This document shows, in pieces, positions 1 to 55,654 of a DNA stretch of 55,654 bases (position 1 is the stretch's first letter; each line of letters begins with the position of its first letter). Below the pieces are notes generated by a model. That model was not told where the DNA came from and searched no databases. It saw only the letters and a program-made list of their open reading frames with translations. The stretch is from the NCBI GenBank assembly GCA_031289145.1, contig JAITQA010000058.1:1-55654 (forward strand), written 5' to 3'. The translations under genes and the position numbers were made by a program. This DNA comes from Dysgonamonadaceae bacterium. Lineage in GTDB: Bacteria; Bacteroidota; Bacteroidia; Bacteroidales; Azobacteroidaceae.

Positions 1-2
1 AA

Positions 3-539
3 TTACAATGCATTTATATTGCATTTACTCTGCAGGGTAATTACATGATAATTGCATTGTCTCCAAAAACAGTACATACGGAAAAACCGGATACCCATGT
101 ACTTCCCCGAATGCTTACGATACATACTGGATTTATAGGCAAAATTCATTTCGATTACAGATTTTCTTCCGCCTTGCTTTGTGTTATATGTAGATGGCAT
201 TTCATCTAAGTTAATCCGAAAATAGTCTGCAAATCCTTTTCTATCTGCCATTAACCATGCCTCGGCTTCATCAACAGCTATATTAAAAATGAAATTTTCA
301 TTCTTATTAGAGATCATATTTCTAACGAATAAAGGAGCACAGTCGTTATTGTCTAAGTCCATCAAAAGTATTACCGGATAAGTAGATGATAACACATTAA
401 ATTCTGTCATTTTACTTTTTATTTGCCCTCCACGAGCCGGCAACTCCGATATTATTTCAAAATCATCGGAACAATAAGCAAGTATTCGTTTGATGATAGC
501 ATGCGTAACGGGGTCTTCCCCTACAATATATACCTTCAT
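3..539 (-). CDS. TOPRIM-like small protein, partner of the adjacent ATPase, probably truncated
   Basis: 178 residues from the ATG at 539, one base after the stop of the ATPase gene, so the two are surely co-transcribed. An upstream in-frame start is possible but would overlap the ATPase. Seen: an N-terminal beta strand followed by Glu8 (IVGEDP), an acidic D-L-D pair at residues 61-63, and D-E-A-E at 90-93. This acidic pattern resembles TOPRIM-like or DUF4276-like nuclease partners of OLD/AAA ATPases; the family assignment is inference. From about residue 142 the sequence becomes Met/Phe/Tyr/Cys rich and unlike a folded domain, and the usual conserved C-terminal part is not recognisable. A frameshift or replacement of the 3' end near position 100 is likely. 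The function may therefore be lost. Confidence 0.6.
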   Translation of the reverse strand: MKVYIVGEDPVTHAIIKRILAYCSDDFEIISELPARGGQIKSKMTEFNVLSSTYPVILLMDLDNNDCAPLFVRNMISNKNENFIFNIAVDEAEAWLMADRKGFADYFRINLDEMPSTYNTKQGGRKSVIEMNFAYKSSMYRKHSGKYMGIRFFRMYCFWRQCNYHVITLQSKCNINAL

Positions 540-540
540 A

Positions 541-1722
541 TTAAAAGGAAATTGTAAGTTGAGACAATTTTTCAATATTTTGGGGCTTGGTATATGGAAT
601 AACCGCCTCTGCAATAGTAAACCCCGCATCTATAATGGGTTTAATATCCTCAATATCACTAACTTTCTTAATGGTTGTTCCTTCCGATGTATTTTGCAAT
701 AACAAAACCTCATCGGGAGAAATACCTTTGTCGGAAAGAAGATCGTAACTATGTGTCGTTATTAAGATTTGAGAATTTGATTTTACTTTCTTAGAACGTT
801 GAATTTTAGCAACAAATGCGGGTATTTGGGCTATTATTCCGGAATGTAAATTGATTTCCGGTTCTTCCAAAAGAATAACACCGTTATTATCAATCAATGC
901 AAACAAAAATCCAATCAAACGCAAAGTTCCGTCTGAAAATTGTACCTCTTGTTGCTTACTGCCTTTTGCTCTCCAATGGACATATCTAGCCTCCAAGTGC
1001 GGAATTCCCATATTGTCTTTTACAAAGCGTAATTCCTCCAACTGAGGAACGGCTATTTTAATACAATCATTGATTTTTTTAAAATAAGAATTTCTCGTTT
1101 TTTCGTTCATTTTAGCCAATCTTTCGAGAAAATTTCTTCCATAATAATCTTCTTTTGTAGAAGAATTTATCACCGAAGTCGATTCACGAACCATTTGTGG
1201 AATGACATTCAGGTATTCTATATCTTGAAAAAAAGTTTGCAATTCACGAAATTTGCGGTTAGCATTAACTTGTTCCAAATGCGTGTATTTCAGTGTTTCT
1301 TCATCTTCATTGGCAGTCTGTTCATTTCGTTTTAATACATATTTTTTTTCTTGATATGAATAGACTTCTTCCGAGAGAATTTTTACCTGACTTCTTCTGA
1401 TACCTCCACCGGTGTGGGCAAAATCCAAATGATACCGCCAAAGATTTCGTTCCTCATTGGGATTTCCCAGTTCAACGGTAATAGATACATTGGTTTGTGT
1501 TCGAGCCGCAAGGCAGCGTATTTTAGTAATACCTCCTCGTTCCTCCACCGCGCTCTGTAATCCACCCGATTGTTTAGAAATATCACGCAGAAAACGGAAA
1601 GCGTCTATCAAATTGGACTTTCCTGATGCATTGGCACCAATTATAAAACCGCGCTCTGTTAAATTTACTTCACAATTCTGAAAGTTTTTCCAGTTGTGTA
1701 ATTTTATATTCTTTAGTATCAT
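541..1722 (-). CDS. AAA/ABC-type ATPase (OLD-like, AAA_21 family)
   Basis: 393 residues. Walker A is GANASGKS at residues 29-36, an ABC-signature-like QFSDGT lies at 261-266, Walker B is ILLEEPE at 283-289, and an H-loop TTHS lies at 322-325. This is the SMC/RecF-like compact ATPase fold with the two halves of the ATP site split by about 220 residues. The stop is one base before the start of a small acidic TOPRIM-like protein. Such ATPase plus nuclease-like pairs are common in anti-phage defence (compare PARIS, Gabija, OLD systems), but I cannot assign this pair to a named system. It probably binds ATP, senses something, and controls the partner. The gene looks intact even though the partner looks damaged. 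Confidence 0.8.
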   Translation of the reverse strand: MILKNIKLHNWKNFQNCEVNLTERGFIIGANASGKSNLIDAFRFLRDISKQSGGLQSAVEERGGITKIRCLAARTQTNVSITVELGNPNEERNLWRYHLDFAHTGGGIRRSQVKILSEEVYSYQEKKYVLKRNEQTANEDEETLKYTHLEQVNANRKFRELQTFFQDIEYLNVIPQMVRESTSVINSSTKEDYYGRNFLERLAKMNEKTRNSYFKKINDCIKIAVPQLEELRFVKDNMGIPHLEARYVHWRAKGSKQQEVQFSDGTLRLIGFLFALIDNNGVILLEEPEINLHSGIIAQIPAFVAKIQRSKKVKSNSQILITTHSYDLLSDKGISPDEVLLLQNTSEGTTIKKVSDIEDIKPIIDAGFTIAEAVIPYTKPQNIEKLSQLTISF

Positions 1723-1763
1723 ACTATATATTTTTTTAGTCTATAACGGGCAATTCTATTCAT

Positions 1764-3200
1764 TCACTTCCCGATGCAAAAATTCCTAAAGATATTTCCC
1801 AATATCTCATCCGTAGAAATTTCGCCGGTTATTTCGCCCAGATAGTGCATACATTCCCGGATGTCCTGCGCGATGAAGTCGCCGGAAAGATGGGTTTTCA
1901 ATCCTTCTTCTACCCGGCGGATGGATTCGAGGGCTTTGGTTAAGGCTTCGTAATGGCGCAGGTTGGTTACGACTACGTCATCTGCCTGTAAGTCGGGCAG
2001 ACCGGCCGCTTTTAACAGGACTTTTTCCAAGTTCTCGGTGTTCTTTTTGTATTTGGCTGAGAGATAAATGCGTTCGGCCGGAACGTGAGGCAGAAATTCT
2101 TCTTCTAAAATAAGTTGTTCTTCCGGACTTATTTTGTCGATTTTGTTGAATACGATTATCAGTTTTTTGTTTTTCGTTCGCGGAACAATCTGGTCTGCAA
2201 TGTATTCGATTTCTTTGTTGAAATGAGTTGTATCAATCATCCAGATGATGACGGAGGCTTGTTCTATCTTCTGGATAGTCCGTTTGATACCCAAGGTTTC
2301 AATTTCGTCGGCCGTACTGCGGATACCGGCCGTATCGATGAAACGGAACATGATGCCACGGACATCGATTACGTCTTCAATTGTGTCGCGGGTGGTGCCG
2401 TGCACTTCGGAGACAATGGCTTTGTCTTCGTTCAACAAATGGTTGAGTAATGTTGATTTACCGGCATTCGTTTCGCCGACGATGACTACCGGAATGCCGT
2501 TCTTGATGGCATTTCCCACGCTGAACGAGTGCGCCAACTGCGCTATGACTTCCTGTATTTCCCTGGCCGATTGTACCAATTTGTTCCGGTCGGCAAATGC
2601 TACATCCTCTTCTCCAAAATCCAATTCCAACTCAATCAAGGACACAAAATTGAGCAGTTGTGAGCGGAGGTTTTGCAATTCCCTGCTGAACCCGCCCCGC
2701 ATCTGATTAATGGCCAATCGATGAGATGCCGCCGAAGAAGAAGCGATTACATCGGCAACAGCTTCGGCTTGCGATAAATCCATCTTGCCGTTCAGGAAAG
2801 CGCGTTGCGTAAATTCGCCCGGTTGAGCCAATCGGCATCCGTTTTTCAACAAGAGTTTCAATATCTCCTGCTGAATATAAACAGAGCCATGACAGCTTAT
2901 TTCGACAACATCTTCGCCCGTAAACGAATGTGGTTGACGGAAAACGGCAACCAGCACTTCGTCCAAAATCTCCGTTCCTTTCACGATATTTCCGTGGTTC
3001 AAGGTATAAGGAGGTTGATGGACAATGGATTTTCCTGCATTTTCCGGTTGAAAAACCATATTGCACACGGTAATCGCGTCGGGTCCGGAAACACGGATAA
3101 CAGCAATGCCTCCCGAACCGGAAGGCGTTGATATGGCGCAAATAGTTGTTTGACTGTCGTAGCGAACTTGCCCCGCTATCTCCTGAAAATCGTTAATCAT
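1764..3200 (-). CDS. mnmE: tRNA uridine-5-carboxymethylaminomethyl modification GTPase MnmE
   Basis: 478 residues, full length for MnmE (TrmE), which with MnmG modifies the wobble uridine of certain tRNAs. Seen: an N-terminal tetrahydrofolate-binding domain beginning with TTICAISTPSGSGGIAVIRVSG-like sequence (residues 17 onward), a G domain with GETNAGKST and the DTAG motif, and the C-terminal FCIGK with the conserved cysteine. The family normally starts a few residues before the TTICAI strand; here 16 extra residues precede it and there is no other start codon between. That extension is encoded by a palindrome-containing stretch (see repeat at 3159-3179). There is no clear promoter box directly upstream. 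A REP-like hairpin separates it from the nucleoside phosphorylase gene upstream. Confidence 0.96.
   Translation of the reverse strand: MINDFQEIAGQVRYDSQTTICAISTPSGSGGIAVIRVSGPDAITVCNMVFQPENAGKSIVHQPPYTLNHGNIVKGTEILDEVLVAVFRQPHSFTGEDVVEISCHGSVYIQQEILKLLLKNGCRLAQPGEFTQRAFLNGKMDLSQAEAVADVIASSSAASHRLAINQMRGGFSRELQNLRSQLLNFVSLIELELDFGEEDVAFADRNKLVQSAREIQEVIAQLAHSFSVGNAIKNGIPVVIVGETNAGKSTLLNHLLNEDKAIVSEVHGTTRDTIEDVIDVRGIMFRFIDTAGIRSTADEIETLGIKRTIQKIEQASVIIWMIDTTHFNKEIEYIADQIVPRTKNKKLIIVFNKIDKISPEEQLILEEEFLPHVPAERIYLSAKYKKNTENLEKVLLKAAGLPDLQADDVVVTNLRHYEALTKALESIRRVEEGLKTHLSGDFIAQDIRECMHYLGEITGEISTDEILGNIFRNFCIGK
3159..3179. repeat. Imperfect palindrome inside the 5' end of mnmE
   Basis: The stretch has TAGCG (3160-3164) matched to CGCTA (3174-3178) with a short interior of AACTTGCCC. 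On the coding strand it reads ATAGCGGGGCAAG then TTCGCTAC and encodes EIAGQVRYDS, residues that do not belong to the MnmE family. It has the look of an interspersed palindromic element that has become part of a coding region. Confidence 0.5.
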
Positions 3201-3241
3201 GATTGCATTGTTTTATAAAATAGCATTTATAAAGACATCAT

Positions 3242-3271
3242 GGGATGGCAGGTCTAAGCCCGCCATGACCC
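3242..3271. repeat. REP-like imperfect palindrome between nucleoside phosphorylase gene and mnmE
   Basis: ATGGC at 3245-3249 pairs with GCCAT at 3262-3266, extended inward by GG/CC with one mismatch, and flanked by GGG (3242-3244) and CCC (3269-3271). It lies eight bases past the stop codon of the upstream gene on the minus strand. It could act as a hairpin terminator or be an interspersed repeat copy; no long T-tract follows. Confidence 0.5.
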
Positions 3272-3278
3272 GATGATG

Positions 3279-4145
3279 CTATATTCTATCCAAAACCTTC
3301 GTTATCAATTCGTCGAAAGACCCTTTGTAATCGGTATTCATCCCACCGGAATACCGTCCGGCAATGACCAGACAGGCAGTTAGCGCTTTGTGACCCATCA
3401 GCCCGGCCAAGCCGGCCAATGCGGCGCTCTCCATTTCGTAGTTTGCTATCTTTAAGCCTTTATATTCAAAGGATTCTATCAAGTGGTTCTGTCCGGGATT
3501 AGTCAATCCCAAGCGGACATGACGGCCTTGCGGCCCGTAAAAACCACTGGCCGACAGGGTAATTCCTTTCACCATATCGTGCCCGATTTTATCGGCTAAT
3601 TCTTTATCGGCATGCACAAAATACGGCATCGCCAGCAAACGGTTCCATTGGGTATGTTTTACGAATTTCTCAGACAGCTCGAAATCGGAAATTTTTTCTC
3701 CTTGATCGTAGAAAAAAATCAAACCATCCATGCCCATCGAAATTTCCGATACAACGTACGAACCGATGGGACAAAAAGCTTGCAACCCACCACAGGTGCC
3801 TATGCGTACCAATGTTAATTGACGAAACGTTTCTTTCGTTTCCCGTTTTAATAAATCAACATTAGCTAAAGCGTCCAATTCGGTCATGACAATGTCTATG
3901 TTGTCACAACCGATGCCATGCGACAGCGCCGTGACTCGTTTCCCCTTGTAAATTCCTGTAATGGTACGAAATTCACGGCTTTGCCGGTCAAATTCAATGG
4001 AATCAAAGTAGGCTGCAACCACCGGAACACGTTCGGGGTCGCCCATCATCACTATTTTGTCGGCCAATTGCTCCGGTCGCAAATGCAGATGGAATATGGA
4101 ACCATCCGAATTGACCGGAAGCTGGTCGGGAGGAATTAATCTCAT
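3279..4145 (-). CDS. Nucleoside phosphorylase (uridine phosphorylase-like)
   Basis: 288 residues of the PNP/UDP phosphorylase family 1, which splits nucleosides with phosphate into base and (deoxy)ribose 1-phosphate in salvage. Seen: the N-terminal MMGDPERVP motif for phosphate binding, SHGIG..N around residues 75-81, the RIGTCGG loop near residue 114 with the glycine-rich phosphate site, and the YEMESAALAGLAGLMGH motif near residue 240 that contacts ribose. The length and the EMESAA motif fit the uridine phosphorylase side of the family, but substrate choice between uridine, inosine and others is not certain. It is followed by a REP-like hairpin and preceded by an AT-rich inverted repeat, so it may be its own unit or a tail of the floA operon. 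Confidence 0.9.
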   Translation of the reverse strand: MRLIPPDQLPVNSDGSIFHLHLRPEQLADKIVMMGDPERVPVVAAYFDSIEFDRQSREFRTITGIYKGKRVTALSHGIGCDNIDIVMTELDALANVDLLKRETKETFRQLTLVRIGTCGGLQAFCPIGSYVVSEISMGMDGLIFFYDQGEKISDFELSEKFVKHTQWNRLLAMPYFVHADKELADKIGHDMVKGITLSASGFYGPQGRHVRLGLTNPGQNHLIESFEYKGLKIANYEMESAALAGLAGLMGHKALTACLVIAGRYSGGMNTDYKGSFDELITKVLDRI

Positions 4146-4165
4146 AGAAATAATTATAAATTAAA

Positions 4166-4227
4166 AATTATGAATTATGAATTAAATCAACAGACGCGAA
4201 ATAATTCATAATTCATAATTCATAATT
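4166..4227. repeat. AT-rich inverted repeat between floA and nucleoside phosphorylase
   Basis: Two 18-base arms built from the unit AATTATG, at 4166-4183 and 4203-4220, are exact reverse complements, with an extra unit continuing to 4227. The loop is 19 bases. The stem contains only four G-C pairs out of 18, so as RNA it is a long weak hairpin. It fills most of the gap between the two genes. Confidence 0.7.
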
Positions 4228-4231
4228 ATTT

Positions 4232-5227
4232 TCAGTTTTTTGCCGGTTTATCGGTTGGCTTTGTCGGCTTCGCAATATTTTCTCTCATATCGGTATCCGC
4301 TTGGATATTTTTCATCTTGTAATAATCCATGATACCCATGTTGCCCGAACGGAAAGCTTCTGCCATCGCTTTGGGAACTTCCGCCTCAGCCTCAATCACT
4401 TTGGCGCGGGCTTCCTGTGCTTTGGCTTTCATTTCCTGTTCGGAAGCGACAGCCATAGCGCGACGTTCTTCAGCTTTTGCCTGTGCAATGTTCTTATCGG
4501 CTTGCGCCTGATCCATTTGCAACTCAGCGCCGATGTTTTTACCTATGTCGATGTCGGCAATATCGATGGACAGAATTTCGAAGGCGGTTCCGGCATCCAA
4601 GCCTTTTTTCAATACCACCTTAGATATGCTGTCGGGATTTTCCAATACCTCTTTGTGCGTTTCCGCCGTACCGATGGAAGAAATAATCCCTTCGCCTACA
4701 CGGGCAATCACCGTTTCTTCACCGGCTCCACCCACCAATTGTTTGATATTGGCGCGAACCGTGATACGCGCTTTCACCAAAAGCTGGATACCGTTTTTTG
4801 CAACTGCTGCAATCGGCGGTGTATCAATCACTTTCGGGTTTACCGACATTTGTACGGCCTGGAATACATCGCGTCCTGCCAAGTCGATAGCCGTAGCCAT
4901 CTGAAAAGTCAGGTCGATGTTGGCTTTTTCGGCCGATACCAAGGCGTGCACAACCCGTTCCACATGTCCACCCGCCAAATAGTGAGCTTCCAATTGGTCG
5001 CGGGTGATGTTTTTCAAACCGGCCTTGTGCGCTTCAATCATCGCATTCACAATGACTGGGGGTGGTACTTTCCGCAAACGCATCAGAAAGAGTTGCAAAA
5101 GCGAAATGTTAACACCTGATGCTTTCGCTGTAATCCACAATACAAAAGGCACATAATAAAAGAATATGGACAATAGGATAATCGCTCCTATTACAAAAAC
5201 AATCCATATAAACGCTGCTGGATCCAT
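4232..5227 (-). CDS. floA: Flotillin-like protein FloA (UPF0365/YqfA)
   Basis: 331 residues, the usual length. It has one N-terminal hydrophobic hairpin or membrane segment (about residues 7-34), then the conserved flotillin-like SPFH core (about 60-230, including [31 protein letters not shown] in shorter blocks), and an Ala/Glu/Lys-rich coiled coil (about 240-300). FloA proteins assemble membrane microdomains and organise membrane protein complexes. The downstream-of-nfeD position, 50 bases after that gene, is the classical nfeD-floA arrangement. Regulation would come from a promoter upstream of the PD40 gene, at 7040-7047, if the three genes form one transcript. Confidence 0.95.
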
Positions 5228-5277
5228 AATTATTTTTTTTAAATTGTTATTGAATATTGTTTATTTTATATCGAATA

Positions 5278-5742
5278 TTATTTTGTCTTAACAATCAACT
5301 GCATGGGAAAAACCTTGATGACAACAATTTCCGTATTTTCATCGACAAATTCACCTAAAGTCTTCGCTTCCATCGTGATATTGTTTACTTTCACTTTACC
5401 CATCGGATTCAAACGGGAAATACAAATGCCCACGTCTCCGACAGCTATATCCAACGTTTCTTTCGAGGCTACCGTAGAATCGATGTTGGTCTTTAGCGCT
5501 ATGGTATCCAACATTTTGGATTTGACCAAATACACAAAGGATATTCCTATGGCCGCTGCAACGACAATCAAGGTGATAATACCGCCCGTCGTTCCCAAAC
5601 TCCGGAAAGCATAATAAATACCACCGATGGAAAATAAACCTCCTGCCAAGGCCGCCAACGTAATCCCGGGAATAAGGAAAATTTCTATCAGAATCAATAC
5701 GATTCCTACCAAACACAATACTACGACTATCAGTATATCCAT
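5278..5742 (-). CDS. NfeD-like membrane protein (short form)
   Basis: 154 residues. Two or three hydrophobic segments lie in residues 1-85 (ILIVVVLCLVGIVLILIEIF, then a Gly/Ala-rich pair), followed by a small OB-fold beta domain (about 95-150, with GDVGICISRLNPMGKVKV). This matches the C-terminal, protease-less NfeD type that partners flotillins; the N-terminal ClpP-like serine protease domain of long NfeD is absent. It sits directly upstream of floA and 11 bases after the PD40 protein gene. It probably anchors or scaffolds FloA microdomains. Confidence 0.9.
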   Translation of the reverse strand: MDILIVVVLCLVGIVLILIEIFLIPGITLAALAGGLFSIGGIYYAFRSLGTTGGIITLIVVAAAIGISFVYLVKSKMLDTIALKTNIDSTVASKETLDIAVGDVGICISRLNPMGKVKVNNITMEAKTLGEFVDENTEIVVIKVFPMQLIVKTK

Positions 5743-5753
5743 AATTCAAATTT

Positions 5754-7010
5754 CTATTGTTGTTTTTGTCTTAAAAAATTTATCTCTAAATTGCGTGCTT
5801 CCACCTTTGCTTGTTTACAGATTCCGTACAAATCCTCTAATTGCTTCTCATTTGCTAAAATAGACGATTTTAAGGATTGTTTCTTTGCTGCATTACCCCG
5901 CGCATATTCCTGCCGTTGACTATCCAAAGAACTTTCCATATCCCTGATTTTTTCCTGCAATGTTGTTGCCTTGAGAAACGAATTTTTCGCCGCATCGCTA
6001 TCGAAATCATTCATGGTGTAATAGACAATATTGTCGTTGATGACAAAAGTAAAATCTTTTTTTGTCTTTTGCCTTTCTTTTTCAATATTGTTTCTGAATT
6101 TATCCAAAAAAGACTGATAATTAACATTTTGCGTCCAGGTATCTCTAATCGCACTGATTTTAGCCCTTTCAATCAATGCCTGTTCGTCCCGGTTTTCAAC
6201 AGGCTTGAATTCATCGTTCGGAATAAAAGTATATACGATTACTTTCCCTTCGGGTTGAAAGCGGTCTGTAGCAAAATAGCCAATGCCGTTTACTTCATCA
6301 ATGGCCAGCATATAATCGTTGTAAATGGAATTGAAAGGCATACCCATTTGATTGGGAGACAGGTAGGTGTCGTTATTCATATTGTACCTGCTGATAAAAA
6401 TATCATATCCTCCTATCGATTCGCTACCGGTTGATGCATAATAAACGGTTAAGCCGTCAGGCATGACAAATGGAAAATTATCATCACCCAATGTATCAGT
6501 CGGCAAATCCAATATTTTGTCTTCCGACCAGTTCTTGGAAATATTGAGTTGCGTATGCAGGCGCAAACGGCTGTTTTCGTCCTCTTTCCCGAAAAAACGA
6601 CGGTCACCCAATTGGTTTTCATGAATAACCGTATTTCCCGCCTTTTCCAATTTGCCGGATTCTTCTCCCATGAGGTAGGCTGTCAAAAAAAAGTTTTTGT
6701 CCGTAATCAAGCTGTCTATGATTTGTATGTCTTCGCAACGCGATACCATTCTTGCTGCTTTTTCCGCCTGTAACATCAGGGGTTTAAGCGCTTCTGCCTC
6801 CACATTCTTTTTGTCTTTTATCAACAACTCAATTTGCATCTGGTAAGCATTGGCCGCTTCATTGAAAAGATAGAGCCGGTAATACATGGCTGCCGCCTCT
6901 TCATAGTTTTTAGCGTCGTACAGTATCTTCGCATCATCAGGCAGTTGGGCCTGAAGATGGACTGCTGTAAACACGAAAAATAGCGAAAATATACCTGTAA
7001 TTTGCTTCAT
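5754..7010 (-). CDS. Secreted PD40/TPR-like protein
   Basis: 418 residues with an N-terminal signal peptide (MKQITGIFSLFFVFTAVHLQA). The first 110 residues look like a helical TPR-like region (DDAKILYDAKNYEEAAAMYYRLY). Residues about 170-270 resemble WD40-like PD40 blades (FPFVMPDGLTVYYAS, GGYDIFISRYN). The C-terminus (about 290-418) is charged and predicted to be coiled coil. PD40 plus TPR combinations are common in Bacteroidetes envelope proteins, often with an OmpA domain, which is not present here. Function unknown; periplasmic or surface location is inferred from the signal peptide. It is the first gene of the unit that continues into nfeD and floA. Confidence 0.75.
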   Translation of the reverse strand: MKQITGIFSLFFVFTAVHLQAQLPDDAKILYDAKNYEEAAAMYYRLYLFNEAANAYQMQIELLIKDKKNVEAEALKPLMLQAEKAARMVSRCEDIQIIDSLITDKNFFLTAYLMGEESGKLEKAGNTVIHENQLGDRRFFGKEDENSRLRLHTQLNISKNWSEDKILDLPTDTLGDDNFPFVMPDGLTVYYASTGSESIGGYDIFISRYNMNNDTYLSPNQMGMPFNSIYNDYMLAIDEVNGIGYFATDRFQPEGKVIVYTFIPNDEFKPVENRDEQALIERAKISAIRDTWTQNVNYQSFLDKFRNNIEKERQKTKKDFTFVINDNIVYYTMNDFDSDAAKNSFLKATTLQEKIRDMESSLDSQRQEYARGNAAKKQSLKSSILANEKQLEDLYGICKQAKVEARNLEINFLRQKQQ

Positions 7011-7039
7011 TTAATTTATAAACCTTGGTTTAACCGTTT

Positions 7040-7047
7040 CAAAGTTA
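7040..7047 (-). promoter_or_regulatory. -7 box of the PD40-nfeD-floA unit
   Basis: Minus strand TAACTTTG, an exact match to the Bacteroidetes -7 consensus TAnnTTTG, 30 bases before the ATG at 7010. Confidence 0.65.
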
Positions 7048-7090
7048 ATAAATTTTTTGAAATTATTAGACATAATTCAAAAATTAATAG

Positions 7091-7098
7091 TATTTTTG
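7091..7098 (+). promoter_or_regulatory. -7 box of the mscS gene
   Basis: TATTTTTG, matching TAnnTTTG, 29 bases before the ATG at 7127. A TTG-containing -33 region can be seen near 7066. It is divergent to the box at 7040-7047. Confidence 0.65.
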
Positions 7099-7126
7099 CA
7101 GTCTAAACCCATAAAATTATACGCGA

Positions 7127-8005
7127 ATGTATTTATTAAATGAAATAAACTCTATGGAGATATCCTGGTCTAACTTATCCCAAATTTCCTGGCCGGATTT
7201 AGTGGACTTTTTATTGCAGAACGTTTCTCATTTCGGAGGCAAACTGTTATTGTGTGTCGTCATCTATTTTGTCGGACGGAAAATCATCAAATACCTCAAT
7301 CTGATTATCAGTCGGCTGTTAAACGGTAAGAATTTTGATACTACCGTGGTTTCTTTCCTGAAAAGCCTGATTAACATCGTGCTCACTGCTGTTCTTTTGA
7401 TTACGATTATCAATGTTTTAGGTATCAACAACAGTTCTTTCGTCGCTATTCTGGCTTCGGTGGGTATCGCTTTAGGTATGGCCATGAGCGGTACTTTGCA
7501 AAATTTTGCCGGCGGCGTTATGATTTTGTTATTCCGTCCTTACAAGATTGGCGATTATATTTTAGCGCAAGGGCAGGAGGGTACCGTAAAATCCATCCAG
7601 ATATTCAATACCGTGATAATTACTGCGGACAACCGTACAATTTATATTCCGAACGGCGGTTTGAGCGGCAACACGATAACCAACTATACAAATCAATCGA
7701 CGAGAAGGGTTGAATGGACAATCGGGGTTGATTACGGAACCGATTACGATAAGGCAAAATCTATCCTGTCCTCTATTCTAAGGGCGGATAAAAGAGTGTT
7801 AGCAGACCCGGAACCATTCATAGCCTTAAAAACACTGAATGAGAGTTCGGTAGATATTCTCATCAGGGCATGGGTGAATCGTTCCGATTATTGGGACGTC
7901 TATTTCAATGTCAATGAGCAAATCTATAAAACTTTTGCCGATAAAGGCATAAATATACCTTTCCCACAGATGACTGTGCATTTGGCAAATAAAAGCGAGG
8001 CATAA
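7127..8005 (+). CDS. Small-conductance mechanosensitive channel (MscS family)
   Basis: 292 residues, the size of Escherichia coli MscS. Three transmembrane helices lie in residues about 30-140. The third is the Gly/Ala-rich pore helix containing FVAILASVGIALGMAMSG. The beta domain follows (FRPYKIGDYILAQGQEGTVKSIQIFNTVI), with the family signature PNG..SGNTITNYT near residue 180, and a C-terminal cytoplasmic cage domain. It releases solutes on osmotic downshock. ATG codons at 7127 and 7154 are both plausible starts; the leader from the box at 7091 fits either. It ends eight bases from the convergent acyl-CoA synthetase gene. Confidence 0.93.
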   Translation: MYLLNEINSMEISWSNLSQISWPDLVDFLLQNVSHFGGKLLLCVVIYFVGRKIIKYLNLIISRLLNGKNFDTTVVSFLKSLINIVLTAVLLITIINVLGINNSSFVAILASVGIALGMAMSGTLQNFAGGVMILLFRPYKIGDYILAQGQEGTVKSIQIFNTVIITADNRTIYIPNGGLSGNTITNYTNQSTRRVEWTIGVDYGTDYDKAKSILSSILRADKRVLADPEPFIALKTLNESSVDILIRAWVNRSDYWDVYFNVNEQIYKTFADKGINIPFPQMTVHLANKSEA

Positions 8006-8013
8006 TCTTCCGG

Positions 8014-9666
8014 TTATACCACTTCTATTCCTTTGTTTTTCAGTAGTTTCAAACCGATGTCTTTCAGTTTGAATTTCTGGATTTTGCCACTGCCTGTCAG
8101 CGGAAATTCTTTCACAAACAGGACATATTTTGGAATTTTATGTCGGGCGATTTTTCCTCTGCAAAATTCTTGCACTTCCTCCGGTGTAAGCAGGGCGTCG
8201 TCGTAAGGGATAATAAAAGCGCCCACTTCTTCACCGTATTTTGCGGAAGGAATACCGGCTACCTGAATGTCTTTTACACCCGGTAAATGATACAGAAATT
8301 CTTCTATTTCACGCGGGTATATGTTTTCACCTCCACGAATAATCATATCTTTGATTCGTCCGGTGACCCGGTAGTAGCCGTTTTCGTCTTGAATGCCCAA
8401 GTCGCCGGAATGTAAATAACCGTTTTTATCAATGACTTCGGTTGTGGCCTGCGGATTTTTGTAATAGCCTTTCATCACCAGATAACCTTTGCAACAAAGT
8501 TCTCCCTGTACACCCGGCGGACATTCTTCACCTGTGTCCGGATTCAAAACCTTGACATCGCTAAACGGATATTCTTTTCCGACCGTTGTACAACGGGCTT
8601 CAAAAGGGTCTTCAATGACCGAATGCGTCATTCCGGGGGAAGATTCGGTCAAACCATAAACACTGGTAATATGGGTGATATGCAGTTTGTCGGTTACTTT
8701 TCGCATCAACTCAATCGGGCAGAGCGACCCTGCCATGATACCCGTCCGCAATGAACTGACGTCAAACATCGGGAACATCGGATGATCCATCTCAGCGATA
8801 AACATAGTCGGAACGCCGTATAAAGCCGTACAACGCTCCTTATGAATGGAAGCCAGCACTACCAGGGGGTCAAATTTCTCAACCACTACCTGCGTCGTAC
8901 CGTGTGTCAGGCAAGCCATAGTGGCCAATACAACTCCGAAGCAGTGGAACAAAGGAACACAGCAGCACAATTTATCATCTTGTGTAAAATGCATTCCTTC
9001 TCCGGTGAAATAACCGTTATTCACAATGTTGTGATGAGAAAGCATCACGCCTTTGGGAAATCCGGTCGTTCCGGAAGTATATTGCATATTTGCTACATCG
9101 TGACAGTCAACCTTCGCTTTCAATTCGTTTAGCTTGTCGTTGGAAACGGATGTTCCCAGCAGTAACAATTCAGCCGTATTGTACATGCCCCGGAATTTTT
9201 CCTGACCGATAAATACCACGTTTTTCAAATAAGGGAAACGTTCATTTTTGAGATAGCCGCGTTGTGATGTTTTCAATTCGGGGAGCATGGCATTTACCAT
9301 ATCCACGTATGAACCATCGAAAACACCTTCGGTGATACACAAGGTATGAATATCGGAATCGCTCATCAGGTATTCCAATTCATGTTGTTTGTAATTCGTA
9401 TTGACGGTAACGGCTACCGCTCCGATTTTTGCAGAAGCGTAAAGGAATGTCAGCCAATCCGGTACATTTGTAGCCCAGATACCGATATGGGTTCCGGTAG
9501 TTACACCGATTGAAATCAAACCTTTGGCCATATTATCTACGCGCGTGTTAAATTGTTTCCAACTAAACCGTAAATCGCGGTCGGAATAGACCATATATTC
9601 TTTCTCCGGACTTGTTTCCGCCCAATATTCTAACCATTGTCCGATGGTTCTATCTGATAATTGCAT
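8014..9666 (-). CDS. AMP-dependent acyl-CoA synthetase (fatty/medium-chain type)
   Basis: 550 residues. The AMP-binding signature [18 protein letters not shown] is near residue 200, YGLTESSPG near 340, [35 protein letters not shown] (in shorter blocks) near 420-455, and the C-terminal catalytic lysine context [11 protein letters not shown] near 525. Length and motifs fit FadD-like or FadK-like ligases, which activate a carboxylic acid with ATP and CoA. The substrate is not readable from sequence. It follows the XRE-cupin regulator gene by 14 bases, and the pair recurs in Bacteroidetes, so that regulator probably controls it. Confidence 0.92.
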
Positions 9667-9680
9667 AGTTGAATGAAATA

Positions 9681-10244
9681 TTATATAGGGGTATAAATTA
9701 CAGCCAACATTTTCGCTCCTTGCGAATCTGCGGCATGCACGTGGTGAGCCACAATGGAATCGTAATAAATACTATCTCCTTTTTCTAAAATATAAGTGTC
9801 ATTACCATACGTAATTTCGAGACTGCCTTCGAGGCAAAAAATAAATTCCTCCCCTTCATGAGAAGAAAGTTGGAAATTTCCTTTCTCTTCACGCGGCGTA
9901 ACCTGAATAAAAAAAGGTTCTATATGCCTTCCCGACTTATCCGAAGCCAAAGAATAATAATCCATGTGCGTATGGGAAACTGTTTGGTTGGTCGAAAAAC
10001 TGATACTTTCCCGGTAGTCCTTTCTCCGGGAAACAACGGGACCTAATGCCTCATTGTCATCCAAAAAAGTGCCCAAACGGACGCCTAATACACGGGCGAT
10101 TTTAATTAAAGGCGTCAATGAAGGTAATTCTTTATTTTCCTCAATATGAGCTATTTGCTCGACGCTTAACCCGGTCCTTTCAACCATTTCAGCTAAACTT
10201 ATTGATTTGGACTCTCGTAATGACTTAATTCTACTCCCTACCAT
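9681..10244 (-). CDS. XRE-family regulator with C-terminal cupin domain
   Basis: 187 residues. Residues about 5-60 form a helix-turn-helix of the HTH_3 type ([33 protein letters not shown] in short blocks). Residues about 110-185 form a cupin_2 barrel ([23 protein letters not shown], then HHVHAAD). Such proteins bind a small acid or metabolite in the cupin and repress or activate the neighbouring genes. Here the next gene, 14 bases away, is the acyl-CoA synthetase. Two good -7 boxes lie upstream on the minus strand, at 10283-10290 and 10318-10325. Confidence 0.9.
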
Positions 10245-10282
10245 TTTATCAGTATTTATTCAGATTGTATTTATATTTATTA

Positions 10283-10290
10283 CAAATTTA
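10283..10290 (-). promoter_or_regulatory. -7 box of the XRE-cupin / acyl-CoA synthetase unit
   Basis: Minus strand TAAATTTG (TAnnTTTG). A second exact match, TATCTTTG on the minus strand at 10318-10325, could serve as an alternative start point. The distance to the start codon at 10244 is 38 and 73 bases respectively. Confidence 0.55.
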
Positions 10291-10435
10291 TTCATTCGAC
10301 TGACGATTATTAAGGCACAAAGATATAACATTATTTCAAAATAAACAAAATATTTTTATCCGGATAACTGTAACTGTAGTTTTAGCCAAACTGTAAAATA
10401 GTTCCCCATTTTTGTGAATATCAATGTTTTTTTTG

Positions 10436-10443
10436 TAATTTTG
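10436..10443 (+). promoter_or_regulatory. -7 box of the C1 peptidase-nadC unit
   Basis: TAATTTTG, matching TAnnTTTG, with a TTTG at 10411-10414 at a suitable -33 distance. It lies 26 bases before the ATG at 10470. Confidence 0.65.
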
Positions 10444-10469
10444 CAAAAAATATTTTAAATTTATCTGAT

Positions 10470-11669
10470 ATGAAACGATTTCTATTTTTATTTTCTGTTT
10501 TGTTTTTATCTATCACTATTTCTGCACAGGATGCAGCTAAGTTGTCAACTGAACAACCGGTTGATACATTTCTGTTTACAACCATCAAACAACTTCCGGT
10601 CACACCCGTAAAAAATCAGTCCAGTTCGGGCACTTGTTGGAGTTTTTCGGGTATTGGATTGATTGAAGCCGAATTATTGCGTTTGGGAAAAGGCGAGTTT
10701 GATTTGTCGGAAATGTTTGTGGTGCATAAAAATTACGGAGACAAAGCAAAAAAGTATGCACGTATGCACGGGGCAACCAATTTTGCGGGAGGAGGCTCTT
10801 TCGCCGATGTTTTGGATTGCATCAAAGACTATGGAATTGTCCCAGACGAAGTTCAGGCCGGACTTAACTATGGAGATACGATTCACAGACATTCCGAATT
10901 GGATGCGATTCTGAAAGCTTATATCGACGCCGTAATCAAAAGCAAGAAATTGTCAACAGCGTGGCATAACGGACTGTCGGGAATTTTAGACGCCTACTTG
11001 GGCGCTTGTCCGGAAACATTCACCTACAAAGGAAAACAGTATACACCCAAATCTTTTGCGCAGTTTTTGGGAATTAATCCGGATGATTACATATCCCTTA
11101 CTTCTTTTACTCATCATCCTTTTTATCAGTCATTTCCGATTGAAGTACCGGATAATTGGCGATGGTCGTATTCTTATAATATTCCTTTGGACGAAATGAT
11201 GCAAATTGTGGACGAAGCGATTAATAAGGCGTATACGGTGGCATGGGCAGCCGATGTCAGTGAAACCGGGTTCAGTAGGAAAGGTATTGCCGTGGTTCCG
11301 GATGTCAATGCTACGGAGGGTCCCGGATCCGATCAGGAACGTTGGTTGGGACTAAGTCAATCGCAAAGAGACAAAAAGATACTTTCCCTGACATCTCCTG
11401 TTCCGGAAAAAAAGATTAGCCAGGAATTGCGTCAAACAGGTTTTGATAATTATGAAACGCAGGATGACCATGGTATGTTGATTTACGGAACCGCACAAGA
11501 CCAATACGGCAGTAAATATTACTTGGTGAAAAATTCATGGGGAAACACCGGTTCCTATCAAGGTATATGGTATGCTTCTGTTCCCTTTGTAAAATACAAA
11601 ACGATTAGTATTGTCGTACACAAAGATGTTTTATCCAAGGAATTGAAAAATAAATTAGGCATCAAATAA
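10470..11669 (+). CDS. Secreted C1-family cysteine peptidase (aminopeptidase C / bleomycin hydrolase-like)
   Basis: 399 residues, with a signal peptide ending near ISAQ (residue 20). The papain-fold catalytic set is complete: Gln50 of the oxyanion hole and Cys56 in NQSSSGTCWSF, His334 in DDHGML, and Asn355 in KNSWGN. It resembles bleomycin hydrolase/PepC but is exported, as in other Bacteroidales enzymes of this group. It probably trims peptides in the periplasm. The nadC start follows the stop by four bases, so both are likely on one transcript from the box at 10436, although they share no obvious pathway. Confidence 0.9.
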   Translation: MKRFLFLFSVLFLSITISAQDAAKLSTEQPVDTFLFTTIKQLPVTPVKNQSSSGTCWSFSGIGLIEAELLRLGKGEFDLSEMFVVHKNYGDKAKKYARMHGATNFAGGGSFADVLDCIKDYGIVPDEVQAGLNYGDTIHRHSELDAILKAYIDAVIKSKKLSTAWHNGLSGILDAYLGACPETFTYKGKQYTPKSFAQFLGINPDDYISLTSFTHHPFYQSFPIEVPDNWRWSYSYNIPLDEMMQIVDEAINKAYTVAWAADVSETGFSRKGIAVVPDVNATEGPGSDQERWLGLSQSQRDKKILSLTSPVPEKKISQELRQTGFDNYETQDDHGMLIYGTAQDQYGSKYYLVKNSWGNTGSYQGIWYASVPFVKYKTISIVVHKDVLSKELKNKLGIK

Positions 11670-11673
11670 AACG

Positions 11674-12525
11674 ATGGACACAAAAAAATTAGTTGATGAA
11701 TTAATTGCATTGGCTTTTAATGAAGATATTGGTGACGGGGATCATACAACTTTAAGTACGATTCCCGGCACCGCTGTCGGTAAGGTACAATTGATTATCA
11801 AAGAAGAAGGAATATTGGCTGGAGTAGCAGTTGCCGATTTGATTTTTCATGCTTTTGACCCGGATTTGAAAATGACCTTTTTCATTATAGACGGATCCGA
11901 AGTAAAATATGGCGATATTGCTTTTACCGTAGAAGGGAAAGTCCAATCTTTGCTGCAAACCGAACGTTTGGTACTGAATGTTATGCAACGGATGAGTGGA
12001 ATAGCGACCACTACTCGCCTATATGTGAAGAAATTGGAAGGTACGAGAACGAAAGTTTTAGATACGCGAAAAACAACACCGGGCATGCGAATACTTGAAA
12101 AAGAAGCTGTTCGGATAGGAGGGGGAGAAAATCATCGTATCGGTCTGTTCGACATGATTTTGTTGAAAGACAACCACGTTGATTTTGCCGGCGGTATAGA
12201 AAATGCAATTGCACGGGCTAAAGAATATTGTTGGAAAAAAGGAAAAGACCTCCCTATTGAAATCGAAGTGCGGAATTTTGATGAATTAAACAGGGTTTTG
12301 AATTTAGGGGGAGTAGACCGTATTATGTTGGACAATTTTAATGTGGAAAACACCCGGAAAGCAGTCGAATTGGTCGGCGGAAAATACAAATTGGAATCCT
12401 CCGGTGGGATAACATACAATACGCTCCGCGATTATGCCGAGACCGGTGTGGATTATATTTCGGTCGGCGCCTTGACCCATTCCGTCAAAAGCCTTGACAT
12501 GAGCCTGAAATCTGTTAAAGAGTGA
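11674..12525 (+). CDS. nadC: Nicotinate-nucleotide pyrophosphorylase (carboxylating)
   Basis: 283 residues, full length. NadC (quinolinate phosphoribosyltransferase) turns quinolinate and PRPP into nicotinate mononucleotide in de novo NAD synthesis. Seen: the N-terminal alpha/beta sandwich (DIGDGDHTTLSTIP), LDTRKTTPGMRILEKEAVRIGGGENHR in adjacent blocks around residues 129-155 for substrate binding, LLKDNH near 166, EIEVRNFDE near 197, and the C-terminal SSGGI and ISVGALTHS phosphate-binding loops. It is preceded by a cysteine peptidase gene and followed within ten bases by a decayed transposase; its 3' end is intact. The partner gene nadB is 25 kb away. Confidence 0.96.
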   Translation: MDTKKLVDELIALAFNEDIGDGDHTTLSTIPGTAVGKVQLIIKEEGILAGVAVADLIFHAFDPDLKMTFFIIDGSEVKYGDIAFTVEGKVQSLLQTERLVLNVMQRMSGIATTTRLYVKKLEGTRTKVLDTRKTTPGMRILEKEAVRIGGGENHRIGLFDMILLKDNHVDFAGGIENAIARAKEYCWKKGKDLPIEIEVRNFDELNRVLNLGGVDRIMLDNFNVENTRKAVELVGGKYKLESSGGITYNTLRDYAETGVDYISVGALTHSVKSLDMSLKSVKE

Positions 12526-12534
12526 AGTAATGGC

Positions 12535-13010
12535 TTGGGTTTTACGCATTATGCTGAACTGCTACAACATCCTTATGATGGCGCCTTCAGTATCTGTGAA
12601 ACAAACGGTTGGAAATATATCTTCGTCCTGCCGGAGAAATCCTTGAAAACGGTTCATGAGGAACTTACCCTCTCCAAACTTCGCAAGCCGATAGCTGAAA
12701 GTTATACTGTGGAACAGGGCTGGCGTATTGCCTGCACCTATCGTTGCCAAAATGAGATTCCGTATCAGAAACATACTTTGAACTGGTTTCAGTGTCTGGA
12801 AACCCGGGTTAAGGAAGTCAGGCATCGCGCATGCCATCAACCAGTTGGTGGGAAAAAGCAAAACTGTCAAAAGCCAGCTGGAGGCTCACTCGAAAGAAAC
12901 GATTCGAAACATTTGTCTAACCTGATAGCCTGTATGCTCGTTACCAATCCTCCCGAAAAGCGCCTCTCTGCTCCCGAAATGAATCATATACGGCCACATC
13001 CTTCTTGATG
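12535..13010 (+). pseudogene. Remnant of a DDE-type transposase (C-terminal half)
   Basis: An open frame begins without a proper start, with the sequence HPYDGAFSICETNGWKYIFVL and then NEIPYQKHTLNWFQCLE, which resembles the middle of a DDE transposase. After about 12815 the similarity moves to another frame (GIAHAINQLVGKSKTVKSQLE, about 12820-12918) and then back (NLIACML near 12910-12950). So the N-terminal part is missing and at least two frameshifts are present. I cannot name the IS family with confidence. No clear terminal inverted repeats were found. It sits immediately after nadC on the same strand. Confidence 0.55.
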
Positions 13011-13279
13011 ACAACCTTTTACGGCCTGAAAACCGTGGCGGACAGCTCTTGGTCCCGAAGACAAGATGAAACCGGTTATTAAACATATTATTTTTACAAC
13101 ATAGATACAAACTTCCGATTTTATTATTCTCACGTTGGTTGCTTAATTGTAAGTGACAGGATGGCTTTTTACCCCTGTCTACAACTCCTTTGGTTGAATA
13201 ACTGAATTTATTTAATCGCTGAATCGCTGATGAATCGCTGGGTAAGTGTTTAAAATGATGTAATTCTCAAACTTTTTAT
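13011..13279. other. Non-coding remainder between transposase remnant and helicase
   Basis: No gene is supported here. The stretch holds the tail of the decayed element and three copies of AATCGCTG at 13214-13221, 13222-13229 and 13233-13240, just upstream of the helicase promoter. Confidence 0.6.
13214..13240. repeat. Three near-tandem copies of AATCGCTG
   Basis: Exact octamers with starts spaced 8 and 11 bases apart. They end 39 bases before the -7 box of the helicase gene, so they could be a protein-binding site, or only debris of the old insertion. Confidence 0.6.
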
Positions 13280-13287
13280 TAACTTTG
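13280..13287 (+). promoter_or_regulatory. -7 box of the helicase gene
   Basis: TAACTTTG, matching TAnnTTTG, 24 bases before the ATG at 13312. A longer reading frame starting at a TTG at 13285 would begin inside this box, which argues against it. Confidence 0.65.
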
Positions 13288-13311
13288 CAGTCATTTAAAT
13301 TCCATTTGACT

Positions 13312-15411
13312 ATGCAAACGAATCCGCAACTTGAATTGGCAACCAATTATGTGTTATATACCGGACAAAACATTTTTCTAACCGGAAAAGCAGGTACGGG
13401 CAAAACCACATTTCTTCATCGCTTGCGTGAAATTTCGTCGAAACGTATGATTGTGGTCGCTCCCACGGGCGTTGCCGCAGTCAATGCTCGCGGTGTGACC
13501 ATCCATTCATTCTTTCAATTGTCATTCGGAATGCAAATAGGGCTTGACAGAATGAAACAGGAACAAATGCGTTTCAGCAAAGAAAAAATCAATATTATCC
13601 GCAGTCTCGACTTATTGGTGATTGACGAAATAAGTATGGTTCGCGCCGATTTATTGGATGCTGTTGATGCCGTACTTCGCCGTTTTCGCACGCAGAGTAA
13701 ACCTTTTGGTGGCGTTCAATTGTTGATGATTGGCGATTTGCAGCAACTTTCGCCTGTGGTAAAAGATGATGAGCGCGAGATGCTCAAAGAATATTACGAT
13801 ACGCCCTACTTTTTCAGCAGCAAAGCGCTGTGTAAAAGTTTGTTTGTATCGATTGAACTGACTCATGTGTACCGTCAGCATGATGATATTTTCATTTCTA
13901 TTCTCAATAAAGTGCGCGAAAACAAGCTTGATAAACCGGCGCTCGAAATATTAAACCGGCGTTATATTCCTGATTTTCAGCCTAAAGAAAACGAAGATTA
14001 TATTACGCTTTGTACGCACAATGCACAAGCGCAGCGTATCAACGATAGTAAAATTAACAGCCTGAAAAATAAAAAATATTGTTTTACGGCCACTATTGAA
14101 GGAAATTTTCCGGAATACGCCTACCCTACCGATTTTGAACTGTATCTGAAAGAGAATGCGCAAGTGATGTTTGTGAAAAACGATTCTTCACCCGAAAAAC
14201 GTTTTTACAACGGAAAAGTCGGAAAAATTACCTACATAGATGAAGACACGATTCGTGTGCTTTGCCGGGGTGATGAAGAAGAAATCAGCGTAAGTCCGCA
14301 ACAATGGGACAATGTGAAATACAGCCTTGACGAAGTCACGAGCCAGATAAATGAAACGATAGAAGGTTCATTTACGCAGTTCCCCTTGAAATTGGCATGG
14401 GCGATAACCATACACAAAAGTCAGGGTTTAACATTTGAACGTGCGATTATTGACGCGCAAGCCTCGTTTGCGCATGGACAGGTGTATGTTGCATTAAGTC
14501 GTTGCAAAACGCTTGAAGGAATGGTTTTAAGTACACCGATATATACAAACAGCATCATTAACGACCATACGGTGAGTGGTTTTACGCAAAGTATCGAACA
14601 AAATCAACCCGATGAAAATAGATTTCGTGCCGAGCGCATGGCGTATCAACACGAATTGCTAAAAGATTTGTTCCTGTTTGCGACGTTCATCAACCGTATT
14701 TCGTACATCCAAAAAATTATCAACGAAAATAAGGGGAGCATTGCAGCAATTACAAGTTCGGCGTTTCGGGAAATGTTGCCGCTTGTACAAACCGATATAA
14801 TTGACGTTGCAAACCGTTTCCTTTTGCAAATAAACAAGTTGTTGTCTGCTCAGCCGGATGTGGAACAAAACGCTGCTTTGCAAAACCGTATCAGTCAGGC
14901 TGCCGTCTATTTTTCGGAAAAAATCAAGATGCTGTTACTCGAACCCGTTTCTAAGATTGACCTTGAGCTTGACAACAAAGCGGTGAAAAAACAATTGCAG
15001 AGCGTTGTCAATAATTTGGAAGACGATTCTCGCGTGAAATACGAGAGCCTGCGGTCATGTATTGCAGGTTTTAATCTTGCCGATTTTCTGAAAGCAAAGG
15101 CGCTTGCATCCATACAAAAAGAAAAACCCAAGGAGCCCCGCAAATTTACGGCTATCGAAAGCAACGAAATTGAATATCCTGTTTTGTTCAATCGTTTGCG
15201 TGTTTGGCGTATGGCAAAAGCCGAAGAACTGAATCTTCCCGCATACAGCGTTTTTTCGCAAAAAGCACTGTACGAACTGGTACGTTATCTGCCTGTTGAT
15301 AGCAAATCGTTGCTACAGATAAACGGTATAGGGAAAAAGAAAATAAGTCAGTTCGGCGAAGGAATCATCGAAATTATCAAAGATTTTTGCAAAGAAAACA
15401 GTATCAAATAA
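13312..15411 (+). CDS. PIF1-like SF1 helicase with C-terminal HRDC domain
   Basis: 699 residues from the ATG at 13312. Walker A is GKAGTGKTTF near residue 26. The Walker B region is LLVIDEISMVRADLLD near 107. A UvrD_C_2/PIF1-type motif VI region (AWAITIHKSQGLTFERAIID) is near 365, followed by YVALSRCKTLEGM. Residues about 620-695 look like an HRDC domain (LFNRLRVWRMAKAEELNLPAY, then SLLQINGIGKKKISQFGE), the nucleic-acid-binding module also found in RecQ. This fusion is common in Bacteroidetes and probably acts in DNA repair or replication-fork restart. It overlaps the convergent FkbM methyltransferase gene by eight bases. Confidence 0.92.
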   Translation: MQTNPQLELATNYVLYTGQNIFLTGKAGTGKTTFLHRLREISSKRMIVVAPTGVAAVNARGVTIHSFFQLSFGMQIGLDRMKQEQMRFSKEKINIIRSLDLLVIDEISMVRADLLDAVDAVLRRFRTQSKPFGGVQLLMIGDLQQLSPVVKDDEREMLKEYYDTPYFFSSKALCKSLFVSIELTHVYRQHDDIFISILNKVRENKLDKPALEILNRRYIPDFQPKENEDYITLCTHNAQAQRINDSKINSLKNKKYCFTATIEGNFPEYAYPTDFELYLKENAQVMFVKNDSSPEKRFYNGKVGKITYIDEDTIRVLCRGDEEEISVSPQQWDNVKYSLDEVTSQINETIEGSFTQFPLKLAWAITIHKSQGLTFERAIIDAQASFAHGQVYVALSRCKTLEGMVLSTPIYTNSIINDHTVSGFTQSIEQNQPDENRFRAERMAYQHELLKDLFLFATFINRISYIQKIINENKGSIAAITSSAFREMLPLVQTDIIDVANRFLLQINKLLSAQPDVEQNAALQNRISQAAVYFSEKIKMLLLEPVSKIDLELDNKAVKKQLQSVVNNLEDDSRVKYESLRSCIAGFNLADFLKAKALASIQKEKPKEPRKFTAIESNEIEYPVLFNRLRVWRMAKAEELNLPAYSVFSQKALYELVRYLPVDSKSLLQINGIGKKKISQFGEGIIEIIKDFCKENSIK

Positions 15412-16153
15412 CCGGAATAAAAATATAGTCACCGGGGAGTGGTTTTGCGCCTTCTACCACAGAAACCAATTTGTTTTCATGCACTTTGTGGGGAATATAT
15501 CCCAATTCATCGAACATACGGAGCATATTTTCTCTGTTATTCTCCCACAATTCTACCTGAACGATAGGTTTGCACCTGCGGATAATCTCTTTCATATCCG
15601 AAAGTACAATGTATTCAAATCCTTCAATGTCGCATTTGATATAGTCTATCCGCTCCAAATCCCCGAATAATACGGACGGAATTTTCATTTGCGCTTCGAA
15701 TTTGAATTGCTGGTCCTCAATATTTCCGTCTTTTTGCGGGTCGTAAACATGCGGAAGTCCGGTATTTAAAAATCCTGTCTGGGAAGAAGAAACCAATTCG
15801 ATTGTCTTTTCTTCGGTTCCCAAAGCATAAGGACAAAGTTGTATATTGTTGAATTTTTTTGCTTTTTCGTTGAAAATCTTGTTGTAAACGGCGATAGGTT
15901 CAACGGAAAAAACTTTTCCGGAAGGGCCTGTCCACTTGGCAAACAAAATGGAATAATAGCCCAGATTGGCGCCGATGTCAATCACAATATCCCCCTTTTT
16001 TATCAGTTTTTTTACATAATAATGGCAGGCATAACCAATGTCTTCTTTCAAAACTCCGGTTTTGTAAAGCAAAAAATAGCTGCGCTGAAGAATGCGGAGG
16101 TAGTTTTCCAAGCCCAAAGATCTAAATATGAATCCTTTTATCTGATTAATCAT
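15404..16153 (-). CDS. FkbM-family methyltransferase
   Basis: 249 residues. The SAM-binding motif I is DIVIDIGANLGYYSILFA near residue 55. VFSVEPIAVYNKIF follows as motif II. IDYKCDIEG-like sequence (YIKCDIEGFEYIVL) lies near 170, and VQVELWENN near 196. This is the FkbM domain, usually an O-methyltransferase of sugars, lipids or natural products. The substrate is unknown. There is no signal peptide, so it is cytoplasmic. It lies 12 bases after lpdA on the same strand and is probably co-transcribed with it, though the functional link is not apparent. Confidence 0.88.
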   Translation of the reverse strand: MINQIKGFIFRSLGLENYLRILQRSYFLLYKTGVLKEDIGYACHYYVKKLIKKGDIVIDIGANLGYYSILFAKWTGPSGKVFSVEPIAVYNKIFNEKAKKFNNIQLCPYALGTEEKTIELVSSSQTGFLNTGLPHVYDPQKDGNIEDQQFKFEAQMKIPSVLFGDLERIDYIKCDIEGFEYIVLSDMKEIIRRCKPIVQVELWENNRENMLRMFDELGYIPHKVHENKLVSVVEGAKPLPGDYIFIPVI

Positions 16154-16165
16154 AAGGGGATATTT

Positions 16166-17521
16166 TTATAAGGTTTCTTTGATAATCTCTCCGACAGTGG
16201 GATGTGGGAAAATCATCGTTTTCATATCTTCCGTTTTCAGGCCTTTTTCGATAGCTATTCCGGCGATAACAATGATTTCCGAAGCCGGATTTCCCAGGAT
16301 ATGGGCGCCCAGAATGTTTCCGTCCGCTCCTTCCAAGATTTTACAAACGCCGTTACTTTGTTCATTTTCAGCGACAAAACGTCCTGAATACGCCATTGGC
16401 AATTTTTTAACCGTATAAGGGATATTTTCCGATTGCAAAACTTCTTCCGTCTTACCGACTCCGGCAATTTCCGGATTCGTGTACACTACGCCGGGAACGG
16501 CTTTGTACGACATTTTCTCGTTTTTCCCCAGTAGATGACCGACAGCAACTTCCGCTTCTCTGACAGCCGTATGTGCCAGCAATGAAAAACCGGTAATGTC
16601 GCCGCAAGCATAAACACAGGGGTGGGAAGTTTGCATAAATTCATTGATTTTCAGCCTGTTTCCCAAAAAGTCCAACCGGAGATTTTCTAATCCAAAACCA
16701 TTCAAAACCGGCCTCCTGCCTACGCTCAAAAGGATTTTTGAAGTCTCAAGCGTTTGTTTTTCACCATCTTTTTCTATTTCAACCCGGTTATTGTCCACCG
16801 AAGTAACTTTTGTTCCCAGATAAAATTCGATACCTTTCTTTGTCAACTCGTTACGCAAGAGAGCAGAAAGTTCCCCGTCCATTCCGCCCAGGATTTCATC
16901 CAGCATTTCCACTACTATCACTTTCGTTCCCAGTGTATTAAAAAATGATGCGAACTCAATGCCGATTACCCCTCCGCCGATTATCACCAGGGAATCGGGT
17001 ACCTCTTTGTTATCCAAGGCTTCACAATTAGTCCAAAACGCCGTTTCCTTGAGTCCCGGTATGGGTGGGATTGCTGTTTCCGAGCCGGTACAAAGCAAGA
17101 GATTTTTCGCATGATACAGGGTATCGTTGCAATATATTCCTATACCCTCATTAGCTATAGTCCCTTGTTCGTTATCCATTATAGAAGCTTCTCCTATAAC
17201 CGTTTCCACACCTGCTTCAGTCATTTTTGCCCGGATTCCGGCCGTTAATTTGCGAACTGTTTTATTTTTACGGGCGATAATCTTTGCCAAATCAAATTGA
17301 ATATTATCACAGGAAATGCCATATTTGGCCGCATCTTTAGCCGTATGATACACTTTGGCGGAATAGAGCAGGGTTTTCGTAGGGATACATCCCTCGTTCA
17401 AACAAACGCCGCCCATGACATTTTTTTCAAAAACAATGGTTTTTAAGCCGCTTTTTCCAGCAGATTCCGCTGCTGTATAGCCTGCCGGTCCGCCTCCTAT
17501 AATTGCTAAATCGTACATCAT
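16166..17521 (-). CDS. lpdA: Dihydrolipoyl dehydrogenase
   Basis: 451 residues. It has an FAD-binding GGGPAGYTAAESAGKSG near residue 9, the redox-active disulfide Cys40/Cys45 in GGVCLNEGCIPTK, an NAD-binding GGGVIGIEFASFF near 185, and the C-terminal HPTVGE with the catalytic His-Glu pair. This is the E3 flavoprotein that reoxidises lipoamide in pyruvate, 2-oxoglutarate, branched-chain or glycine cleavage complexes. No E1/E2 or Gcv genes are adjacent, so the complex served cannot be said. The start may be either of two consecutive ATG codons. A -7 box lies at 17543-17550. Confidence 0.95.
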   Translation of the reverse strand: MMYDLAIIGGGPAGYTAAESAGKSGLKTIVFEKNVMGGVCLNEGCIPTKTLLYSAKVYHTAKDAAKYGISCDNIQFDLAKIIARKNKTVRKLTAGIRAKMTEAGVETVIGEASIMDNEQGTIANEGIGIYCNDTLYHAKNLLLCTGSETAIPPIPGLKETAFWTNCEALDNKEVPDSLVIIGGGVIGIEFASFFNTLGTKVIVVEMLDEILGGMDGELSALLRNELTKKGIEFYLGTKVTSVDNNRVEIEKDGEKQTLETSKILLSVGRRPVLNGFGLENLRLDFLGNRLKINEFMQTSHPCVYACGDITGFSLLAHTAVREAEVAVGHLLGKNEKMSYKAVPGVVYTNPEIAGVGKTEEVLQSENIPYTVKKLPMAYSGRFVAENEQSNGVCKILEGADGNILGAHILGNPASEIIVIAGIAIEKGLKTEDMKTMIFPHPTVGEIIKETL

Positions 17522-17542
17522 CAGTTGTTATATTTAATGGCG

Positions 17543-17550
17543 CAAAGGTA
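17543..17550 (-). promoter_or_regulatory. -7 box of lpdA
   Basis: Minus strand TACCTTTG (TAnnTTTG), 21 bases before the ATG at 17521. Confidence 0.6.
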
Positions 17551-17578
17551 GTCCTTTTTGTGCATAAAAACAAAATCA

Positions 17579-18220
17579 TCAGACTTCGGCTAAAAACGTT
17601 TGCACAGAAAAATTCTGAAAATCAGGAATGACTTTCCATACCTGGTCTCGGATACTTTCGGCAGAATTGGTTGTTGACAAACCGACTACTTTCATTCCGG
17701 CTGCATTTCCGGAAGCAATACCGTTGAATGAGTCCTCAAATACAAAACAATCTTTTGGAGAAACAGACAAATCACTTGCAGCCAATAGATAACACATCGG
17801 GTCAGGTTTGCCGCGTGTGATACGGTCGGCAGAAACAAGCGTGTCGAAGAGCGACCTGATAGGGAGGGCGCGGAAGACAGTTTCCAACTTTTTATCGTCC
17901 GAACTGGTTACCAATCCGATTTTGAACCCTTCTCTCTTTAATTCGGACAAAAACTCCAAAGAGCCGGGAATCGGAGTCATATCTAATTGCAAGTCAAAAG
18001 CCCGGTTGTCCGACTCAATAGATTGCTGTTGAGCTAAGGGCAAATGAGAAAAATAGTTGGCAATAATGTTAGGAAGCGTTGTCCCTTTTATTATTTGCTC
18101 GAAATTTTCTATTCCTAAATGATAATCTGCTCCTGTTTTTTTCCAAAAATTGTCGTACTGAGGTTCTGTATCAATGATTACGCCATCTAAATCAAAGAGA
18201 ACTGCAAATTTCTTACTCAT
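17579..18220 (-). CDS. HAD-superfamily hydrolase (beta-phosphoglucomutase / phosphatase-like)
   Basis: 213 residues. Motif I is DLDGVIIDTEPQYD at residues 10-23 with both catalytic aspartates (Asp10, Asp12). Motif II is LVTSSD near 106, and motif III/IV is KPDPMCYLLAA then VFEDSFNGI near 135-165. The small helical cap and the size fit subfamily IA enzymes such as beta-phosphoglucomutase or sugar and polyol phosphatases. It follows the OPA transporter gene on the same strand after a 104-base gap with no clear promoter, so it may belong to the carbohydrate locus upstream; this is inference. Confidence 0.88.
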   Translation of the reverse strand: MSKKFAVLFDLDGVIIDTEPQYDNFWKKTGADYHLGIENFEQIIKGTTLPNIIANYFSHLPLAQQQSIESDNRAFDLQLDMTPIPGSLEFLSELKREGFKIGLVTSSDDKKLETVFRALPIRSLFDTLVSADRITRGKPDPMCYLLAASDLSVSPKDCFVFEDSFNGIASGNAAGMKVVGLSTTNSAESIRDQVWKVIPDFQNFSVQTFLAEV

Positions 18221-18324
18221 CTATTATACTATATTAGGGTTTTTATAATGTAAAATTACATAAAAATTTCTCAAATTCCAAACGTGTATCTAAAAAATCA
18301 ACTTATCATTTGGTTGAGAATGAT

Positions 18325-19665
18325 TTAATCTTCGTATCCGTTGGCTTTTGATTTCCATGCCAAAGCGAAAATTGCCGCCGACAGAACAGCTACGACTATT
18401 AATGCGTAAATAGCTGTTATCCAACCGGTTTTTTCAACCAGCAATCCGATACCCCAACCGGAAACAATCGTACTTCCGTAGCCAAACAGTCCGCAGAATC
18501 CTCCGGCTGTAGCTGCTGCCCGCTTGGTCGCTATGTTAGCGGCCGCGATGCCCACCAATGCTTGCGGTCCATAGATGAAAAAACCAGCTGCAATTAAAAT
18601 CAGATTAGCAGCTATCACGGGGCTGTATTCATCAAGCAAACTGAGCGAGATGAGGCACAAGGTCGCCATCGCCATGCAAATCACACAAGTCCGCGGCGCT
18701 CTTCCGCCAAAGAATTTGTCAGTTGACCAGCCTGCAGTAAGCATTCCGGCTATACCGGCTATCTCAAAGGCGGCCACAGACCAGCCTGCATGGCTGATGT
18801 TCAAATGCAAATGCTCTTTCAGCATGGTAGGACCCCAATCAAGTATGGCAAATCGTGTGATGTACAAAAAGAAATTGCCTACCGCGATTATCCATATCGT
18901 CCGATTCAGGAACACTTTTTCCCGTAAGAATGCCTTAAACTCGGCCGATTCCTCTCTTGTCGGTTTACTCGAAACTTTACCTCCTTTCAATTCAGGCAAG
19001 CCCACTGACGACGGAGTATCCCTGACCAGCAGGAACACCAATGCCGTAATTATCAACACAAGGACAGCAGGAATCAGGAAACACCACCGCCAATGTTGTG
19101 AGAAGATGGACGATTCGGGAAAATAGCTACCCCAATTGATGCTGACGATGTATCCGCAAAAGATAATAGCTAATCCCGCTCCAATAGAGTGAGAAATATT
19201 CCAGAGCGACATTTTCGTTGCCAGCTTTTCCGGTGTAATCCAATGGGTCATCAGACGGGTACAGGGAGGTACGCCCATTCCCTGAAACCATCCGTTGATA
19301 ATCCAAAAGACACCTAAAATCAATATGGACGAAGATAATCCGAAAAACAGATTAGCGACAGCACACATCACGATACCCGATGTCAGAAAATAGCGGGCAT
19401 TGCTGCGGTCGCCCCAAATACCGTTGATGAATTTGGACAGTCCGTATATAAGACCATGCAGCGTGAGAAACAGACCTAAATCTGTTTTTGAAATACCCAT
19501 CTCGTCATTCAAATAGGGCATAGCAATGCTGATATTTTTTCGGACAAAATAAAACAAGGCATAGCCGATGATACAAGCAATCATAGTACGGGCCTCCCAA
19601 TATTTGAATCTCTTTTGCTCCTGCACATTTGTTTGCCGAACGGCAACGTCATTCATATTATCCAT
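18325..19665 (-). CDS. MFS transporter of the organophosphate:phosphate antiporter type (GlpT/UhpT-like)
   Basis: 446 residues with about 12 membrane segments. Near residue 40 it has the OPA hallmark FYFVRKNISIAMPYL, and GLIYGLSKFINGIWGDRSNAR near 68-90 is the family's loop 2-3 motif. The cytoplasmic mid-loop lies about 215-245. GlpT and UhpT exchange glycerol 3-phosphate or hexose 6-phosphate for phosphate across the inner membrane. The gene lies 12 bases after a glycerophosphodiester phosphodiesterase gene, so glycerol 3-phosphate (or another polyol phosphate) released outside the cytoplasm is the likely cargo. The phosphate exchange partner is inferred from the family. Confidence 0.88.
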   Translation of the reverse strand: MDNMNDVAVRQTNVQEQKRFKYWEARTMIACIIGYALFYFVRKNISIAMPYLNDEMGISKTDLGLFLTLHGLIYGLSKFINGIWGDRSNARYFLTSGIVMCAVANLFFGLSSSILILGVFWIINGWFQGMGVPPCTRLMTHWITPEKLATKMSLWNISHSIGAGLAIIFCGYIVSINWGSYFPESSIFSQHWRWCFLIPAVLVLIITALVFLLVRDTPSSVGLPELKGGKVSSKPTREESAEFKAFLREKVFLNRTIWIIAVGNFFLYITRFAILDWGPTMLKEHLHLNISHAGWSVAAFEIAGIAGMLTAGWSTDKFFGGRAPRTCVICMAMATLCLISLSLLDEYSPVIAANLILIAAGFFIYGPQALVGIAAANIATKRAAATAGGFCGLFGYGSTIVSGWGIGLLVEKTGWITAIYALIVVAVLSAAIFALAWKSKANGYED

Positions 19666-19677
19666 AGTTCACAGTTG

Positions 19678-20619
19678 TTATTTTGTCCTTTTTACATTAA
19701 GTTCCACAAAATCTGCAGGATAATCGGTCTCGATAATGTCCGGATTGGTCGCAATCTCTTTTTTATAGGCTTCGACTCTGGCCTCCAAGGGATTTATCTT
19801 ATCGGCAGTGGAGGGAATGGAGGTCATGCACATGACACCGTGACTCCGCAATAGCTTGTAAACCTCCAATTGCTCAGGATACATGGTATATGTGACATAG
19901 GCCATGATGCGATTCCAGGGAATGCCTGAATTTTTGTACGTTTCATACATCTCCCGATTGCTTATCTCGCAGCAAAACATCACATTGTTGTTGCGTTCGT
20001 AATAGAACAGACACTCCTTAAGCGAACGCACAGATAGCATGATATTATGGTATTTGCGCCATTTGCCGTTAAGGTTGTCGGCATATACTTGCCAAGGTAC
20101 GCCCTTGTTGTCGAAGTTAAATACTGTTTTATCTTTCCCCCATTCGAGCATCTCGTCCAGTGTCGGTATCTTATACCTTGTTATGTTGCCATTCCTGTCT
20201 TTCAGGTAGAACTGTTGCAACTCGGCGTATGTATAGTCCGAGACCCTGCCCTTTCCTGTGGTTGTACGGTCTATCGTGGCATCGTGCATCAGTACCAGCA
20301 CGCTGTCTTTGGTCAATCGGGGATCTATCTCGAAGAACGAAGGCATCATACTCAATGTTTTTTCACACGAGGCGATGCAGTTTTCGGGATACCATTCCAA
20401 CATTCCTCCGCGATGTCCGCTAATGATAATGTCTTTGTCGGGGGAATAGTGGAAATACTCCTGCAATTCGGTCCTATTTTGGATATGAACGGTATGAAGT
20501 TGTTTTATTTTATCAGGCTGTGTTGGAGTCGTAGAAGAGCCGCCATCACCTCCTTCTCCATATCCGGCCGCCAACAATACAGAGGCCAGCAATAACAATG
20601 ATAGATACTTGTGATTCAT
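19678..20619 (-). CDS. Glycerophosphodiester phosphodiesterase (GDPD family), exported
   Basis: 313 residues from the ATG at 20619, whose ATGA overlaps the stop of the kinase gene upstream; a longer frame to 20670 would overlap that gene more. The GDPD core is clear: GHRGG (first catalytic His) near 70, PEN near 78, FEIDPRLTKDSVLVLMHDATIDRTTTG (in short blocks) near 93-120 with the metal Glu/Asp and second His. It splits glycerophosphodiesters to glycerol 3-phosphate and an alcohol. The N-terminus looks like a lipoprotein signal, but Tyr20 stands where the lipobox Cys is expected (LAAGY). It is probably periplasmic. The next gene is an OPA transporter. Confidence 0.9.
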   Translation of the reverse strand: MNHKYLSLLLLASVLLAAGYGEGGDGGSSTTPTQPDKIKQLHTVHIQNRTELQEYFHYSPDKDIIISGHRGGMLEWYPENCIASCEKTLSMMPSFFEIDPRLTKDSVLVLMHDATIDRTTTGKGRVSDYTYAELQQFYLKDRNGNITRYKIPTLDEMLEWGKDKTVFNFDNKGVPWQVYADNLNGKWRKYHNIMLSVRSLKECLFYYERNNNVMFCCEISNREMYETYKNSGIPWNRIMAYVTYTMYPEQLEVYKLLRSHGVMCMTSIPSTADKINPLEARVEAYKKEIATNPDIIETDYPADFVELNVKRTK

Positions 20620-21551
20620 GATGCTTTTATTTGATTTGAAGTAATCGGCATAGCCCCCTTTTGCGTACAAACGTATGCGGAAATATCCACACCAAGCTTG
20701 TGTGCTTCTCTAATGCTTTTTCCTTGCAACAGGGCTGCGGTAAAAGCGCCGGTAAACGAATCCCCGGCGCCAACCGTATCAGCTACTTGAACTTTGAGTG
20801 TGTCTATGTATGAAGTTTCGTCAGCTGTAAAAACATAACTGCCAATGGCGCCTTTTGTTTCTATTACCATTTTCAAGTTATAAGCTTTGAGAAGTCTTTT
20901 GCAAAAATCCTGTTCAAAAATTTCAGCGGATTGAGCTAAATCGACTTTCGCAAGAAATTGCGGATCAGATCCACAATTATAAAATAGTTTAGCCAAAGCG
21001 ATTACTTCTTCCTCGTTTATTTTAAGGATGTTGCACTTTACTAATGAATTGTGGATTATTTCCTTTGAATAGAAATGTTGCCGCAGGTTGATGTCGAAAA
21101 TCTTCAAGGAATCATTGGGAACGAGTTCCAAAAATCTCAGGATTGTCTCTCTTGAAACCTTGCTTCGTTGCGCCAGTGAACCGAAACAAACGGCCTTGCA
21201 ATTTCGCGCAAGCGCTTCCATTTGAGCAGTAAACGGTATATTGTCCCATGCTGTGTTTTCACAGATTTCGTATTTCGGAACGCCCTTGTCGTCTAAAGTT
21301 ACTTGCACTGTTCCGGTGGGATAATCAACCCTTTCAATCAAATTATTAAGGCGTTTTTCTGCCAATACATCCAAAATTTCCTTGCCGGAAGAATCCTTTC
21401 CGACTGCGCTGACGGCATAACCTTCAAAACCGAACTGCGCTGCATGGTATGCGAAATTAGCAGGAGCGCCTCCCAATACTTTTCCGTCCGGAAGGCAGTC
21501 CCACAGGATTTCGCCGATACCCAGTACTTTGGGAAGTTGTTTCTTTGTCAT
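20616..21551 (-). CDS. PfkB-family carbohydrate kinase (fructokinase-like)
   Basis: 311 residues. The N-terminal sugar-binding signature is GGAPANFAYHAAQFG near residue 27. The C-terminal PfkB signature with the catalytic base is DTVGAGDSFTGAF near 256. Start context IGEILWDCLPDG is typical of the fructokinase branch. It phosphorylates a ketose or related sugar with ATP. It starts three bases after the stop of the mannitol-type dehydrogenase gene, which suggests that the ketose made by that enzyme (fructose if the polyol is mannitol) is the substrate. It overlaps the GDPD gene by an ATGA. Confidence 0.88.
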   Translation of the reverse strand: MTKKQLPKVLGIGEILWDCLPDGKVLGGAPANFAYHAAQFGFEGYAVSAVGKDSSGKEILDVLAEKRLNNLIERVDYPTGTVQVTLDDKGVPKYEICENTAWDNIPFTAQMEALARNCKAVCFGSLAQRSKVSRETILRFLELVPNDSLKIFDINLRQHFYSKEIIHNSLVKCNILKINEEEVIALAKLFYNCGSDPQFLAKVDLAQSAEIFEQDFCKRLLKAYNLKMVIETKGAIGSYVFTADETSYIDTLKVQVADTVGAGDSFTGAFTAALLQGKSIREAHKLGVDISAYVCTQKGAMPITSNQIKAS

Positions 21552-21554
21552 AGT

Positions 21555-23033
21555 TTAGCTGTTTTCTATCAGTTGATTTAATGTGTACTTGATACCGAAA
21601 GTGCGAATGTTATTCAGTATGGAGGCGTAGGTTTGGACGAAATGGACAGAGTTGGACAGGTCATCAAACACGGATTCAAGACCGATGAAAGCCAAGGCAT
21701 CATCCGTAACAGAACGGACAGCCGTTTGGGTCAACTCATCCAGCAAGGCATCCTGAATTGGATAGTCGTAACGACCCTTGGCGTACAGCTCCAGTGTCCG
21801 GCACCAGGCAGCAACCATGAAAGCGCCATAGCGGATAGTCCTACCTTGTGCAAGCTGTTCCCGAATAGTAGGAAGGAGGAACTTCGGCAGTTTGGCTGAA
21901 CTGTCCGAGCAGATGCGAGTGAGTTGGTCTCTGATACAGGGATTAGCAAATCGACGCAATAAGCTATCTTTGTATTCCGACAAGTCGATACCCTCAACGG
22001 CATCAAGGATGGGAGTGGCCTCTTCGTCCATAAAGGCACGGAGTGATCGACAAAGCAGTGGATCTCCAACAGCCTCGTCCACAGTTTGATATCCGCACAG
22101 CGAACCGGCAAAGCCCAAAAAGGAATGTCCGGCATTGAGCAAGCAGATTTTCATCTTCTCAAAAGGGGTGATGTTTGATACAAATTGAACACCTACACGT
22201 TCCCAAGCAGGCCGTCCAGCAGAAAATCGGTCTTCGAGCACCCACTGAATGAATGGCTCGCAGGTCACTGGCCACGCATCTTCAATGTCGGTTGCCCGGC
22301 GCAACAGTGCGATGTCCTCCGATGTGGTGACGGGCGTGATACGGTCGACCATGCAGTTTGGGAAGCAGACTTTTTCGGCTATCCACGACGATAATCCGGC
22401 ATCCGTCAAACGAGTAAAACTCAACAGCATTTTTCGGGTGATATCGCCATTGTGCTGAATGTTGTCGCAAGAAAGGATAGTGAAGGGAGGAATGTCCCTT
22501 TCCCGCCGGATGCGTAAGGCTGAAGTCAATAGACCGAATACCGTTTTGGGTTGGTTGGGATGCTGAATATCCCACTGGACATCGGGGTTATCGGCTATGA
22601 AATCGCCGTTTTGGTCGAAGTTATAGCCGCCTTCGGTGATGGTTAGCGAGACGATGCGGGTCGACAAGTTAGCTAAACGGTCTATGGCAGCTGCCTGATT
22701 GTCGGGTACGAAGACATAGTCCATAATGGAGCCGATGACTCGAGGCTGCATTGTGCCGTCTGGATATTTGACCATGAGTGTATAGAGGTAATCCTGCTCC
22801 TTCAGCGTTTTGGCCATTTGTGCATCGGCAGGCCGGATACCCATCCCAACGATACCCCAATCGGTCAGCCACTTGTTCAGCAGTTCGTCCAGGTAGAAGG
22901 CCTGATGCGTCCGGTGGAAGCCGCCTATACCGATGTGGACAATGGACGGCTTCAGAATTACATCGGGCACAAACAAAGGTTTCTGTAACTCTCTTGCCGA
23001 CAATAGCGTCAAGTTTTTCAAGTTCAATTTCAT
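21555..23033 (-). CDS. Mannitol dehydrogenase-family polyol dehydrogenase
   Basis: 492 residues from the ATG at 23033, which overlaps the symporter stop as ATGA; another ATG two codons earlier (23039) is also possible. It is a polyol-specific long-chain dehydrogenase: an NAD-binding HIGIGGFHRTHQAFYLDELL near residue 35 and the catalytic pattern Lys-x4-Asn-x2-His in KICLLNAGHS near 297-305 (numbered from 23039), matching the known Lys/Asn/His set of Pseudomonas mannitol 2-dehydrogenase. It oxidises a polyol or aldonate at C2 or C5 (mannitol, arabinitol, or fructuronate/tagaturonate in relatives). With the kinase next to it, mannitol to fructose is the simplest reading, but other polyols fit. 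Confidence 0.88.
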   Translation of the reverse strand: MKLNLKNLTLLSARELQKPLFVPDVILKPSIVHIGIGGFHRTHQAFYLDELLNKWLTDWGIVGMGIRPADAQMAKTLKEQDYLYTLMVKYPDGTMQPRVIGSIMDYVFVPDNQAAAIDRLANLSTRIVSLTITEGGYNFDQNGDFIADNPDVQWDIQHPNQPKTVFGLLTSALRIRRERDIPPFTILSCDNIQHNGDITRKMLLSFTRLTDAGLSSWIAEKVCFPNCMVDRITPVTTSEDIALLRRATDIEDAWPVTCEPFIQWVLEDRFSAGRPAWERVGVQFVSNITPFEKMKICLLNAGHSFLGFAGSLCGYQTVDEAVGDPLLCRSLRAFMDEEATPILDAVEGIDLSEYKDSLLRRFANPCIRDQLTRICSDSSAKLPKFLLPTIREQLAQGRTIRYGAFMVAAWCRTLELYAKGRYDYPIQDALLDELTQTAVRSVTDDALAFIGLESVFDDLSNSVHFVQTYASILNNIRTFGIKYTLNQLIENS

Positions 23034-24577
23034 TGGCATAGCTTTCTTTTCCCTACACTACAAACCAGAAAACTTAAGCTACCGCCTATTACGACCCACC
23101 ATGGCCAAGCCAATCGGACAGGATTGCCCCAAAGGAATTCCGACCACCATGAAAGCAGAGGAGGCTGAAGCAAGAAGACTACAACACATCCGGTGACAAG
23201 AGCGGCAATCACACTGGCCACATTGCCTCTTTTTGTCAATACGGCGCATAGAAATACGCCCAACAATCCGGCATAAGAGAAGCTCATGATACCTAATGCA
23301 AAATCGACCAGAGATTGATCGCCTGCTTCCTGTATAAATGCAGCGACTATGGCAAAAGCGGTCAAGACTAACCCCATAATGGCAACCATGATACGGGATT
23401 CTTTCAACTGTTCGGCAGCGCCCTTATCTTTTTTGCCGAATTTCTTTTTCAGGGGAATGTATATATCCGAAACCAAACTGCTTGTCATCGAATTGATAGC
23501 AGAATTAAAACTGGACAAAGCGGCCGCCAGCAGACCTACTACCATCAATCCGAGAAAACCTGAAGGAAAATGATTGAACATGTACTGAGGGAAAACCTGC
23601 CGACTATCGTTCAATGTATCGGTGGGAAAAGCGTCACCCATCAGTTGAGGACAAGAGTAGAAGGCATATAATAATACTCCTATTACCAAGAAAATCAAGC
23701 CGATAGGTAATGAAATAATCTGTGAATAAATAAGAGATTTGGCAGCCTTTTTAGGCGATTTACAAGTGAGTTGCCGTTGCACAAATTCTTGATCTGTGCT
23801 ATACTGTGCAATTTTAAAAATGGTACAGGCTATCAAAGCACCCATCAAATTGTAAGGCACTGAAAAAGAAAAACTGCTGTCGACTACTTGTAATTTGTTT
23901 ATCTCTCCTCCTCCGGTCGCAGGCGCATGTTGTAAGGCATCAACTATTTCCGGCAAAGAGGCCGGAATACTGATATAGAGAAATACAATAGCAAATATGC
24001 CTGTAGCAATCACTAATAATATCTGAATGGTATCAATATAAAGTAGTCCTTTGATTCCTCCCGCCATCGTATAAAGTGTGCTGATGACACCCAATAATGC
24101 AATTGAAATGACAAGATTAGTGATATAAATATCATTGTAAATCATGACAGATATTGCGATAGCAGCGATAAAAAGCCGCGAGCCGGACGTCAGCAATTGC
24201 CCCAGTAGGAACATAACGCTTGACGCTCCTTTTGCACTACCTCCGAATCGTTGTCCAAGATAGCCGTATATGGTAATTGTGTTTGCCTTATACAAAGCGG
24301 GCAAAATAATATAAGCAGCAAGGTATCCGCCAATGATAGCGCCGAAGTTTAACATGATATAAGTCATGTTTGTATCGAAAGCGATTTGCGGCGAGCCAAC
24401 GAAAGTTCCGGCGCTGATGGAAGTTCCTACAACGGCAAAAGCGACCAGCCAAGTAGGCATGCTTCTGTCTCCAAGAAAATAGTCGCGAATGTTTTTGTTT
24501 TTGCGTGAAAACAAGAATCCTATGGCGGTCATCAGCCCCAGGAAAACAATGACTATAAGCCAATCAAGTAGCTTCAT
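23030..24577 (-). CDS. Sodium:solute symporter (SSS family)
   Basis: 515 residues with about 13-14 membrane segments. The N-terminus (DWLIVIVFLGLMTAIGFLFSRKNKNIRDYFLGDRSMP in short blocks) and the motif VGTSISAGTFVGSPQIA near 50-65 are typical of SSS sugar or acid symporters; so is SFNSAINSMTSSLVSDIY near 355-372. It imports a sugar, polyol or carboxylate with sodium. Position directly before the polyol dehydrogenase, with overlapping stop and start, points to the polyol or its glycoside as cargo. Confidence 0.9.
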   Translation of the reverse strand: MKLLDWLIVIVFLGLMTAIGFLFSRKNKNIRDYFLGDRSMPTWLVAFAVVGTSISAGTFVGSPQIAFDTNMTYIMLNFGAIIGGYLAAYIILPALYKANTITIYGYLGQRFGGSAKGASSVMFLLGQLLTSGSRLFIAAIAISVMIYNDIYITNLVISIALLGVISTLYTMAGGIKGLLYIDTIQILLVIATGIFAIVFLYISIPASLPEIVDALQHAPATGGGEINKLQVVDSSFSFSVPYNLMGALIACTIFKIAQYSTDQEFVQRQLTCKSPKKAAKSLIYSQIISLPIGLIFLVIGVLLYAFYSCPQLMGDAFPTDTLNDSRQVFPQYMFNHFPSGFLGLMVVGLLAAALSSFNSAINSMTSSLVSDIYIPLKKKFGKKDKGAAEQLKESRIMVAIMGLVLTAFAIVAAFIQEAGDQSLVDFALGIMSFSYAGLLGVFLCAVLTKRGNVASVIAALVTGCVVVFLLQPPLLSWWSEFLWGNPVRLAWPWWVVIGGSLSFLVCSVGKRKLCQ

Positions 24578-24595
24578 ATTGTTTTTATTAGTGGT

Positions 24596-25465
24596 TTAGT
24601 ATTCATATATTCTTTTTAAATTGTACACGCCGCCATCCTGCTGGCCACAGTACAACAGCAAGTTGTTTCGGTAAAAGTCGATATCTTCCGGTTCTCCGTC
24701 TACAACCGATTGAATATCAATTATTTTTTCGATTCGATGGGTTTTCAGATTGACTACGATGATGTCACGGTGGGCATCTTTGCGCTTTTCCGTTGTGGGA
24801 GAGCTGTGTAGTCCAACAGGCAGATAGAGGTGGCCTTTATGAATAGAGGCGCCTTGAGACAGATTCGGGAAGCCTATTTCAAACTCTTCGATGAGGTCTT
24901 TCTTTGTGAAGACAACCTCCTTCTTGTCGAGTGTAGGCAACGGATACTTAGTAATCAGGTATTTCTTTGTCCCGATAGAATCAATTACATCCGATATTTT
25001 CGACAAGGCATATAGACATTTTTGGTTTCTGTCGACTACCCAGTCAAAACCGATGCGCCCTTCGGCATCAATCTTCAATACCTGAATCAATTGCGATCCA
25101 CTGCGCGTAACGCTTTCCACAAAACAACGCCGTTCTCCATAACATTCGGCGACGTAAAAGGCTGGAAACTCTTTATTCCCAGCCGGAAAATCTACACCGA
25201 AGGAAGCGTTATTGCAATGGTTTTCCTTATACACGGCACAGGCCAAGTCGAAGTCTGCAACCAGCTTTTCACTTTTCAGGTCATAAATCCGGCAATGCCC
25301 GCCGTTATTGAGCAGGAACGCTGAACTTTTATAAATAGCCATCCCCTGTGCAGCCTCCTTGTTGTAAGATGCAGGAAAGGGATACTTCTCTGCTTTTTGC
25401 GCAGCCGATAGCAACGGCAATGCCAATAATAGCGGCAGCAGAAACCACCTCTTGATATTTTTCAT
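24596..25465 (-). CDS. Exported protein of unknown function, possible beta-propeller
   Basis: 289 residues from ATG 25465 (an ATG three codons upstream is less natural). The signal peptide is KRWFLLPLLLALPLLSAAQ. The mature part has repeated strands of the type 'hydrophobic-turn-hydrophobic' (CRIYDLKSEKLVADFDL, RIGFDWVVDRNQKCLYALS, HRIEKIIDIQSVVDGEPEDIDFY), consistent with a small propeller of the Bacteroidetes BF3164/6-bladed type. Several cysteines (CAVYKENHC, CYGERRC) could form disulfides. No catalytic motif was recognised. It lies between the symporter and two other unknown genes of the locus with tight spacing, so it probably works on the same substrate, perhaps as a binding protein. 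Confidence 0.6.
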   Translation of the reverse strand: MKNIKRWFLLPLLLALPLLSAAQKAEKYPFPASYNKEAAQGMAIYKSSAFLLNNGGHCRIYDLKSEKLVADFDLACAVYKENHCNNASFGVDFPAGNKEFPAFYVAECYGERRCFVESVTRSGSQLIQVLKIDAEGRIGFDWVVDRNQKCLYALSKISDVIDSIGTKKYLITKYPLPTLDKKEVVFTKKDLIEEFEIGFPNLSQGASIHKGHLYLPVGLHSSPTTEKRKDAHRDIIVVNLKTHRIEKIIDIQSVVDGEPEDIDFYRNNLLLYCGQQDGGVYNLKRIYEY

Positions 25466-25486
25466 GACTGTCATGTTTAACTTGTT

Positions 25487-25822
25487 CTATCCTTTCAACG
25501 CAATTTGAATGTTGAGTCGGAAACTTGGTTGCTCGCCGCTGACTTGGCAGTCCAATCGTAGCCAGTTGCCGAAATGTTTCACCCGTATGAAATGAAGCCC
25601 TTTCTTCGTTATCGGATCGGATACCGTGCCCTCTTTGACCCAGTTGACCCCGTCGTGAGATATTTCGACTGCGGCCGAGAGCGACGGATTTTGGCCGGAC
25701 AAGCCCTCTACCATAATAAAGAAGATACATTCGCTCGCCCAACCCGCTTCGTAGGGATTGGTTTGGAAATCTTCTGTAAATTCCTTTTTTACTTCAAGAT
25801 GTGATGCATTAAATAGTTTCAT
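25487..25822 (-). CDS. Small protein of unknown function in the carbohydrate locus
   Basis: 111 residues, no signal peptide or membrane segment. It appears mostly beta, with alternating patterns such as ECIFFIMVEGLSG, SAAVEISHDGVNWVKEG and FIRVKHFGNWLRLDCQVSG, like a small jelly roll. The last resembles discoidin/CBM-like strands, but this is only an impression. It begins 34 bases after the 312-residue unknown gene and ends 12 bases before the propeller-like one, so it is within the operon. I do not recognise the family. Confidence 0.6.
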   Translation of the reverse strand: MKLFNASHLEVKKEFTEDFQTNPYEAGWASECIFFIMVEGLSGQNPSLSAAVEISHDGVNWVKEGTVSDPITKKGLHFIRVKHFGNWLRLDCQVSGEQPSFRLNIQIALKG

Positions 25823-25856
25823 TGTTTACTTGATTTAAATATTAGAAATGGCTGTT

Positions 25857-26795
25857 CTACTCCTGAGAAATAACGACCGAATCAATGTATAGGAATACCC
25901 GACGGTTAGTGTCTGTTTCAATCCAGACGAGCGGATTCAACAGGCCGTCGATGCGGGCATAGGGAGGCGTGAGGAATATTGGGTGACGCTCCAAATCGAA
26001 GGTCTTGTCTTGGCATTGCAATTCAACATACTCGCGCTTTTCAGTGTCTATCAACAATCGCAGATACTGCCAATTGATTTTGCAGTCGGTTTCGTTGTAA
26101 CATAATGGCTGATGACCATTTGGTACATCTATAAATCCATCGTGTCGTCCATCGGGGTAGCGGCGACCGAACCAGAAGGGATCGATGCCTTTGACAGCCC
26201 AATAGTCGTCGGTACCGTATGCCCAATCTCTATCGTCTTTGGAAGAAGGGTACATGAATTGCCATTTCTGTTTGAGATCTCCGTCCACAGCATTGAGGTA
26301 TCTCACGCCTGAAAAATAGCGTTCACCTCTCTCTTGTATATCCCAGCCTGCACCAAAGGCACGGATGGATGTTTCATGCAGTCCTGGTAGTTTGCCTTTG
26401 CCGTCCACCTTATCCTGTTCAGCGGTATAGGCAAACCACATTTCAAATTGTAAATACTTGCGCTTTAAGTGATGGAGAGAAATCCGTCGTATGGCATGGC
26501 CTATCGAACCGGCAAGCGGAATTTGGCAATATGGATTGGCTATCGGGCGGGTGGAGACTTTCAGGCTATACTGCCCGGAAAGCGCACCGTGAGAACCCGG
26601 ATAACGGTAAGTAGCCGTACTCAACATGACAGGTGGTAACTGAGTTTTTGAAATGATACTCGGCCCCTCTTCAAAATCGGGAGTTTCGCAAAAATTGGGC
26701 ATAAGCGCCATCCAACCGTTAAATCCGGTGTTGAATACATCATGAATCAGTATACGATTCAATGGTTGAAAACGTGATAATAATGGATCGTACAT
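25857..26795 (-). CDS. Protein of unknown function (possible DUF6772-like), locus gene
   Basis: 312 residues with no signal peptide. It is rich in Trp and Tyr and in beta strands: KYLQFEMWFAYTAEQ, ERYFSGVRYLNAVDG, KQKWQFMYPSSKDDRDWAYG, INWQYLRLLIDTEKREYVELQC, and a C-terminal RVFLYIDSVVIS. This pattern resembles a concanavalin-like jelly roll that binds or cleaves glycans. From memory the sequence resembles a Bacteroidetes/Firmicutes family called DUF6772, which I could not check. The absence of a signal peptide is odd for a glycan-handling protein next to SusC/SusD and would place it in the cytoplasm. Spacing to neighbours is about 30 bases on both sides. Confidence 0.65.
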   Translation of the reverse strand: MYDPLLSRFQPLNRILIHDVFNTGFNGWMALMPNFCETPDFEEGPSIISKTQLPPVMLSTATYRYPGSHGALSGQYSLKVSTRPIANPYCQIPLAGSIGHAIRRISLHHLKRKYLQFEMWFAYTAEQDKVDGKGKLPGLHETSIRAFGAGWDIQERGERYFSGVRYLNAVDGDLKQKWQFMYPSSKDDRDWAYGTDDYWAVKGIDPFWFGRRYPDGRHDGFIDVPNGHQPLCYNETDCKINWQYLRLLIDTEKREYVELQCQDKTFDLERHPIFLTPPYARIDGLLNPLVWIETDTNRRVFLYIDSVVISQE

Positions 26796-26824
26796 AAAAT
26801 ATATTTAATTGTTTGTTTATTTAT

Positions 26825-28168
26825 TTAATTACATTGATAAGGCCCAAATATTCCTTTTATCTTATATTCTTCATTCGAATCATCCAACACATATACCGTA
26901 TATTGAAGAGCGCTAGGACTGACACGCACGACAATATGGCCTTGCATACTACGAATTCTAGACGTATAATTATTCAGAAGCACTTTGTTCGCATCCATGA
27001 CACATGTGCTGAAGATATCGGTGCTTTTGTCGTAAAACCGCTTGGTAGTGGCCGGATAGGGATGCTTTTCTCTCCATGCATGAACCAACACTACTTTCGG
27101 ATTCAATTTTTCCACCAGGACATCGCTATTACAATTAGAGGTACAGTGATGATTGGCTTTCATTACATCTACGGCGGTTACTACATCGGCTACCGGTTTT
27201 TCGACATCTAACCAGGGGTAAAGTGAACGGTTGGTATATTGCAGGTCTGCTCCGGCAAAATAATTGAACCTACCATACTTCAATTGAAATCCGATACTAA
27301 ATATATTCTCATTCTTGTAGGTAGCTGCATTGATTACACTAGCATCCGGCAGCATGTTTGTCACTTCGACGCCAGTTCCCGTCCAAACTTTACCATTTCC
27401 AACGATATTCCGGATTTGAAAGTTATTGTATTTGGAGGGGTTTTGCTTTAATACAATCTGGTCGGTTTTACCGACATCAAATTGTTCGGCTGTGGCTCCA
27501 TAAGCCGCTTTACTCCAATTGACAAACTTGATATAATTACCGACCATGGCAGTTGCAGCCAAATTTGTCGGAAAATTATAATTGGGATACCCCCTGTCGA
27601 GAATTTTGTCAAACTTAACTTTCGCTCCTACTTCCGTAATTCCGTTCATACGGAAATCAGCCGAAGGAGCCATTGGCAAGGTCGCTGCATAGGTACCCAT
27701 GTGATCGCCATGAAAATGGGTCAGCAAGATGTAATTGAGTTTATTGCTGGCTGCCTTGGCAAAATAGTTTACGTAATTGGTTATCGCTTGTCCTGATGTA
27801 ACAGAAATACTGGGTTTAGGAGGCGTCGGCGGTACACCATCATCGGCATCTTCATCTCCATTTGCCAACATATCGTTCATCAGCGACCCGGCTGCATCTA
27901 CCAACATGGTGGTACCATCCGGAAAAATGTATAGTGTGCTCTCTCCCCTACCTGTATTAATGGTATGAATGTCTAAGTAGCCCTCTTCCCAATCGGGTAA
28001 TACTTTGCCGACTAAATATCCAGTCCCATTATTGCCATTACCACCTGGTACTTTACCGTTTTCATCATCGTCATCGGGTTTAGCGCAACCCAAAGAGAAA
28101 GGATAGGCTGTGGCAAGGGTCGCCATACCTAACGCTTTTAACATATCTCTTCTCGTCAATATTTTCAT
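26825..28168 (-). CDS. Exported metallo-beta-lactamase-fold hydrolase (ComEC/Rec2-like MBL), Tat-type lipoprotein
   Basis: 447 residues. The N-terminus has a twin-arginine motif (TRRDMLKALG) followed by a hydrophobic stretch and a lipobox-like SLGC, so a Tat-exported lipoprotein is predicted. The MBL metal motif is THFHGDHMG near residue 150. Downstream ANHHCTSNCNSDVLVEKLNPK near 345-365 resembles the HHGS..S....L..L.P block of ComEC-type MBL proteins; here Cys-Thr-Ser replaces the usual Gly-Ser. Related domains are nucleases or phosphodiesterases. Lying between SusD and unknown locus genes, with 29-base spacing on each side, it may act on a phosphodiester-containing ligand; this is inference. 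Confidence 0.82.
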   Translation of the reverse strand: MKILTRRDMLKALGMATLATAYPFSLGCAKPDDDDENGKVPGGNGNNGTGYLVGKVLPDWEEGYLDIHTINTGRGESTLYIFPDGTTMLVDAAGSLMNDMLANGDEDADDGVPPTPPKPSISVTSGQAITNYVNYFAKAASNKLNYILLTHFHGDHMGTYAATLPMAPSADFRMNGITEVGAKVKFDKILDRGYPNYNFPTNLAATAMVGNYIKFVNWSKAAYGATAEQFDVGKTDQIVLKQNPSKYNNFQIRNIVGNGKVWTGTGVEVTNMLPDASVINAATYKNENIFSIGFQLKYGRFNYFAGADLQYTNRSLYPWLDVEKPVADVVTAVDVMKANHHCTSNCNSDVLVEKLNPKVVLVHAWREKHPYPATTKRFYDKSTDIFSTCVMDANKVLLNNYTSRIRSMQGHIVVRVSPSALQYTVYVLDDSNEEYKIKGIFGPYQCN

Positions 28169-28197
28169 ATTTTTATTATTTGTTTTTTAAGAATTTA

Positions 28198-29904
28198 TCA
28201 ATAACCGGGATTCTGGCTTATATTTTTGTTAATCATAACATCACTTGTAGGAATTGGCAACAAGTATTGTCGCATTTGAAAATTTCTCGGAACGATTATT
28301 CTTATTTTACCTGTTTGATACATCTTGGTAAAATCAGGACATCCGTTTTCATCTATTTCCGGCAATACATCTTGGGGGAAGAAATAGTCTCCATTGTTGT
28401 AATTTGTTGTCAATCCAGCCTTCTCCAGCAAACCATATTTTGGTCGTGTGATCGTTATCTCGGCGATACGCCAACGAACCAAATCGTAGAACCTACGGTT
28501 TTCCCACGCCAATTCCATGCGGCGTTCGGTGCGAAGAATGGTGCGAAGTTTGGCTTGGTTCGTTTCGGTGATAGCCGGATACTTGGTGGTTTCGGTCAGT
28601 TTAACTTTGTAAGCACGGGCGCGTACCTGATTGATAGCATCAAGAGTGGAAGCGTCGATTTCATTCAGCTCAATTTTCGCTTCGGCATACATCAGCAAGA
28701 CGTCGGCATACCGCATCCATATCACACTCTTATCTGTTTCTTTATCATCCGTCCATTCTTCATCTACCCCTTTTTTCAGGCACATACCATTATTAGCAGC
28801 CCATACATCGTTGGCATACGAATCTTTATTTGTAACCTGTTTATTGGTGCTGAGATTCAGAACTGTCGTAGCCTTGGGGCTTGGGTCGTAAATATATCCG
28901 AGGAACGACGTCCCAAATTCAACACAAGTATAGGCACAACGAGGATCTCTGTTTTTGAACGGTTCCTTTGGGCTGTACAGTGGCGATTTGTCTATAGGCA
29001 GCCCGTCAGTACAGAGGAAGGCGCAAAACAGGTCCCACGAAGGTTGACAATTGGCTGTTCCTGCTGGATTACGGGGGAGAAACATGGTGGTAGATTCGGC
29101 GTTATCCAACAACATCTTGGAACGTGGCTGCACGAAAATAAACTCCGAAGACGTCCTTGTCTTCGACAAAAACATATTGCCGAAATCGGAATGCAGGGAG
29201 TAAACATCCAAATCAATACAGCCCTTGGCAGCATCGCGGGCTTTAGCATAGTCAAGAAACCAGGTCGCTGTTCTAGCCTTGAACGCGTAGGCCGCTCCTT
29301 TTGTCACTCGCTGCACTCCGTTGTAAGATTTTGGCAAAACCTCAATAGCCTTGTCAAAGTCTTTGTAAATCTGTTCTAAAATTACATTTTTATCCGTCCT
29401 TCCCATTTTGAAAGCATCCTCTATTGAGAGATACTCTGTGTAAAACGGAACATCACCCCACAGGAATATCAAATAGGAATAAAAGACAGCCCGGAAAAAA
29501 CGCGCTTCTGCGTCAAAGCGCTGCAATTGTTCGTCCGTAATATTCCCTTTTGCATGTTCCAAACTGGCTATAATGGTGTTTGTTCTTGTAACACCTTTGT
29601 ACAAATTATCCCAAGTATTTTCTATATAATCTTGATCGCCGGTCAATGTTCCTGACGACCATTGATACATGGTTGTACGATGTTGGAAATCGTCGGTTTC
29701 ACGATCGGAATGATAGAATCTATAGCCCTCTTCCCAATAAATCATAATCGGACGGTAGAGATTTTCGAGCGCCATTGTTATTTCCTGCTCGTTGCTATAC
29801 CAATTTTCACTTGAACCCTCAGACAACGGATTCAGATCCAAATTTTGACAGCCCGTAAAGAACAACAAGACAGCCGTTATTGTCGATAATATTAAGTTTT
29901 TCAT
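28198..29904 (-). CDS. SusD/RagB-family outer-membrane lipoprotein
   Basis: 568 residues. A lipoprotein signal ends in FFTGC (Cys near residue 19), followed by NLDLNPLSEGSSENWYSNEQEI, a typical SusD start. The C-terminal RagB/SusD domain is clear in TERRMELAWENRRFYDLVRWRIA near residues 460-485. SusD lipoproteins lid the SusC transporter and bind the glycan or peptide ligand. The gene lies 12 bases after susC, the normal order. The 399-residue open frame antisense to it is not a gene. Confidence 0.95.
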   Translation of the reverse strand: MKNLILSTITAVLLFFTGCQNLDLNPLSEGSSENWYSNEQEITMALENLYRPIMIYWEEGYRFYHSDRETDDFQHRTTMYQWSSGTLTGDQDYIENTWDNLYKGVTRTNTIIASLEHAKGNITDEQLQRFDAEARFFRAVFYSYLIFLWGDVPFYTEYLSIEDAFKMGRTDKNVILEQIYKDFDKAIEVLPKSYNGVQRVTKGAAYAFKARTATWFLDYAKARDAAKGCIDLDVYSLHSDFGNMFLSKTRTSSEFIFVQPRSKMLLDNAESTTMFLPRNPAGTANCQPSWDLFCAFLCTDGLPIDKSPLYSPKEPFKNRDPRCAYTCVEFGTSFLGYIYDPSPKATTVLNLSTNKQVTNKDSYANDVWAANNGMCLKKGVDEEWTDDKETDKSVIWMRYADVLLMYAEAKIELNEIDASTLDAINQVRARAYKVKLTETTKYPAITETNQAKLRTILRTERRMELAWENRRFYDLVRWRIAEITITRPKYGLLEKAGLTTNYNNGDYFFPQDVLPEIDENGCPDFTKMYQTGKIRIIVPRNFQMRQYLLPIPTSDVMINKNISQNPGY

Positions 29905-29916
29905 TATATTTACCTT

Positions 29917-32900
29917 TTAAAATTTAACCTGTACACCAAAATTAACTGTTCTAGCAATGTATGCATTTGTAGCAGTTTCCGGGTCCCAACCTTTAGGATA
30001 GTTGTCTATCGAGAAAAGGTCGGAAGCAGAAGCCCAAAGTCGCACATTGGAGAGATTTGCCCAATTGACAATCTTTTTGGGCAGCGTATAACCCAAAGTG
30101 ATGTTTTGCAGACGGAAGTATGAGCCGTCAAACAACCAATAGTCGGACATTTTATAATTGTTTCCTCCTGTTGTCGAAAGGCGCGGATATTTGGCCGCCG
30201 CGTTCTGCTCGTCTGTATTGTAGTGGCTAAAATACTCACCCTCTATAAACTTGGGGAAAGTGTACCAAGCCGACGTGACATGAACCATATCTTCGGCTAT
30301 CACACTATTCTTTTTTCCCACTCCCTGAAATGCCATCGACATATCGAACCCTTTATAGCTCGCATTGATGTTGCCGCCGTAAATATATCTTGGCAACGAA
30401 CCGCCCAGCAATACACGGTCGTATTCAGGACTTATCTTACCATCGGGCACACCATCAGGGCCGCTCACGTCCTTATATTTCACGTCACCCACTTTGGCCG
30501 CTGCGCTTAGTAAGGGAGAGTGTGCCAAATCATCCTCTGTCAAAAATAGACCATCAGTCAGGTAGCCAAACCATTCGGCATACTCACTGCCTTCGCGGAT
30601 GATGGTGCTTCCGTCGAACACGGTGCCTGACAAATTCCCCATTACCGACTTGTAATCGGATAGGTTGGCGCTTATCGAGTACCTGAAACCGCCTATCTTG
30701 TCTCTCCATTCTACCTGCAAATCCCAACCTTTGGTATTCATGATGCCGGCATTTTGTTCGGGATTATTATAACCCATATAGTTCGGAATTTCAAGTGCCA
30801 ATAACATGTCGTGGGTAGTTTTCTTATATGAGTCGAAAGTCAATGATAGACGATTGAAAAGGATGGCGTCCAAACCAACGTTGAATACCTCCGTTCTTTC
30901 CCACGTTATATCCTGTATGGCGTATCTCATTTGAGCAGCCGTATTGTGTGCTACGATATTTTGTCCATCCATGAGAAGAGTAGTCATGAAAGACATAGAC
31001 GCCTGATAAGGATAGTTTCCTACGCGCTCATTACCCAAGTTTCCCCACGAACCCCTGAATTTCAGGAAGGAGAGTGGATTAAGGTTGATTTTCTTGAGAA
31101 ACGGCTCTTCGGTGATCACCCAGCCTACCGAAAAAGAGGGGAATATACCCAAGCGGTAATTGCGGTGGAATCTTGACGATTGGTCAGCACGTATATTGGC
31201 TTGGAACAGGTACCGGTTAGCGAAGTCATAGTTGACTCTTCCGAAGTAGGAACGGTAAGCATTTTCACTTGCGTTGCCCGAAACAGCCAAATAATTTAAG
31301 TTGGCTCTGTTCAAATAGGGAAAACTTGACAACTCCATCATGTCACTGGAAGCGCCAAGCGATTCGGAGAATGCATAATAATCTTCGTAACCTGCCAACA
31401 GAGAGAGGTCGTGAACTTTGCTCAGTGTGACGGCATAGTTGGCCAGTAATTGCTTGGTGGTCGTGCGTGTTTCTCCTCTCGATTCACTTAGGCTGTTGTT
31501 AAGATTACTGGTAATATAGCCTAATAATTGGGTTGGGTCATAATAATCATAGTAGGGAATCTGTTTCACGAATGTTTTCTCTTTACTTAACGAAACTGTT
31601 GGCGCATACACGCCTGTAATAGTGAAACCTTTTAGCGGAGTGAAGTCCAAAGCCATTCTTCCGGTGAAATAGTCAGTCCATGAATTATCGAATCCGCCGT
31701 AGTTCAAACGGGCGTACGGATTTATACCATCCCGACCGGCAGAGATACGACCATCAGGATAGACCGGCGACCACAACGGGCCATATTTGTAGGCAGCCTC
31801 AAGCGGGTTGATGCTCGTATTTTCAGAAATGCCACGACGATATGCACCGTTGACCGTTGCCGACAGGTAATTATTGACTTTGATGCTATTATTTACGCGG
31901 GCTGTAATTGTCGCATGAGAACGGTGGTTGTACAACGCATCCGTCTTTTCATAGCCAATGGAGGCCTTTGATTTAATGACTTTGTTTCCATAATTGACTG
32001 AAAGATCGTGTTTCTGTCTGGGCGCAGAATTATTGATAAGGTAATCTTTCCAGTCGGCAATGGGATAGGCAACCGGGTCAAGCGCATGGTTTCCAGCATA
32101 ACTTTCAATGAAATCCTTGGAATAAGTGAAATACTCCTGGCCTGGTACATTTAACCCTTCGTTCCAAGAAGTTTCGTTAATCATTTCCATGTAACGCTTG
32201 TAGTCAACCACCTCCGGAAATGTAGTTGCTTTCACAATGCCCACTGTCCCCGAATAATCAACGCTCAGCGCCCCTTCTTTGGCTGTTTTGGTCGTCACCA
32301 AAATGACGCCTGCCGAAGCTCTTGCACCATAAATAGAGGCAGAAGCAGCATCCTTTAAGACAGAAATACTTTCGATATCATCCACATTCATATTGAGGCT
32401 GCCCGGGATTCCATCCACAAGAATCAAGGGGTCGGACGTGCCGATGGTGGTGATGCCGCGTACCCGAATGGTTGCACCGGCTCCCGGCATTGAGTTGGAA
32501 CGGGTAACCTGTACGCCCGGCATTGAACCTTGCAATGCCTGCGATACTGAGGTAGCCTGAATAGAGGCAAGTTTTTCGCCGCCCACACTGGCAACCGAAC
32601 CACTCAAGTCAGCCTTCTTAATCACACCATATCCGATGACAACTACCTCGTCCATGACTTTGATGTCCTCTTCCAACGTAATGGACAAATCTGTTCGGTT
32701 GCCAACTGCAATTTCCTGCGTAACATACCCCAGATACGAAACCTGGAGTACTGCTCCGGGCGAAACAGTCAACGTAAACTGTCCGTCCGTATTGGTAGAA
32801 ATACCATTTGTCGTGCCTTTTTCACTGACGCTTGCGCCGATAACAGGCTCGTCGCTTGCATCAACAACTGTCCCTGTTACTTTTTGCTGTGCAAACACAG

Positions 32901-32952
32901 TAAACGAACACATTAGGATACATAGTACCGCTAAAATAAACTTTTTTTTCAT
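29917..32952 (-). CDS. SusC/RagA-family TonB-linked outer-membrane protein
   Basis: 1011 residues. It has a signal peptide ending VFAQQ (residue 23), a CarboxypepD_reg-like domain (KVTGTVVDASDEPVIGASVSEKGTTNG, about 24-100), the SusC signature near the plug start (MDEVVVIGYGVIKKADLSGSV), a TonB-dependent plug with RIRGITTIG..DPLILVDGIPG, and a C-terminal beta barrel ending in the aromatic-terminated VNFGVQVKF. It imports the ligand captured by SusD using TonB energy. The length is normal. No ECF sigma/anti-sigma pair or hybrid two-component regulator lies nearby. No exact -7 box was seen in the 63 bases upstream, so it may be read from a promoter farther upstream (35474-35481). Confidence 0.96.
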   Translation of the reverse strand: MKKKFILAVLCILMCSFTVFAQQKVTGTVVDASDEPVIGASVSEKGTTNGISTNTDGQFTLTVSPGAVLQVSYLGYVTQEIAVGNRTDLSITLEEDIKVMDEVVVIGYGVIKKADLSGSVASVGGEKLASIQATSVSQALQGSMPGVQVTRSNSMPGAGATIRVRGITTIGTSDPLILVDGIPGSLNMNVDDIESISVLKDAASASIYGARASAGVILVTTKTAKEGALSVDYSGTVGIVKATTFPEVVDYKRYMEMINETSWNEGLNVPGQEYFTYSKDFIESYAGNHALDPVAYPIADWKDYLINNSAPRQKHDLSVNYGNKVIKSKASIGYEKTDALYNHRSHATITARVNNSIKVNNYLSATVNGAYRRGISENTSINPLEAAYKYGPLWSPVYPDGRISAGRDGINPYARLNYGGFDNSWTDYFTGRMALDFTPLKGFTITGVYAPTVSLSKEKTFVKQIPYYDYYDPTQLLGYITSNLNNSLSESRGETRTTTKQLLANYAVTLSKVHDLSLLAGYEDYYAFSESLGASSDMMELSSFPYLNRANLNYLAVSGNASENAYRSYFGRVNYDFANRYLFQANIRADQSSRFHRNYRLGIFPSFSVGWVITEEPFLKKINLNPLSFLKFRGSWGNLGNERVGNYPYQASMSFMTTLLMDGQNIVAHNTAAQMRYAIQDITWERTEVFNVGLDAILFNRLSLTFDSYKKTTHDMLLALEIPNYMGYNNPEQNAGIMNTKGWDLQVEWRDKIGGFRYSISANLSDYKSVMGNLSGTVFDGSTIIREGSEYAEWFGYLTDGLFLTEDDLAHSPLLSAAAKVGDVKYKDVSGPDGVPDGKISPEYDRVLLGGSLPRYIYGGNINASYKGFDMSMAFQGVGKKNSVIAEDMVHVTSAWYTFPKFIEGEYFSHYNTDEQNAAAKYPRLSTTGGNNYKMSDYWLFDGSYFRLQNITLGYTLPKKIVNWANLSNVRLWASASDLFSIDNYPKGWDPETATNAYIARTVNFGVQVKF

Positions 32953-33015
32953 TTACTATAACTTTTTAAGTTTAACAATATATTTTATTCATTCTCAATT
33001 TTAAATTTTCAGTTT

Positions 33016-33933
33016 TCAGTTTTTACCTTTTAGTTTTAATTCCCTCCTATAAGGTATAGCGTCCTGCATCCCCATTCGGGTTACGGTAATAGCAGCGGCT
33101 TTACAGGCCATTTTCACAGCTTCAACGATGCACATGCCTTCTGTTAGACCCACGCATAAGGCTCCGCAAAAGGTATCGCCTGCTGCGGTAGTGTCTATTG
33201 CCGTTACTTTTTCCGCTGCAATTTCGTAGTATTGTCCATCTTTTTCCCGAACAAGCGCCCCTTTTGAACCCATTGTGATAATGACGGTTTCTACACCTTT
33301 TTCATGAATACGGTCAGCTGCCTTTCGCGCCGAAGCCCAATCGTTGACATAAATGCCGGTCAACAATTCCGCTTCTGTTTTGTTAGGTACAATAATTTGT
33401 ATCTGTTGTAGTAATTTGGGTGGAATTGCTTGTACGGGCGAAGGATTGAGTATTATTTTCACTCCTTTTTCCGCTGCAATTTTAGCGATATATTCTACCG
33501 TTTCCATGTGAATTTCCAATTCCATCAACAAAATACATGCATTTTCTATTTCGGCGCGTGCTTTTTCGATATCTTTTACCGACAGGGTTCTGATTGCGCC
33601 TTGTGCTATCGAAATACACTTTTCACCTGAAGCGTCCATCAAAATCAGCGCAACCCCCGAAGGATTGTCCATATCCGAAAAAACATAATCGGTTGCAATA
33701 CCTTCCGATTTGTACAATTCCAACGATTGCTTTCCTAAAAGGTCGTTGCCTGTTTTGGTGATAAACGACACATTCCCTCCCATGCGGGCAATGGCAACTG
33801 CCTGATTGGCGCCTTTTCCTCCGGAATTCATCATAAACTGTCCTCCGGCAATGATTTCGCCCGGCACGGGAAGCCGGTCGGTTTTAATTACCATATCGGT
33901 ATTTGAACTGCCTATAACTACGATTCTATTCAT
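33016..33933 (-). CDS. rbsK: Ribokinase
   Basis: 305 residues. It has the PfkB N-terminal signature GGKGANQAVAIARMG (residues 39-53) and the C-terminal DTTAAGDTFCGAL near 250. Start IVVIGSSNTDMVIKTDRLPVPGET-like sequence is diagnostic of ribokinase rather than fructokinase. It phosphorylates ribose (or a deoxy or related pentose) at O5. The ATG shares one base with the stop of the T9SS-protein gene (TAATG), so translation is probably coupled. It is the second PfkB kinase of the locus, the other lying next to the polyol dehydrogenase. Confidence 0.9.
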   Translation of the reverse strand: MNRIVVIGSSNTDMVIKTDRLPVPGEIIAGGQFMMNSGGKGANQAVAIARMGGNVSFITKTGNDLLGKQSLELYKSEGIATDYVFSDMDNPSGVALILMDASGEKCISIAQGAIRTLSVKDIEKARAEIENACILLMELEIHMETVEYIAKIAAEKGVKIILNPSPVQAIPPKLLQQIQIIVPNKTEAELLTGIYVNDWASARKAADRIHEKGVETVIITMGSKGALVREKDGQYYEIAAEKVTAIDTTAAGDTFCGALCVGLTEGMCIVEAVKMACKAAAITVTRMGMQDAIPYRRELKLKGKN

Positions 33934-35408
33934 TATTTTACAATAATCCGTTGGGTAGCAAATAGTTTTTCAGGTGTCTGGATTTGCAGAAAAAAAATAC
34001 CTTTTTGAGAAGGGGCAGGTATACCTCTACTCACATTTTTTAGTTGTTGCACTAATCTTCCTGTTGCATCAAAAACGTAAATGTTCACTTTTCCTATTCC
34101 TTCCGGTAAACCAAGGTTCAATAGCTGTCCTTCTTTTACTACCGATGGATAAACCTTAACTCCAGATTTACTCTGAGTAACAGATTCTATACCTGTTACA
34201 TAGGATAGGTTAGTTATAAGAAGATTATTCAAGCAAAAACGCGCACTTGCGACCGTTGTGACATCCGGTCCTTTGGCATCCCAAACTACTTTTGTTTCCG
34301 AAGTAGCTCCTTCAATATTTATAACTAAATGTGTCCAAAATTTCCGGTCGTCATTATTAGCACTTTCCCACGCAGGAAGTATTCCGCCTACACTTCGGTC
34401 GCTGGAAATAACTAAAGAAGTGCCGGTAGCGCCTCCGATTGGCGTTAATGTTGTAATTGCATTATCTGCATTGGTGCCGCCATACGTAACACCATTCTCT
34501 ATCAAATCGATATAAGACGCTGATGTAATAGAACCCGGACCCTCCACTTGGAAATAGAAACTTCCGACAGTAGGAAAACGACAAATATCGAATTCGACTT
34601 TCACATTGGAAGCGCCACTCAATTTACTACCGAATGCAGGCGTTTTAAGAATACCATAAGTGGTACCGGTAGCGGCAGTACCATTACTCAGCCGCAGATA
34701 ACCAACATGTTCATAAATATTCGTTAACTCCCAGCCCTCCAAACCTCTGTTTTTAACAAACAATGGAGCATTGCTCGAATGAATGCCGGTATTTACTGTA
34801 GCGGATGTTGCACCAGAGACTATGGTAACAGTAGCAGGTTCAGTACCATCATAATCAGCGGGAATAATTGATGCTGCCGGATAACGATAAGGATTATTCT
34901 CTTTAGTGGTTCTACCCATTATCCAGTCGCCACCCCATTGAAAAAGATCGAAACGTTCGTTGATTATAATCCTGGGATCGTTTTCCGGAAGTGCAACATA
35001 ATAACGAGGAACGGCGTCCGCATTACTAAAATCAATTCTAACGAATACATCACCTCCTTGTCCTGTGTAAATCCATAGCGGCAAGCCTCCATCATTACTC
35101 AGTTTCAATTGACCAATACTTTTATCAACATAAGAGCCAGCCCAACTAATAGGACTACCCGTGGCGGGTACTGTTCCAACTCCACCATTTCCACTGAATG
35201 GAGTATAACCATAATCAACGCCATCTATTTCTATGACGAACGGAGCATCAGTAGAGAAATTCGCAACTCCCTCTGCTACATTATTTTCGGGATTCCAATT
35301 CAAGGTGGACACACCTACTTTCACTACCTTTGCCGACACTGTGGTTGTAAAACCTGCAACTATAGTTGCAAATACAACCGATAAAATAATCAAAAAATTC
35401 TTTTTCAT
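33933..35408 (-). CDS. Secreted protein with type IX secretion C-terminal sorting domain
   Basis: 491 residues from the ATG at 35408; a longer frame adds 13 residues before the signal peptide and is less likely. The signal is KKNFLIILSVVFATIVAGF...SA. The middle has beta-rich, Gly/Thr/Ser-rich regions without a known catalytic motif (YLRLSNGTAATGTTYGILKTP, KVEFDICRFPTVGSFYFQVEG), suggestive of carbohydrate-binding-like jelly rolls. The last 85 residues are a Por_Secre_tail domain: GVKVYPSVVKEGQLLNL, VNIYVFDATGRLVQQL, ending GIFFLQIQT..ATQRIIVK. It should be exported by the T9SS to the surface. It probably binds or degrades the same ligand as SusC/SusD. Confidence 0.8.
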   Translation of the reverse strand: MKKNFLIILSVVFATIVAGFTTTVSAKVVKVGVSTLNWNPENNVAEGVANFSTDAPFVIEIDGVDYGYTPFSGNGGVGTVPATGSPISWAGSYVDKSIGQLKLSNDGGLPLWIYTGQGGDVFVRIDFSNADAVPRYYVALPENDPRIIINERFDLFQWGGDWIMGRTTKENNPYRYPAASIIPADYDGTEPATVTIVSGATSATVNTGIHSSNAPLFVKNRGLEGWELTNIYEHVGYLRLSNGTAATGTTYGILKTPAFGSKLSGASNVKVEFDICRFPTVGSFYFQVEGPGSITSASYIDLIENGVTYGGTNADNAITTLTPIGGATGTSLVISSDRSVGGILPAWESANNDDRKFWTHLVINIEGATSETKVVWDAKGPDVTTVASARFCLNNLLITNLSYVTGIESVTQSKSGVKVYPSVVKEGQLLNLGLPEGIGKVNIYVFDATGRLVQQLKNVSRGIPAPSQKGIFFLQIQTPEKLFATQRIIVK

Positions 35409-35473
35409 ACGTAAATAAATAAAAAATATATTATACAAAAAGATCACTATGAGCCGTTAATTTAAATTTCATA

Positions 35474-35481
35474 CAAATTTA
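35474..35481 (-). promoter_or_regulatory. -7 box upstream of the T9SS protein / ribokinase unit
   Basis: Minus strand TAAATTTG, matching TAnnTTTG, 66 bases upstream of the ATG at 35408. It may drive a transcript running far into the locus. Confidence 0.5.
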
Positions 35482-35611
35482 TACTGTTTTCTAAAACCAT
35501 TTTGACAAAAGAATAGCTATGATAATAATTTTAAATGGGAGAAAATATTGTTATTCACTTATATAGTAAGTAAATATTTATAAAAATATTGCATAAAAAA
35601 ATAATTTCAAG

Positions 35612-35619
35612 TATCTTTG
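35612..35619 (+). promoter_or_regulatory. -7 box of the unknown 502-residue protein gene
   Basis: TATCTTTG, matching TAnnTTTG, 21 bases before the ATG at 35641. Confidence 0.6.
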
Positions 35620-35640
35620 TAAACAAAAAAAATCAATGCT

Positions 35641-37149
35641 ATGACACGGGCAGAATCCCTTATAATATTAGTTCACACGCTCTCTAAAAACGAAAAGCGT
35701 ATATTCAGAATAGGCAGAAAATCAACCGATTATATTGTCCTGTTCGATATTATTGAGAAAGCGGGAATTATATCTTCGCAGGAATTGAAATTGCGTTATG
35801 AAAAGAAACTGAAAAATGCCAATTTCAACGTGGCGGTATCTTACCTGTACAAAATACTGTTGGATAGTTTATTGACTTTGCGTGCAAATCAGGACAATTA
35901 TTACGGACTGTTCAATAAAATAATGAGAGCGAGGATTTTATTTGAAAAATCGTTGTTTGCCGACGCCCTTGATTTGCTTGCTAAAATAAAGAAAGAAGCT
36001 GCCGGCTACGAAAACCATATCGTATTGCTTTACGCTTCCCGCATGGAATTGGAATACCTGTTGTTCCTGAATTTTCCCGACATATTGGAAACAGAACTGA
36101 TACAAAAACATTTTCAAATCGGCGAGTTATTGAAGAACATAAGGAAAATAAACGAGCAGTCGTCGTTGCACGAGTTGCTGAAACACAGAATAATATACAA
36201 GGGAAATGTACGCTCCCAAAAACAGAAAAATTCGCTGAACGATTTGATTTTTGCTGAAATGAGCCTTGCCTCATCGAGCAAAGACAGTTTTGAAGCCAAA
36301 AAACTGCATCAGTTGTTCCAGTCCAATTATCTTATTGATATTGGCGACAGGAAGTCGGCGCTTCAATCGTTCCGGGAATTAAACCTCCTTTTTGAAAACA
36401 ACCCGCAATTTTGGGCTAATCCGCCTTTTTATTATGTTTCCGTTCTCGAAGGCATCCTCGATAACCTGCGAAGCATGAAGAATTATGACGAAATACCCTA
36501 TTTCATTGCGCAATTAAGGAAAATAAAGCATCATTCCGCCGGATTTCAAATCCATGTGGCAGCGCTTGTTTTTCTTTACGAACTGTATCCCCTACTCGAC
36601 AGGGGCAATTTTGCCGCGGTAAAGAAACTGTTGGACAAATACGGTGACACGGTTTTGTCGAAGACGTATCAGATTAGCCTGCTTCTGCAAACCGAAATAT
36701 CGCTTTGTATGGCTTTGATTCACATAGGACTGCGTGACTACAAAAAGGCTCAAAAAATGCTGCTGAACGAAATTGTTCGCAACGACAGTATCCGTACTTT
36801 TCCATTGTACCGCACCATCCGTTTGGTTAATCTGATTATCCATTATGAACTTGGCAATTTAGAATATGTACGTACTGAAAGTCGCTCCATAAAGCGCGAA
36901 ATAGCAAAGCAAGAAAAAGCATATCGTTCTGAACGTCTAATGATTAGCCTGCTGAACAAAGACAAATACGAGTTGATAAACAGAACTCACAGGGAAAAAT
37001 TGTGGCTGAAAATAGAACCGGAATTACAGGATATTCGTAAGGACATATTTGAAAAACAACTGCTCAAATCCTTTGATTTTACGGCATGGATAGAATCAAA
37101 AGTTTGCAAAATTTCCTTGTCGGAAGCGTTGCAGAGCCGATTTGAATGA
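35641..37149 (+). CDS. Helical protein of unknown function (TPR-like), divergent from the carbohydrate locus
   Basis: 502 residues, no signal peptide or membrane segment. It is mostly alpha-helical with repeating Leu patterns (LFADALDLLAKIKKEAAGYE, RKSALQSFRELNLLFEN, YKKAQKMLLNEIVRNDS), like degenerate TPR repeats over about residues 90-430. The N-terminus starts with TRAESLIILVHTLSKNEKRIFRIGRKSTDYIVLFDIIEKAG (in short blocks), possibly a winged-helix-like or oligomerisation region. I do not recognise a named family, though similar long proteins occur in Bacteroidetes. It is transcribed away from the T9SS protein-ribokinase-SusCD locus, which lacks any other regulator, so a regulatory role is a possibility only. 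Confidence 0.7.
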   Translation: MTRAESLIILVHTLSKNEKRIFRIGRKSTDYIVLFDIIEKAGIISSQELKLRYEKKLKNANFNVAVSYLYKILLDSLLTLRANQDNYYGLFNKIMRARILFEKSLFADALDLLAKIKKEAAGYENHIVLLYASRMELEYLLFLNFPDILETELIQKHFQIGELLKNIRKINEQSSLHELLKHRIIYKGNVRSQKQKNSLNDLIFAEMSLASSSKDSFEAKKLHQLFQSNYLIDIGDRKSALQSFRELNLLFENNPQFWANPPFYYVSVLEGILDNLRSMKNYDEIPYFIAQLRKIKHHSAGFQIHVAALVFLYELYPLLDRGNFAAVKKLLDKYGDTVLSKTYQISLLLQTEISLCMALIHIGLRDYKKAQKMLLNEIVRNDSIRTFPLYRTIRLVNLIIHYELGNLEYVRTESRSIKREIAKQEKAYRSERLMISLLNKDKYELINRTHREKLWLKIEPELQDIRKDIFEKQLLKSFDFTAWIESKVCKISLSEALQSRFE

Positions 37150-37184
37150 GAAATTCTCAATCTCCTGACTGATTTTTTAAGTAT

Positions 37185-38765
37185 TCATTCAGCAACTATT
37201 GTATTTTTTACGGGATAATCAATCGTATAATGCAAACCGCGGCTTTCTTTCCGTTCCATCGCTTGTTTAATCACCAGGTATCCGACATTGACAATATTTC
37301 GCAATTCACAGATATCCTTGGAGACTGTCGATCGGATAAACAAATTTTCCGTTTCCCGGTAAATGATTTCCAAGCGTTCGAAAGCACGTTCTAAACGTAG
37401 ATTTGAGCGGACAATACCCACATAATTGCTCATAATCGACCCAACTTCCTTTGCGCTTTGCGTAATCAACACCATTTCTTCGGTCAACGAAGTGCCTTTA
37501 TCATTCCAGACCGGTATCTTTTCGTTAAAAGTATAGCTGTTCAAATGCGCAATCGAATGTTTAGCTGCGGCGTCGGCATAAACGATAGCCTCTATCAATG
37601 AGTTGGAAGCCAGACGATTGGCTCCGTGTAATCCTGTTCGTGAACATTCGCCGGCGGCATACAGGCGTTTGATGTTTGAGCGGGCATCCAAATCCACTAC
37701 AATCCCACCGCAAAGATAATGTGCAGCCGGCGCTACCGGGATATATTCCTTGGTAATGTCAATCCCTTCTTTCAGACATTTCTCGTAAATAGTGGGATAT
37801 TCTCTTTTTGTTTCTTCCGCATTTTTATGCGTAACATCTAAATACACAAAATCGCTGCCGCTATTTTTCATTTCACTGTCAATGGCTCTGGCAACAATAT
37901 CACGCGGCGCCAACGACCCCCTTTCATCGTATTTATGCATAAATTCCTGACCGATGCGGTCTCTCAAAACGCCGCCATAACCGCGTAAGGCCTCCGTAAT
38001 CAAGAAAGAAGGCCGTTCCATCGGATTATACAAAGCCGTCGGATGAAATTGTACAAATTCCATGTCTTTGACCAATCCTTTCGCCCGATAAACCATCGCA
38101 ATCCCATCGCCTGTAGCAACTATCGGATTCGTTGTGGTTTGGTAAATATTACCGATGCCTCCTGTGCAAATCATGGTTACCTTGGATAAGAACGTATGAA
38201 TATCGTTGGTGCTTTCGTCCAAAACATAAGCGCCGTAACATTCGATATCGGGCGTGTCTTTTGTAACTTTTTGCCCCAGATGATGTTGCGTAAGTATCTC
38301 AATGGCAAAATGGTGGTCGAATACTTTGATATTCGGATGTCTTTTGAGGGCGTTAATCAGGCTTTCCTGAATTTCCTGTCCGGTGTTATCCTTGTGGTGA
38401 AGAATTCGAAATTCGGAATGTCCGCCTTCTTTGTGTAAATCGAACGCCCCTTTTTGGTCTTTGTCGAAATCTACCCCCCAACGAATCAATTCCTTAATTT
38501 GCATGGGCGCCTCGCGCACCACTTTTTCTACGACCCGTTTATCGCAGATAGCATCACCGGCAATTAAGGTATCCCGGATATGTTTTTCAAAATCGTCCCA
38601 GGGAAGGGTGACGGATGCAATTCCACCTTGTGCATAAAAGGTATTGGCTTCCTCCAAAGAGGTTTTGCAAAGAAGCGCAACATTCCCTATATCAGCTACT
38701 TTCAATGCATAACTCATGCCGGCAATACCGGAACCGATTACTAAAAAATCAAACTTATGTATCAT
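37185..38765 (-). CDS. nadB: L-aspartate oxidase
   Basis: 526 residues. FAD-binding GSGIAGMSYALKVAD near residue 12. YAQGGIASV near 45-53 is typical. HKEGGHSEFRILHHKDNTG near 111-129 and HPTALYNP near 240 are the succinate dehydrogenase/fumarate reductase flavoprotein motifs, and GLHGANRLASNSLIEAIVY near 385-403 closes the FAD domain. NadB oxidises L-aspartate to iminoaspartate, the first step to quinolinate and then, via NadC in this window, NAD. It shares a 124-base divergent promoter region with valS. The nadA gene is not in the window. Confidence 0.95.
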   Translation of the reverse strand: MIHKFDFLVIGSGIAGMSYALKVADIGNVALLCKTSLEEANTFYAQGGIASVTLPWDDFEKHIRDTLIAGDAICDKRVVEKVVREAPMQIKELIRWGVDFDKDQKGAFDLHKEGGHSEFRILHHKDNTGQEIQESLINALKRHPNIKVFDHHFAIEILTQHHLGQKVTKDTPDIECYGAYVLDESTNDIHTFLSKVTMICTGGIGNIYQTTTNPIVATGDGIAMVYRAKGLVKDMEFVQFHPTALYNPMERPSFLITEALRGYGGVLRDRIGQEFMHKYDERGSLAPRDIVARAIDSEMKNSGSDFVYLDVTHKNAEETKREYPTIYEKCLKEGIDITKEYIPVAPAAHYLCGGIVVDLDARSNIKRLYAAGECSRTGLHGANRLASNSLIEAIVYADAAAKHSIAHLNSYTFNEKIPVWNDKGTSLTEEMVLITQSAKEVGSIMSNYVGIVRSNLRLERAFERLEIIYRETENLFIRSTVSKDICELRNIVNVGYLVIKQAMERKESRGLHYTIDYPVKNTIVAE

Positions 38766-38785
38766 TATAGTCTACTTTTAGCCAA

Positions 38786-38793
38786 CAAAATTA
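38786..38793 (-). promoter_or_regulatory. -7 box of nadB
   Basis: Minus strand TAATTTTG, matching TAnnTTTG, 20 bases before the ATG at 38765. Confidence 0.6.
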
Positions 38794-38839
38794 CAAAATA
38801 GTTCCGGTTTTTCCATTTTCTCAATTCAAAACTCTTTTG

Positions 38840-38847
38840 TATTTTTG
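38840..38847 (+). promoter_or_regulatory. -7 box of valS
   Basis: TATTTTTG, matching TAnnTTTG, 42 bases before the ATG at 38890. Confidence 0.6.
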
Positions 38848-38889
38848 TACGCGAATTGAAAACGCATCAAATTAATTAAATATACATCA

Positions 38890-41532
38890 ATGGAAATTGC
38901 AACAAAGTACAATCCTTCCGACGTTGAAAATAAATGGTATGAGTATTGGTTAAAAAACCGATTTTTTCATTCGGAACCGGATGAACGCGAACCCTATACA
39001 ATTGTTATTCCGCCGCCCAACGTTACCGGCGTGCTGCACATGGGACACATGTTAAACAATACGATTCAGGACATCCTGATTCGCCGCGCCAGGATGTTGG
39101 GGAAAAATGCCTGCTGGGTTCCGGGCACCGACCACGCTTCGATTGCTACCGAGGCGAAAGTGGTGGCCAAATTAGCGAATGAAGGCATCAAAAAAACCGA
39201 CCTCACCCGTGAAAAATTTCTCGAACATGCCTGGGAATGGACGCATAAACATGGCGGCATCATCCTCGAACAGCTCAAAAAACTCGGCGCTTCCTGCGAT
39301 TGGGACCGGACTTGTTTTACCATGGACGAAAAACGTTCGGAAAGCGTTATCAAGGTATTTGTTGATTTGCACAATAAAGGACTGATATACCGCGGTGTAC
39401 GGATGGTAAACTGGGACCCGCAGGCAAAAACCGCACTGTCCGACGAAGAAGTGAATTACAAGGAACAGCAAGGAAAATTATATTATCTCCGCTATAAAAT
39501 CGTCGGCGAAGACGGCTATGCAGTCATTGCCACCACCCGTCCCGAAACCATTCTGGGCGATACGGCTGTCTGTATCAATCCGAATGACCCCAAAAACGCA
39601 CACCTGAAAGGGAAAAAAGTAATCGTTCCGATTGCCAATCGCGAAATTCCGATTATTGAAGACGAATATGTGGATATCGAATTTGGCACGGGTTGCCTGA
39701 AGGTGACGCCCGCGCACGATGTGAACGACTACATGCTGGGTGAAAAATACAACCTGGAAGTCCTTGATATTTTCAACGACGACGGTACGCTCAATCACTA
39801 CGGCCTGCAATACGAAGGGAAAGACCGGTTTGAAGTTCGTGAACAGATAGAGCAAGACCTGGTAGACGCCGGTTTGATGGAAAAAACGGAAGCCTACGAA
39901 AACAAGGTAGGGTTTTCCGAAAGAACCAATGTGCCTATCGAACCCAAACTGTCCATGCAATGGTTCCTGAAAATGGAAGATTTGTCCAACCCCGCCCTCG
40001 AAGCGGTTATGAACGATACCATTCGCCTGATTCCGCCCAAATTTAAGAACATGTACCGTCACTGGATGGAAAATGTGAAAGACTGGTGCATTTCCCGTCA
40101 ATTGTGGTGGGGACACCGGATTCCAGCCTATTATCTGCCCGGCGGCGGATTCGTCGTGGCGGAAACCGAAGAGAAAGCCTTGGCGCTGGCCCGCGAAAAA
40201 TCAGGGAATAAAAACTTGTCGTCAGGAGAATTGCGCCAAGACGAAGACTGCCTCGACACCTGGTTCTCCAGTTGGCTGTGGCCGATTTCCGTATTCAACG
40301 GCATTAATGAACCCGATAACAAAGACATCTGCTACTATTATCCGACCAACGATTTGGTGACGGCGCCGGAAATTATCTTTTTCTGGGTAGCGCGGATGAT
40401 TATATCGGGATATGAATACCGCCATGAAGCCTGTTTCAAAAATGTTTATTTCACAGGCATCGTGCGGGACAAATTAGGACGGAAAATGTCGAAATCCTTA
40501 GGCAATTCGCCCGACCCCATCGAACTGATGAACAAATTCGGAGCCGATGGCGTCCGCATGGGGATGCTCCTGACTTCGCCGGCCGGTAACGACCTGCCTT
40601 TCGATGAATCGCTCTGTGAGCAGGGAAGAAACTTCAGCAACAAGATATGGAATGCTTTCCGCTTGATAAAAGGATGGGAAATTGCAGATATACCGCAACC
40701 GGCATCAGCCGGACTTGCTATCCGCTGGTTTGAGGCGCAACTCTCGAAAACCATTGAAAGCCTCAACGATTCTTTCGACAAATACCGCATCTCGGAGGCC
40801 TTGATGGATGTCTATAAATTGTTCTGGGACGCATTTTCATCGTGGTATCTGGAAATGGTTAAACCGGTATATGGCCAAGCTATCGACAAAACGACATACG
40901 AAGCAAGTTTGGGTTTCTTCGATGCTTTGCTCCGGCTGCTTCATCCGTTTATGCCGTTCATAACGGAAGAGTTATGGCAGGCGCTGGAAGAACGGAAGTC
41001 CGACGAAAGCATTATGATTGCCCGAATGCCTATCCCTACCCCTACCCCTAAATCCCCTGAAGGGGACTTGGCTACAGACTTGCTTGGAGGGATGGAAGAG
41101 GTGAAAGAAATCATCGCCAACATTCGGACTATCCGGGCGCAAAAGAATATTCCGAACAAGGATAGTCTGATGTTGCAGGTTATCGGCGAATACAGTCCGG
41201 TATATAATCCGGTGCTGGAGAAAATGGCCAATTTGTCGGGAATTGAAAAAACGGAAGAAAAAGCGTCCGGTTCGATTTCTTTCTTGGTAAAAACGACCGA
41301 GTACGCCGTTCCGGTAGGAAACAATATTGATGTGGAAGAAGAATTGGTCAGATTGCAGGAAGAACTGAAATACCAGGAAGGTTTTCTGAAATCTGTTTTA
41401 AGTAAATTGAACAACGAAAATTTTGTTTCAAAAGCGCCGGTCAAAGTGATAGAAACGGAAAAGAAAAAACAGGCCGACGCCGAAAGTAAAATCAAATCAT
41501 TGCAGGAAAATATTGCGCAATTGAAACGATAA
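38890..41532 (+). CDS. valS: Valyl-tRNA synthetase
   Basis: 880 residues. The class I HIGH motif is HMGH (residues 50-53) and the KMSKS loop is [10 protein letters not shown]. The CP1 editing domain contains [14 protein letters not shown] near 215, and the C-terminal coiled coil (about 815-880) is present. The enzyme charges tRNA-Val. Oddity: between the anticodon-binding part (SIMIARMP, ending 714) and the conserved [18 protein letters not shown], residues 715-734 read as a Pro/Thr/Gly-rich block with a perfect DNA palindrome in its gene (see 41053-41066). Other Bacteroidetes ValRS have a different, acidic linker here. The frame is kept, so the enzyme is presumably active. Confidence 0.97.
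41031..41092 (+). repeat. Palindromic repeat-like block inserted within valS
   Basis: The block contains CCCTACC repeated (41034-41049), a perfect 14-base inverted repeat TCCCCTGAAGGGGA at 41053-41066, and then ACTTGGCTACAGACTTG and GGAGGG. It encodes residues 715-734 of ValRS ([20 protein letters not shown]), which do not belong to the family. The inverted repeat with CCCCT/AGGGG arms resembles interspersed 'SPEGDL/SPSGDL' repeats seen in intergenic regions of Bacteroidetes. Confidence 0.6.
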
Positions 41533-41543
41533 CCAAATGAGCT

Positions 41544-41558
41544 GCGCCGTCGGGGCGC
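41544..41558 (+). terminator. Possible hairpin after valS
   Basis: GCGCC at 41544-41548 pairs with GGCGC at 41554-41558 around a 5-base loop, 12 bases past the valS stop. There is no clear T-tract, so it may be a REP-like hairpin rather than a terminator. Confidence 0.3.
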
Positions 41559-41603
41559 TTCGAACTTGATTTTCGAGGATAAGTCAATTAAATATTTCTA
41601 TGT

Positions 41604-42671
41604 ATGAAAAAATTTAGCTACAAAATACTGTGTATCATCTGTTTGGTCACATCCACTTCTTGTGAAAGCATCAGAAGATTTGTCATTGAAGTGCAGGAAC
41701 CGGCAGCCGTAACGTTTCCGCTTTCCGTGAGGAATGTATTGGTAGTGAACAATACGGTGCCACAGGATACACAATATGGAATCGAACAAAAATTGGATGA
41801 TAAAGCCATAGAGAAAACAGCTATTGATTTGGATTCTACGGTTTGGGTTGTCATTCGTTCATTGTCCAAGGCTTTTGCCGGGTCGGATTTCTTTGATGAA
41901 GTGTTTTTTTACAACGATACCATCCGCACGGATGATAGATGGCTGACCATACATCCGCTTCCGGAAAAATTGCTGAACGATTTTTACGATTTGGAGCAAT
42001 ACGATGCCATCCTGTCTATCGACAGATTGGCTTTTACCGTTAAGGAAAATATCAAAAGCAGTGTCAGAGGAGTGGGCGATATTGAACCACTTGCCTCCGT
42101 AAATATCAGGACAGAAGCGGTTTTGAATTTCAGTATCTATCTGTATGGAGACAAAGAAGCGTATAAAATGTTTTCCATATCCGAAAAAGACAGCCTGCTT
42201 GTTTCCTCCATCCTGCCGGATGATTCCCTGTTGGTCTTCAAATCGCTCCCCGAACACCTCATCGGTCATATAGCATCAACTTTAGGGAAAAGAATTGCCG
42301 CTTATTTTATACCAAGTTGGGAATCGGAAGAACGAGTCATTTACAGCAATCACCGCGCCCGGATGAAAGAAGCCCGAAAATATGCAGACATCCAAAATTG
42401 GGCGGAAGCGGAAATCATCTGGACAAACGAATACAAGTCGGAGAAAAAGAACGAAGAAAAAGGCAAGTTAGCCATAAACATTGCTTTGGCTAACGAAATG
42501 CAGGATGATATGGAAACAGCGCTGTCTTGGGCAGAAAAAGCTGCGTGGCACTTCGAAGAGACCGGTAAAGCCGGAAATGACTGGCTTCTGCTTGCAAAAG
42601 ACTATGTTTTCACATTAAATGAGCGTATAAAAAACAACAAACTGCTGGATTTACAATGGGGGGTAAACTAA
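41604..42671 (+). CDS. Putative lipoprotein of unknown function (possibly DUF6340-like)
   Basis: 355 residues. The signal peptide MKKFSYKILCIICLVTSTSC ends in a lipobox Cys at residue 20. The first half is a mixed domain (RNVLVVNNTVPQD, YDAILSIDRLAFTVKENI, AVLNFSIYLYGDKEAY). The last part is helical and TPR-like (ARKYADIQNWAEAEIIWTNEYKS, NIALANEMQDDMETALSWAEKA). From memory this arrangement fits a Bacteroidetes lipoprotein family, DUF6340, not verified. It probably sits in the envelope. It lies 71 bases after valS and overlaps the convergent cytidine deaminase gene by four bases at its 3' end. No promoter box was seen. Confidence 0.7.
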   Translation: MKKFSYKILCIICLVTSTSCESIRRFVIEVQEPAAVTFPLSVRNVLVVNNTVPQDTQYGIEQKLDDKAIEKTAIDLDSTVWVVIRSLSKAFAGSDFFDEVFFYNDTIRTDDRWLTIHPLPEKLLNDFYDLEQYDAILSIDRLAFTVKENIKSSVRGVGDIEPLASVNIRTEAVLNFSIYLYGDKEAYKMFSISEKDSLLVSSILPDDSLLVFKSLPEHLIGHIASTLGKRIAAYFIPSWESEERVIYSNHRARMKEARKYADIQNWAEAEIIWTNEYKSEKKNEEKGKLAINIALANEMQDDMETALSWAEKAAWHFEETGKAGNDWLLLAKDYVFTLNERIKNNKLLDLQWGVN

Positions 42672-43144
42672 TCCGTTAACGAGCCGAAAGCGAGCGGAAG
42701 TAAATTTTGGATGCCTTCTATCACATAAATTTCTTCTTTCCCGTAAAGCAAAATCCGAATGGGATGCCGGTAACGTGTTTCTGTTTCCAAGATAACCTGA
42801 CGGCAGGAACCGCAAGGAGAAATCGGTCGGGCAAGAAAATCACCTCCTGTATAAGCTGCAATGGCCAATGATAGTACAGCTTGGTCGGGATACTGCGAAT
42901 TTGCATAGAACAAAGTGGTACGTTCGGCGCACAAACCGGATGGAAATGCCACATTTTCCTGGTTGTTTCCTGTAACAATTTCGCCGTTTTGCAACAAAGC
43001 AGCTGCACCTACGCTAAATTTAGAATAAGGAGCATACGCCCTTGATGTTGCCTCTTTTGCCTTATCAATTAAACTTTTTTCTGCTGAATTGAGTTCTTCA
43101 TAACAATAAATTGTTACCTTTGTCTGCAAATTTACGGGTTTCAT
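42668..43144 (-). CDS. cdd: Cytidine deaminase
   Basis: 158 residues from the ATG at 43144; a longer frame to 43219 would add 25 residues that overlap the divergent gene. The zinc site is complete: CAERTTLF near residue 73, with the catalytic Glu, and PCGSCRQV near 110. The N-terminal helix KEATSRAYAPYSKFSVGAA is typical. It deaminates cytidine and deoxycytidine to uridine forms in pyrimidine salvage. It fits with the nucleoside phosphorylase elsewhere in the window. Its -7 box (43177-43184) lies inside the first codons of the divergent glucosaminidase gene. Confidence 0.95.
   Translation of the reverse strand: MKPVNLQTKVTIYCYEELNSAEKSLIDKAKEATSRAYAPYSKFSVGAAALLQNGEIVTGNNQENVAFPSGLCAERTTLFYANSQYPDQAVLSLAIAAYTGGDFLARPISPCGSCRQVILETETRYRHPIRILLYGKEEIYVIEGIQNLLPLAFGSLTD
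43115..43122 (+). promoter_or_regulatory. -7 box of the glucosaminidase gene, inside cdd
   Basis: TACCTTTG, matching TAnnTTTG, 43 bases before the ATG at 43166. It overlaps the 5' end of the cdd reading frame (antisense). Confidence 0.55.
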
Positions 43145-43165
43145 GTTTTTTTTATAAAAAAATAT

Positions 43166-44101
43166 ATGTTTAACAGCAAAGATAATGATAATTTTTGGGA
43201 GAAGAAAATTCTGTTTCAATTATTTTTTATTTTATTTTTCCTAACATATCTTGGGGTGATGACAAGTCAGTCCCAGAATATTCAGAAGTCCTATGTGGAA
43301 TATATCAACCAATACAGTTCTATTGCTGTAAAAGATATGGGAAAACATGGGATTCCGGCCAGTATCACATTAGCACAAGCGCTTTTGGAGTCCGGAGCCG
43401 GAAAAAGTTTTCTTGCGACAGAAGCAAACAATCATTTTGGCATCAAATGCCATACAGATTGGACGGGAGAGCGCGTATATTATAAAGATGACAAGCCAAA
43501 CGATTGTTTTAGAAAGTACACAGCAGTGAAAGATTCTTATGAAGACCATGCCAATTTTTTGAAACAGCATCAGCGTTATGCCGTTTTCTTCACTTATAAT
43601 AAAAATGATTATACCGCTTGGGCAAAAGGATTGCAAAGTAGCGGATATGCTACCGATAAGGCTTATGCCAATAAATTAATCAAAATTATTGAGGATTACG
43701 AGTTGTATAAATTTGATTCGGAATCAAGTTTGTCCGTCGATAATTCAAAAGCGCAGCCTGAGAAACGGCTATTCTATGTAATATACGGCTTGCGTTATGT
43801 GTTGGCTAAAAAAGACGACAGTTTTGAAAAAATCGCTTACGATATGGGTATGAAAGCGAAAGATATTATCACATACAATGAAGTACCGGAAGATTTTCCG
43901 CTTCATGAAGGAGATGTTGTTTACTTGGAAAAGAAGAAAAAGAAAGCTGATAAACCCCATTTTGAGCATGAAGTCAAGATAGGAGAGTCCATGCATAGTA
44001 TTTCGCAATGGTATGGAATACAATTGAAAAGTTTGTATTCGATGAATAAGAAAAAAGCTGATTATGTACCGACAGAAGGTGATATCTTGGGATTGCGGTA
44101 A
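43166..44101 (+). CDS. Glucosaminidase-domain peptidoglycan hydrolase with LysM
   Basis: 311 residues. The signal anchor or signal peptide (about residues 14-36, LFQLFFILFFLTYLGVM) is followed by a Glucosaminidase domain (about 45-190): ITLAQALLESGAGKSFLATEANNHFGIKCH has the catalytic Glu near residue 75, then YFRKYTAVKDSYEDHANFL-like sequence. Residues about 205-255 and 265-311 each resemble LysM peptidoglycan-binding modules (DDSFEKIAYDMGMKAKDIITYN; GESMHSISQWYGIQLKSLYSMN). It probably cleaves N-acetylglucosamine bonds in peptidoglycan during growth or division. The ATG at 43166 keeps the signal segment; later ATGs would lose it. Confidence 0.9.
   Translation: MFNSKDNDNFWEKKILFQLFFILFFLTYLGVMTSQSQNIQKSYVEYINQYSSIAVKDMGKHGIPASITLAQALLESGAGKSFLATEANNHFGIKCHTDWTGERVYYKDDKPNDCFRKYTAVKDSYEDHANFLKQHQRYAVFFTYNKNDYTAWAKGLQSSGYATDKAYANKLIKIIEDYELYKFDSESSLSVDNSKAQPEKRLFYVIYGLRYVLAKKDDSFEKIAYDMGMKAKDIITYNEVPEDFPLHEGDVVYLEKKKKKADKPHFEHEVKIGESMHSISQWYGIQLKSLYSMNKKKADYVPTEGDILGLR
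43177..43184 (-). promoter_or_regulatory. -7 box of cdd, inside the glucosaminidase gene
   Basis: Minus strand TATCTTTG, matching TAnnTTTG, 32 bases before the cdd ATG at 43144 and within codons 4-7 of the divergent gene. Confidence 0.55.
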
Positions 44102-44108
44102 ATTGAGC

Positions 44109-44128
44109 GGGCGAAGTGATTTTCGCCC
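44109..44128. repeat. Hairpin with REP-like sequence after the glucosaminidase gene
   Basis: GGGCGAA (44109-44115) pairs with TTCGCCC (44122-44128) across a 6-base loop, followed by CTAAAG. It starts eight bases past the stop codon and can serve as a terminator. The arms match the GGGCGAAC/GTTCGCCCCTAC hairpins inside the RAYT fragment 500 bases away. Confidence 0.55.
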
Positions 44129-44259
44129 CTAAAGTTCCACTTTCCATCACTAACGCTGATTGTGACTTTGGCATAAATCATAATATATTAAATATCAATA
44201 TATTACTTATATTTCTAAAAAAAATTATAAAAATTCATTGCAGATAAAAAAATAAGTAT

Positions 44260-44267
44260 TATCTTTG
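44260..44267 (+). promoter_or_regulatory. -7 box of tRNA-Val
   Basis: TATCTTTG, matching TAnnTTTG, 14 bases before the tRNA. Confidence 0.6.
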
Positions 44268-44280
44268 CATCACTTTTTTG

Positions 44281-44355
44281 GGGCGTTTAGCTCAGCTGGT
44301 TCAGAGCATCTGCCTTACAAGCAGAGGGTCGGCGGTTCGAATCCGTCAACGCCCA
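44281..44355 (+). tRNA. tRNA-Val (anticodon TAC)
   Basis: Cloverleaf of 75 bases: acceptor GGGCGTT (44281-44287) with AACGCCC (44348-44354) and discriminator A355; D stem GCTC/GAGC; anticodon stem TCTGC/GCAGA around loop CTTACAA with anticodon TAC reading GTA and other valine codons; T stem GGCGG/CCGTC (one G-T pair) with TTCGAAT. CCA is not encoded. The D arm has an A-rich loop of normal size. Confidence 0.95.
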
Positions 44356-44396
44356 CTTGGGAATGAGGGACTTACGGTAAAATGTGAGTCCTTTTT

Positions 44397-44792
44397 TCAT
44401 TTAACAAAAAATTTATCATCCATCCATTTCATAGGATTATTGCTGATATAATCGGATATATTTTGATAGGATTGGTCGTTACGGATAATGTGATCATAAT
44501 AATTACGTTGCCATAATTTTTTATTGAATGGCGACCAGCCCAATGTTTTCACCCCACGAATATATTCATTGGTGGACATCGTTTTAAACCATTGCACCAC
44601 CGCATGTAGGGGCGAACCTGTGTGTTCGCCCAAAATTGGTTCCCGTTCAACAATTATCGGGTTATCGGGATGGCTGTCATTGGGGTGCACACGTGTATTA
44701 TTTTCGGGATAACCATCATTAGGGCGCACACACAGGTGCGCCCCTACCGCGCCACCATTTCCGGTATTTATAATAATGGCGGATAATTGCAT
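44397..44792 (-). pseudogene. Fragment of a REP-associated tyrosine transposase (RAYT, IS200-like)
   Basis: 131-residue open frame. Its end (TLGWSPFNKKLWQRNYYDHI, then IRNDQSYQNISDYISNNPMKW) is the C-terminal part of RAYT/IS200-type transposases, with the catalytic-Tyr region at residues 98-99. The N-terminal beta strand with the HUH metal motif is missing: the frame starts MQLSAIIINTGNGG, where a full protein would have the PNH.H motif just before IIII. Residues about 14-62 (GAVGAHLCVRPND...GEHTGSPLHA) are the translation of a pair of inverted REP hairpins, not protein family sequence. It is therefore a non-functional remnant. Confidence 0.75.
44606..44747. repeat. REPIN-like pair of inverted REP hairpins within the RAYT fragment
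   Basis: Hairpin 1 at 44610-44631 has arms GGGCGAAC and GTTCGCCC; hairpin 2 at 44722-44743 has arms GGGCGCAC and GTGCGCCC; each loop is 6 bases (ACACAG when read in the same sense). The ends are GTAGGGGCG (44606) and CGCCCCTAC (44747), inverted. So two copies of one 26-base element face each other across a 90-base spacer. The single difference between arms is compensated in each stem. Confidence 0.8.
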
Positions 44793-44939
44793 TTTTTCTG
44801 TTTCTTCAAATCGCTATACCCTAAACCAAACGTTAAACGAAGTTAAATATTTCGGTTCGATGCAACGTTTTGGAAGATTTAAACATCTATTATAGGAGAA
44901 CGTATTTTTATGTAAAAAAAATTGAATACGATAAAAAAA
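44793..44939. other. Short intergenic stretch between RAYT fragment and outer-membrane protein gene
   Basis: No gene or clear promoter box is seen. It holds the junction where the 5' part of the transposase has been lost. Confidence 0.4.
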
Positions 44940-45542
44940 ATGAAAAAGTTGCTTGTTTTAACCGGAATACTTTTGTGTTCCGGCGTATTTTCGGCCCTTG
45001 CCCAAAGGCCTTCAGAAACCGGAAAGTTGATTAGCTTCACAGAAGGTGGGGCCTTGGTCGGAAATCCGGACAATGAAAATGACGCGCCGTTCATATTTCA
45101 TTCTTCCTTGAATTATGCTTTTCACAAAAATTTATCAGCCGGATTGGGCTTGGGTGTGGAATTCATTGAAGAGACACTCTTACCCGTCAGCGCCAATTTG
45201 TTATATCAATTCGGCGATAAAAAGATTGTAAGCCCTTTTATCCGGTTGTTGGCCGGGTACCAATTTCCTTTGGAAGACAAAACTTACGTATACAATAGTT
45301 ATATGCGGTATACTTCCGATTATATTTATTGGCCATATTACACTACTCCTGAAAAATTGGACTCAAAAGGAGGTTTTATGGTCAATCCTTCCGCAGGTTT
45401 TGTATTTTACACCAAGTATGGCCTTGGAATCGCATTGACTGCAGGCTATCGTTATCAGAAACTGAATTATCAAGGTTCGGAAGACTACAGTTTACATGTG
45501 GAATACAACCGTCTTTCTTTAACATTAGGTGTCATCTTTTAA
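44940..45542 (+). CDS. Outer-membrane beta-barrel-like protein
   Basis: 200 residues from the ATG at 44940; a longer reading from a TTG at 44922 is unlikely. The signal peptide is KKLLVLTGILLCSGVFSALAQ. The mature part consists of alternating amphipathic strands with many aromatic residues (LNYAFHKNLSAGLGLGVEFI, FVFYTKYGLGIALTAGYRYQ), ending SLTLGVIF with the terminal Phe typical of barrel proteins. It resembles porin-family or OmpW-like small barrels, though no specific family was recognised. The next gene, an LVIVD lipoprotein, starts 13 bases after its stop, so they are likely in one operon. Confidence 0.78.
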   Translation: MKKLLVLTGILLCSGVFSALAQRPSETGKLISFTEGGALVGNPDNENDAPFIFHSSLNYAFHKNLSAGLGLGVEFIEETLLPVSANLLYQFGDKKIVSPFIRLLAGYQFPLEDKTYVYNSYMRYTSDYIYWPYYTTPEKLDSKGGFMVNPSAGFVFYTKYGLGIALTAGYRYQKLNYQGSEDYSLHVEYNRLSLTLGVIF

Positions 45543-45555
45543 AAATAAATTACGT

Positions 45556-46869
45556 ATGAAAACTTTATATACAGCATTTTCCTGCTTGTTGGCAAGCCTG
45601 TTTTTCTTCTCGTGTACGGACAAACTTACAGAAGAGTTGCGCATAAATATTCCAATTTATATGGACTATGAAACTTTGCGTTCGTCCGTTCAATCTGCGG
45701 CGTCCCGGGAGTTGACCAATCCGGGCAAAATATATTTCAAAGGGAACTACCTGATGGTAGTGGAATACCTGAAAGGGGTTCATGTGATAGATGTCTCCAA
45801 TCCGGCGAATCCGCAAAATAAGGTTTTTGTGGAAATTCCGGGTTGTGCGGATATTGCGGTTAAAGACAACACCCTGTATGCCGACAGTTATATTGATTTG
45901 GTGACAATTGATATTTCCGATATGATGAACCCGAGAGAAACGGGGCGTATCGAAAATGTGTTTTCTTATATGATTCCTGCTGTAGCGGACGAAAAACTGC
46001 CCGTGGCAAACATTGAACAGGAAAATGGCGTCGTGATTGGATGGGAAATAAGGCGTGAAAAGCGTGATTTAGAACTTGTAAATCCGGTCAATATTCCGGT
46101 TTATCCGGAGTATGATTATGTTGATAAAATTGGTTCGGGCAACTATTATACAGGAGGAGGGCAGAGCGGAAGCGGAACAGATGCATCGGCTTTCGGGAAA
46201 GGCGGTTCCATGGCGCGTTTCGGCTTATATGATCGCTATCTTTATGTGGCCTCTACCTACACCTTGTATCTGTTCGATGTACAAAATGCAGCCAAACCGG
46301 TCAAAGCCGGAGCGGTCGGACTGAACGGGACGGTAGAAACCCTGTTTATTTATGACGACCACTTGTTTTTCGGAACACAAAGCGGCATGTTGGTTTATAG
46401 TTTGGATGTGCCTTCTTTGCCTGTTTATCTCTCTAACTTTTGGCATGTAACCAGTTGTGACCCGGTTGTGATTCAGGATGATTATGCCTTCATTACCTTG
46501 CGCGGCGGAACTACTTGCAACAATTCCAATGTCAATCGGCTGGATGTAGTGAAGCTATCGGCCGACTACAAACAGTATGAATTGGTCAATTCATACAATA
46601 TGACGGAACCTTACGGTTTGGGAATAGACGGGAATACGCTTTTTGTTTGCGATGGAAGGGACGGACTCAAGATTTATGATGCTACCGACAAAAAGACCAT
46701 AACAGACCATCCTTTGGCTGCTTTTCCGGAAATACATGCTTACGACCTGATTCCTACCGGAGAATATCTTTTTATGATTGGTTCGGACGGATTTTATCTT
46801 TACAATTACACCGACATAAAAAATATACGGCAGATTGGGTATATCCCGGTAGTGGTGCAGGCAAAATAA
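45556..46869 (+). CDS. LVIVD-repeat lipoprotein
   Basis: 437 residues from the ATG at 45556 (the frame also opens at a GTG at 45529). The signal ends in the lipobox FFFSC. The rest has LVIVD-type repeats that form a beta propeller: YLMVVEYLKGVHVIDVSNPA, YADSYIDLVTIDISDMMNP, YVASTYTLYLFDVQNAAKP, LFVCDGRDGLKIYDATDKK. Such proteins are found at the surface of Bacteroidetes and act in ligand or protein contacts; the exact role is unknown. It follows the barrel gene by 13 bases, so the two may work together. Confidence 0.85.
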   Translation: MKTLYTAFSCLLASLFFFSCTDKLTEELRINIPIYMDYETLRSSVQSAASRELTNPGKIYFKGNYLMVVEYLKGVHVIDVSNPANPQNKVFVEIPGCADIAVKDNTLYADSYIDLVTIDISDMMNPRETGRIENVFSYMIPAVADEKLPVANIEQENGVVIGWEIRREKRDLELVNPVNIPVYPEYDYVDKIGSGNYYTGGGQSGSGTDASAFGKGGSMARFGLYDRYLYVASTYTLYLFDVQNAAKPVKAGAVGLNGTVETLFIYDDHLFFGTQSGMLVYSLDVPSLPVYLSNFWHVTSCDPVVIQDDYAFITLRGGTTCNNSNVNRLDVVKLSADYKQYELVNSYNMTEPYGLGIDGNTLFVCDGRDGLKIYDATDKKTITDHPLAAFPEIHAYDLIPTGEYLFMIGSDGFYLYNYTDIKNIRQIGYIPVVVQAK

Positions 46870-46961
46870 AAAAGAGGATATAGTAGGTTAATTGATAAAT
46901 TTGTCTTTTCTTTGTACAATATTTCAGTTACTCGAAAAATTAACTAAAACGAAAATTAACT

Positions 46962-48230
46962 ATGGAAGCTTTATTACATTATGTGTGGAAATACAAACTT
47001 TATGAATCAGGAGATTACCTGACCAGCGACAGGATTCCGTTCGAAATTATCGATCCGGGAATTTATAATCCGAATGCAGGACCCGATTTTTTCAATGCGA
47101 AAATCAAATTTGGGGACAAAGTCTGGGCCGGAAATGTAGAAATTCATACCGCTTCATCCGACTGGTACAAACACCGGCATGAAAAAGACAAAGCCTACAA
47201 TTCCGTTATCCTGCATGTGGTTGAACGGATTGATGCAGTTGAAATTCGTGACGAATCACACAGGTTGATTCCGCAATGGCGAATGAAAATTCCTCGCCTT
47301 ATTGAGGATAATTACCGTTTTTTATTAGGTAACGATTCTTCGGTTCCCTGTTTGGAAAAAATCCACGAAATACCGAAAATTTACCTGAGCGACTGGAAAA
47401 ACGCCTTGTTGACCGAACGATTAGAGCGCAAAACCAAGGCTTTGCTACAACTGTTAGCAGATTATCAAGACGATTGGAATGAAGTATTCTATATCACATT
47501 GGCGCGTAATTTCGGATTTGGCATCAACAACGACGCTTTCGAACGCTTGGCGAAAAGCCTGTCTTTGAAAATTATCCTCAAACACCAACATTCTGAAATT
47601 CAGACCGAAGCCCTTTTTCTGGGACAAGCCGGACTGCTGGAAGAGGAAGGTATTGAAGATGCGTATTACCGGAACTTGCAAGAAGAGTATTTTTTCCTGC
47701 GGAAGAAATATAACCTGAAGACTTTAGATGCGCATATATTCAAAAGTCTGAGAATCAGACCAAATAATTTCCCGCATATCAAAATTGTACAACTGGCAGG
47801 GATTATCCGGAAAAAGCAAGGCTTGTTTTCCGAAATATTGGATAGCACTGATTGGGAAAAATTTAAACCACTGTTAACTTCGGAAACCGGAGAATATTGG
47901 CTGACACATTACAATTTTGACAAAACCGCTGCCAAAAGAAGAAAACAATTAGGCTTGTCCGCTATACAGTTATTGGTTATCAATGTGGTAGTTCCATTAC
48001 TTTTTGCTTATGGGAAGAAAAAAAATGCAGCACAATACACCGAGAAAGCGCTCCGTTTGCTGGAAGCTATCCCGGCAGAACGCAATCATATAATCAGTTC
48101 ATTTTCCCTTTCCGGAATAGAAATTCTGAATGCCTGCGATACCCAAGCGCTGATTCAACTCAAACGAGAATATTGTGAACAGAAAAAATGCATCTATTGC
48201 AGGATAGGACATAAACTACTCATCAAATGA
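46962..48230 (+). CDS. DUF2851 family protein
   Basis: 422 residues, starting MEALLHYVWKYKLYES, with the family hallmark NVEIHTASSDWYKHRHEKDKAYNSVILHVV near residues 64-93 (in short blocks) and NPNAGPDFFNAKIKFGD near 44-60. The helical C-terminal half includes the CIYCRIGHKLL tail. The family is widespread and conserved in Bacteroidetes, of unknown function; a nuclease-like core has been suggested from motif patterns, which I cannot confirm. It is cytoplasmic, with no signal. A weak TTTG-containing box lies upstream near 46908, without the TA. Confidence 0.9.
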   Translation: MEALLHYVWKYKLYESGDYLTSDRIPFEIIDPGIYNPNAGPDFFNAKIKFGDKVWAGNVEIHTASSDWYKHRHEKDKAYNSVILHVVERIDAVEIRDESHRLIPQWRMKIPRLIEDNYRFLLGNDSSVPCLEKIHEIPKIYLSDWKNALLTERLERKTKALLQLLADYQDDWNEVFYITLARNFGFGINNDAFERLAKSLSLKIILKHQHSEIQTEALFLGQAGLLEEEGIEDAYYRNLQEEYFFLRKKYNLKTLDAHIFKSLRIRPNNFPHIKIVQLAGIIRKKQGLFSEILDSTDWEKFKPLLTSETGEYWLTHYNFDKTAAKRRKQLGLSAIQLLVINVVVPLLFAYGKKKNAAQYTEKALRLLEAIPAERNHIISSFSLSGIEILNACDTQALIQLKREYCEQKKCIYCRIGHKLLIK

Positions 48231-48239
48231 ACCGGCTGC

Positions 48240-49106
48240 TCAATATCCCAGGCAAGTACAAAACGGTTCGAAATCGTAGCCTTCCTTGCCGACCGTCACG
48301 TTTCCGATAGCAGGAAATACGATATGCATGCCTGCGACAGGAATTTTTTGCGCGGATACATATTCCAATATTTTCAGACGGGATGCAATGGCATCCTGTG
48401 CATTGGAATCGTATGTAACGGCAATCTCCGGATGTGGCATCTGGACAGGCGTCACATGCGTTAGGTCGCCCCATATCAGTAATCTTTCTCCATTTGATTC
48501 CACCAAATAGACAGTATGTCCGGGTGTATGTCCGTATGCTTTAATCCCTCTGAATCCGGCGAATAAACTGCTCTCTTCGCTGTCAAGCGCTACAGGCTCG
48601 AATTGTGTTATTCTGTCTTTGTAGGCGTCTATTATGGGAAGGCTTTGCTGGTTCCCGGTCCAAAAAACATATTCTGCCTCCGACAGATAGAGTACAGCAT
48701 TGGGAAATGCAGCCTTACCGTCGTGCAGCAATCCGCCGATATGGTCGCCATGCACATGCGTGAGAAGAATGACATCAATCTGCTCAGCAGTAAGACCAAG
48801 TGATTGTAGATTACTCAATAAATTTATACCTAAACCGGTGTCTACCAAAATGTTTTTGTCCGGCGTACGCACTAAAAACGCATTGATTTCCGACGGGAAA
48901 GTTCCATCGGGAAGGTATTTTTGCAAATCCGCCTGGTTCGCCCCAATCAAGATATTCGGTTTTCCGGCCGACTGTGTTTCAACTAATGTACTTACCTGGA
49001 AATCACCAATCAAAAATGTGATAACATTATGGTCCGTTTGCGCAATCAGATGATTTACCGGCATGACAAAAACAATTGCGATAAAGAATAATACATACTT
49101 TTTCAT
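48240..49106 (-). CDS. Exported metallo-beta-lactamase-fold hydrolase
   Basis: 288 residues from the ATG at 49106; a longer frame adds eight residues upstream. The signal peptide is KKYVLFFIAIVFVMPVNHLIA. The metal motif is LLTHVHGDHIGGL near residue 118. GHTPGHTVYLVES near 198 and GDLTH near 219 are the remaining MBL motifs. This subgroup includes quorum-quenching lactonases (AHL-type) and other periplasmic hydrolases. Substrate unknown. It is transcribed alone on the minus strand between convergent DUF2851 (ten bases away) and the divergent DUF2752 gene. Its -7 box is at 49128-49135. Confidence 0.85.
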   Translation of the reverse strand: MKKYVLFFIAIVFVMPVNHLIAQTDHNVITFLIGDFQVSTLVETQSAGKPNILIGANQADLQKYLPDGTFPSEINAFLVRTPDKNILVDTGLGINLLSNLQSLGLTAEQIDVILLTHVHGDHIGGLLHDGKAAFPNAVLYLSEAEYVFWTGNQQSLPIIDAYKDRITQFEPVALDSEESSLFAGFRGIKAYGHTPGHTVYLVESNGERLLIWGDLTHVTPVQMPHPEIAVTYDSNAQDAIASRLKILEYVSAQKIPVAGMHIVFPAIGNVTVGKEGYDFEPFCTCLGY

Positions 49107-49127
49107 TGTAGAAAATATTTTATCCTG

Positions 49128-49135
49128 CAAATTTA
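49128..49135 (-). promoter_or_regulatory. -7 box of the MBL hydrolase gene
   Basis: Minus strand TAAATTTG, matching TAnnTTTG, 21 bases before the ATG at 49106. Confidence 0.6.
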
Positions 49136-49168
49136 GTAAAAAATTTCACTTTTTCCAAAAAAAATGCT

Positions 49169-49176
49169 TACTTTTG
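49169..49176 (+). promoter_or_regulatory. -7 box of the DUF2752-CCC membrane protein unit
   Basis: TACTTTTG, matching TAnnTTTG, 24 bases before the ATG at 49201. Confidence 0.6.
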
Positions 49177-49200
49177 TAACTTTAAGAAGCAATATTGCGT

Positions 49201-49509
49201 ATGATTTTGATTATCGACTGGCTGAAGGCACATTTACTGACCTGTCCGAGCAAGCAATTCTTTCACTTGGATTGCCCCGGATGTGGATTACAGCGCAGTA
49301 TAATTGCCTTACTGGAAGGAGATATCGTTCGAAGTCTTCAAACCTACCCGGCCACCATCCCCATGTTGTTTACTTTTGCTTTCACTGCTTTGCACCTGAA
49401 ATTTGGTTTCAGATATGGCGCTGCAATCATCAAATGGTCTTTCGCAACAACCGCTTCAATTATTTTGATTTTTTATTTTTACAAATTATTTACACATAAA
49501 TTATTTTAA
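49201..49509 (+). CDS. DUF2752 small membrane protein
   Basis: 102 residues from the ATG at 49201. The family signature HLDCPGCGLQRSIIALLEGD is at about residues 24-43, followed by two membrane helices (IPMLFTFAFTALHLKF and IIKWSFATTASIILIFYFY). The function is unknown. It lies two bases before the CCC-motif membrane protein gene, a pairing frequent in Bacteroidetes. A longer frame from 49195 starts at TTG and is not preferred. Confidence 0.88.
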   Translation: MILIIDWLKAHLLTCPSKQFFHLDCPGCGLQRSIIALLEGDIVRSLQTYPATIPMLFTFAFTALHLKFGFRYGAAIIKWSFATTASIILIFYFYKLFTHKLF

Positions 49510-49511
49510 GT

Positions 49512-49865
49512 ATGGAAGAAAATTATTATCAACCACAGGTTTCACTGCCGAATTCAACACTTATTTTAGTGTTTGGAATTCTTGCCATTCCGGCTTGCTG
49601 CTTCTATGGATTCGGAATTGTATTTGCGATAATTGCTTTGGTATTGGCAAAATCGTCAGTAGAGCAATATCTCGTTAGCCCGGAGAAATTCTCAGAGAAT
49701 TCTTACAGTAACATAAAAGCCGGGAAAATCTGCGCATGGATTGGACTGAGTCTGTCTGCTGTCTATTTGATTTTGATAATCGCTTTCATTGTTATTTTTG
49801 GTTTTGCGGCGATTACCGACCCGACTATAATTAGCAATTACTTTGAGAATCTGTCTTCTGTGTAG
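49512..49865 (+). CDS. CCC-motif membrane protein
   Basis: 117 residues. Two membrane segments lie at about 15-42 (LILVFGILAIPACCFYGFGIVFAIIALVLA) and 72-100 (CAWIGLSLSAVYLILIIAFIVIFGFAA). The cysteine pair PACCFYG gives the family its usual name; here only CC is present rather than three. The YSNIKAGKICAWIGLSLS block near 68-84 is typical of DUF4190-like proteins. Function unknown. It forms an operon with the DUF2752 gene. Confidence 0.85.
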   Translation: MEENYYQPQVSLPNSTLILVFGILAIPACCFYGFGIVFAIIALVLAKSSVEQYLVSPEKFSENSYSNIKAGKICAWIGLSLSAVYLILIIAFIVIFGFAAITDPTIISNYFENLSSV

Positions 49866-50026
49866 AAGTTTCGCGTCTTGCTATGACTTTGTCAAAGTCG
49901 GCATTTATAATGACATGTTATACAACATATTTTTTATGTTGCAGGGTTTCTTATTTTTTTATAATTTGCGCGGCTTTTCGAAATGACTGAAAATTATTGT
50001 TAAATTTTTAAACTATAAATGGTATC

Positions 50027-52183
50027 ATGAAAGTATATCAAACAAATGAAATCAGGAACATTGCGATCATTGGCAGTTCCGGCTCGGGTAAAACCACTCT
50101 CTCTGAAGCCTTGCTCTTTGAGAGTGGTGTTATAAAACGTAGAGGTTCCGTAGACAATGGGAATACGGTTACCGACTATTTCCCGGTAGAAAAAGAGTAT
50201 GGCTATTCGGTTTTTTCGACCATTTTCAGTGTAGAATGGTTGAATAAAAAATTGAATTTTATCGACACGCCGGGGTCCGACGATTTTGCGGGCGGCGCTG
50301 TTTCTGCGCTTAGTGTAACGGATACCGCGCTGATGGTAATCAATACACAGTACGGGATAGAAGTTGGCACCATCAACCTTTTCCGCCAAACGGAAGCCCA
50401 GAACAAACCGGTTATTTTTCTCCTTAATCAATTGGACAAGGAAAATGCCGATTTCGACAAAACCTTGGCGCAACTGAAAGAAAATTATGGCGGAAAAGTC
50501 GTACAAATCCAGTACCCCCTGCAAACCGGCCAAAATTTCCACCAAATGGTAGATGTTCTGAAAATGAAACTCTATCAATGGAAACCCGAAGGCGGAGCGC
50601 CCGAAGTATTGGATATTCCCGCTTCGGAACAGGACAAAGCCGCAGAACTGCACAATGCTTTGGTTGAAGCTGCCGCCGAAAACGATGAGGCTTTGATGGA
50701 AAAATTCTTCGACCAGGGAAGCCTGACGGAAGACGAAATGCGTGAAGGTATCCGCAAAGGGTTGTTAGCCAGAGGTATGTTCCCGGTTATCTGTGCGTCG
50801 GCCGGAAAAGACATGGGCGTTCGCCGCCTGATGGAATTTCTGGGCAACAATGTTCCCAGCATACCGGAAATGCCGCTTTACAAAAATACGGAAGGCAACG
50901 AGATTACGCCCGACCCAACAGGAGCAACCAGTATTTTTATATTCAAAACTACGGTTGAACCACATATCGGACGTGTTTCCTACTTCAAAGTTATGTCCGG
51001 TACGGTTAAACCCGGCGATGATGTACTGAACGAAGACCGTGGCTCCAAGGAACGGATTTCACAATTGTTCGTTGTGGCAGGACAAACTCGCTCTGAAGTT
51101 CCGGAACTACAGGCCGGAGATATCGGTGCAACCGTGAAACTGAAAGATGTTAATACCGGCAACACACTGAATCAAAAAGGAATAGACAATAGATTCGATT
51201 TCATCAAATACCCAAATTCCAAATATCGTCGCGCCATCAAAGCTGTCAACGAAGCGGATGCTGAAAAAATGATGGAAATACTCGGACGGATGCGTGCAGA
51301 AGACCCGACTTGGGTCGTGGAACAATCGAAAGAACTGAAACAGGTGATTGTTTCCGGTCAGGGCGAATTTCACCTGAAAACGCTGAAATGGCGGATTGAA
51401 AACAATGATAAATTGGCTATCGAATTTATCGAACCGAAGATTCCGTATCGCGAAACCATCACAAAATCGGCACGCGCCGACTACCGTCATAAAAAACAAT
51501 CGGGCGGCGCCGGACAATTTGGCGAAGTACACCTGATTATCGAACCCTATCAGGATGGTATGCCGATGCCGGAAGTGTATAGATTCAACGGACAAGAATT
51601 CAAAATCCAAGCACGTGATGTTCAGGAGCTTCCTTTGGACTGGGGCGGAAAATTGATATTTGTGAACTCTATCGTTGGCGGTTCCATCGACGCTCGTTTC
51701 TTACCCGCTATCCTGAAAGGAATTATGGCACGCATGGAGCAAGGCCCATTGACCGGCTCTTATGCACGGGACGTCCGCGTAATTGTCTATGACGGGAAAA
51801 TGCACCCGGTCGACTCCAACGAAATTTCGTTTATGCTCGCCGGAAGAAACGCCTTCTCTACCGCGTTCAAAAATGCAGGCCCGAAAATCCTCGAACCTAT
51901 TTATGATATAGAAGTCTCACTTCCATCGGAATATATGGGTGATGTGATGGGTGATTTGCAAGGCCGCCGCGCCATGATTATGGGTATGAATTCCGAGAAA
52001 GGTTACGAAAAACTGATGGCAAAAGTGCCTTTGAAAGAGATGAGTAACTATTCTACCTCTTTGAGTTCCATCACCGGAGGACGCGCTTCTTTCACGATGA
52101 AATTTGCTGCTTACGAATTGGTTCCGACCGATGTACAGGATAAGTTGCTGAAAGAATACGAAGCACAACAAGAAGCGGAATAA
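50027..52183 (+). CDS. fusA2: EF-G paralogue (EF-G2-like) with altered GTPase site
   Basis: 718 residues, the full EF-G domain order: G domain (1-280), domain II (about 290-380), domains III-V, with domain IV's KKQSGGAGQFGEVHLIIEPY near 490-510. P-loop GSSGSGKT is at 16-23. The G3 motif reads DTPGSDDF (80-87), so Ser84 replaces the catalytic His of EF-G and EF-Tu, and switch I has EYGYSV (57-62) instead of ERGITI. G4 is NQLD (134-137), not NKxD. These changes suggest little or no GTP hydrolysis. From memory, a Bacteroides EF-G2 lacking GTPase activity and needed in carbon limitation has been described. The canonical EF-G must be elsewhere. Confidence 0.9.
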   Translation: MKVYQTNEIRNIAIIGSSGSGKTTLSEALLFESGVIKRRGSVDNGNTVTDYFPVEKEYGYSVFSTIFSVEWLNKKLNFIDTPGSDDFAGGAVSALSVTDTALMVINTQYGIEVGTINLFRQTEAQNKPVIFLLNQLDKENADFDKTLAQLKENYGGKVVQIQYPLQTGQNFHQMVDVLKMKLYQWKPEGGAPEVLDIPASEQDKAAELHNALVEAAAENDEALMEKFFDQGSLTEDEMREGIRKGLLARGMFPVICASAGKDMGVRRLMEFLGNNVPSIPEMPLYKNTEGNEITPDPTGATSIFIFKTTVEPHIGRVSYFKVMSGTVKPGDDVLNEDRGSKERISQLFVVAGQTRSEVPELQAGDIGATVKLKDVNTGNTLNQKGIDNRFDFIKYPNSKYRRAIKAVNEADAEKMMEILGRMRAEDPTWVVEQSKELKQVIVSGQGEFHLKTLKWRIENNDKLAIEFIEPKIPYRETITKSARADYRHKKQSGGAGQFGEVHLIIEPYQDGMPMPEVYRFNGQEFKIQARDVQELPLDWGGKLIFVNSIVGGSIDARFLPAILKGIMARMEQGPLTGSYARDVRVIVYDGKMHPVDSNEISFMLAGRNAFSTAFKNAGPKILEPIYDIEVSLPSEYMGDVMGDLQGRRAMIMGMNSEKGYEKLMAKVPLKEMSNYSTSLSSITGGRASFTMKFAAYELVPTDVQDKLLKEYEAQQEAE

Positions 52184-52215
52184 ACGCTGTTTATTTATAA
52201 CTGCTAAGGCAGAGA

Positions 52216-52246
52216 GGGACGCGAAGAAAAAAAATCTTTGCGTCCC
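52216..52246. terminator. Bidirectional hairpin terminator between fusA2-like gene and murF
   Basis: GGGACGCGAAG (52216-52226) pairs with CTTTGCGTCCC (52236-52246), 11 pairs with one G-T, over a 9-base A-rich loop. It sits 33 bases past the EF-G stop and 26 before the murF stop. The arms and the following CTTTGCGTCTTTGCGG resemble common Bacteroidetes intergenic repeats. Confidence 0.6.
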
Positions 52247-52271
52247 TTTGCGTCTTTGCGGTTAACAATGA

Positions 52272-53570
52272 TTACAAAAACGCCACAGTTTTCTCCAATT
52301 GATTCGTTCTGGAGCCTTTAATCAAGATATGATATCCTGAAATGTCGGCTGTTGGAAGATTCATGAGCAAATCTGTCGTTTGGGAGAAAATACGCCAATC
52401 CGACGGGATGGAACGGCAACCGGCAAAACTTTCGCCACAGAGGAAGACTTTGTCAAGCCCGCTTGCCGACAATCGGTCAATCAGTTGCTGATGTTCCGCT
52501 TTGCTGTACGCGCCTAATTCTTTCATTTCGCCCAGAATCACCATCTTAGGCGAAACATGCAATGCCAGAAAATTATCCAAGGCTGCCTTCATGCTGCTTG
52601 GATTCGCATTGTAAGCATCTATAACCAGGTTATTTTTGGCTGTTTGCAAGTTTTGTGAACGATTATTCTGTGGAACATAAGCAGCAATTGCCCGGTTAAT
52701 TTTTTCGCTTTCCACACCAAAGTAAGATGCGATACAAACAGCCGCCATCACATTTTCAAAATTATAGCCCCCTACCAAATTTGTCCGGCAATAATGAGTC
52801 GGCGTTTTCTCCTTCTCTTTTGTCCATTCCAGCTCCAAACAAGGTTCAGTGGTTGTAATCCGACCGGAAACAAATGCTTCCGGCGTATTTCCATAATAAA
52901 CCATATTCAAAGCTGTATAGAAATCTTTCAAATAAGGGTTATTGAGGTTTCCGAAAACCGTTCCTCTATCTCTCAGAAAATCATATAATTCCGTTTTGGT
53001 TTGAATGACGCCATCAAAAGAGCCGAAGCCTTCGAGATGGGCTTTCCCGACATTTGTAATCAAGCCGTAATCAGGCGCTGCAATCCGGCAAAGCGCCTTG
53101 ATTTCACCCGGATGATTGGCGCCCATTTCTATGACGGCAAACTTATGTTCCGGCTTCAACTGCAACAGGGTCAACGGGACGCCAATGTGATTGTTCAGGT
53201 TTCCCGATGTAAAAAGGATGTTGTACTGTGCCAATAAAGTGGCGGCAATTAATTCTTTAGTAGTTGTTTTACCATTGGTTCCGGTAATGGCTATCACAGT
53301 AGTTTTTAGCTGATTACGGTGATAGTTGGCCAAGTCTTGCAAAGTTTGCAAAGCATCTTCAACCCGGATAATCCGATTCTCTGACGGTAAGTCTTGCCGG
53401 TCTCCAACTGCAAAACCGGCTCCTGCTTTCAAAGCCTGTTCGATATAATCATTGCCATCGAAATTATCACCCTTCAATGCAAAAAAAACAGACCCTTCCG
53501 GACAAATCCGGCTGTCGGTAGTGATGGTCGTAGCATTCAGAAAAATCGAATAAAGTTCGTCCAAATTCAT
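52272..53570 (-). CDS. murF: UDP-N-acetylmuramoyl-tripeptide--D-alanyl-D-alanine ligase
   Basis: 432 residues from the ATG at 53570; a longer frame to 53648 adds 26 residues that overlap the divergent folP promoter and is not used. The Mur N-terminal domain has ITTDSR..PEGSVFFALKGDNFDG. The ATP-binding P-loop is AITGTNGKTTTKELI near 96-110. EMGANHPGEI near 151-160 and DAYNANPSSMKAAL near 302 are MurF-specific. It adds D-Ala-D-Ala to UDP-MurNAc-tripeptide in the cytoplasm, the last cytoplasmic peptide step of peptidoglycan synthesis. It stands alone in this window, divergent from folP, outside any dcw-like cluster. Confidence 0.95.
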   Translation of the reverse strand: MNLDELYSIFLNATTITTDSRICPEGSVFFALKGDNFDGNDYIEQALKAGAGFAVGDRQDLPSENRIIRVEDALQTLQDLANYHRNQLKTTVIAITGTNGKTTTKELIAATLLAQYNILFTSGNLNNHIGVPLTLLQLKPEHKFAVIEMGANHPGEIKALCRIAAPDYGLITNVGKAHLEGFGSFDGVIQTKTELYDFLRDRGTVFGNLNNPYLKDFYTALNMVYYGNTPEAFVSGRITTTEPCLELEWTKEKEKTPTHYCRTNLVGGYNFENVMAAVCIASYFGVESEKINRAIAAYVPQNNRSQNLQTAKNNLVIDAYNANPSSMKAALDNFLALHVSPKMVILGEMKELGAYSKAEHQQLIDRLSASGLDKVFLCGESFAGCRSIPSDWRIFSQTTDLLMNLPTADISGYHILIKGSRTNQLEKTVAFL

Positions 53571-53591
53571 TTTATCGAAAAATTTAATGAA

Positions 53592-53599
53592 CAAAGGTA
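53592..53599 (-). promoter_or_regulatory. -7 box of murF
   Basis: Minus strand TACCTTTG, matching TAnnTTTG, 21 bases before the ATG at 53570. Confidence 0.6.
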
Positions 53600-53620
53600 C
53601 AAAATATCCTTGCAAAATAG

Positions 53621-53628
53621 TATTTTTG
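53621..53628 (+). promoter_or_regulatory. -7 box of folP-cdaA
   Basis: TATTTTTG, matching TAnnTTTG, only four bases before the ATG at 53633. This predicts a nearly leaderless mRNA, or use of a later start. Confidence 0.6.
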
Positions 53629-53632
53629 TAAA

Positions 53633-54478
53633 ATGAAACAATTAACATGCAATATAAAAGGAGCGTTGATGGATTTTTCCTTACCGAAAGTGATGGGAAT
53701 CCTGAATATTACGCCGGATTCATTTTTTGAAGGCAGTCGTAAACAAACGGAAAAAGAAATTGCCGGGCGCGTAATTCAAATCATGGAAGAAGGTGCGGAT
53801 ATCATTGACATTGGAGGCTATTCTTCGCGGCCGTCGGCAACATACGTTGATGAAGCAGCAGAAATATCCCGCTTGGAATACGGCTTGAAAATCTTGTTTC
53901 GGGAAATTCCCAATGCCATCGTTTCGGTAGATACTTTCCGTTCGGAAGTGGCTAAGCGTTGTGTGGAAGATTTTGGCGTAGCCATTATCAACGATATAGC
54001 CGCCGGTAGCTTAGACCCAAAAATGTTTGAAACAGTTGCCCGGTTGCAAGTTCCATATATCATTATGCATCTGAGAGGAACTCCGCAAACCATGATGCAA
54101 CATACTAATTATGAGAATATAATGCAGGAAATATTCTGCTATTTTGCAGAGAAAGTAAATCAACTGCATCAAATGGGCGTAAACGATATCTGGATTGACC
54201 CGGGCTTTGGTTTTAGCAAAACGACATCTCAAAATTATGAAATTTTGGAAAAATTGGAAGAATTTCTTATCTTTGAGCTGCCTGTTTTAGTCGGTTTCTC
54301 GCGAAAGACAATGATTCGGGAAGTAATCGAAACTTCGCCCGCTGAAAGTCTGAACGGGACTACCGCTTTGAATATGTTTGCGCTAACCAAAGACATACAT
54401 ATTTTACGGGTACATGATGTAAAAGAAGCCGTACAGACAGTTAAATTGTTTAATAAAATAAAAAATACAAACGAATGA
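53633..54478 (+). CDS. folP: Dihydropteroate synthase
   Basis: 281 residues. The first DHPS signature is MGILNITPDSFFEGSR near residue 21, the second DIIDIGGYSSRPSA near 55-68, and D-P-G-F-G-F-S-K near 188-196 is the pterin/sulfonamide site. It joins p-aminobenzoate to 6-hydroxymethyl-7,8-dihydropterin diphosphate in folate synthesis. The ATG at 53633 keeps the N-terminal strand typical of the family; another ATG at 53669 (residue 13) would leave a longer 5' leader but lose that strand. The stop overlaps the cdaA start by four bases (ATGA), the usual Bacteroidetes gene order. Confidence 0.96.
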   Translation: MKQLTCNIKGALMDFSLPKVMGILNITPDSFFEGSRKQTEKEIAGRVIQIMEEGADIIDIGGYSSRPSATYVDEAAEISRLEYGLKILFREIPNAIVSVDTFRSEVAKRCVEDFGVAIINDIAAGSLDPKMFETVARLQVPYIIMHLRGTPQTMMQHTNYENIMQEIFCYFAEKVNQLHQMGVNDIWIDPGFGFSKTTSQNYEILEKLEEFLIFELPVLVGFSRKTMIREVIETSPAESLNGTTALNMFALTKDIHILRVHDVKEAVQTVKLFNKIKNTNE

Positions 54479-55239
54479 TTCACTTCGGAATAAAAGACCT
54501 TATCGACATTTTATTAGTCGCTTTTTTTCTTTACGAGACTTTTCTCCTGATGAAAAAAACCGGGACGACAAACATTTTTCTGGGCGTCCTGTCTTTTGTC
54601 GCCATTTGGATTTTGGTATCCCAGGTTTTCGAAATGCGTCTGATGGGCGCTATTTTTGACAAGTTTATCAGTGTCGGTTTTATCCTGTTGGTTATTGTGT
54701 TCCAGAAAGAAATACGAGAATTTCTTCAGGCTTTAGGTTCCAACAAAGGACTCGGCTTTATAAAGAAACTGTTTAAACCGAAAAATGAAACCAATGTTGA
54801 TGAGAATCTTACCTATATTATGCCCATCGTGATGGCTTCCATGGACATGGCCAAACGGAAAGAAGGCGCTTTGATTGCTATCCAACAAACGACTTCTTTG
54901 GATACTTTTGTAGAAACAGGCGAAATCCTGAATGCCAATATCAGCGTCCGGCTGATTGAGAATATATTCTTCAAAAACAGTCCTTTACACGATGGAGCAA
55001 TGATTATTTCAGGAAAAAAAATCAAGGCGGCAGCTTGTATCCTGCCGGTTTCGCAAGACCAGAATATTCCGAAACATCTTGGTTTACGTCACCGTTCAGC
55101 CTTGGGTTTGTCCCAGGAAACCGATGCCAAAGTGATTATTGTTTCCGAAGAAACCGGAAAAATTTCATTGGCGCACAAAGGAAAATTATCTGTGGCTATC
55201 ACAGCGGAAGAATTACAGAAAAAACTGATTGCAGAATAA
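54475..55239 (+). CDS. cdaA: Diadenylate cyclase CdaA
   Basis: 254 residues. Three N-terminal membrane helices (about residues 7-22, 33-50, 58-80) are followed by the DAC domain. The catalytic motifs are DGAMIISG near residue 166 and RHRSALG near 200. It makes c-di-AMP from two ATP. The gene overlaps folP by four bases and is read from the same promoter. CdaR, the usual partner in Firmicutes, is not adjacent here. Confidence 0.95.
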   Translation: MIHFGIKDLIDILLVAFFLYETFLLMKKTGTTNIFLGVLSFVAIWILVSQVFEMRLMGAIFDKFISVGFILLVIVFQKEIREFLQALGSNKGLGFIKKLFKPKNETNVDENLTYIMPIVMASMDMAKRKEGALIAIQQTTSLDTFVETGEILNANISVRLIENIFFKNSPLHDGAMIISGKKIKAAACILPVSQDQNIPKHLGLRHRSALGLSQETDAKVIIVSEETGKISLAHKGKLSVAITAEELQKKLIAE

Positions 55240-55242
55240 TTT

Positions 55243-55611
55243 CTACGCAATTTCTTTTCCGAAAGGCGTCAATGCCAGCGCCGCCATCTTGAAGTGTTGC
55301 CTGCCGAACGGAATACCGATAATCGTAATGCAGAACAGGATGCCGAAGCCAAAATGTGTCAGCGATATCCATAATCCGCCCAACAGAATCCAAAGCACAT
55401 TCATGAACAGTGACAGGCATCCGCCCGAATTGCCCTTGTCCGTAACCGTACTTCCAAAAGGCCACAACGCTAAAATGGCCAATTTAAGTGTTTGCAAACC
55501 GAAGGGTACGCCGATAATGGTGACCATAAGCAACGCGCTCGACACCAAATATTCGATGGCAATAAAAATGCCGCCGAAAACCAACCAGATAATATTTCCT
55601 ACTATTTTCAT
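55243..55611 (-). CDS. YccF-domain inner membrane protein
   Basis: 122 residues. Two copies of the YccF motif with the repeated pattern NIIWLVFGGIFIAIEYLVSS / NVLWILLGGLWISLTHFGFG followed by TIIGVPFGLQTLKLAILALWPFG / TIIGIPFGRQHFKMAALALTPFG. These are four membrane segments. The family is of unknown function and present in many bacteria. It ends three bases from cdaA, with which it is convergent. The start is complete and a short remainder of the window upstream (55612-55654) shows no gene. Confidence 0.88.
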   Translation of the reverse strand: MKIVGNIIWLVFGGIFIAIEYLVSSALLMVTIIGVPFGLQTLKLAILALWPFGSTVTDKGNSGGCLSLFMNVLWILLGGLWISLTHFGFGILFCITIIGIPFGRQHFKMAALALTPFGKEIA

Positions 55612-55654
55612 TTCCTGTATTTACAACATTCCGGCAAGGCATCGTAAACCGCTT

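Follow-up and report, generated by a model that had tools for sequence, protein, structure and literature searches.

The 13-gene run on the minus strand at 18325–35408 of the window (the whole stretch analysed, 55,654 nucleotides from a Dysgonamonadaceae bacterium) is best explained, with a probability of roughly one half, as a modular SusCD-centred operon that scavenges a phosphodiester-linked sugar or polyol compound. SusC and SusD are adjacent in the run, as in a PUL. A Pfam scan of the 14 proteins (a flanking HAD phosphatase included) listed no GH, PL or sulfatase family for the run, as the first-pass annotation had said, and no recognised GH, PL or CE enzyme; for this reason the locus is not filed as a classical PUL. 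Two carbohydrate-binding families appeared, both far under cut-off: CHB_HEX (E 0.24) in the T9SS protein and CBM9_2 (E 0.12) in the metallo-beta-lactamase-fold (MBL) protein. SusCD loci are usually interpreted through their carbohydrate-active enzymes, and those without such enzymes are hard to annotate.

Layout of the run and its conservation

The tight minus-strand run described at first pass was confirmed, with every open reading frame at its given place and strand (Table 1). Gaps within the 13 genes measure −10 to 63 bases, close to the earlier statement of mostly 3–63 bases or overlaps. From the upstream end, they are −1 (T9SS protein to ribokinase), 63 (to SusC), 12 (to SusD), 29 (to MBL), 29 (to DUF6772), 34 (to DUF6385), 12 (to the propeller protein), 18 (to the SSS symporter), −10 (to the dehydrogenase), 3 (to the PfkB kinase), −4 (to GDPD) and 12 (to OPA), followed by 104 to HAD and 57 to LPD. 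The −4 between kinase and GDPD is an ATGA overlap if the ATG at 20619, rather than the listed TTG at 20670, is taken as the GDPD start. The Bacteroidetes-type promoter consensus, searched as a pattern, had no match in 17,575–49,127, neither internally nor at the head of the run. A sigma-70 scan gave 72 promoter-like sites (40.7 expected) and 23 terminator-like sites (17.6 expected), and was judged uninformative for this phylum.

Table 1. Features of the locus. Relatives are the 18 other Bacteroidota loci with DUF6772.
Feature	Position	Strand	Basis and occurrence
T9SS-exported protein	33933..35408	-	sorting tail the sole named domain above cut-off; 0/18 relatives
Ribokinase	33016..33933	-	TIGR02152 above cut-off; 1/18 relatives
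SusC-type TonB-dependent transporter	29917..32952	-	Plug/CarbopepD_reg; 16/18 relatives
SusD	28198..29904	-	Pfam 166 bits; 16/18 relatives
MBL-fold protein, Pce/ComEC-type, likely phosphodiesterase	26825..28168	-	profile match; 17/18 relatives
DUF6772 protein	25857..26795	-	Pfam 288 bits; predicted concanavalin/L-type-lectin-like sandwich
DUF6385-like small protein, partner of DUF6772	25487..25822	-	Pfam 27.1 vs 26.8 bits; 16/18 Bacteroidota loci
Exported, putatively beta-propeller protein	24596..25474	-	signal by inspection, and model; 5/18 relatives
SSS sodium:solute symporter	23030..24577	-	SSF 127 bits; SSS gene in 13/18 relatives
Polyol dehydrogenase, mannitol 2-dehydrogenase family	21555..23039	-	two Mannitol_dh domains; 6/18 relatives
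PfkB sugar kinase	20616..21551	-	Pfam PfkB; 8/18 relatives
Exported GDPD	19678..20619	-	GDPD (PF03009) 67.9 bits over 23.6; 6/18 relatives
OPA-type MFS transporter	18325..19665	-	MFS_1 163 bits; close homologue in 0/18 relatives
HAD phosphatase	17579..18220	-	Pfam HAD; 0/18 relatives

The relatives divide the locus into three parts: a core (SusC 16, SusD 16, MBL 17, DUF6385 16 and SSS 13 of 18), a polyol branch (dehydrogenase 6, PfkB 8), and GDPD (6) with no close OPA. Because GDPD, the dehydrogenase, PfkB and OPA vary in this way, the relatives do not preserve the complete scheme. The 18 loci cannot be counted as independent: L019 and L021 overlap on a shared contig, so that 17 contigs are represented, and L027/L030, L028/L029 and L039/L040 look alike. 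The two loci without SusCD, L026 and L032, are cut short. Pfam was run on selected unlabelled neighbouring frames, so a GH in the flank of some relative may have been missed. An FAD oxidoreductase is found in 14 relatives and is absent from this run; His_Phos_2-type phosphatase genes occur in four, by similarity to that of L031, which matches the Pfam family. The Bacteroidota records with the core are named after termite gut, rumen, goat, horse and cultured free-living strains.

The T9SS protein (sorting domain 24.6 bits, cut-off 23), the ribokinase and HAD were rejected as core members, with 0, 1 and 0 of 18 relatives. HAD, proposed as a possible end of the run, probably lies outside the system, given the 104-base gap and its absence from all relatives. 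Of the polyol dehydrogenase and two kinases named earlier, the dehydrogenase and PfkB recur among the relatives, and the ribokinase hardly does. The ribokinase exceeds TIGR02152 (341 over 299.65 bits) and misses a second ribokinase model, NF008353 (330 vs 341). Bacteroides ribose utilisation systems likewise combine SusCD with a ribokinase, whereas among the relatives of this locus just one does so. PfkB-family matches in the run score 227 and 125 bits; the solved chain nearest to the kinase beside GDPD is 2qhp, labelled a fructokinase. The symporter subtype of the window recurs in two relatives. The Mannitol_dh domains of the dehydrogenase score 164 and 148 bits and its best solved match is the mannitol dehydrogenase 1lj8 (E 4e-137); it falls short of the D-arabinitol 4-dehydrogenase model for DalD (NF043014; 385 bits, 600 required).

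Candidate phosphodiesterases and the OPA transporter

The MBL protein carries a twin-arginine signal and a lipobox cysteine by inspection. Its single-sequence Pfam score is below the cut-off (20.9 vs 22.7 bits). Used as a profile, it finds no chains at E≤0.01 other than those of Pce and ComEC type. The best match is Pce/CbpE, the teichoic-acid phosphorylcholine esterase (1wra, 2bib; E 2.6e-12), with both metal-site segments aligned, though the similarity is remote; ComEC-type chains follow at E 7.7e-9. In an alignment of 31 rows (30 distinct genes) the two-metal site H151, D155, H156, D308, H340 and H341 is kept in every row, and Cys28 in 30. From its sequence the protein is likely a phosphodiesterase, and the earlier proposal of this role is supported. 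The MBL-fold class as a whole catalyses many reactions, and the likeness to Pce/ComEC is a remote one. Relatives carry up to four MBL genes per locus; only L024 has SusCD with no MBL. The subfamily is rare: across 244 genomes from the order, 5, the window's own included, have a match at E≤1e-25.

The residues H86, R87, E114, D116 and H129 of GDPD, which we take to be catalytic, are present in all six sequences compared (the window's and five relatives'). The gene adjoins SusCD and DUF6772 in six relatives, weakly in L024. OPA resembles PgtP, GlpT and UhpC under the cut-offs of their models (313 bits against GlpT model TIGR00712, 632.55 required), and is thus assigned as OPA-type only. No close OPA occurs in the 18 relatives; two have MFS matches at 22–23% identity and 56 bits. 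The nearest relative, L019 (DUF6772 92% identical), has a GDPD of just 41% identity and no OPA.

This scatter leaves a possible, though less probable, alternative: that one transcript holds two independent functions. SusCD through PfkB (MBL, DUF6772, SSS and the dehydrogenase included) would serve a conjugate of a sugar, a sugar acid or a polyol, and GDPD-OPA, perhaps with HAD, would be a general glycerophosphodiester module that joined by chance or for the sake of co-regulation. The missing close OPA in the relatives and the divergent GDPD of L019 favour this alternative. So do G006 and G019, the only other genomes of 99 with GDPD at E≤1e-20: in both, a close OPA (59% identity) lies near GDPD (47–48%) on one strand in a glycerol-phosphate-like setting, and the stretches looked at hold no SusCD, MBL, DUF6772 or polyol genes. 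These two groups differ from the run in having a G1P-dehydrogenase-like gene between GDPD and OPA. Against two functions stand the six relatives where GDPD, without OPA, adjoins DUF6772 and SusCD, the ATGA overlap, and two distant sets. G060 has the order SusC-SusD-MBL-TIG/NHL protein-OPA-like-GDPD, and contig C75 of the window's own genome has SusC-SusD-NAGPA protein-GDPD-OPA-like, NAGPA being a phosphodiester-glycosidase domain; their OPA-like transporters are 28–29% identical to this OPA. A GDPD tree of nine rows did not resolve the position of the window's gene. Co-conservation of GDPD-OPA with SusCD, a check set at first pass, is borne out in part for GDPD and at a distance for the sets in G060 and C75, and is absent for close OPA. 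The GlpD-type G3P oxidase domain PF16901 had no match in the genome, nor in a control Bacteroides genome (control rings, 6/14); for G1P dehydrogenase (PF13685) the best match was 33.5 against 28 bits (control rings, 13/14).

The DUF6772-DUF6385 pair

Of the three unknowns listed at first pass, two have Pfam names, DUF6772 and, barely over cut-off, DUF6385; the third, the propeller protein, stays nameless. DUF6385 lies near DUF6772 in 16 of 18 Bacteroidota, 6/6 verrucomicrobial, 4/4 alphaproteobacterial and 1/1 actinomycetotal loci looked at. Thirteen of the 16 Bacteroidota pairs are ≤60 bases apart; MBL genes intervene in L028 and L029, and 1.4 kb in L032. Seven plasmid-collection records carry DUF6772, of which five were examined, one of these without annotation. 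No match to DUF6772 was found in viral contigs, and a literature search on both names together found no paper. DUF6772 has 39 residues invariant among 28 sequences from four phyla, many of them charged (the interrupted L030 and the fragment L041 were excluded from the structure alignment and included in the counts).

The predicted model of DUF6772 is a concanavalin/L-type-lectin-like sandwich. VIA-align puts lectins first; Foldseek TM-scores are 0.2–0.4, with family 18 polysaccharide lyase and alginate lyase vAL-1 among the rows. Clostridial toxin receptor-binding domains top the Foldseek list (TM 0.2–0.3), a likeness ascribed to the widespread lectin-like sandwich and not to common descent. 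The fold is that of lectins and some lyases, so the first-pass check for a GH or PL fold among the unknowns has no clean negative outcome. The model, the lyase rows and the charged invariant residues are what would speak for an ordinary PUL whose glycosidase or lyase, of a kind not yet described, is DUF6772, the propeller or the T9SS protein. We consider this very improbable: inspection shows no signal peptide in DUF6772, a search with its profile up to E 1 gave no solved chain, the TM-scores are low with lectins ahead, and the T9SS protein is in no relative. The propeller model is nearest to glutaminyl cyclases; its best 50 matches include none of GH43 or GH32 type, an absence that proves nothing.

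Outside the Bacteroidota the pair has sugar-acid neighbours. An MR/MLE gene adjoins it in 4/4 annotated alphaproteobacterial loci (that of L010 resembles sugar-acid dehydratases), a 2-keto-3-deoxyglucarate-aldolase-like HpcH gene is beside it in 3/6 verrucomicrobial loci, and L033 has an SBD_N/NBD_C (acid-sugar) type kinase. L033 also carries a GH63-like gene, as does L036 by similarity. No relatives of this MBL or GDPD occur in the 11 non-Bacteroidota stretches at E≤1e-3. The pair thus need not act on a phosphorylated substrate. L010 and L013 do have other annotated MBL-fold genes, and L011 a metallophosphoesterase, none adjacent to the pair. Together with a dehydrogenase family that also covers fructuronate and tagaturonate reductases, these neighbours would suit an MBL acting as lactonase or esterase in a locus that imports a sugar-acid conjugate, the pair feeding a sugar-acid pathway as in Alphaproteobacteria and Verrucomicrobiota. 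This appears unlikely, since the MBL profile is confined to Pce and ComEC-type chains, GDPD and His_Phos_2 belong to families of phosphate enzymes, and the dehydrogenase matches mannitol dehydrogenases best.

DUF6772 and DUF6385 presumably act together as a two-protein unit, and the role we favour is that of an enzyme cleaving or isomerising an imported sugar conjugate. By analogy only, two unlike proteins also form one enzyme, acting after an oxidoreductase, in the C-glycoside deglycosidase DgpBC (PMC12141560). The DgpC subunit is isomerase/epimerase-like, whereas DUF6772 is a predicted beta-sandwich; no homology is claimed.

Proposed route and related systems

In the scavenging route that we prefer, SusCD would import the ligand, and the MBL lipoprotein, at the surface or in the periplasm, would cut the phosphodiester bond in place of glycoside hydrolases. 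The exported GDPD could then free glycerol phosphate or a similar polyol phosphate from the remaining diesters for OPA to carry into the cell. The SSS symporter may bring in the sugar or polyol part, on which a cytoplasmic DUF6772-DUF6385 unit would work; the mannitol-family dehydrogenase would convert polyol to ketose in the cytoplasm, and the PfkB kinase would phosphorylate the ketose. Substrates, reaction directions and the cellular place of each step are inferred throughout, whereas gene content, order, co-occurrence, family membership, conserved metal and catalytic residues and predicted folds are observed. The phosphodiester interpretation of the first-pass annotation is partly supported, strengthened by MBL, GDPD and the NAGPA and G060 sets.

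The locus belongs near known SusCD phosphate-utilisation loci. PUSI and PUSII of Flavobacterium johnsoniae are SusCD-like complexes beside periplasmic phosphodiesterases or a phosphatase, not CAZymes, and are induced by phosphate depletion (PMC8115612). The present locus is alike in placing SusCD beside putative phosphodiesterase genes. It differs in enzymes and in carbon catabolism genes: the PUS have other phosphodiesterases and PhoA1 (PMC8115612), whereas here MBL and GDPD are joined by the dehydrogenase, kinases, SSS and DUF6772-DUF6385.

More tentatively, such loci may form a distinct SusCD class in which lipoprotein Pce/ComEC-type MBL phosphodiesterases replace GHs. DUF6772-DUF6385 would then be a previously undescribed cytoplasmic enzyme of two proteins that handles an imported sugar or polyol conjugate. 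Horizontal transfer would probably account for its presence in Bacteroidota, Verrucomicrobiota, Alphaproteobacteria and Actinomycetota, where the importers differ (SusCD plus SSS, TonB receptor, ABC). The pair is a small, testable two-protein unit across the four phyla, and the recurring SusCD-MBL-DUF6772-DUF6385 core can serve to mark a nutrient route in Bacteroidota that may be based on phosphodiesters.

Composition of the gene run

The first-pass annotation had described a tight minus-strand SusC–SusD run, and it was found as described. The run holds 13 genes with intergenic distances of −10 to 63 bases; the kinase and glycerophosphodiester phosphodiesterase (GDPD) genes share an ATGA overlap, provided that the GDPD start is at 20619. 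Downstream, a HAD gene follows after 104 bases and an LPD gene after 57 further bases. Using Pfam and NCBIfam, we identified a T9SS sorting domain, ribokinase, SusC, SusD, an SSS symporter, a mannitol-family dehydrogenase, PfkB and GDPD. As annotated, no glycoside hydrolase, polysaccharide lyase or sulfatase was listed for the run's proteins. Two of the three proteins annotated as unknown carry Pfam names, DUF6772 and DUF6385. The MFS transporter, of organophosphate (OPA) type, is closest to PgtP, GlpT and UhpC and scores below the cut-offs of all three. The best solved match of the dehydrogenase is mannitol dehydrogenase (1lj8, E 4e-137), and it scores under the D-arabinitol dehydrogenase cut-off; mannitol, arabinitol and others are possible substrates, judging from sequence. 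The divergent protein upstream has no Pfam match at E≤0.1, and a regulatory role for it is only a guess.

Coordinates of features in the window and in the compared stretches
Stretch	Position	Feature
Window	18325–35408 (minus)	Gene run
Window	24596–25474	Predicted exported beta-propeller protein
Window	25487–25822	DUF6385
Window	25857–26795	DUF6772
Window	35641–37149	Divergent 502-residue protein, immediately upstream of operon
L016 (G354)	3496–5565	Piwi-domain (Argonaute-like) gene upstream of DUF6772 locus
L030 (RUG345)	9983–10918	DUF6772, interrupted; remainder of locus intact
L040 (horse-faeces Bacteroidales MAG, DUF6772 neighbourhood)	12651–15467	938-residue frame, LacI-type regulator domains then FAD_oxidored
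L041 (Tannerella MAG)	9911–10341	DUF6772 fragment; remainder of locus intact
L049 (C75:26500–45796, own genome)	6780–19296	Second SusCD locus

DUF6772 loci and their gene content

Among 247 genomes of the order, DUF6772 was found solely in the window's own; among 395 of the phylum it was found in two, own counted. A scan of genome contigs gave 23 loci; together with genome G354 these made up 18 Bacteroidota and six verrucomicrobial loci. The former come from a Candidatus Symbiothrix MAG (92% and 81%, both on the same contig), Dysgonamonadaceae and Tannerella MAGs, Sphingobacterium, Parapedobacter, Niabella and further Bacteroidetes/Bacteroidales MAGs; the latter come from Opitutaceae, Puniceicoccaceae and another Verrucomicrobia MAG. 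Kinship of the window's organism to Symbiothrix is suggested by this 92% match of DUF6772. The two Symbiothrix loci (L019 and L021, JAISKM010000084.1) lie approximately 14.6 kb apart, each with its own SusCD set.

Gene content was counted by tblastn (E≤1e-5). Several loci are mutually close (L027/L030, L028/L029, L039/L040), and thus the counts do not represent 18 independent events. The metallo-beta-lactamase-fold protein (MBL) is present in 17 of the 18 Bacteroidota loci, and SusC, SusD and DUF6385 in 16 each. The core of the system is SusCD–MBL–DUF6772–DUF6385. The verrucomicrobial loci have DUF6385 (6/6) and SSS (3/6), and SusC, SusD, MBL, FAD oxidoreductase, dehydrogenase and GDPD were found in none of the six at this threshold. 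Among the Bacteroidota loci, an FAD oxidoreductase (14/18; none in the window's run) and an SSS symporter of some kind (13/18) were also detected, as were the propeller (5/18), a Zn-ADH (5/18; a remnant in G354, and one gene counted for both L019 and L021) and a His_Phos_2-like protein (4/18).

The core is often extended by polyol and GDPD branches. The polyol half of the earlier reading is plausible: PfkB (8/18) and the dehydrogenase (6/18, partial in L022) co-occur with the core in part and are missing from the remaining loci. GDPD was found in 6/18 (weak in L024). Ribokinase occurs in one of the 18 loci; the T9SS protein and HAD occur in none at E≤1e-5. OPA matches in two loci are MFS proteins with 22–23% identity (56 bits), and a close OPA is particular to the window among the loci compared. 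Any definition of the system should leave out OPA, the T9SS protein, ribokinase and HAD.

Proposed phosphodiester chemistry

The phosphodiester half of the earlier reading gained independent support, with the particular polymers it proposed standing as candidate substrates. The MBL subfamily is present in 5 of 244 genomes of the order (E≤1e-25, own counted); in G030, G014 and G176 it lies in different gene neighbourhoods. The single sequence is below the Pfam cut-off. A 23-sequence profile matched Pce/CbpE (E 2.6e-12, covering both metal-site segments) and ComEC-type chains (best E 7.7e-9), and only five distinct sequences, all of these kinds, pass E 0.01. Residues H151, D155, H156, D308, H340 and H341 are present in all 31 alignment rows, which are 30 distinct sequences because one gene was seen from two loci. 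Position 153 is His in the window and Asp in G354. Cys28 is present in 30/31 rows, which suggests that the MBLs are lipoproteins. Four MBL genes each (L027, L030) or three each (L028, L029) stand beside one DUF6772 and one DUF6385 in these Bacteroidales/Bacteroidia MAG loci.

GDPD was found at E≤1e-20 in 3 of 99 genomes of the order (own, G006 and G019); the own genome has three GDPD genes. In G006 and G019, GDPD and a co-oriented OPA gene (59% identity) are separated by a single gene. In G019 this separating gene is G1P-dehydrogenase-like (187 bits vs a cut-off of 413; Pfam Fe-ADH_2), and that of G006 resembles it by eye. A HAD gene comes next, and a DeoR-type regulator is divergently oriented (families run for G019 only); a GlpD-like gene is present in G006. 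The stretches inspected (9 and 16 kb) showed no SusCD. Genome G060 carries ECF/FecR, SusC, SusD, MBL (35%), a TIG/NHL protein, an OPA-like transporter (29%) and GDPD (35%), and lacks DUF6772 in this set. The second SusCD locus of the own genome comprises SusC, SusD, three DUF4988 proteins, GDPD (39%) and an OPA-like transporter (28%); a NAGPA phosphodiester-glycosidase domain forms the C-terminus of one DUF4988 protein. Thus, the combination of SusCD, GDPD and an OPA-like transporter recurs.

Relation to described systems

Our literature search found no paper uniting PUL, metallo-beta-lactamase, SusC and phosphodiester. The nearest described kind is the phosphate utilisation systems of Flavobacterium, which combine SusCD with phosphodiesterases or a phosphatase instead of CAZymes and are induced by phosphate depletion (PMC8115612). 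As a putative two-protein enzyme, DUF6772–DUF6385 can be likened to the C-glycoside deglycosidases (PMC12141560), an analogy that makes no claim of homology. The DUF6772–DUF6385 pair is the most novel part of the system.
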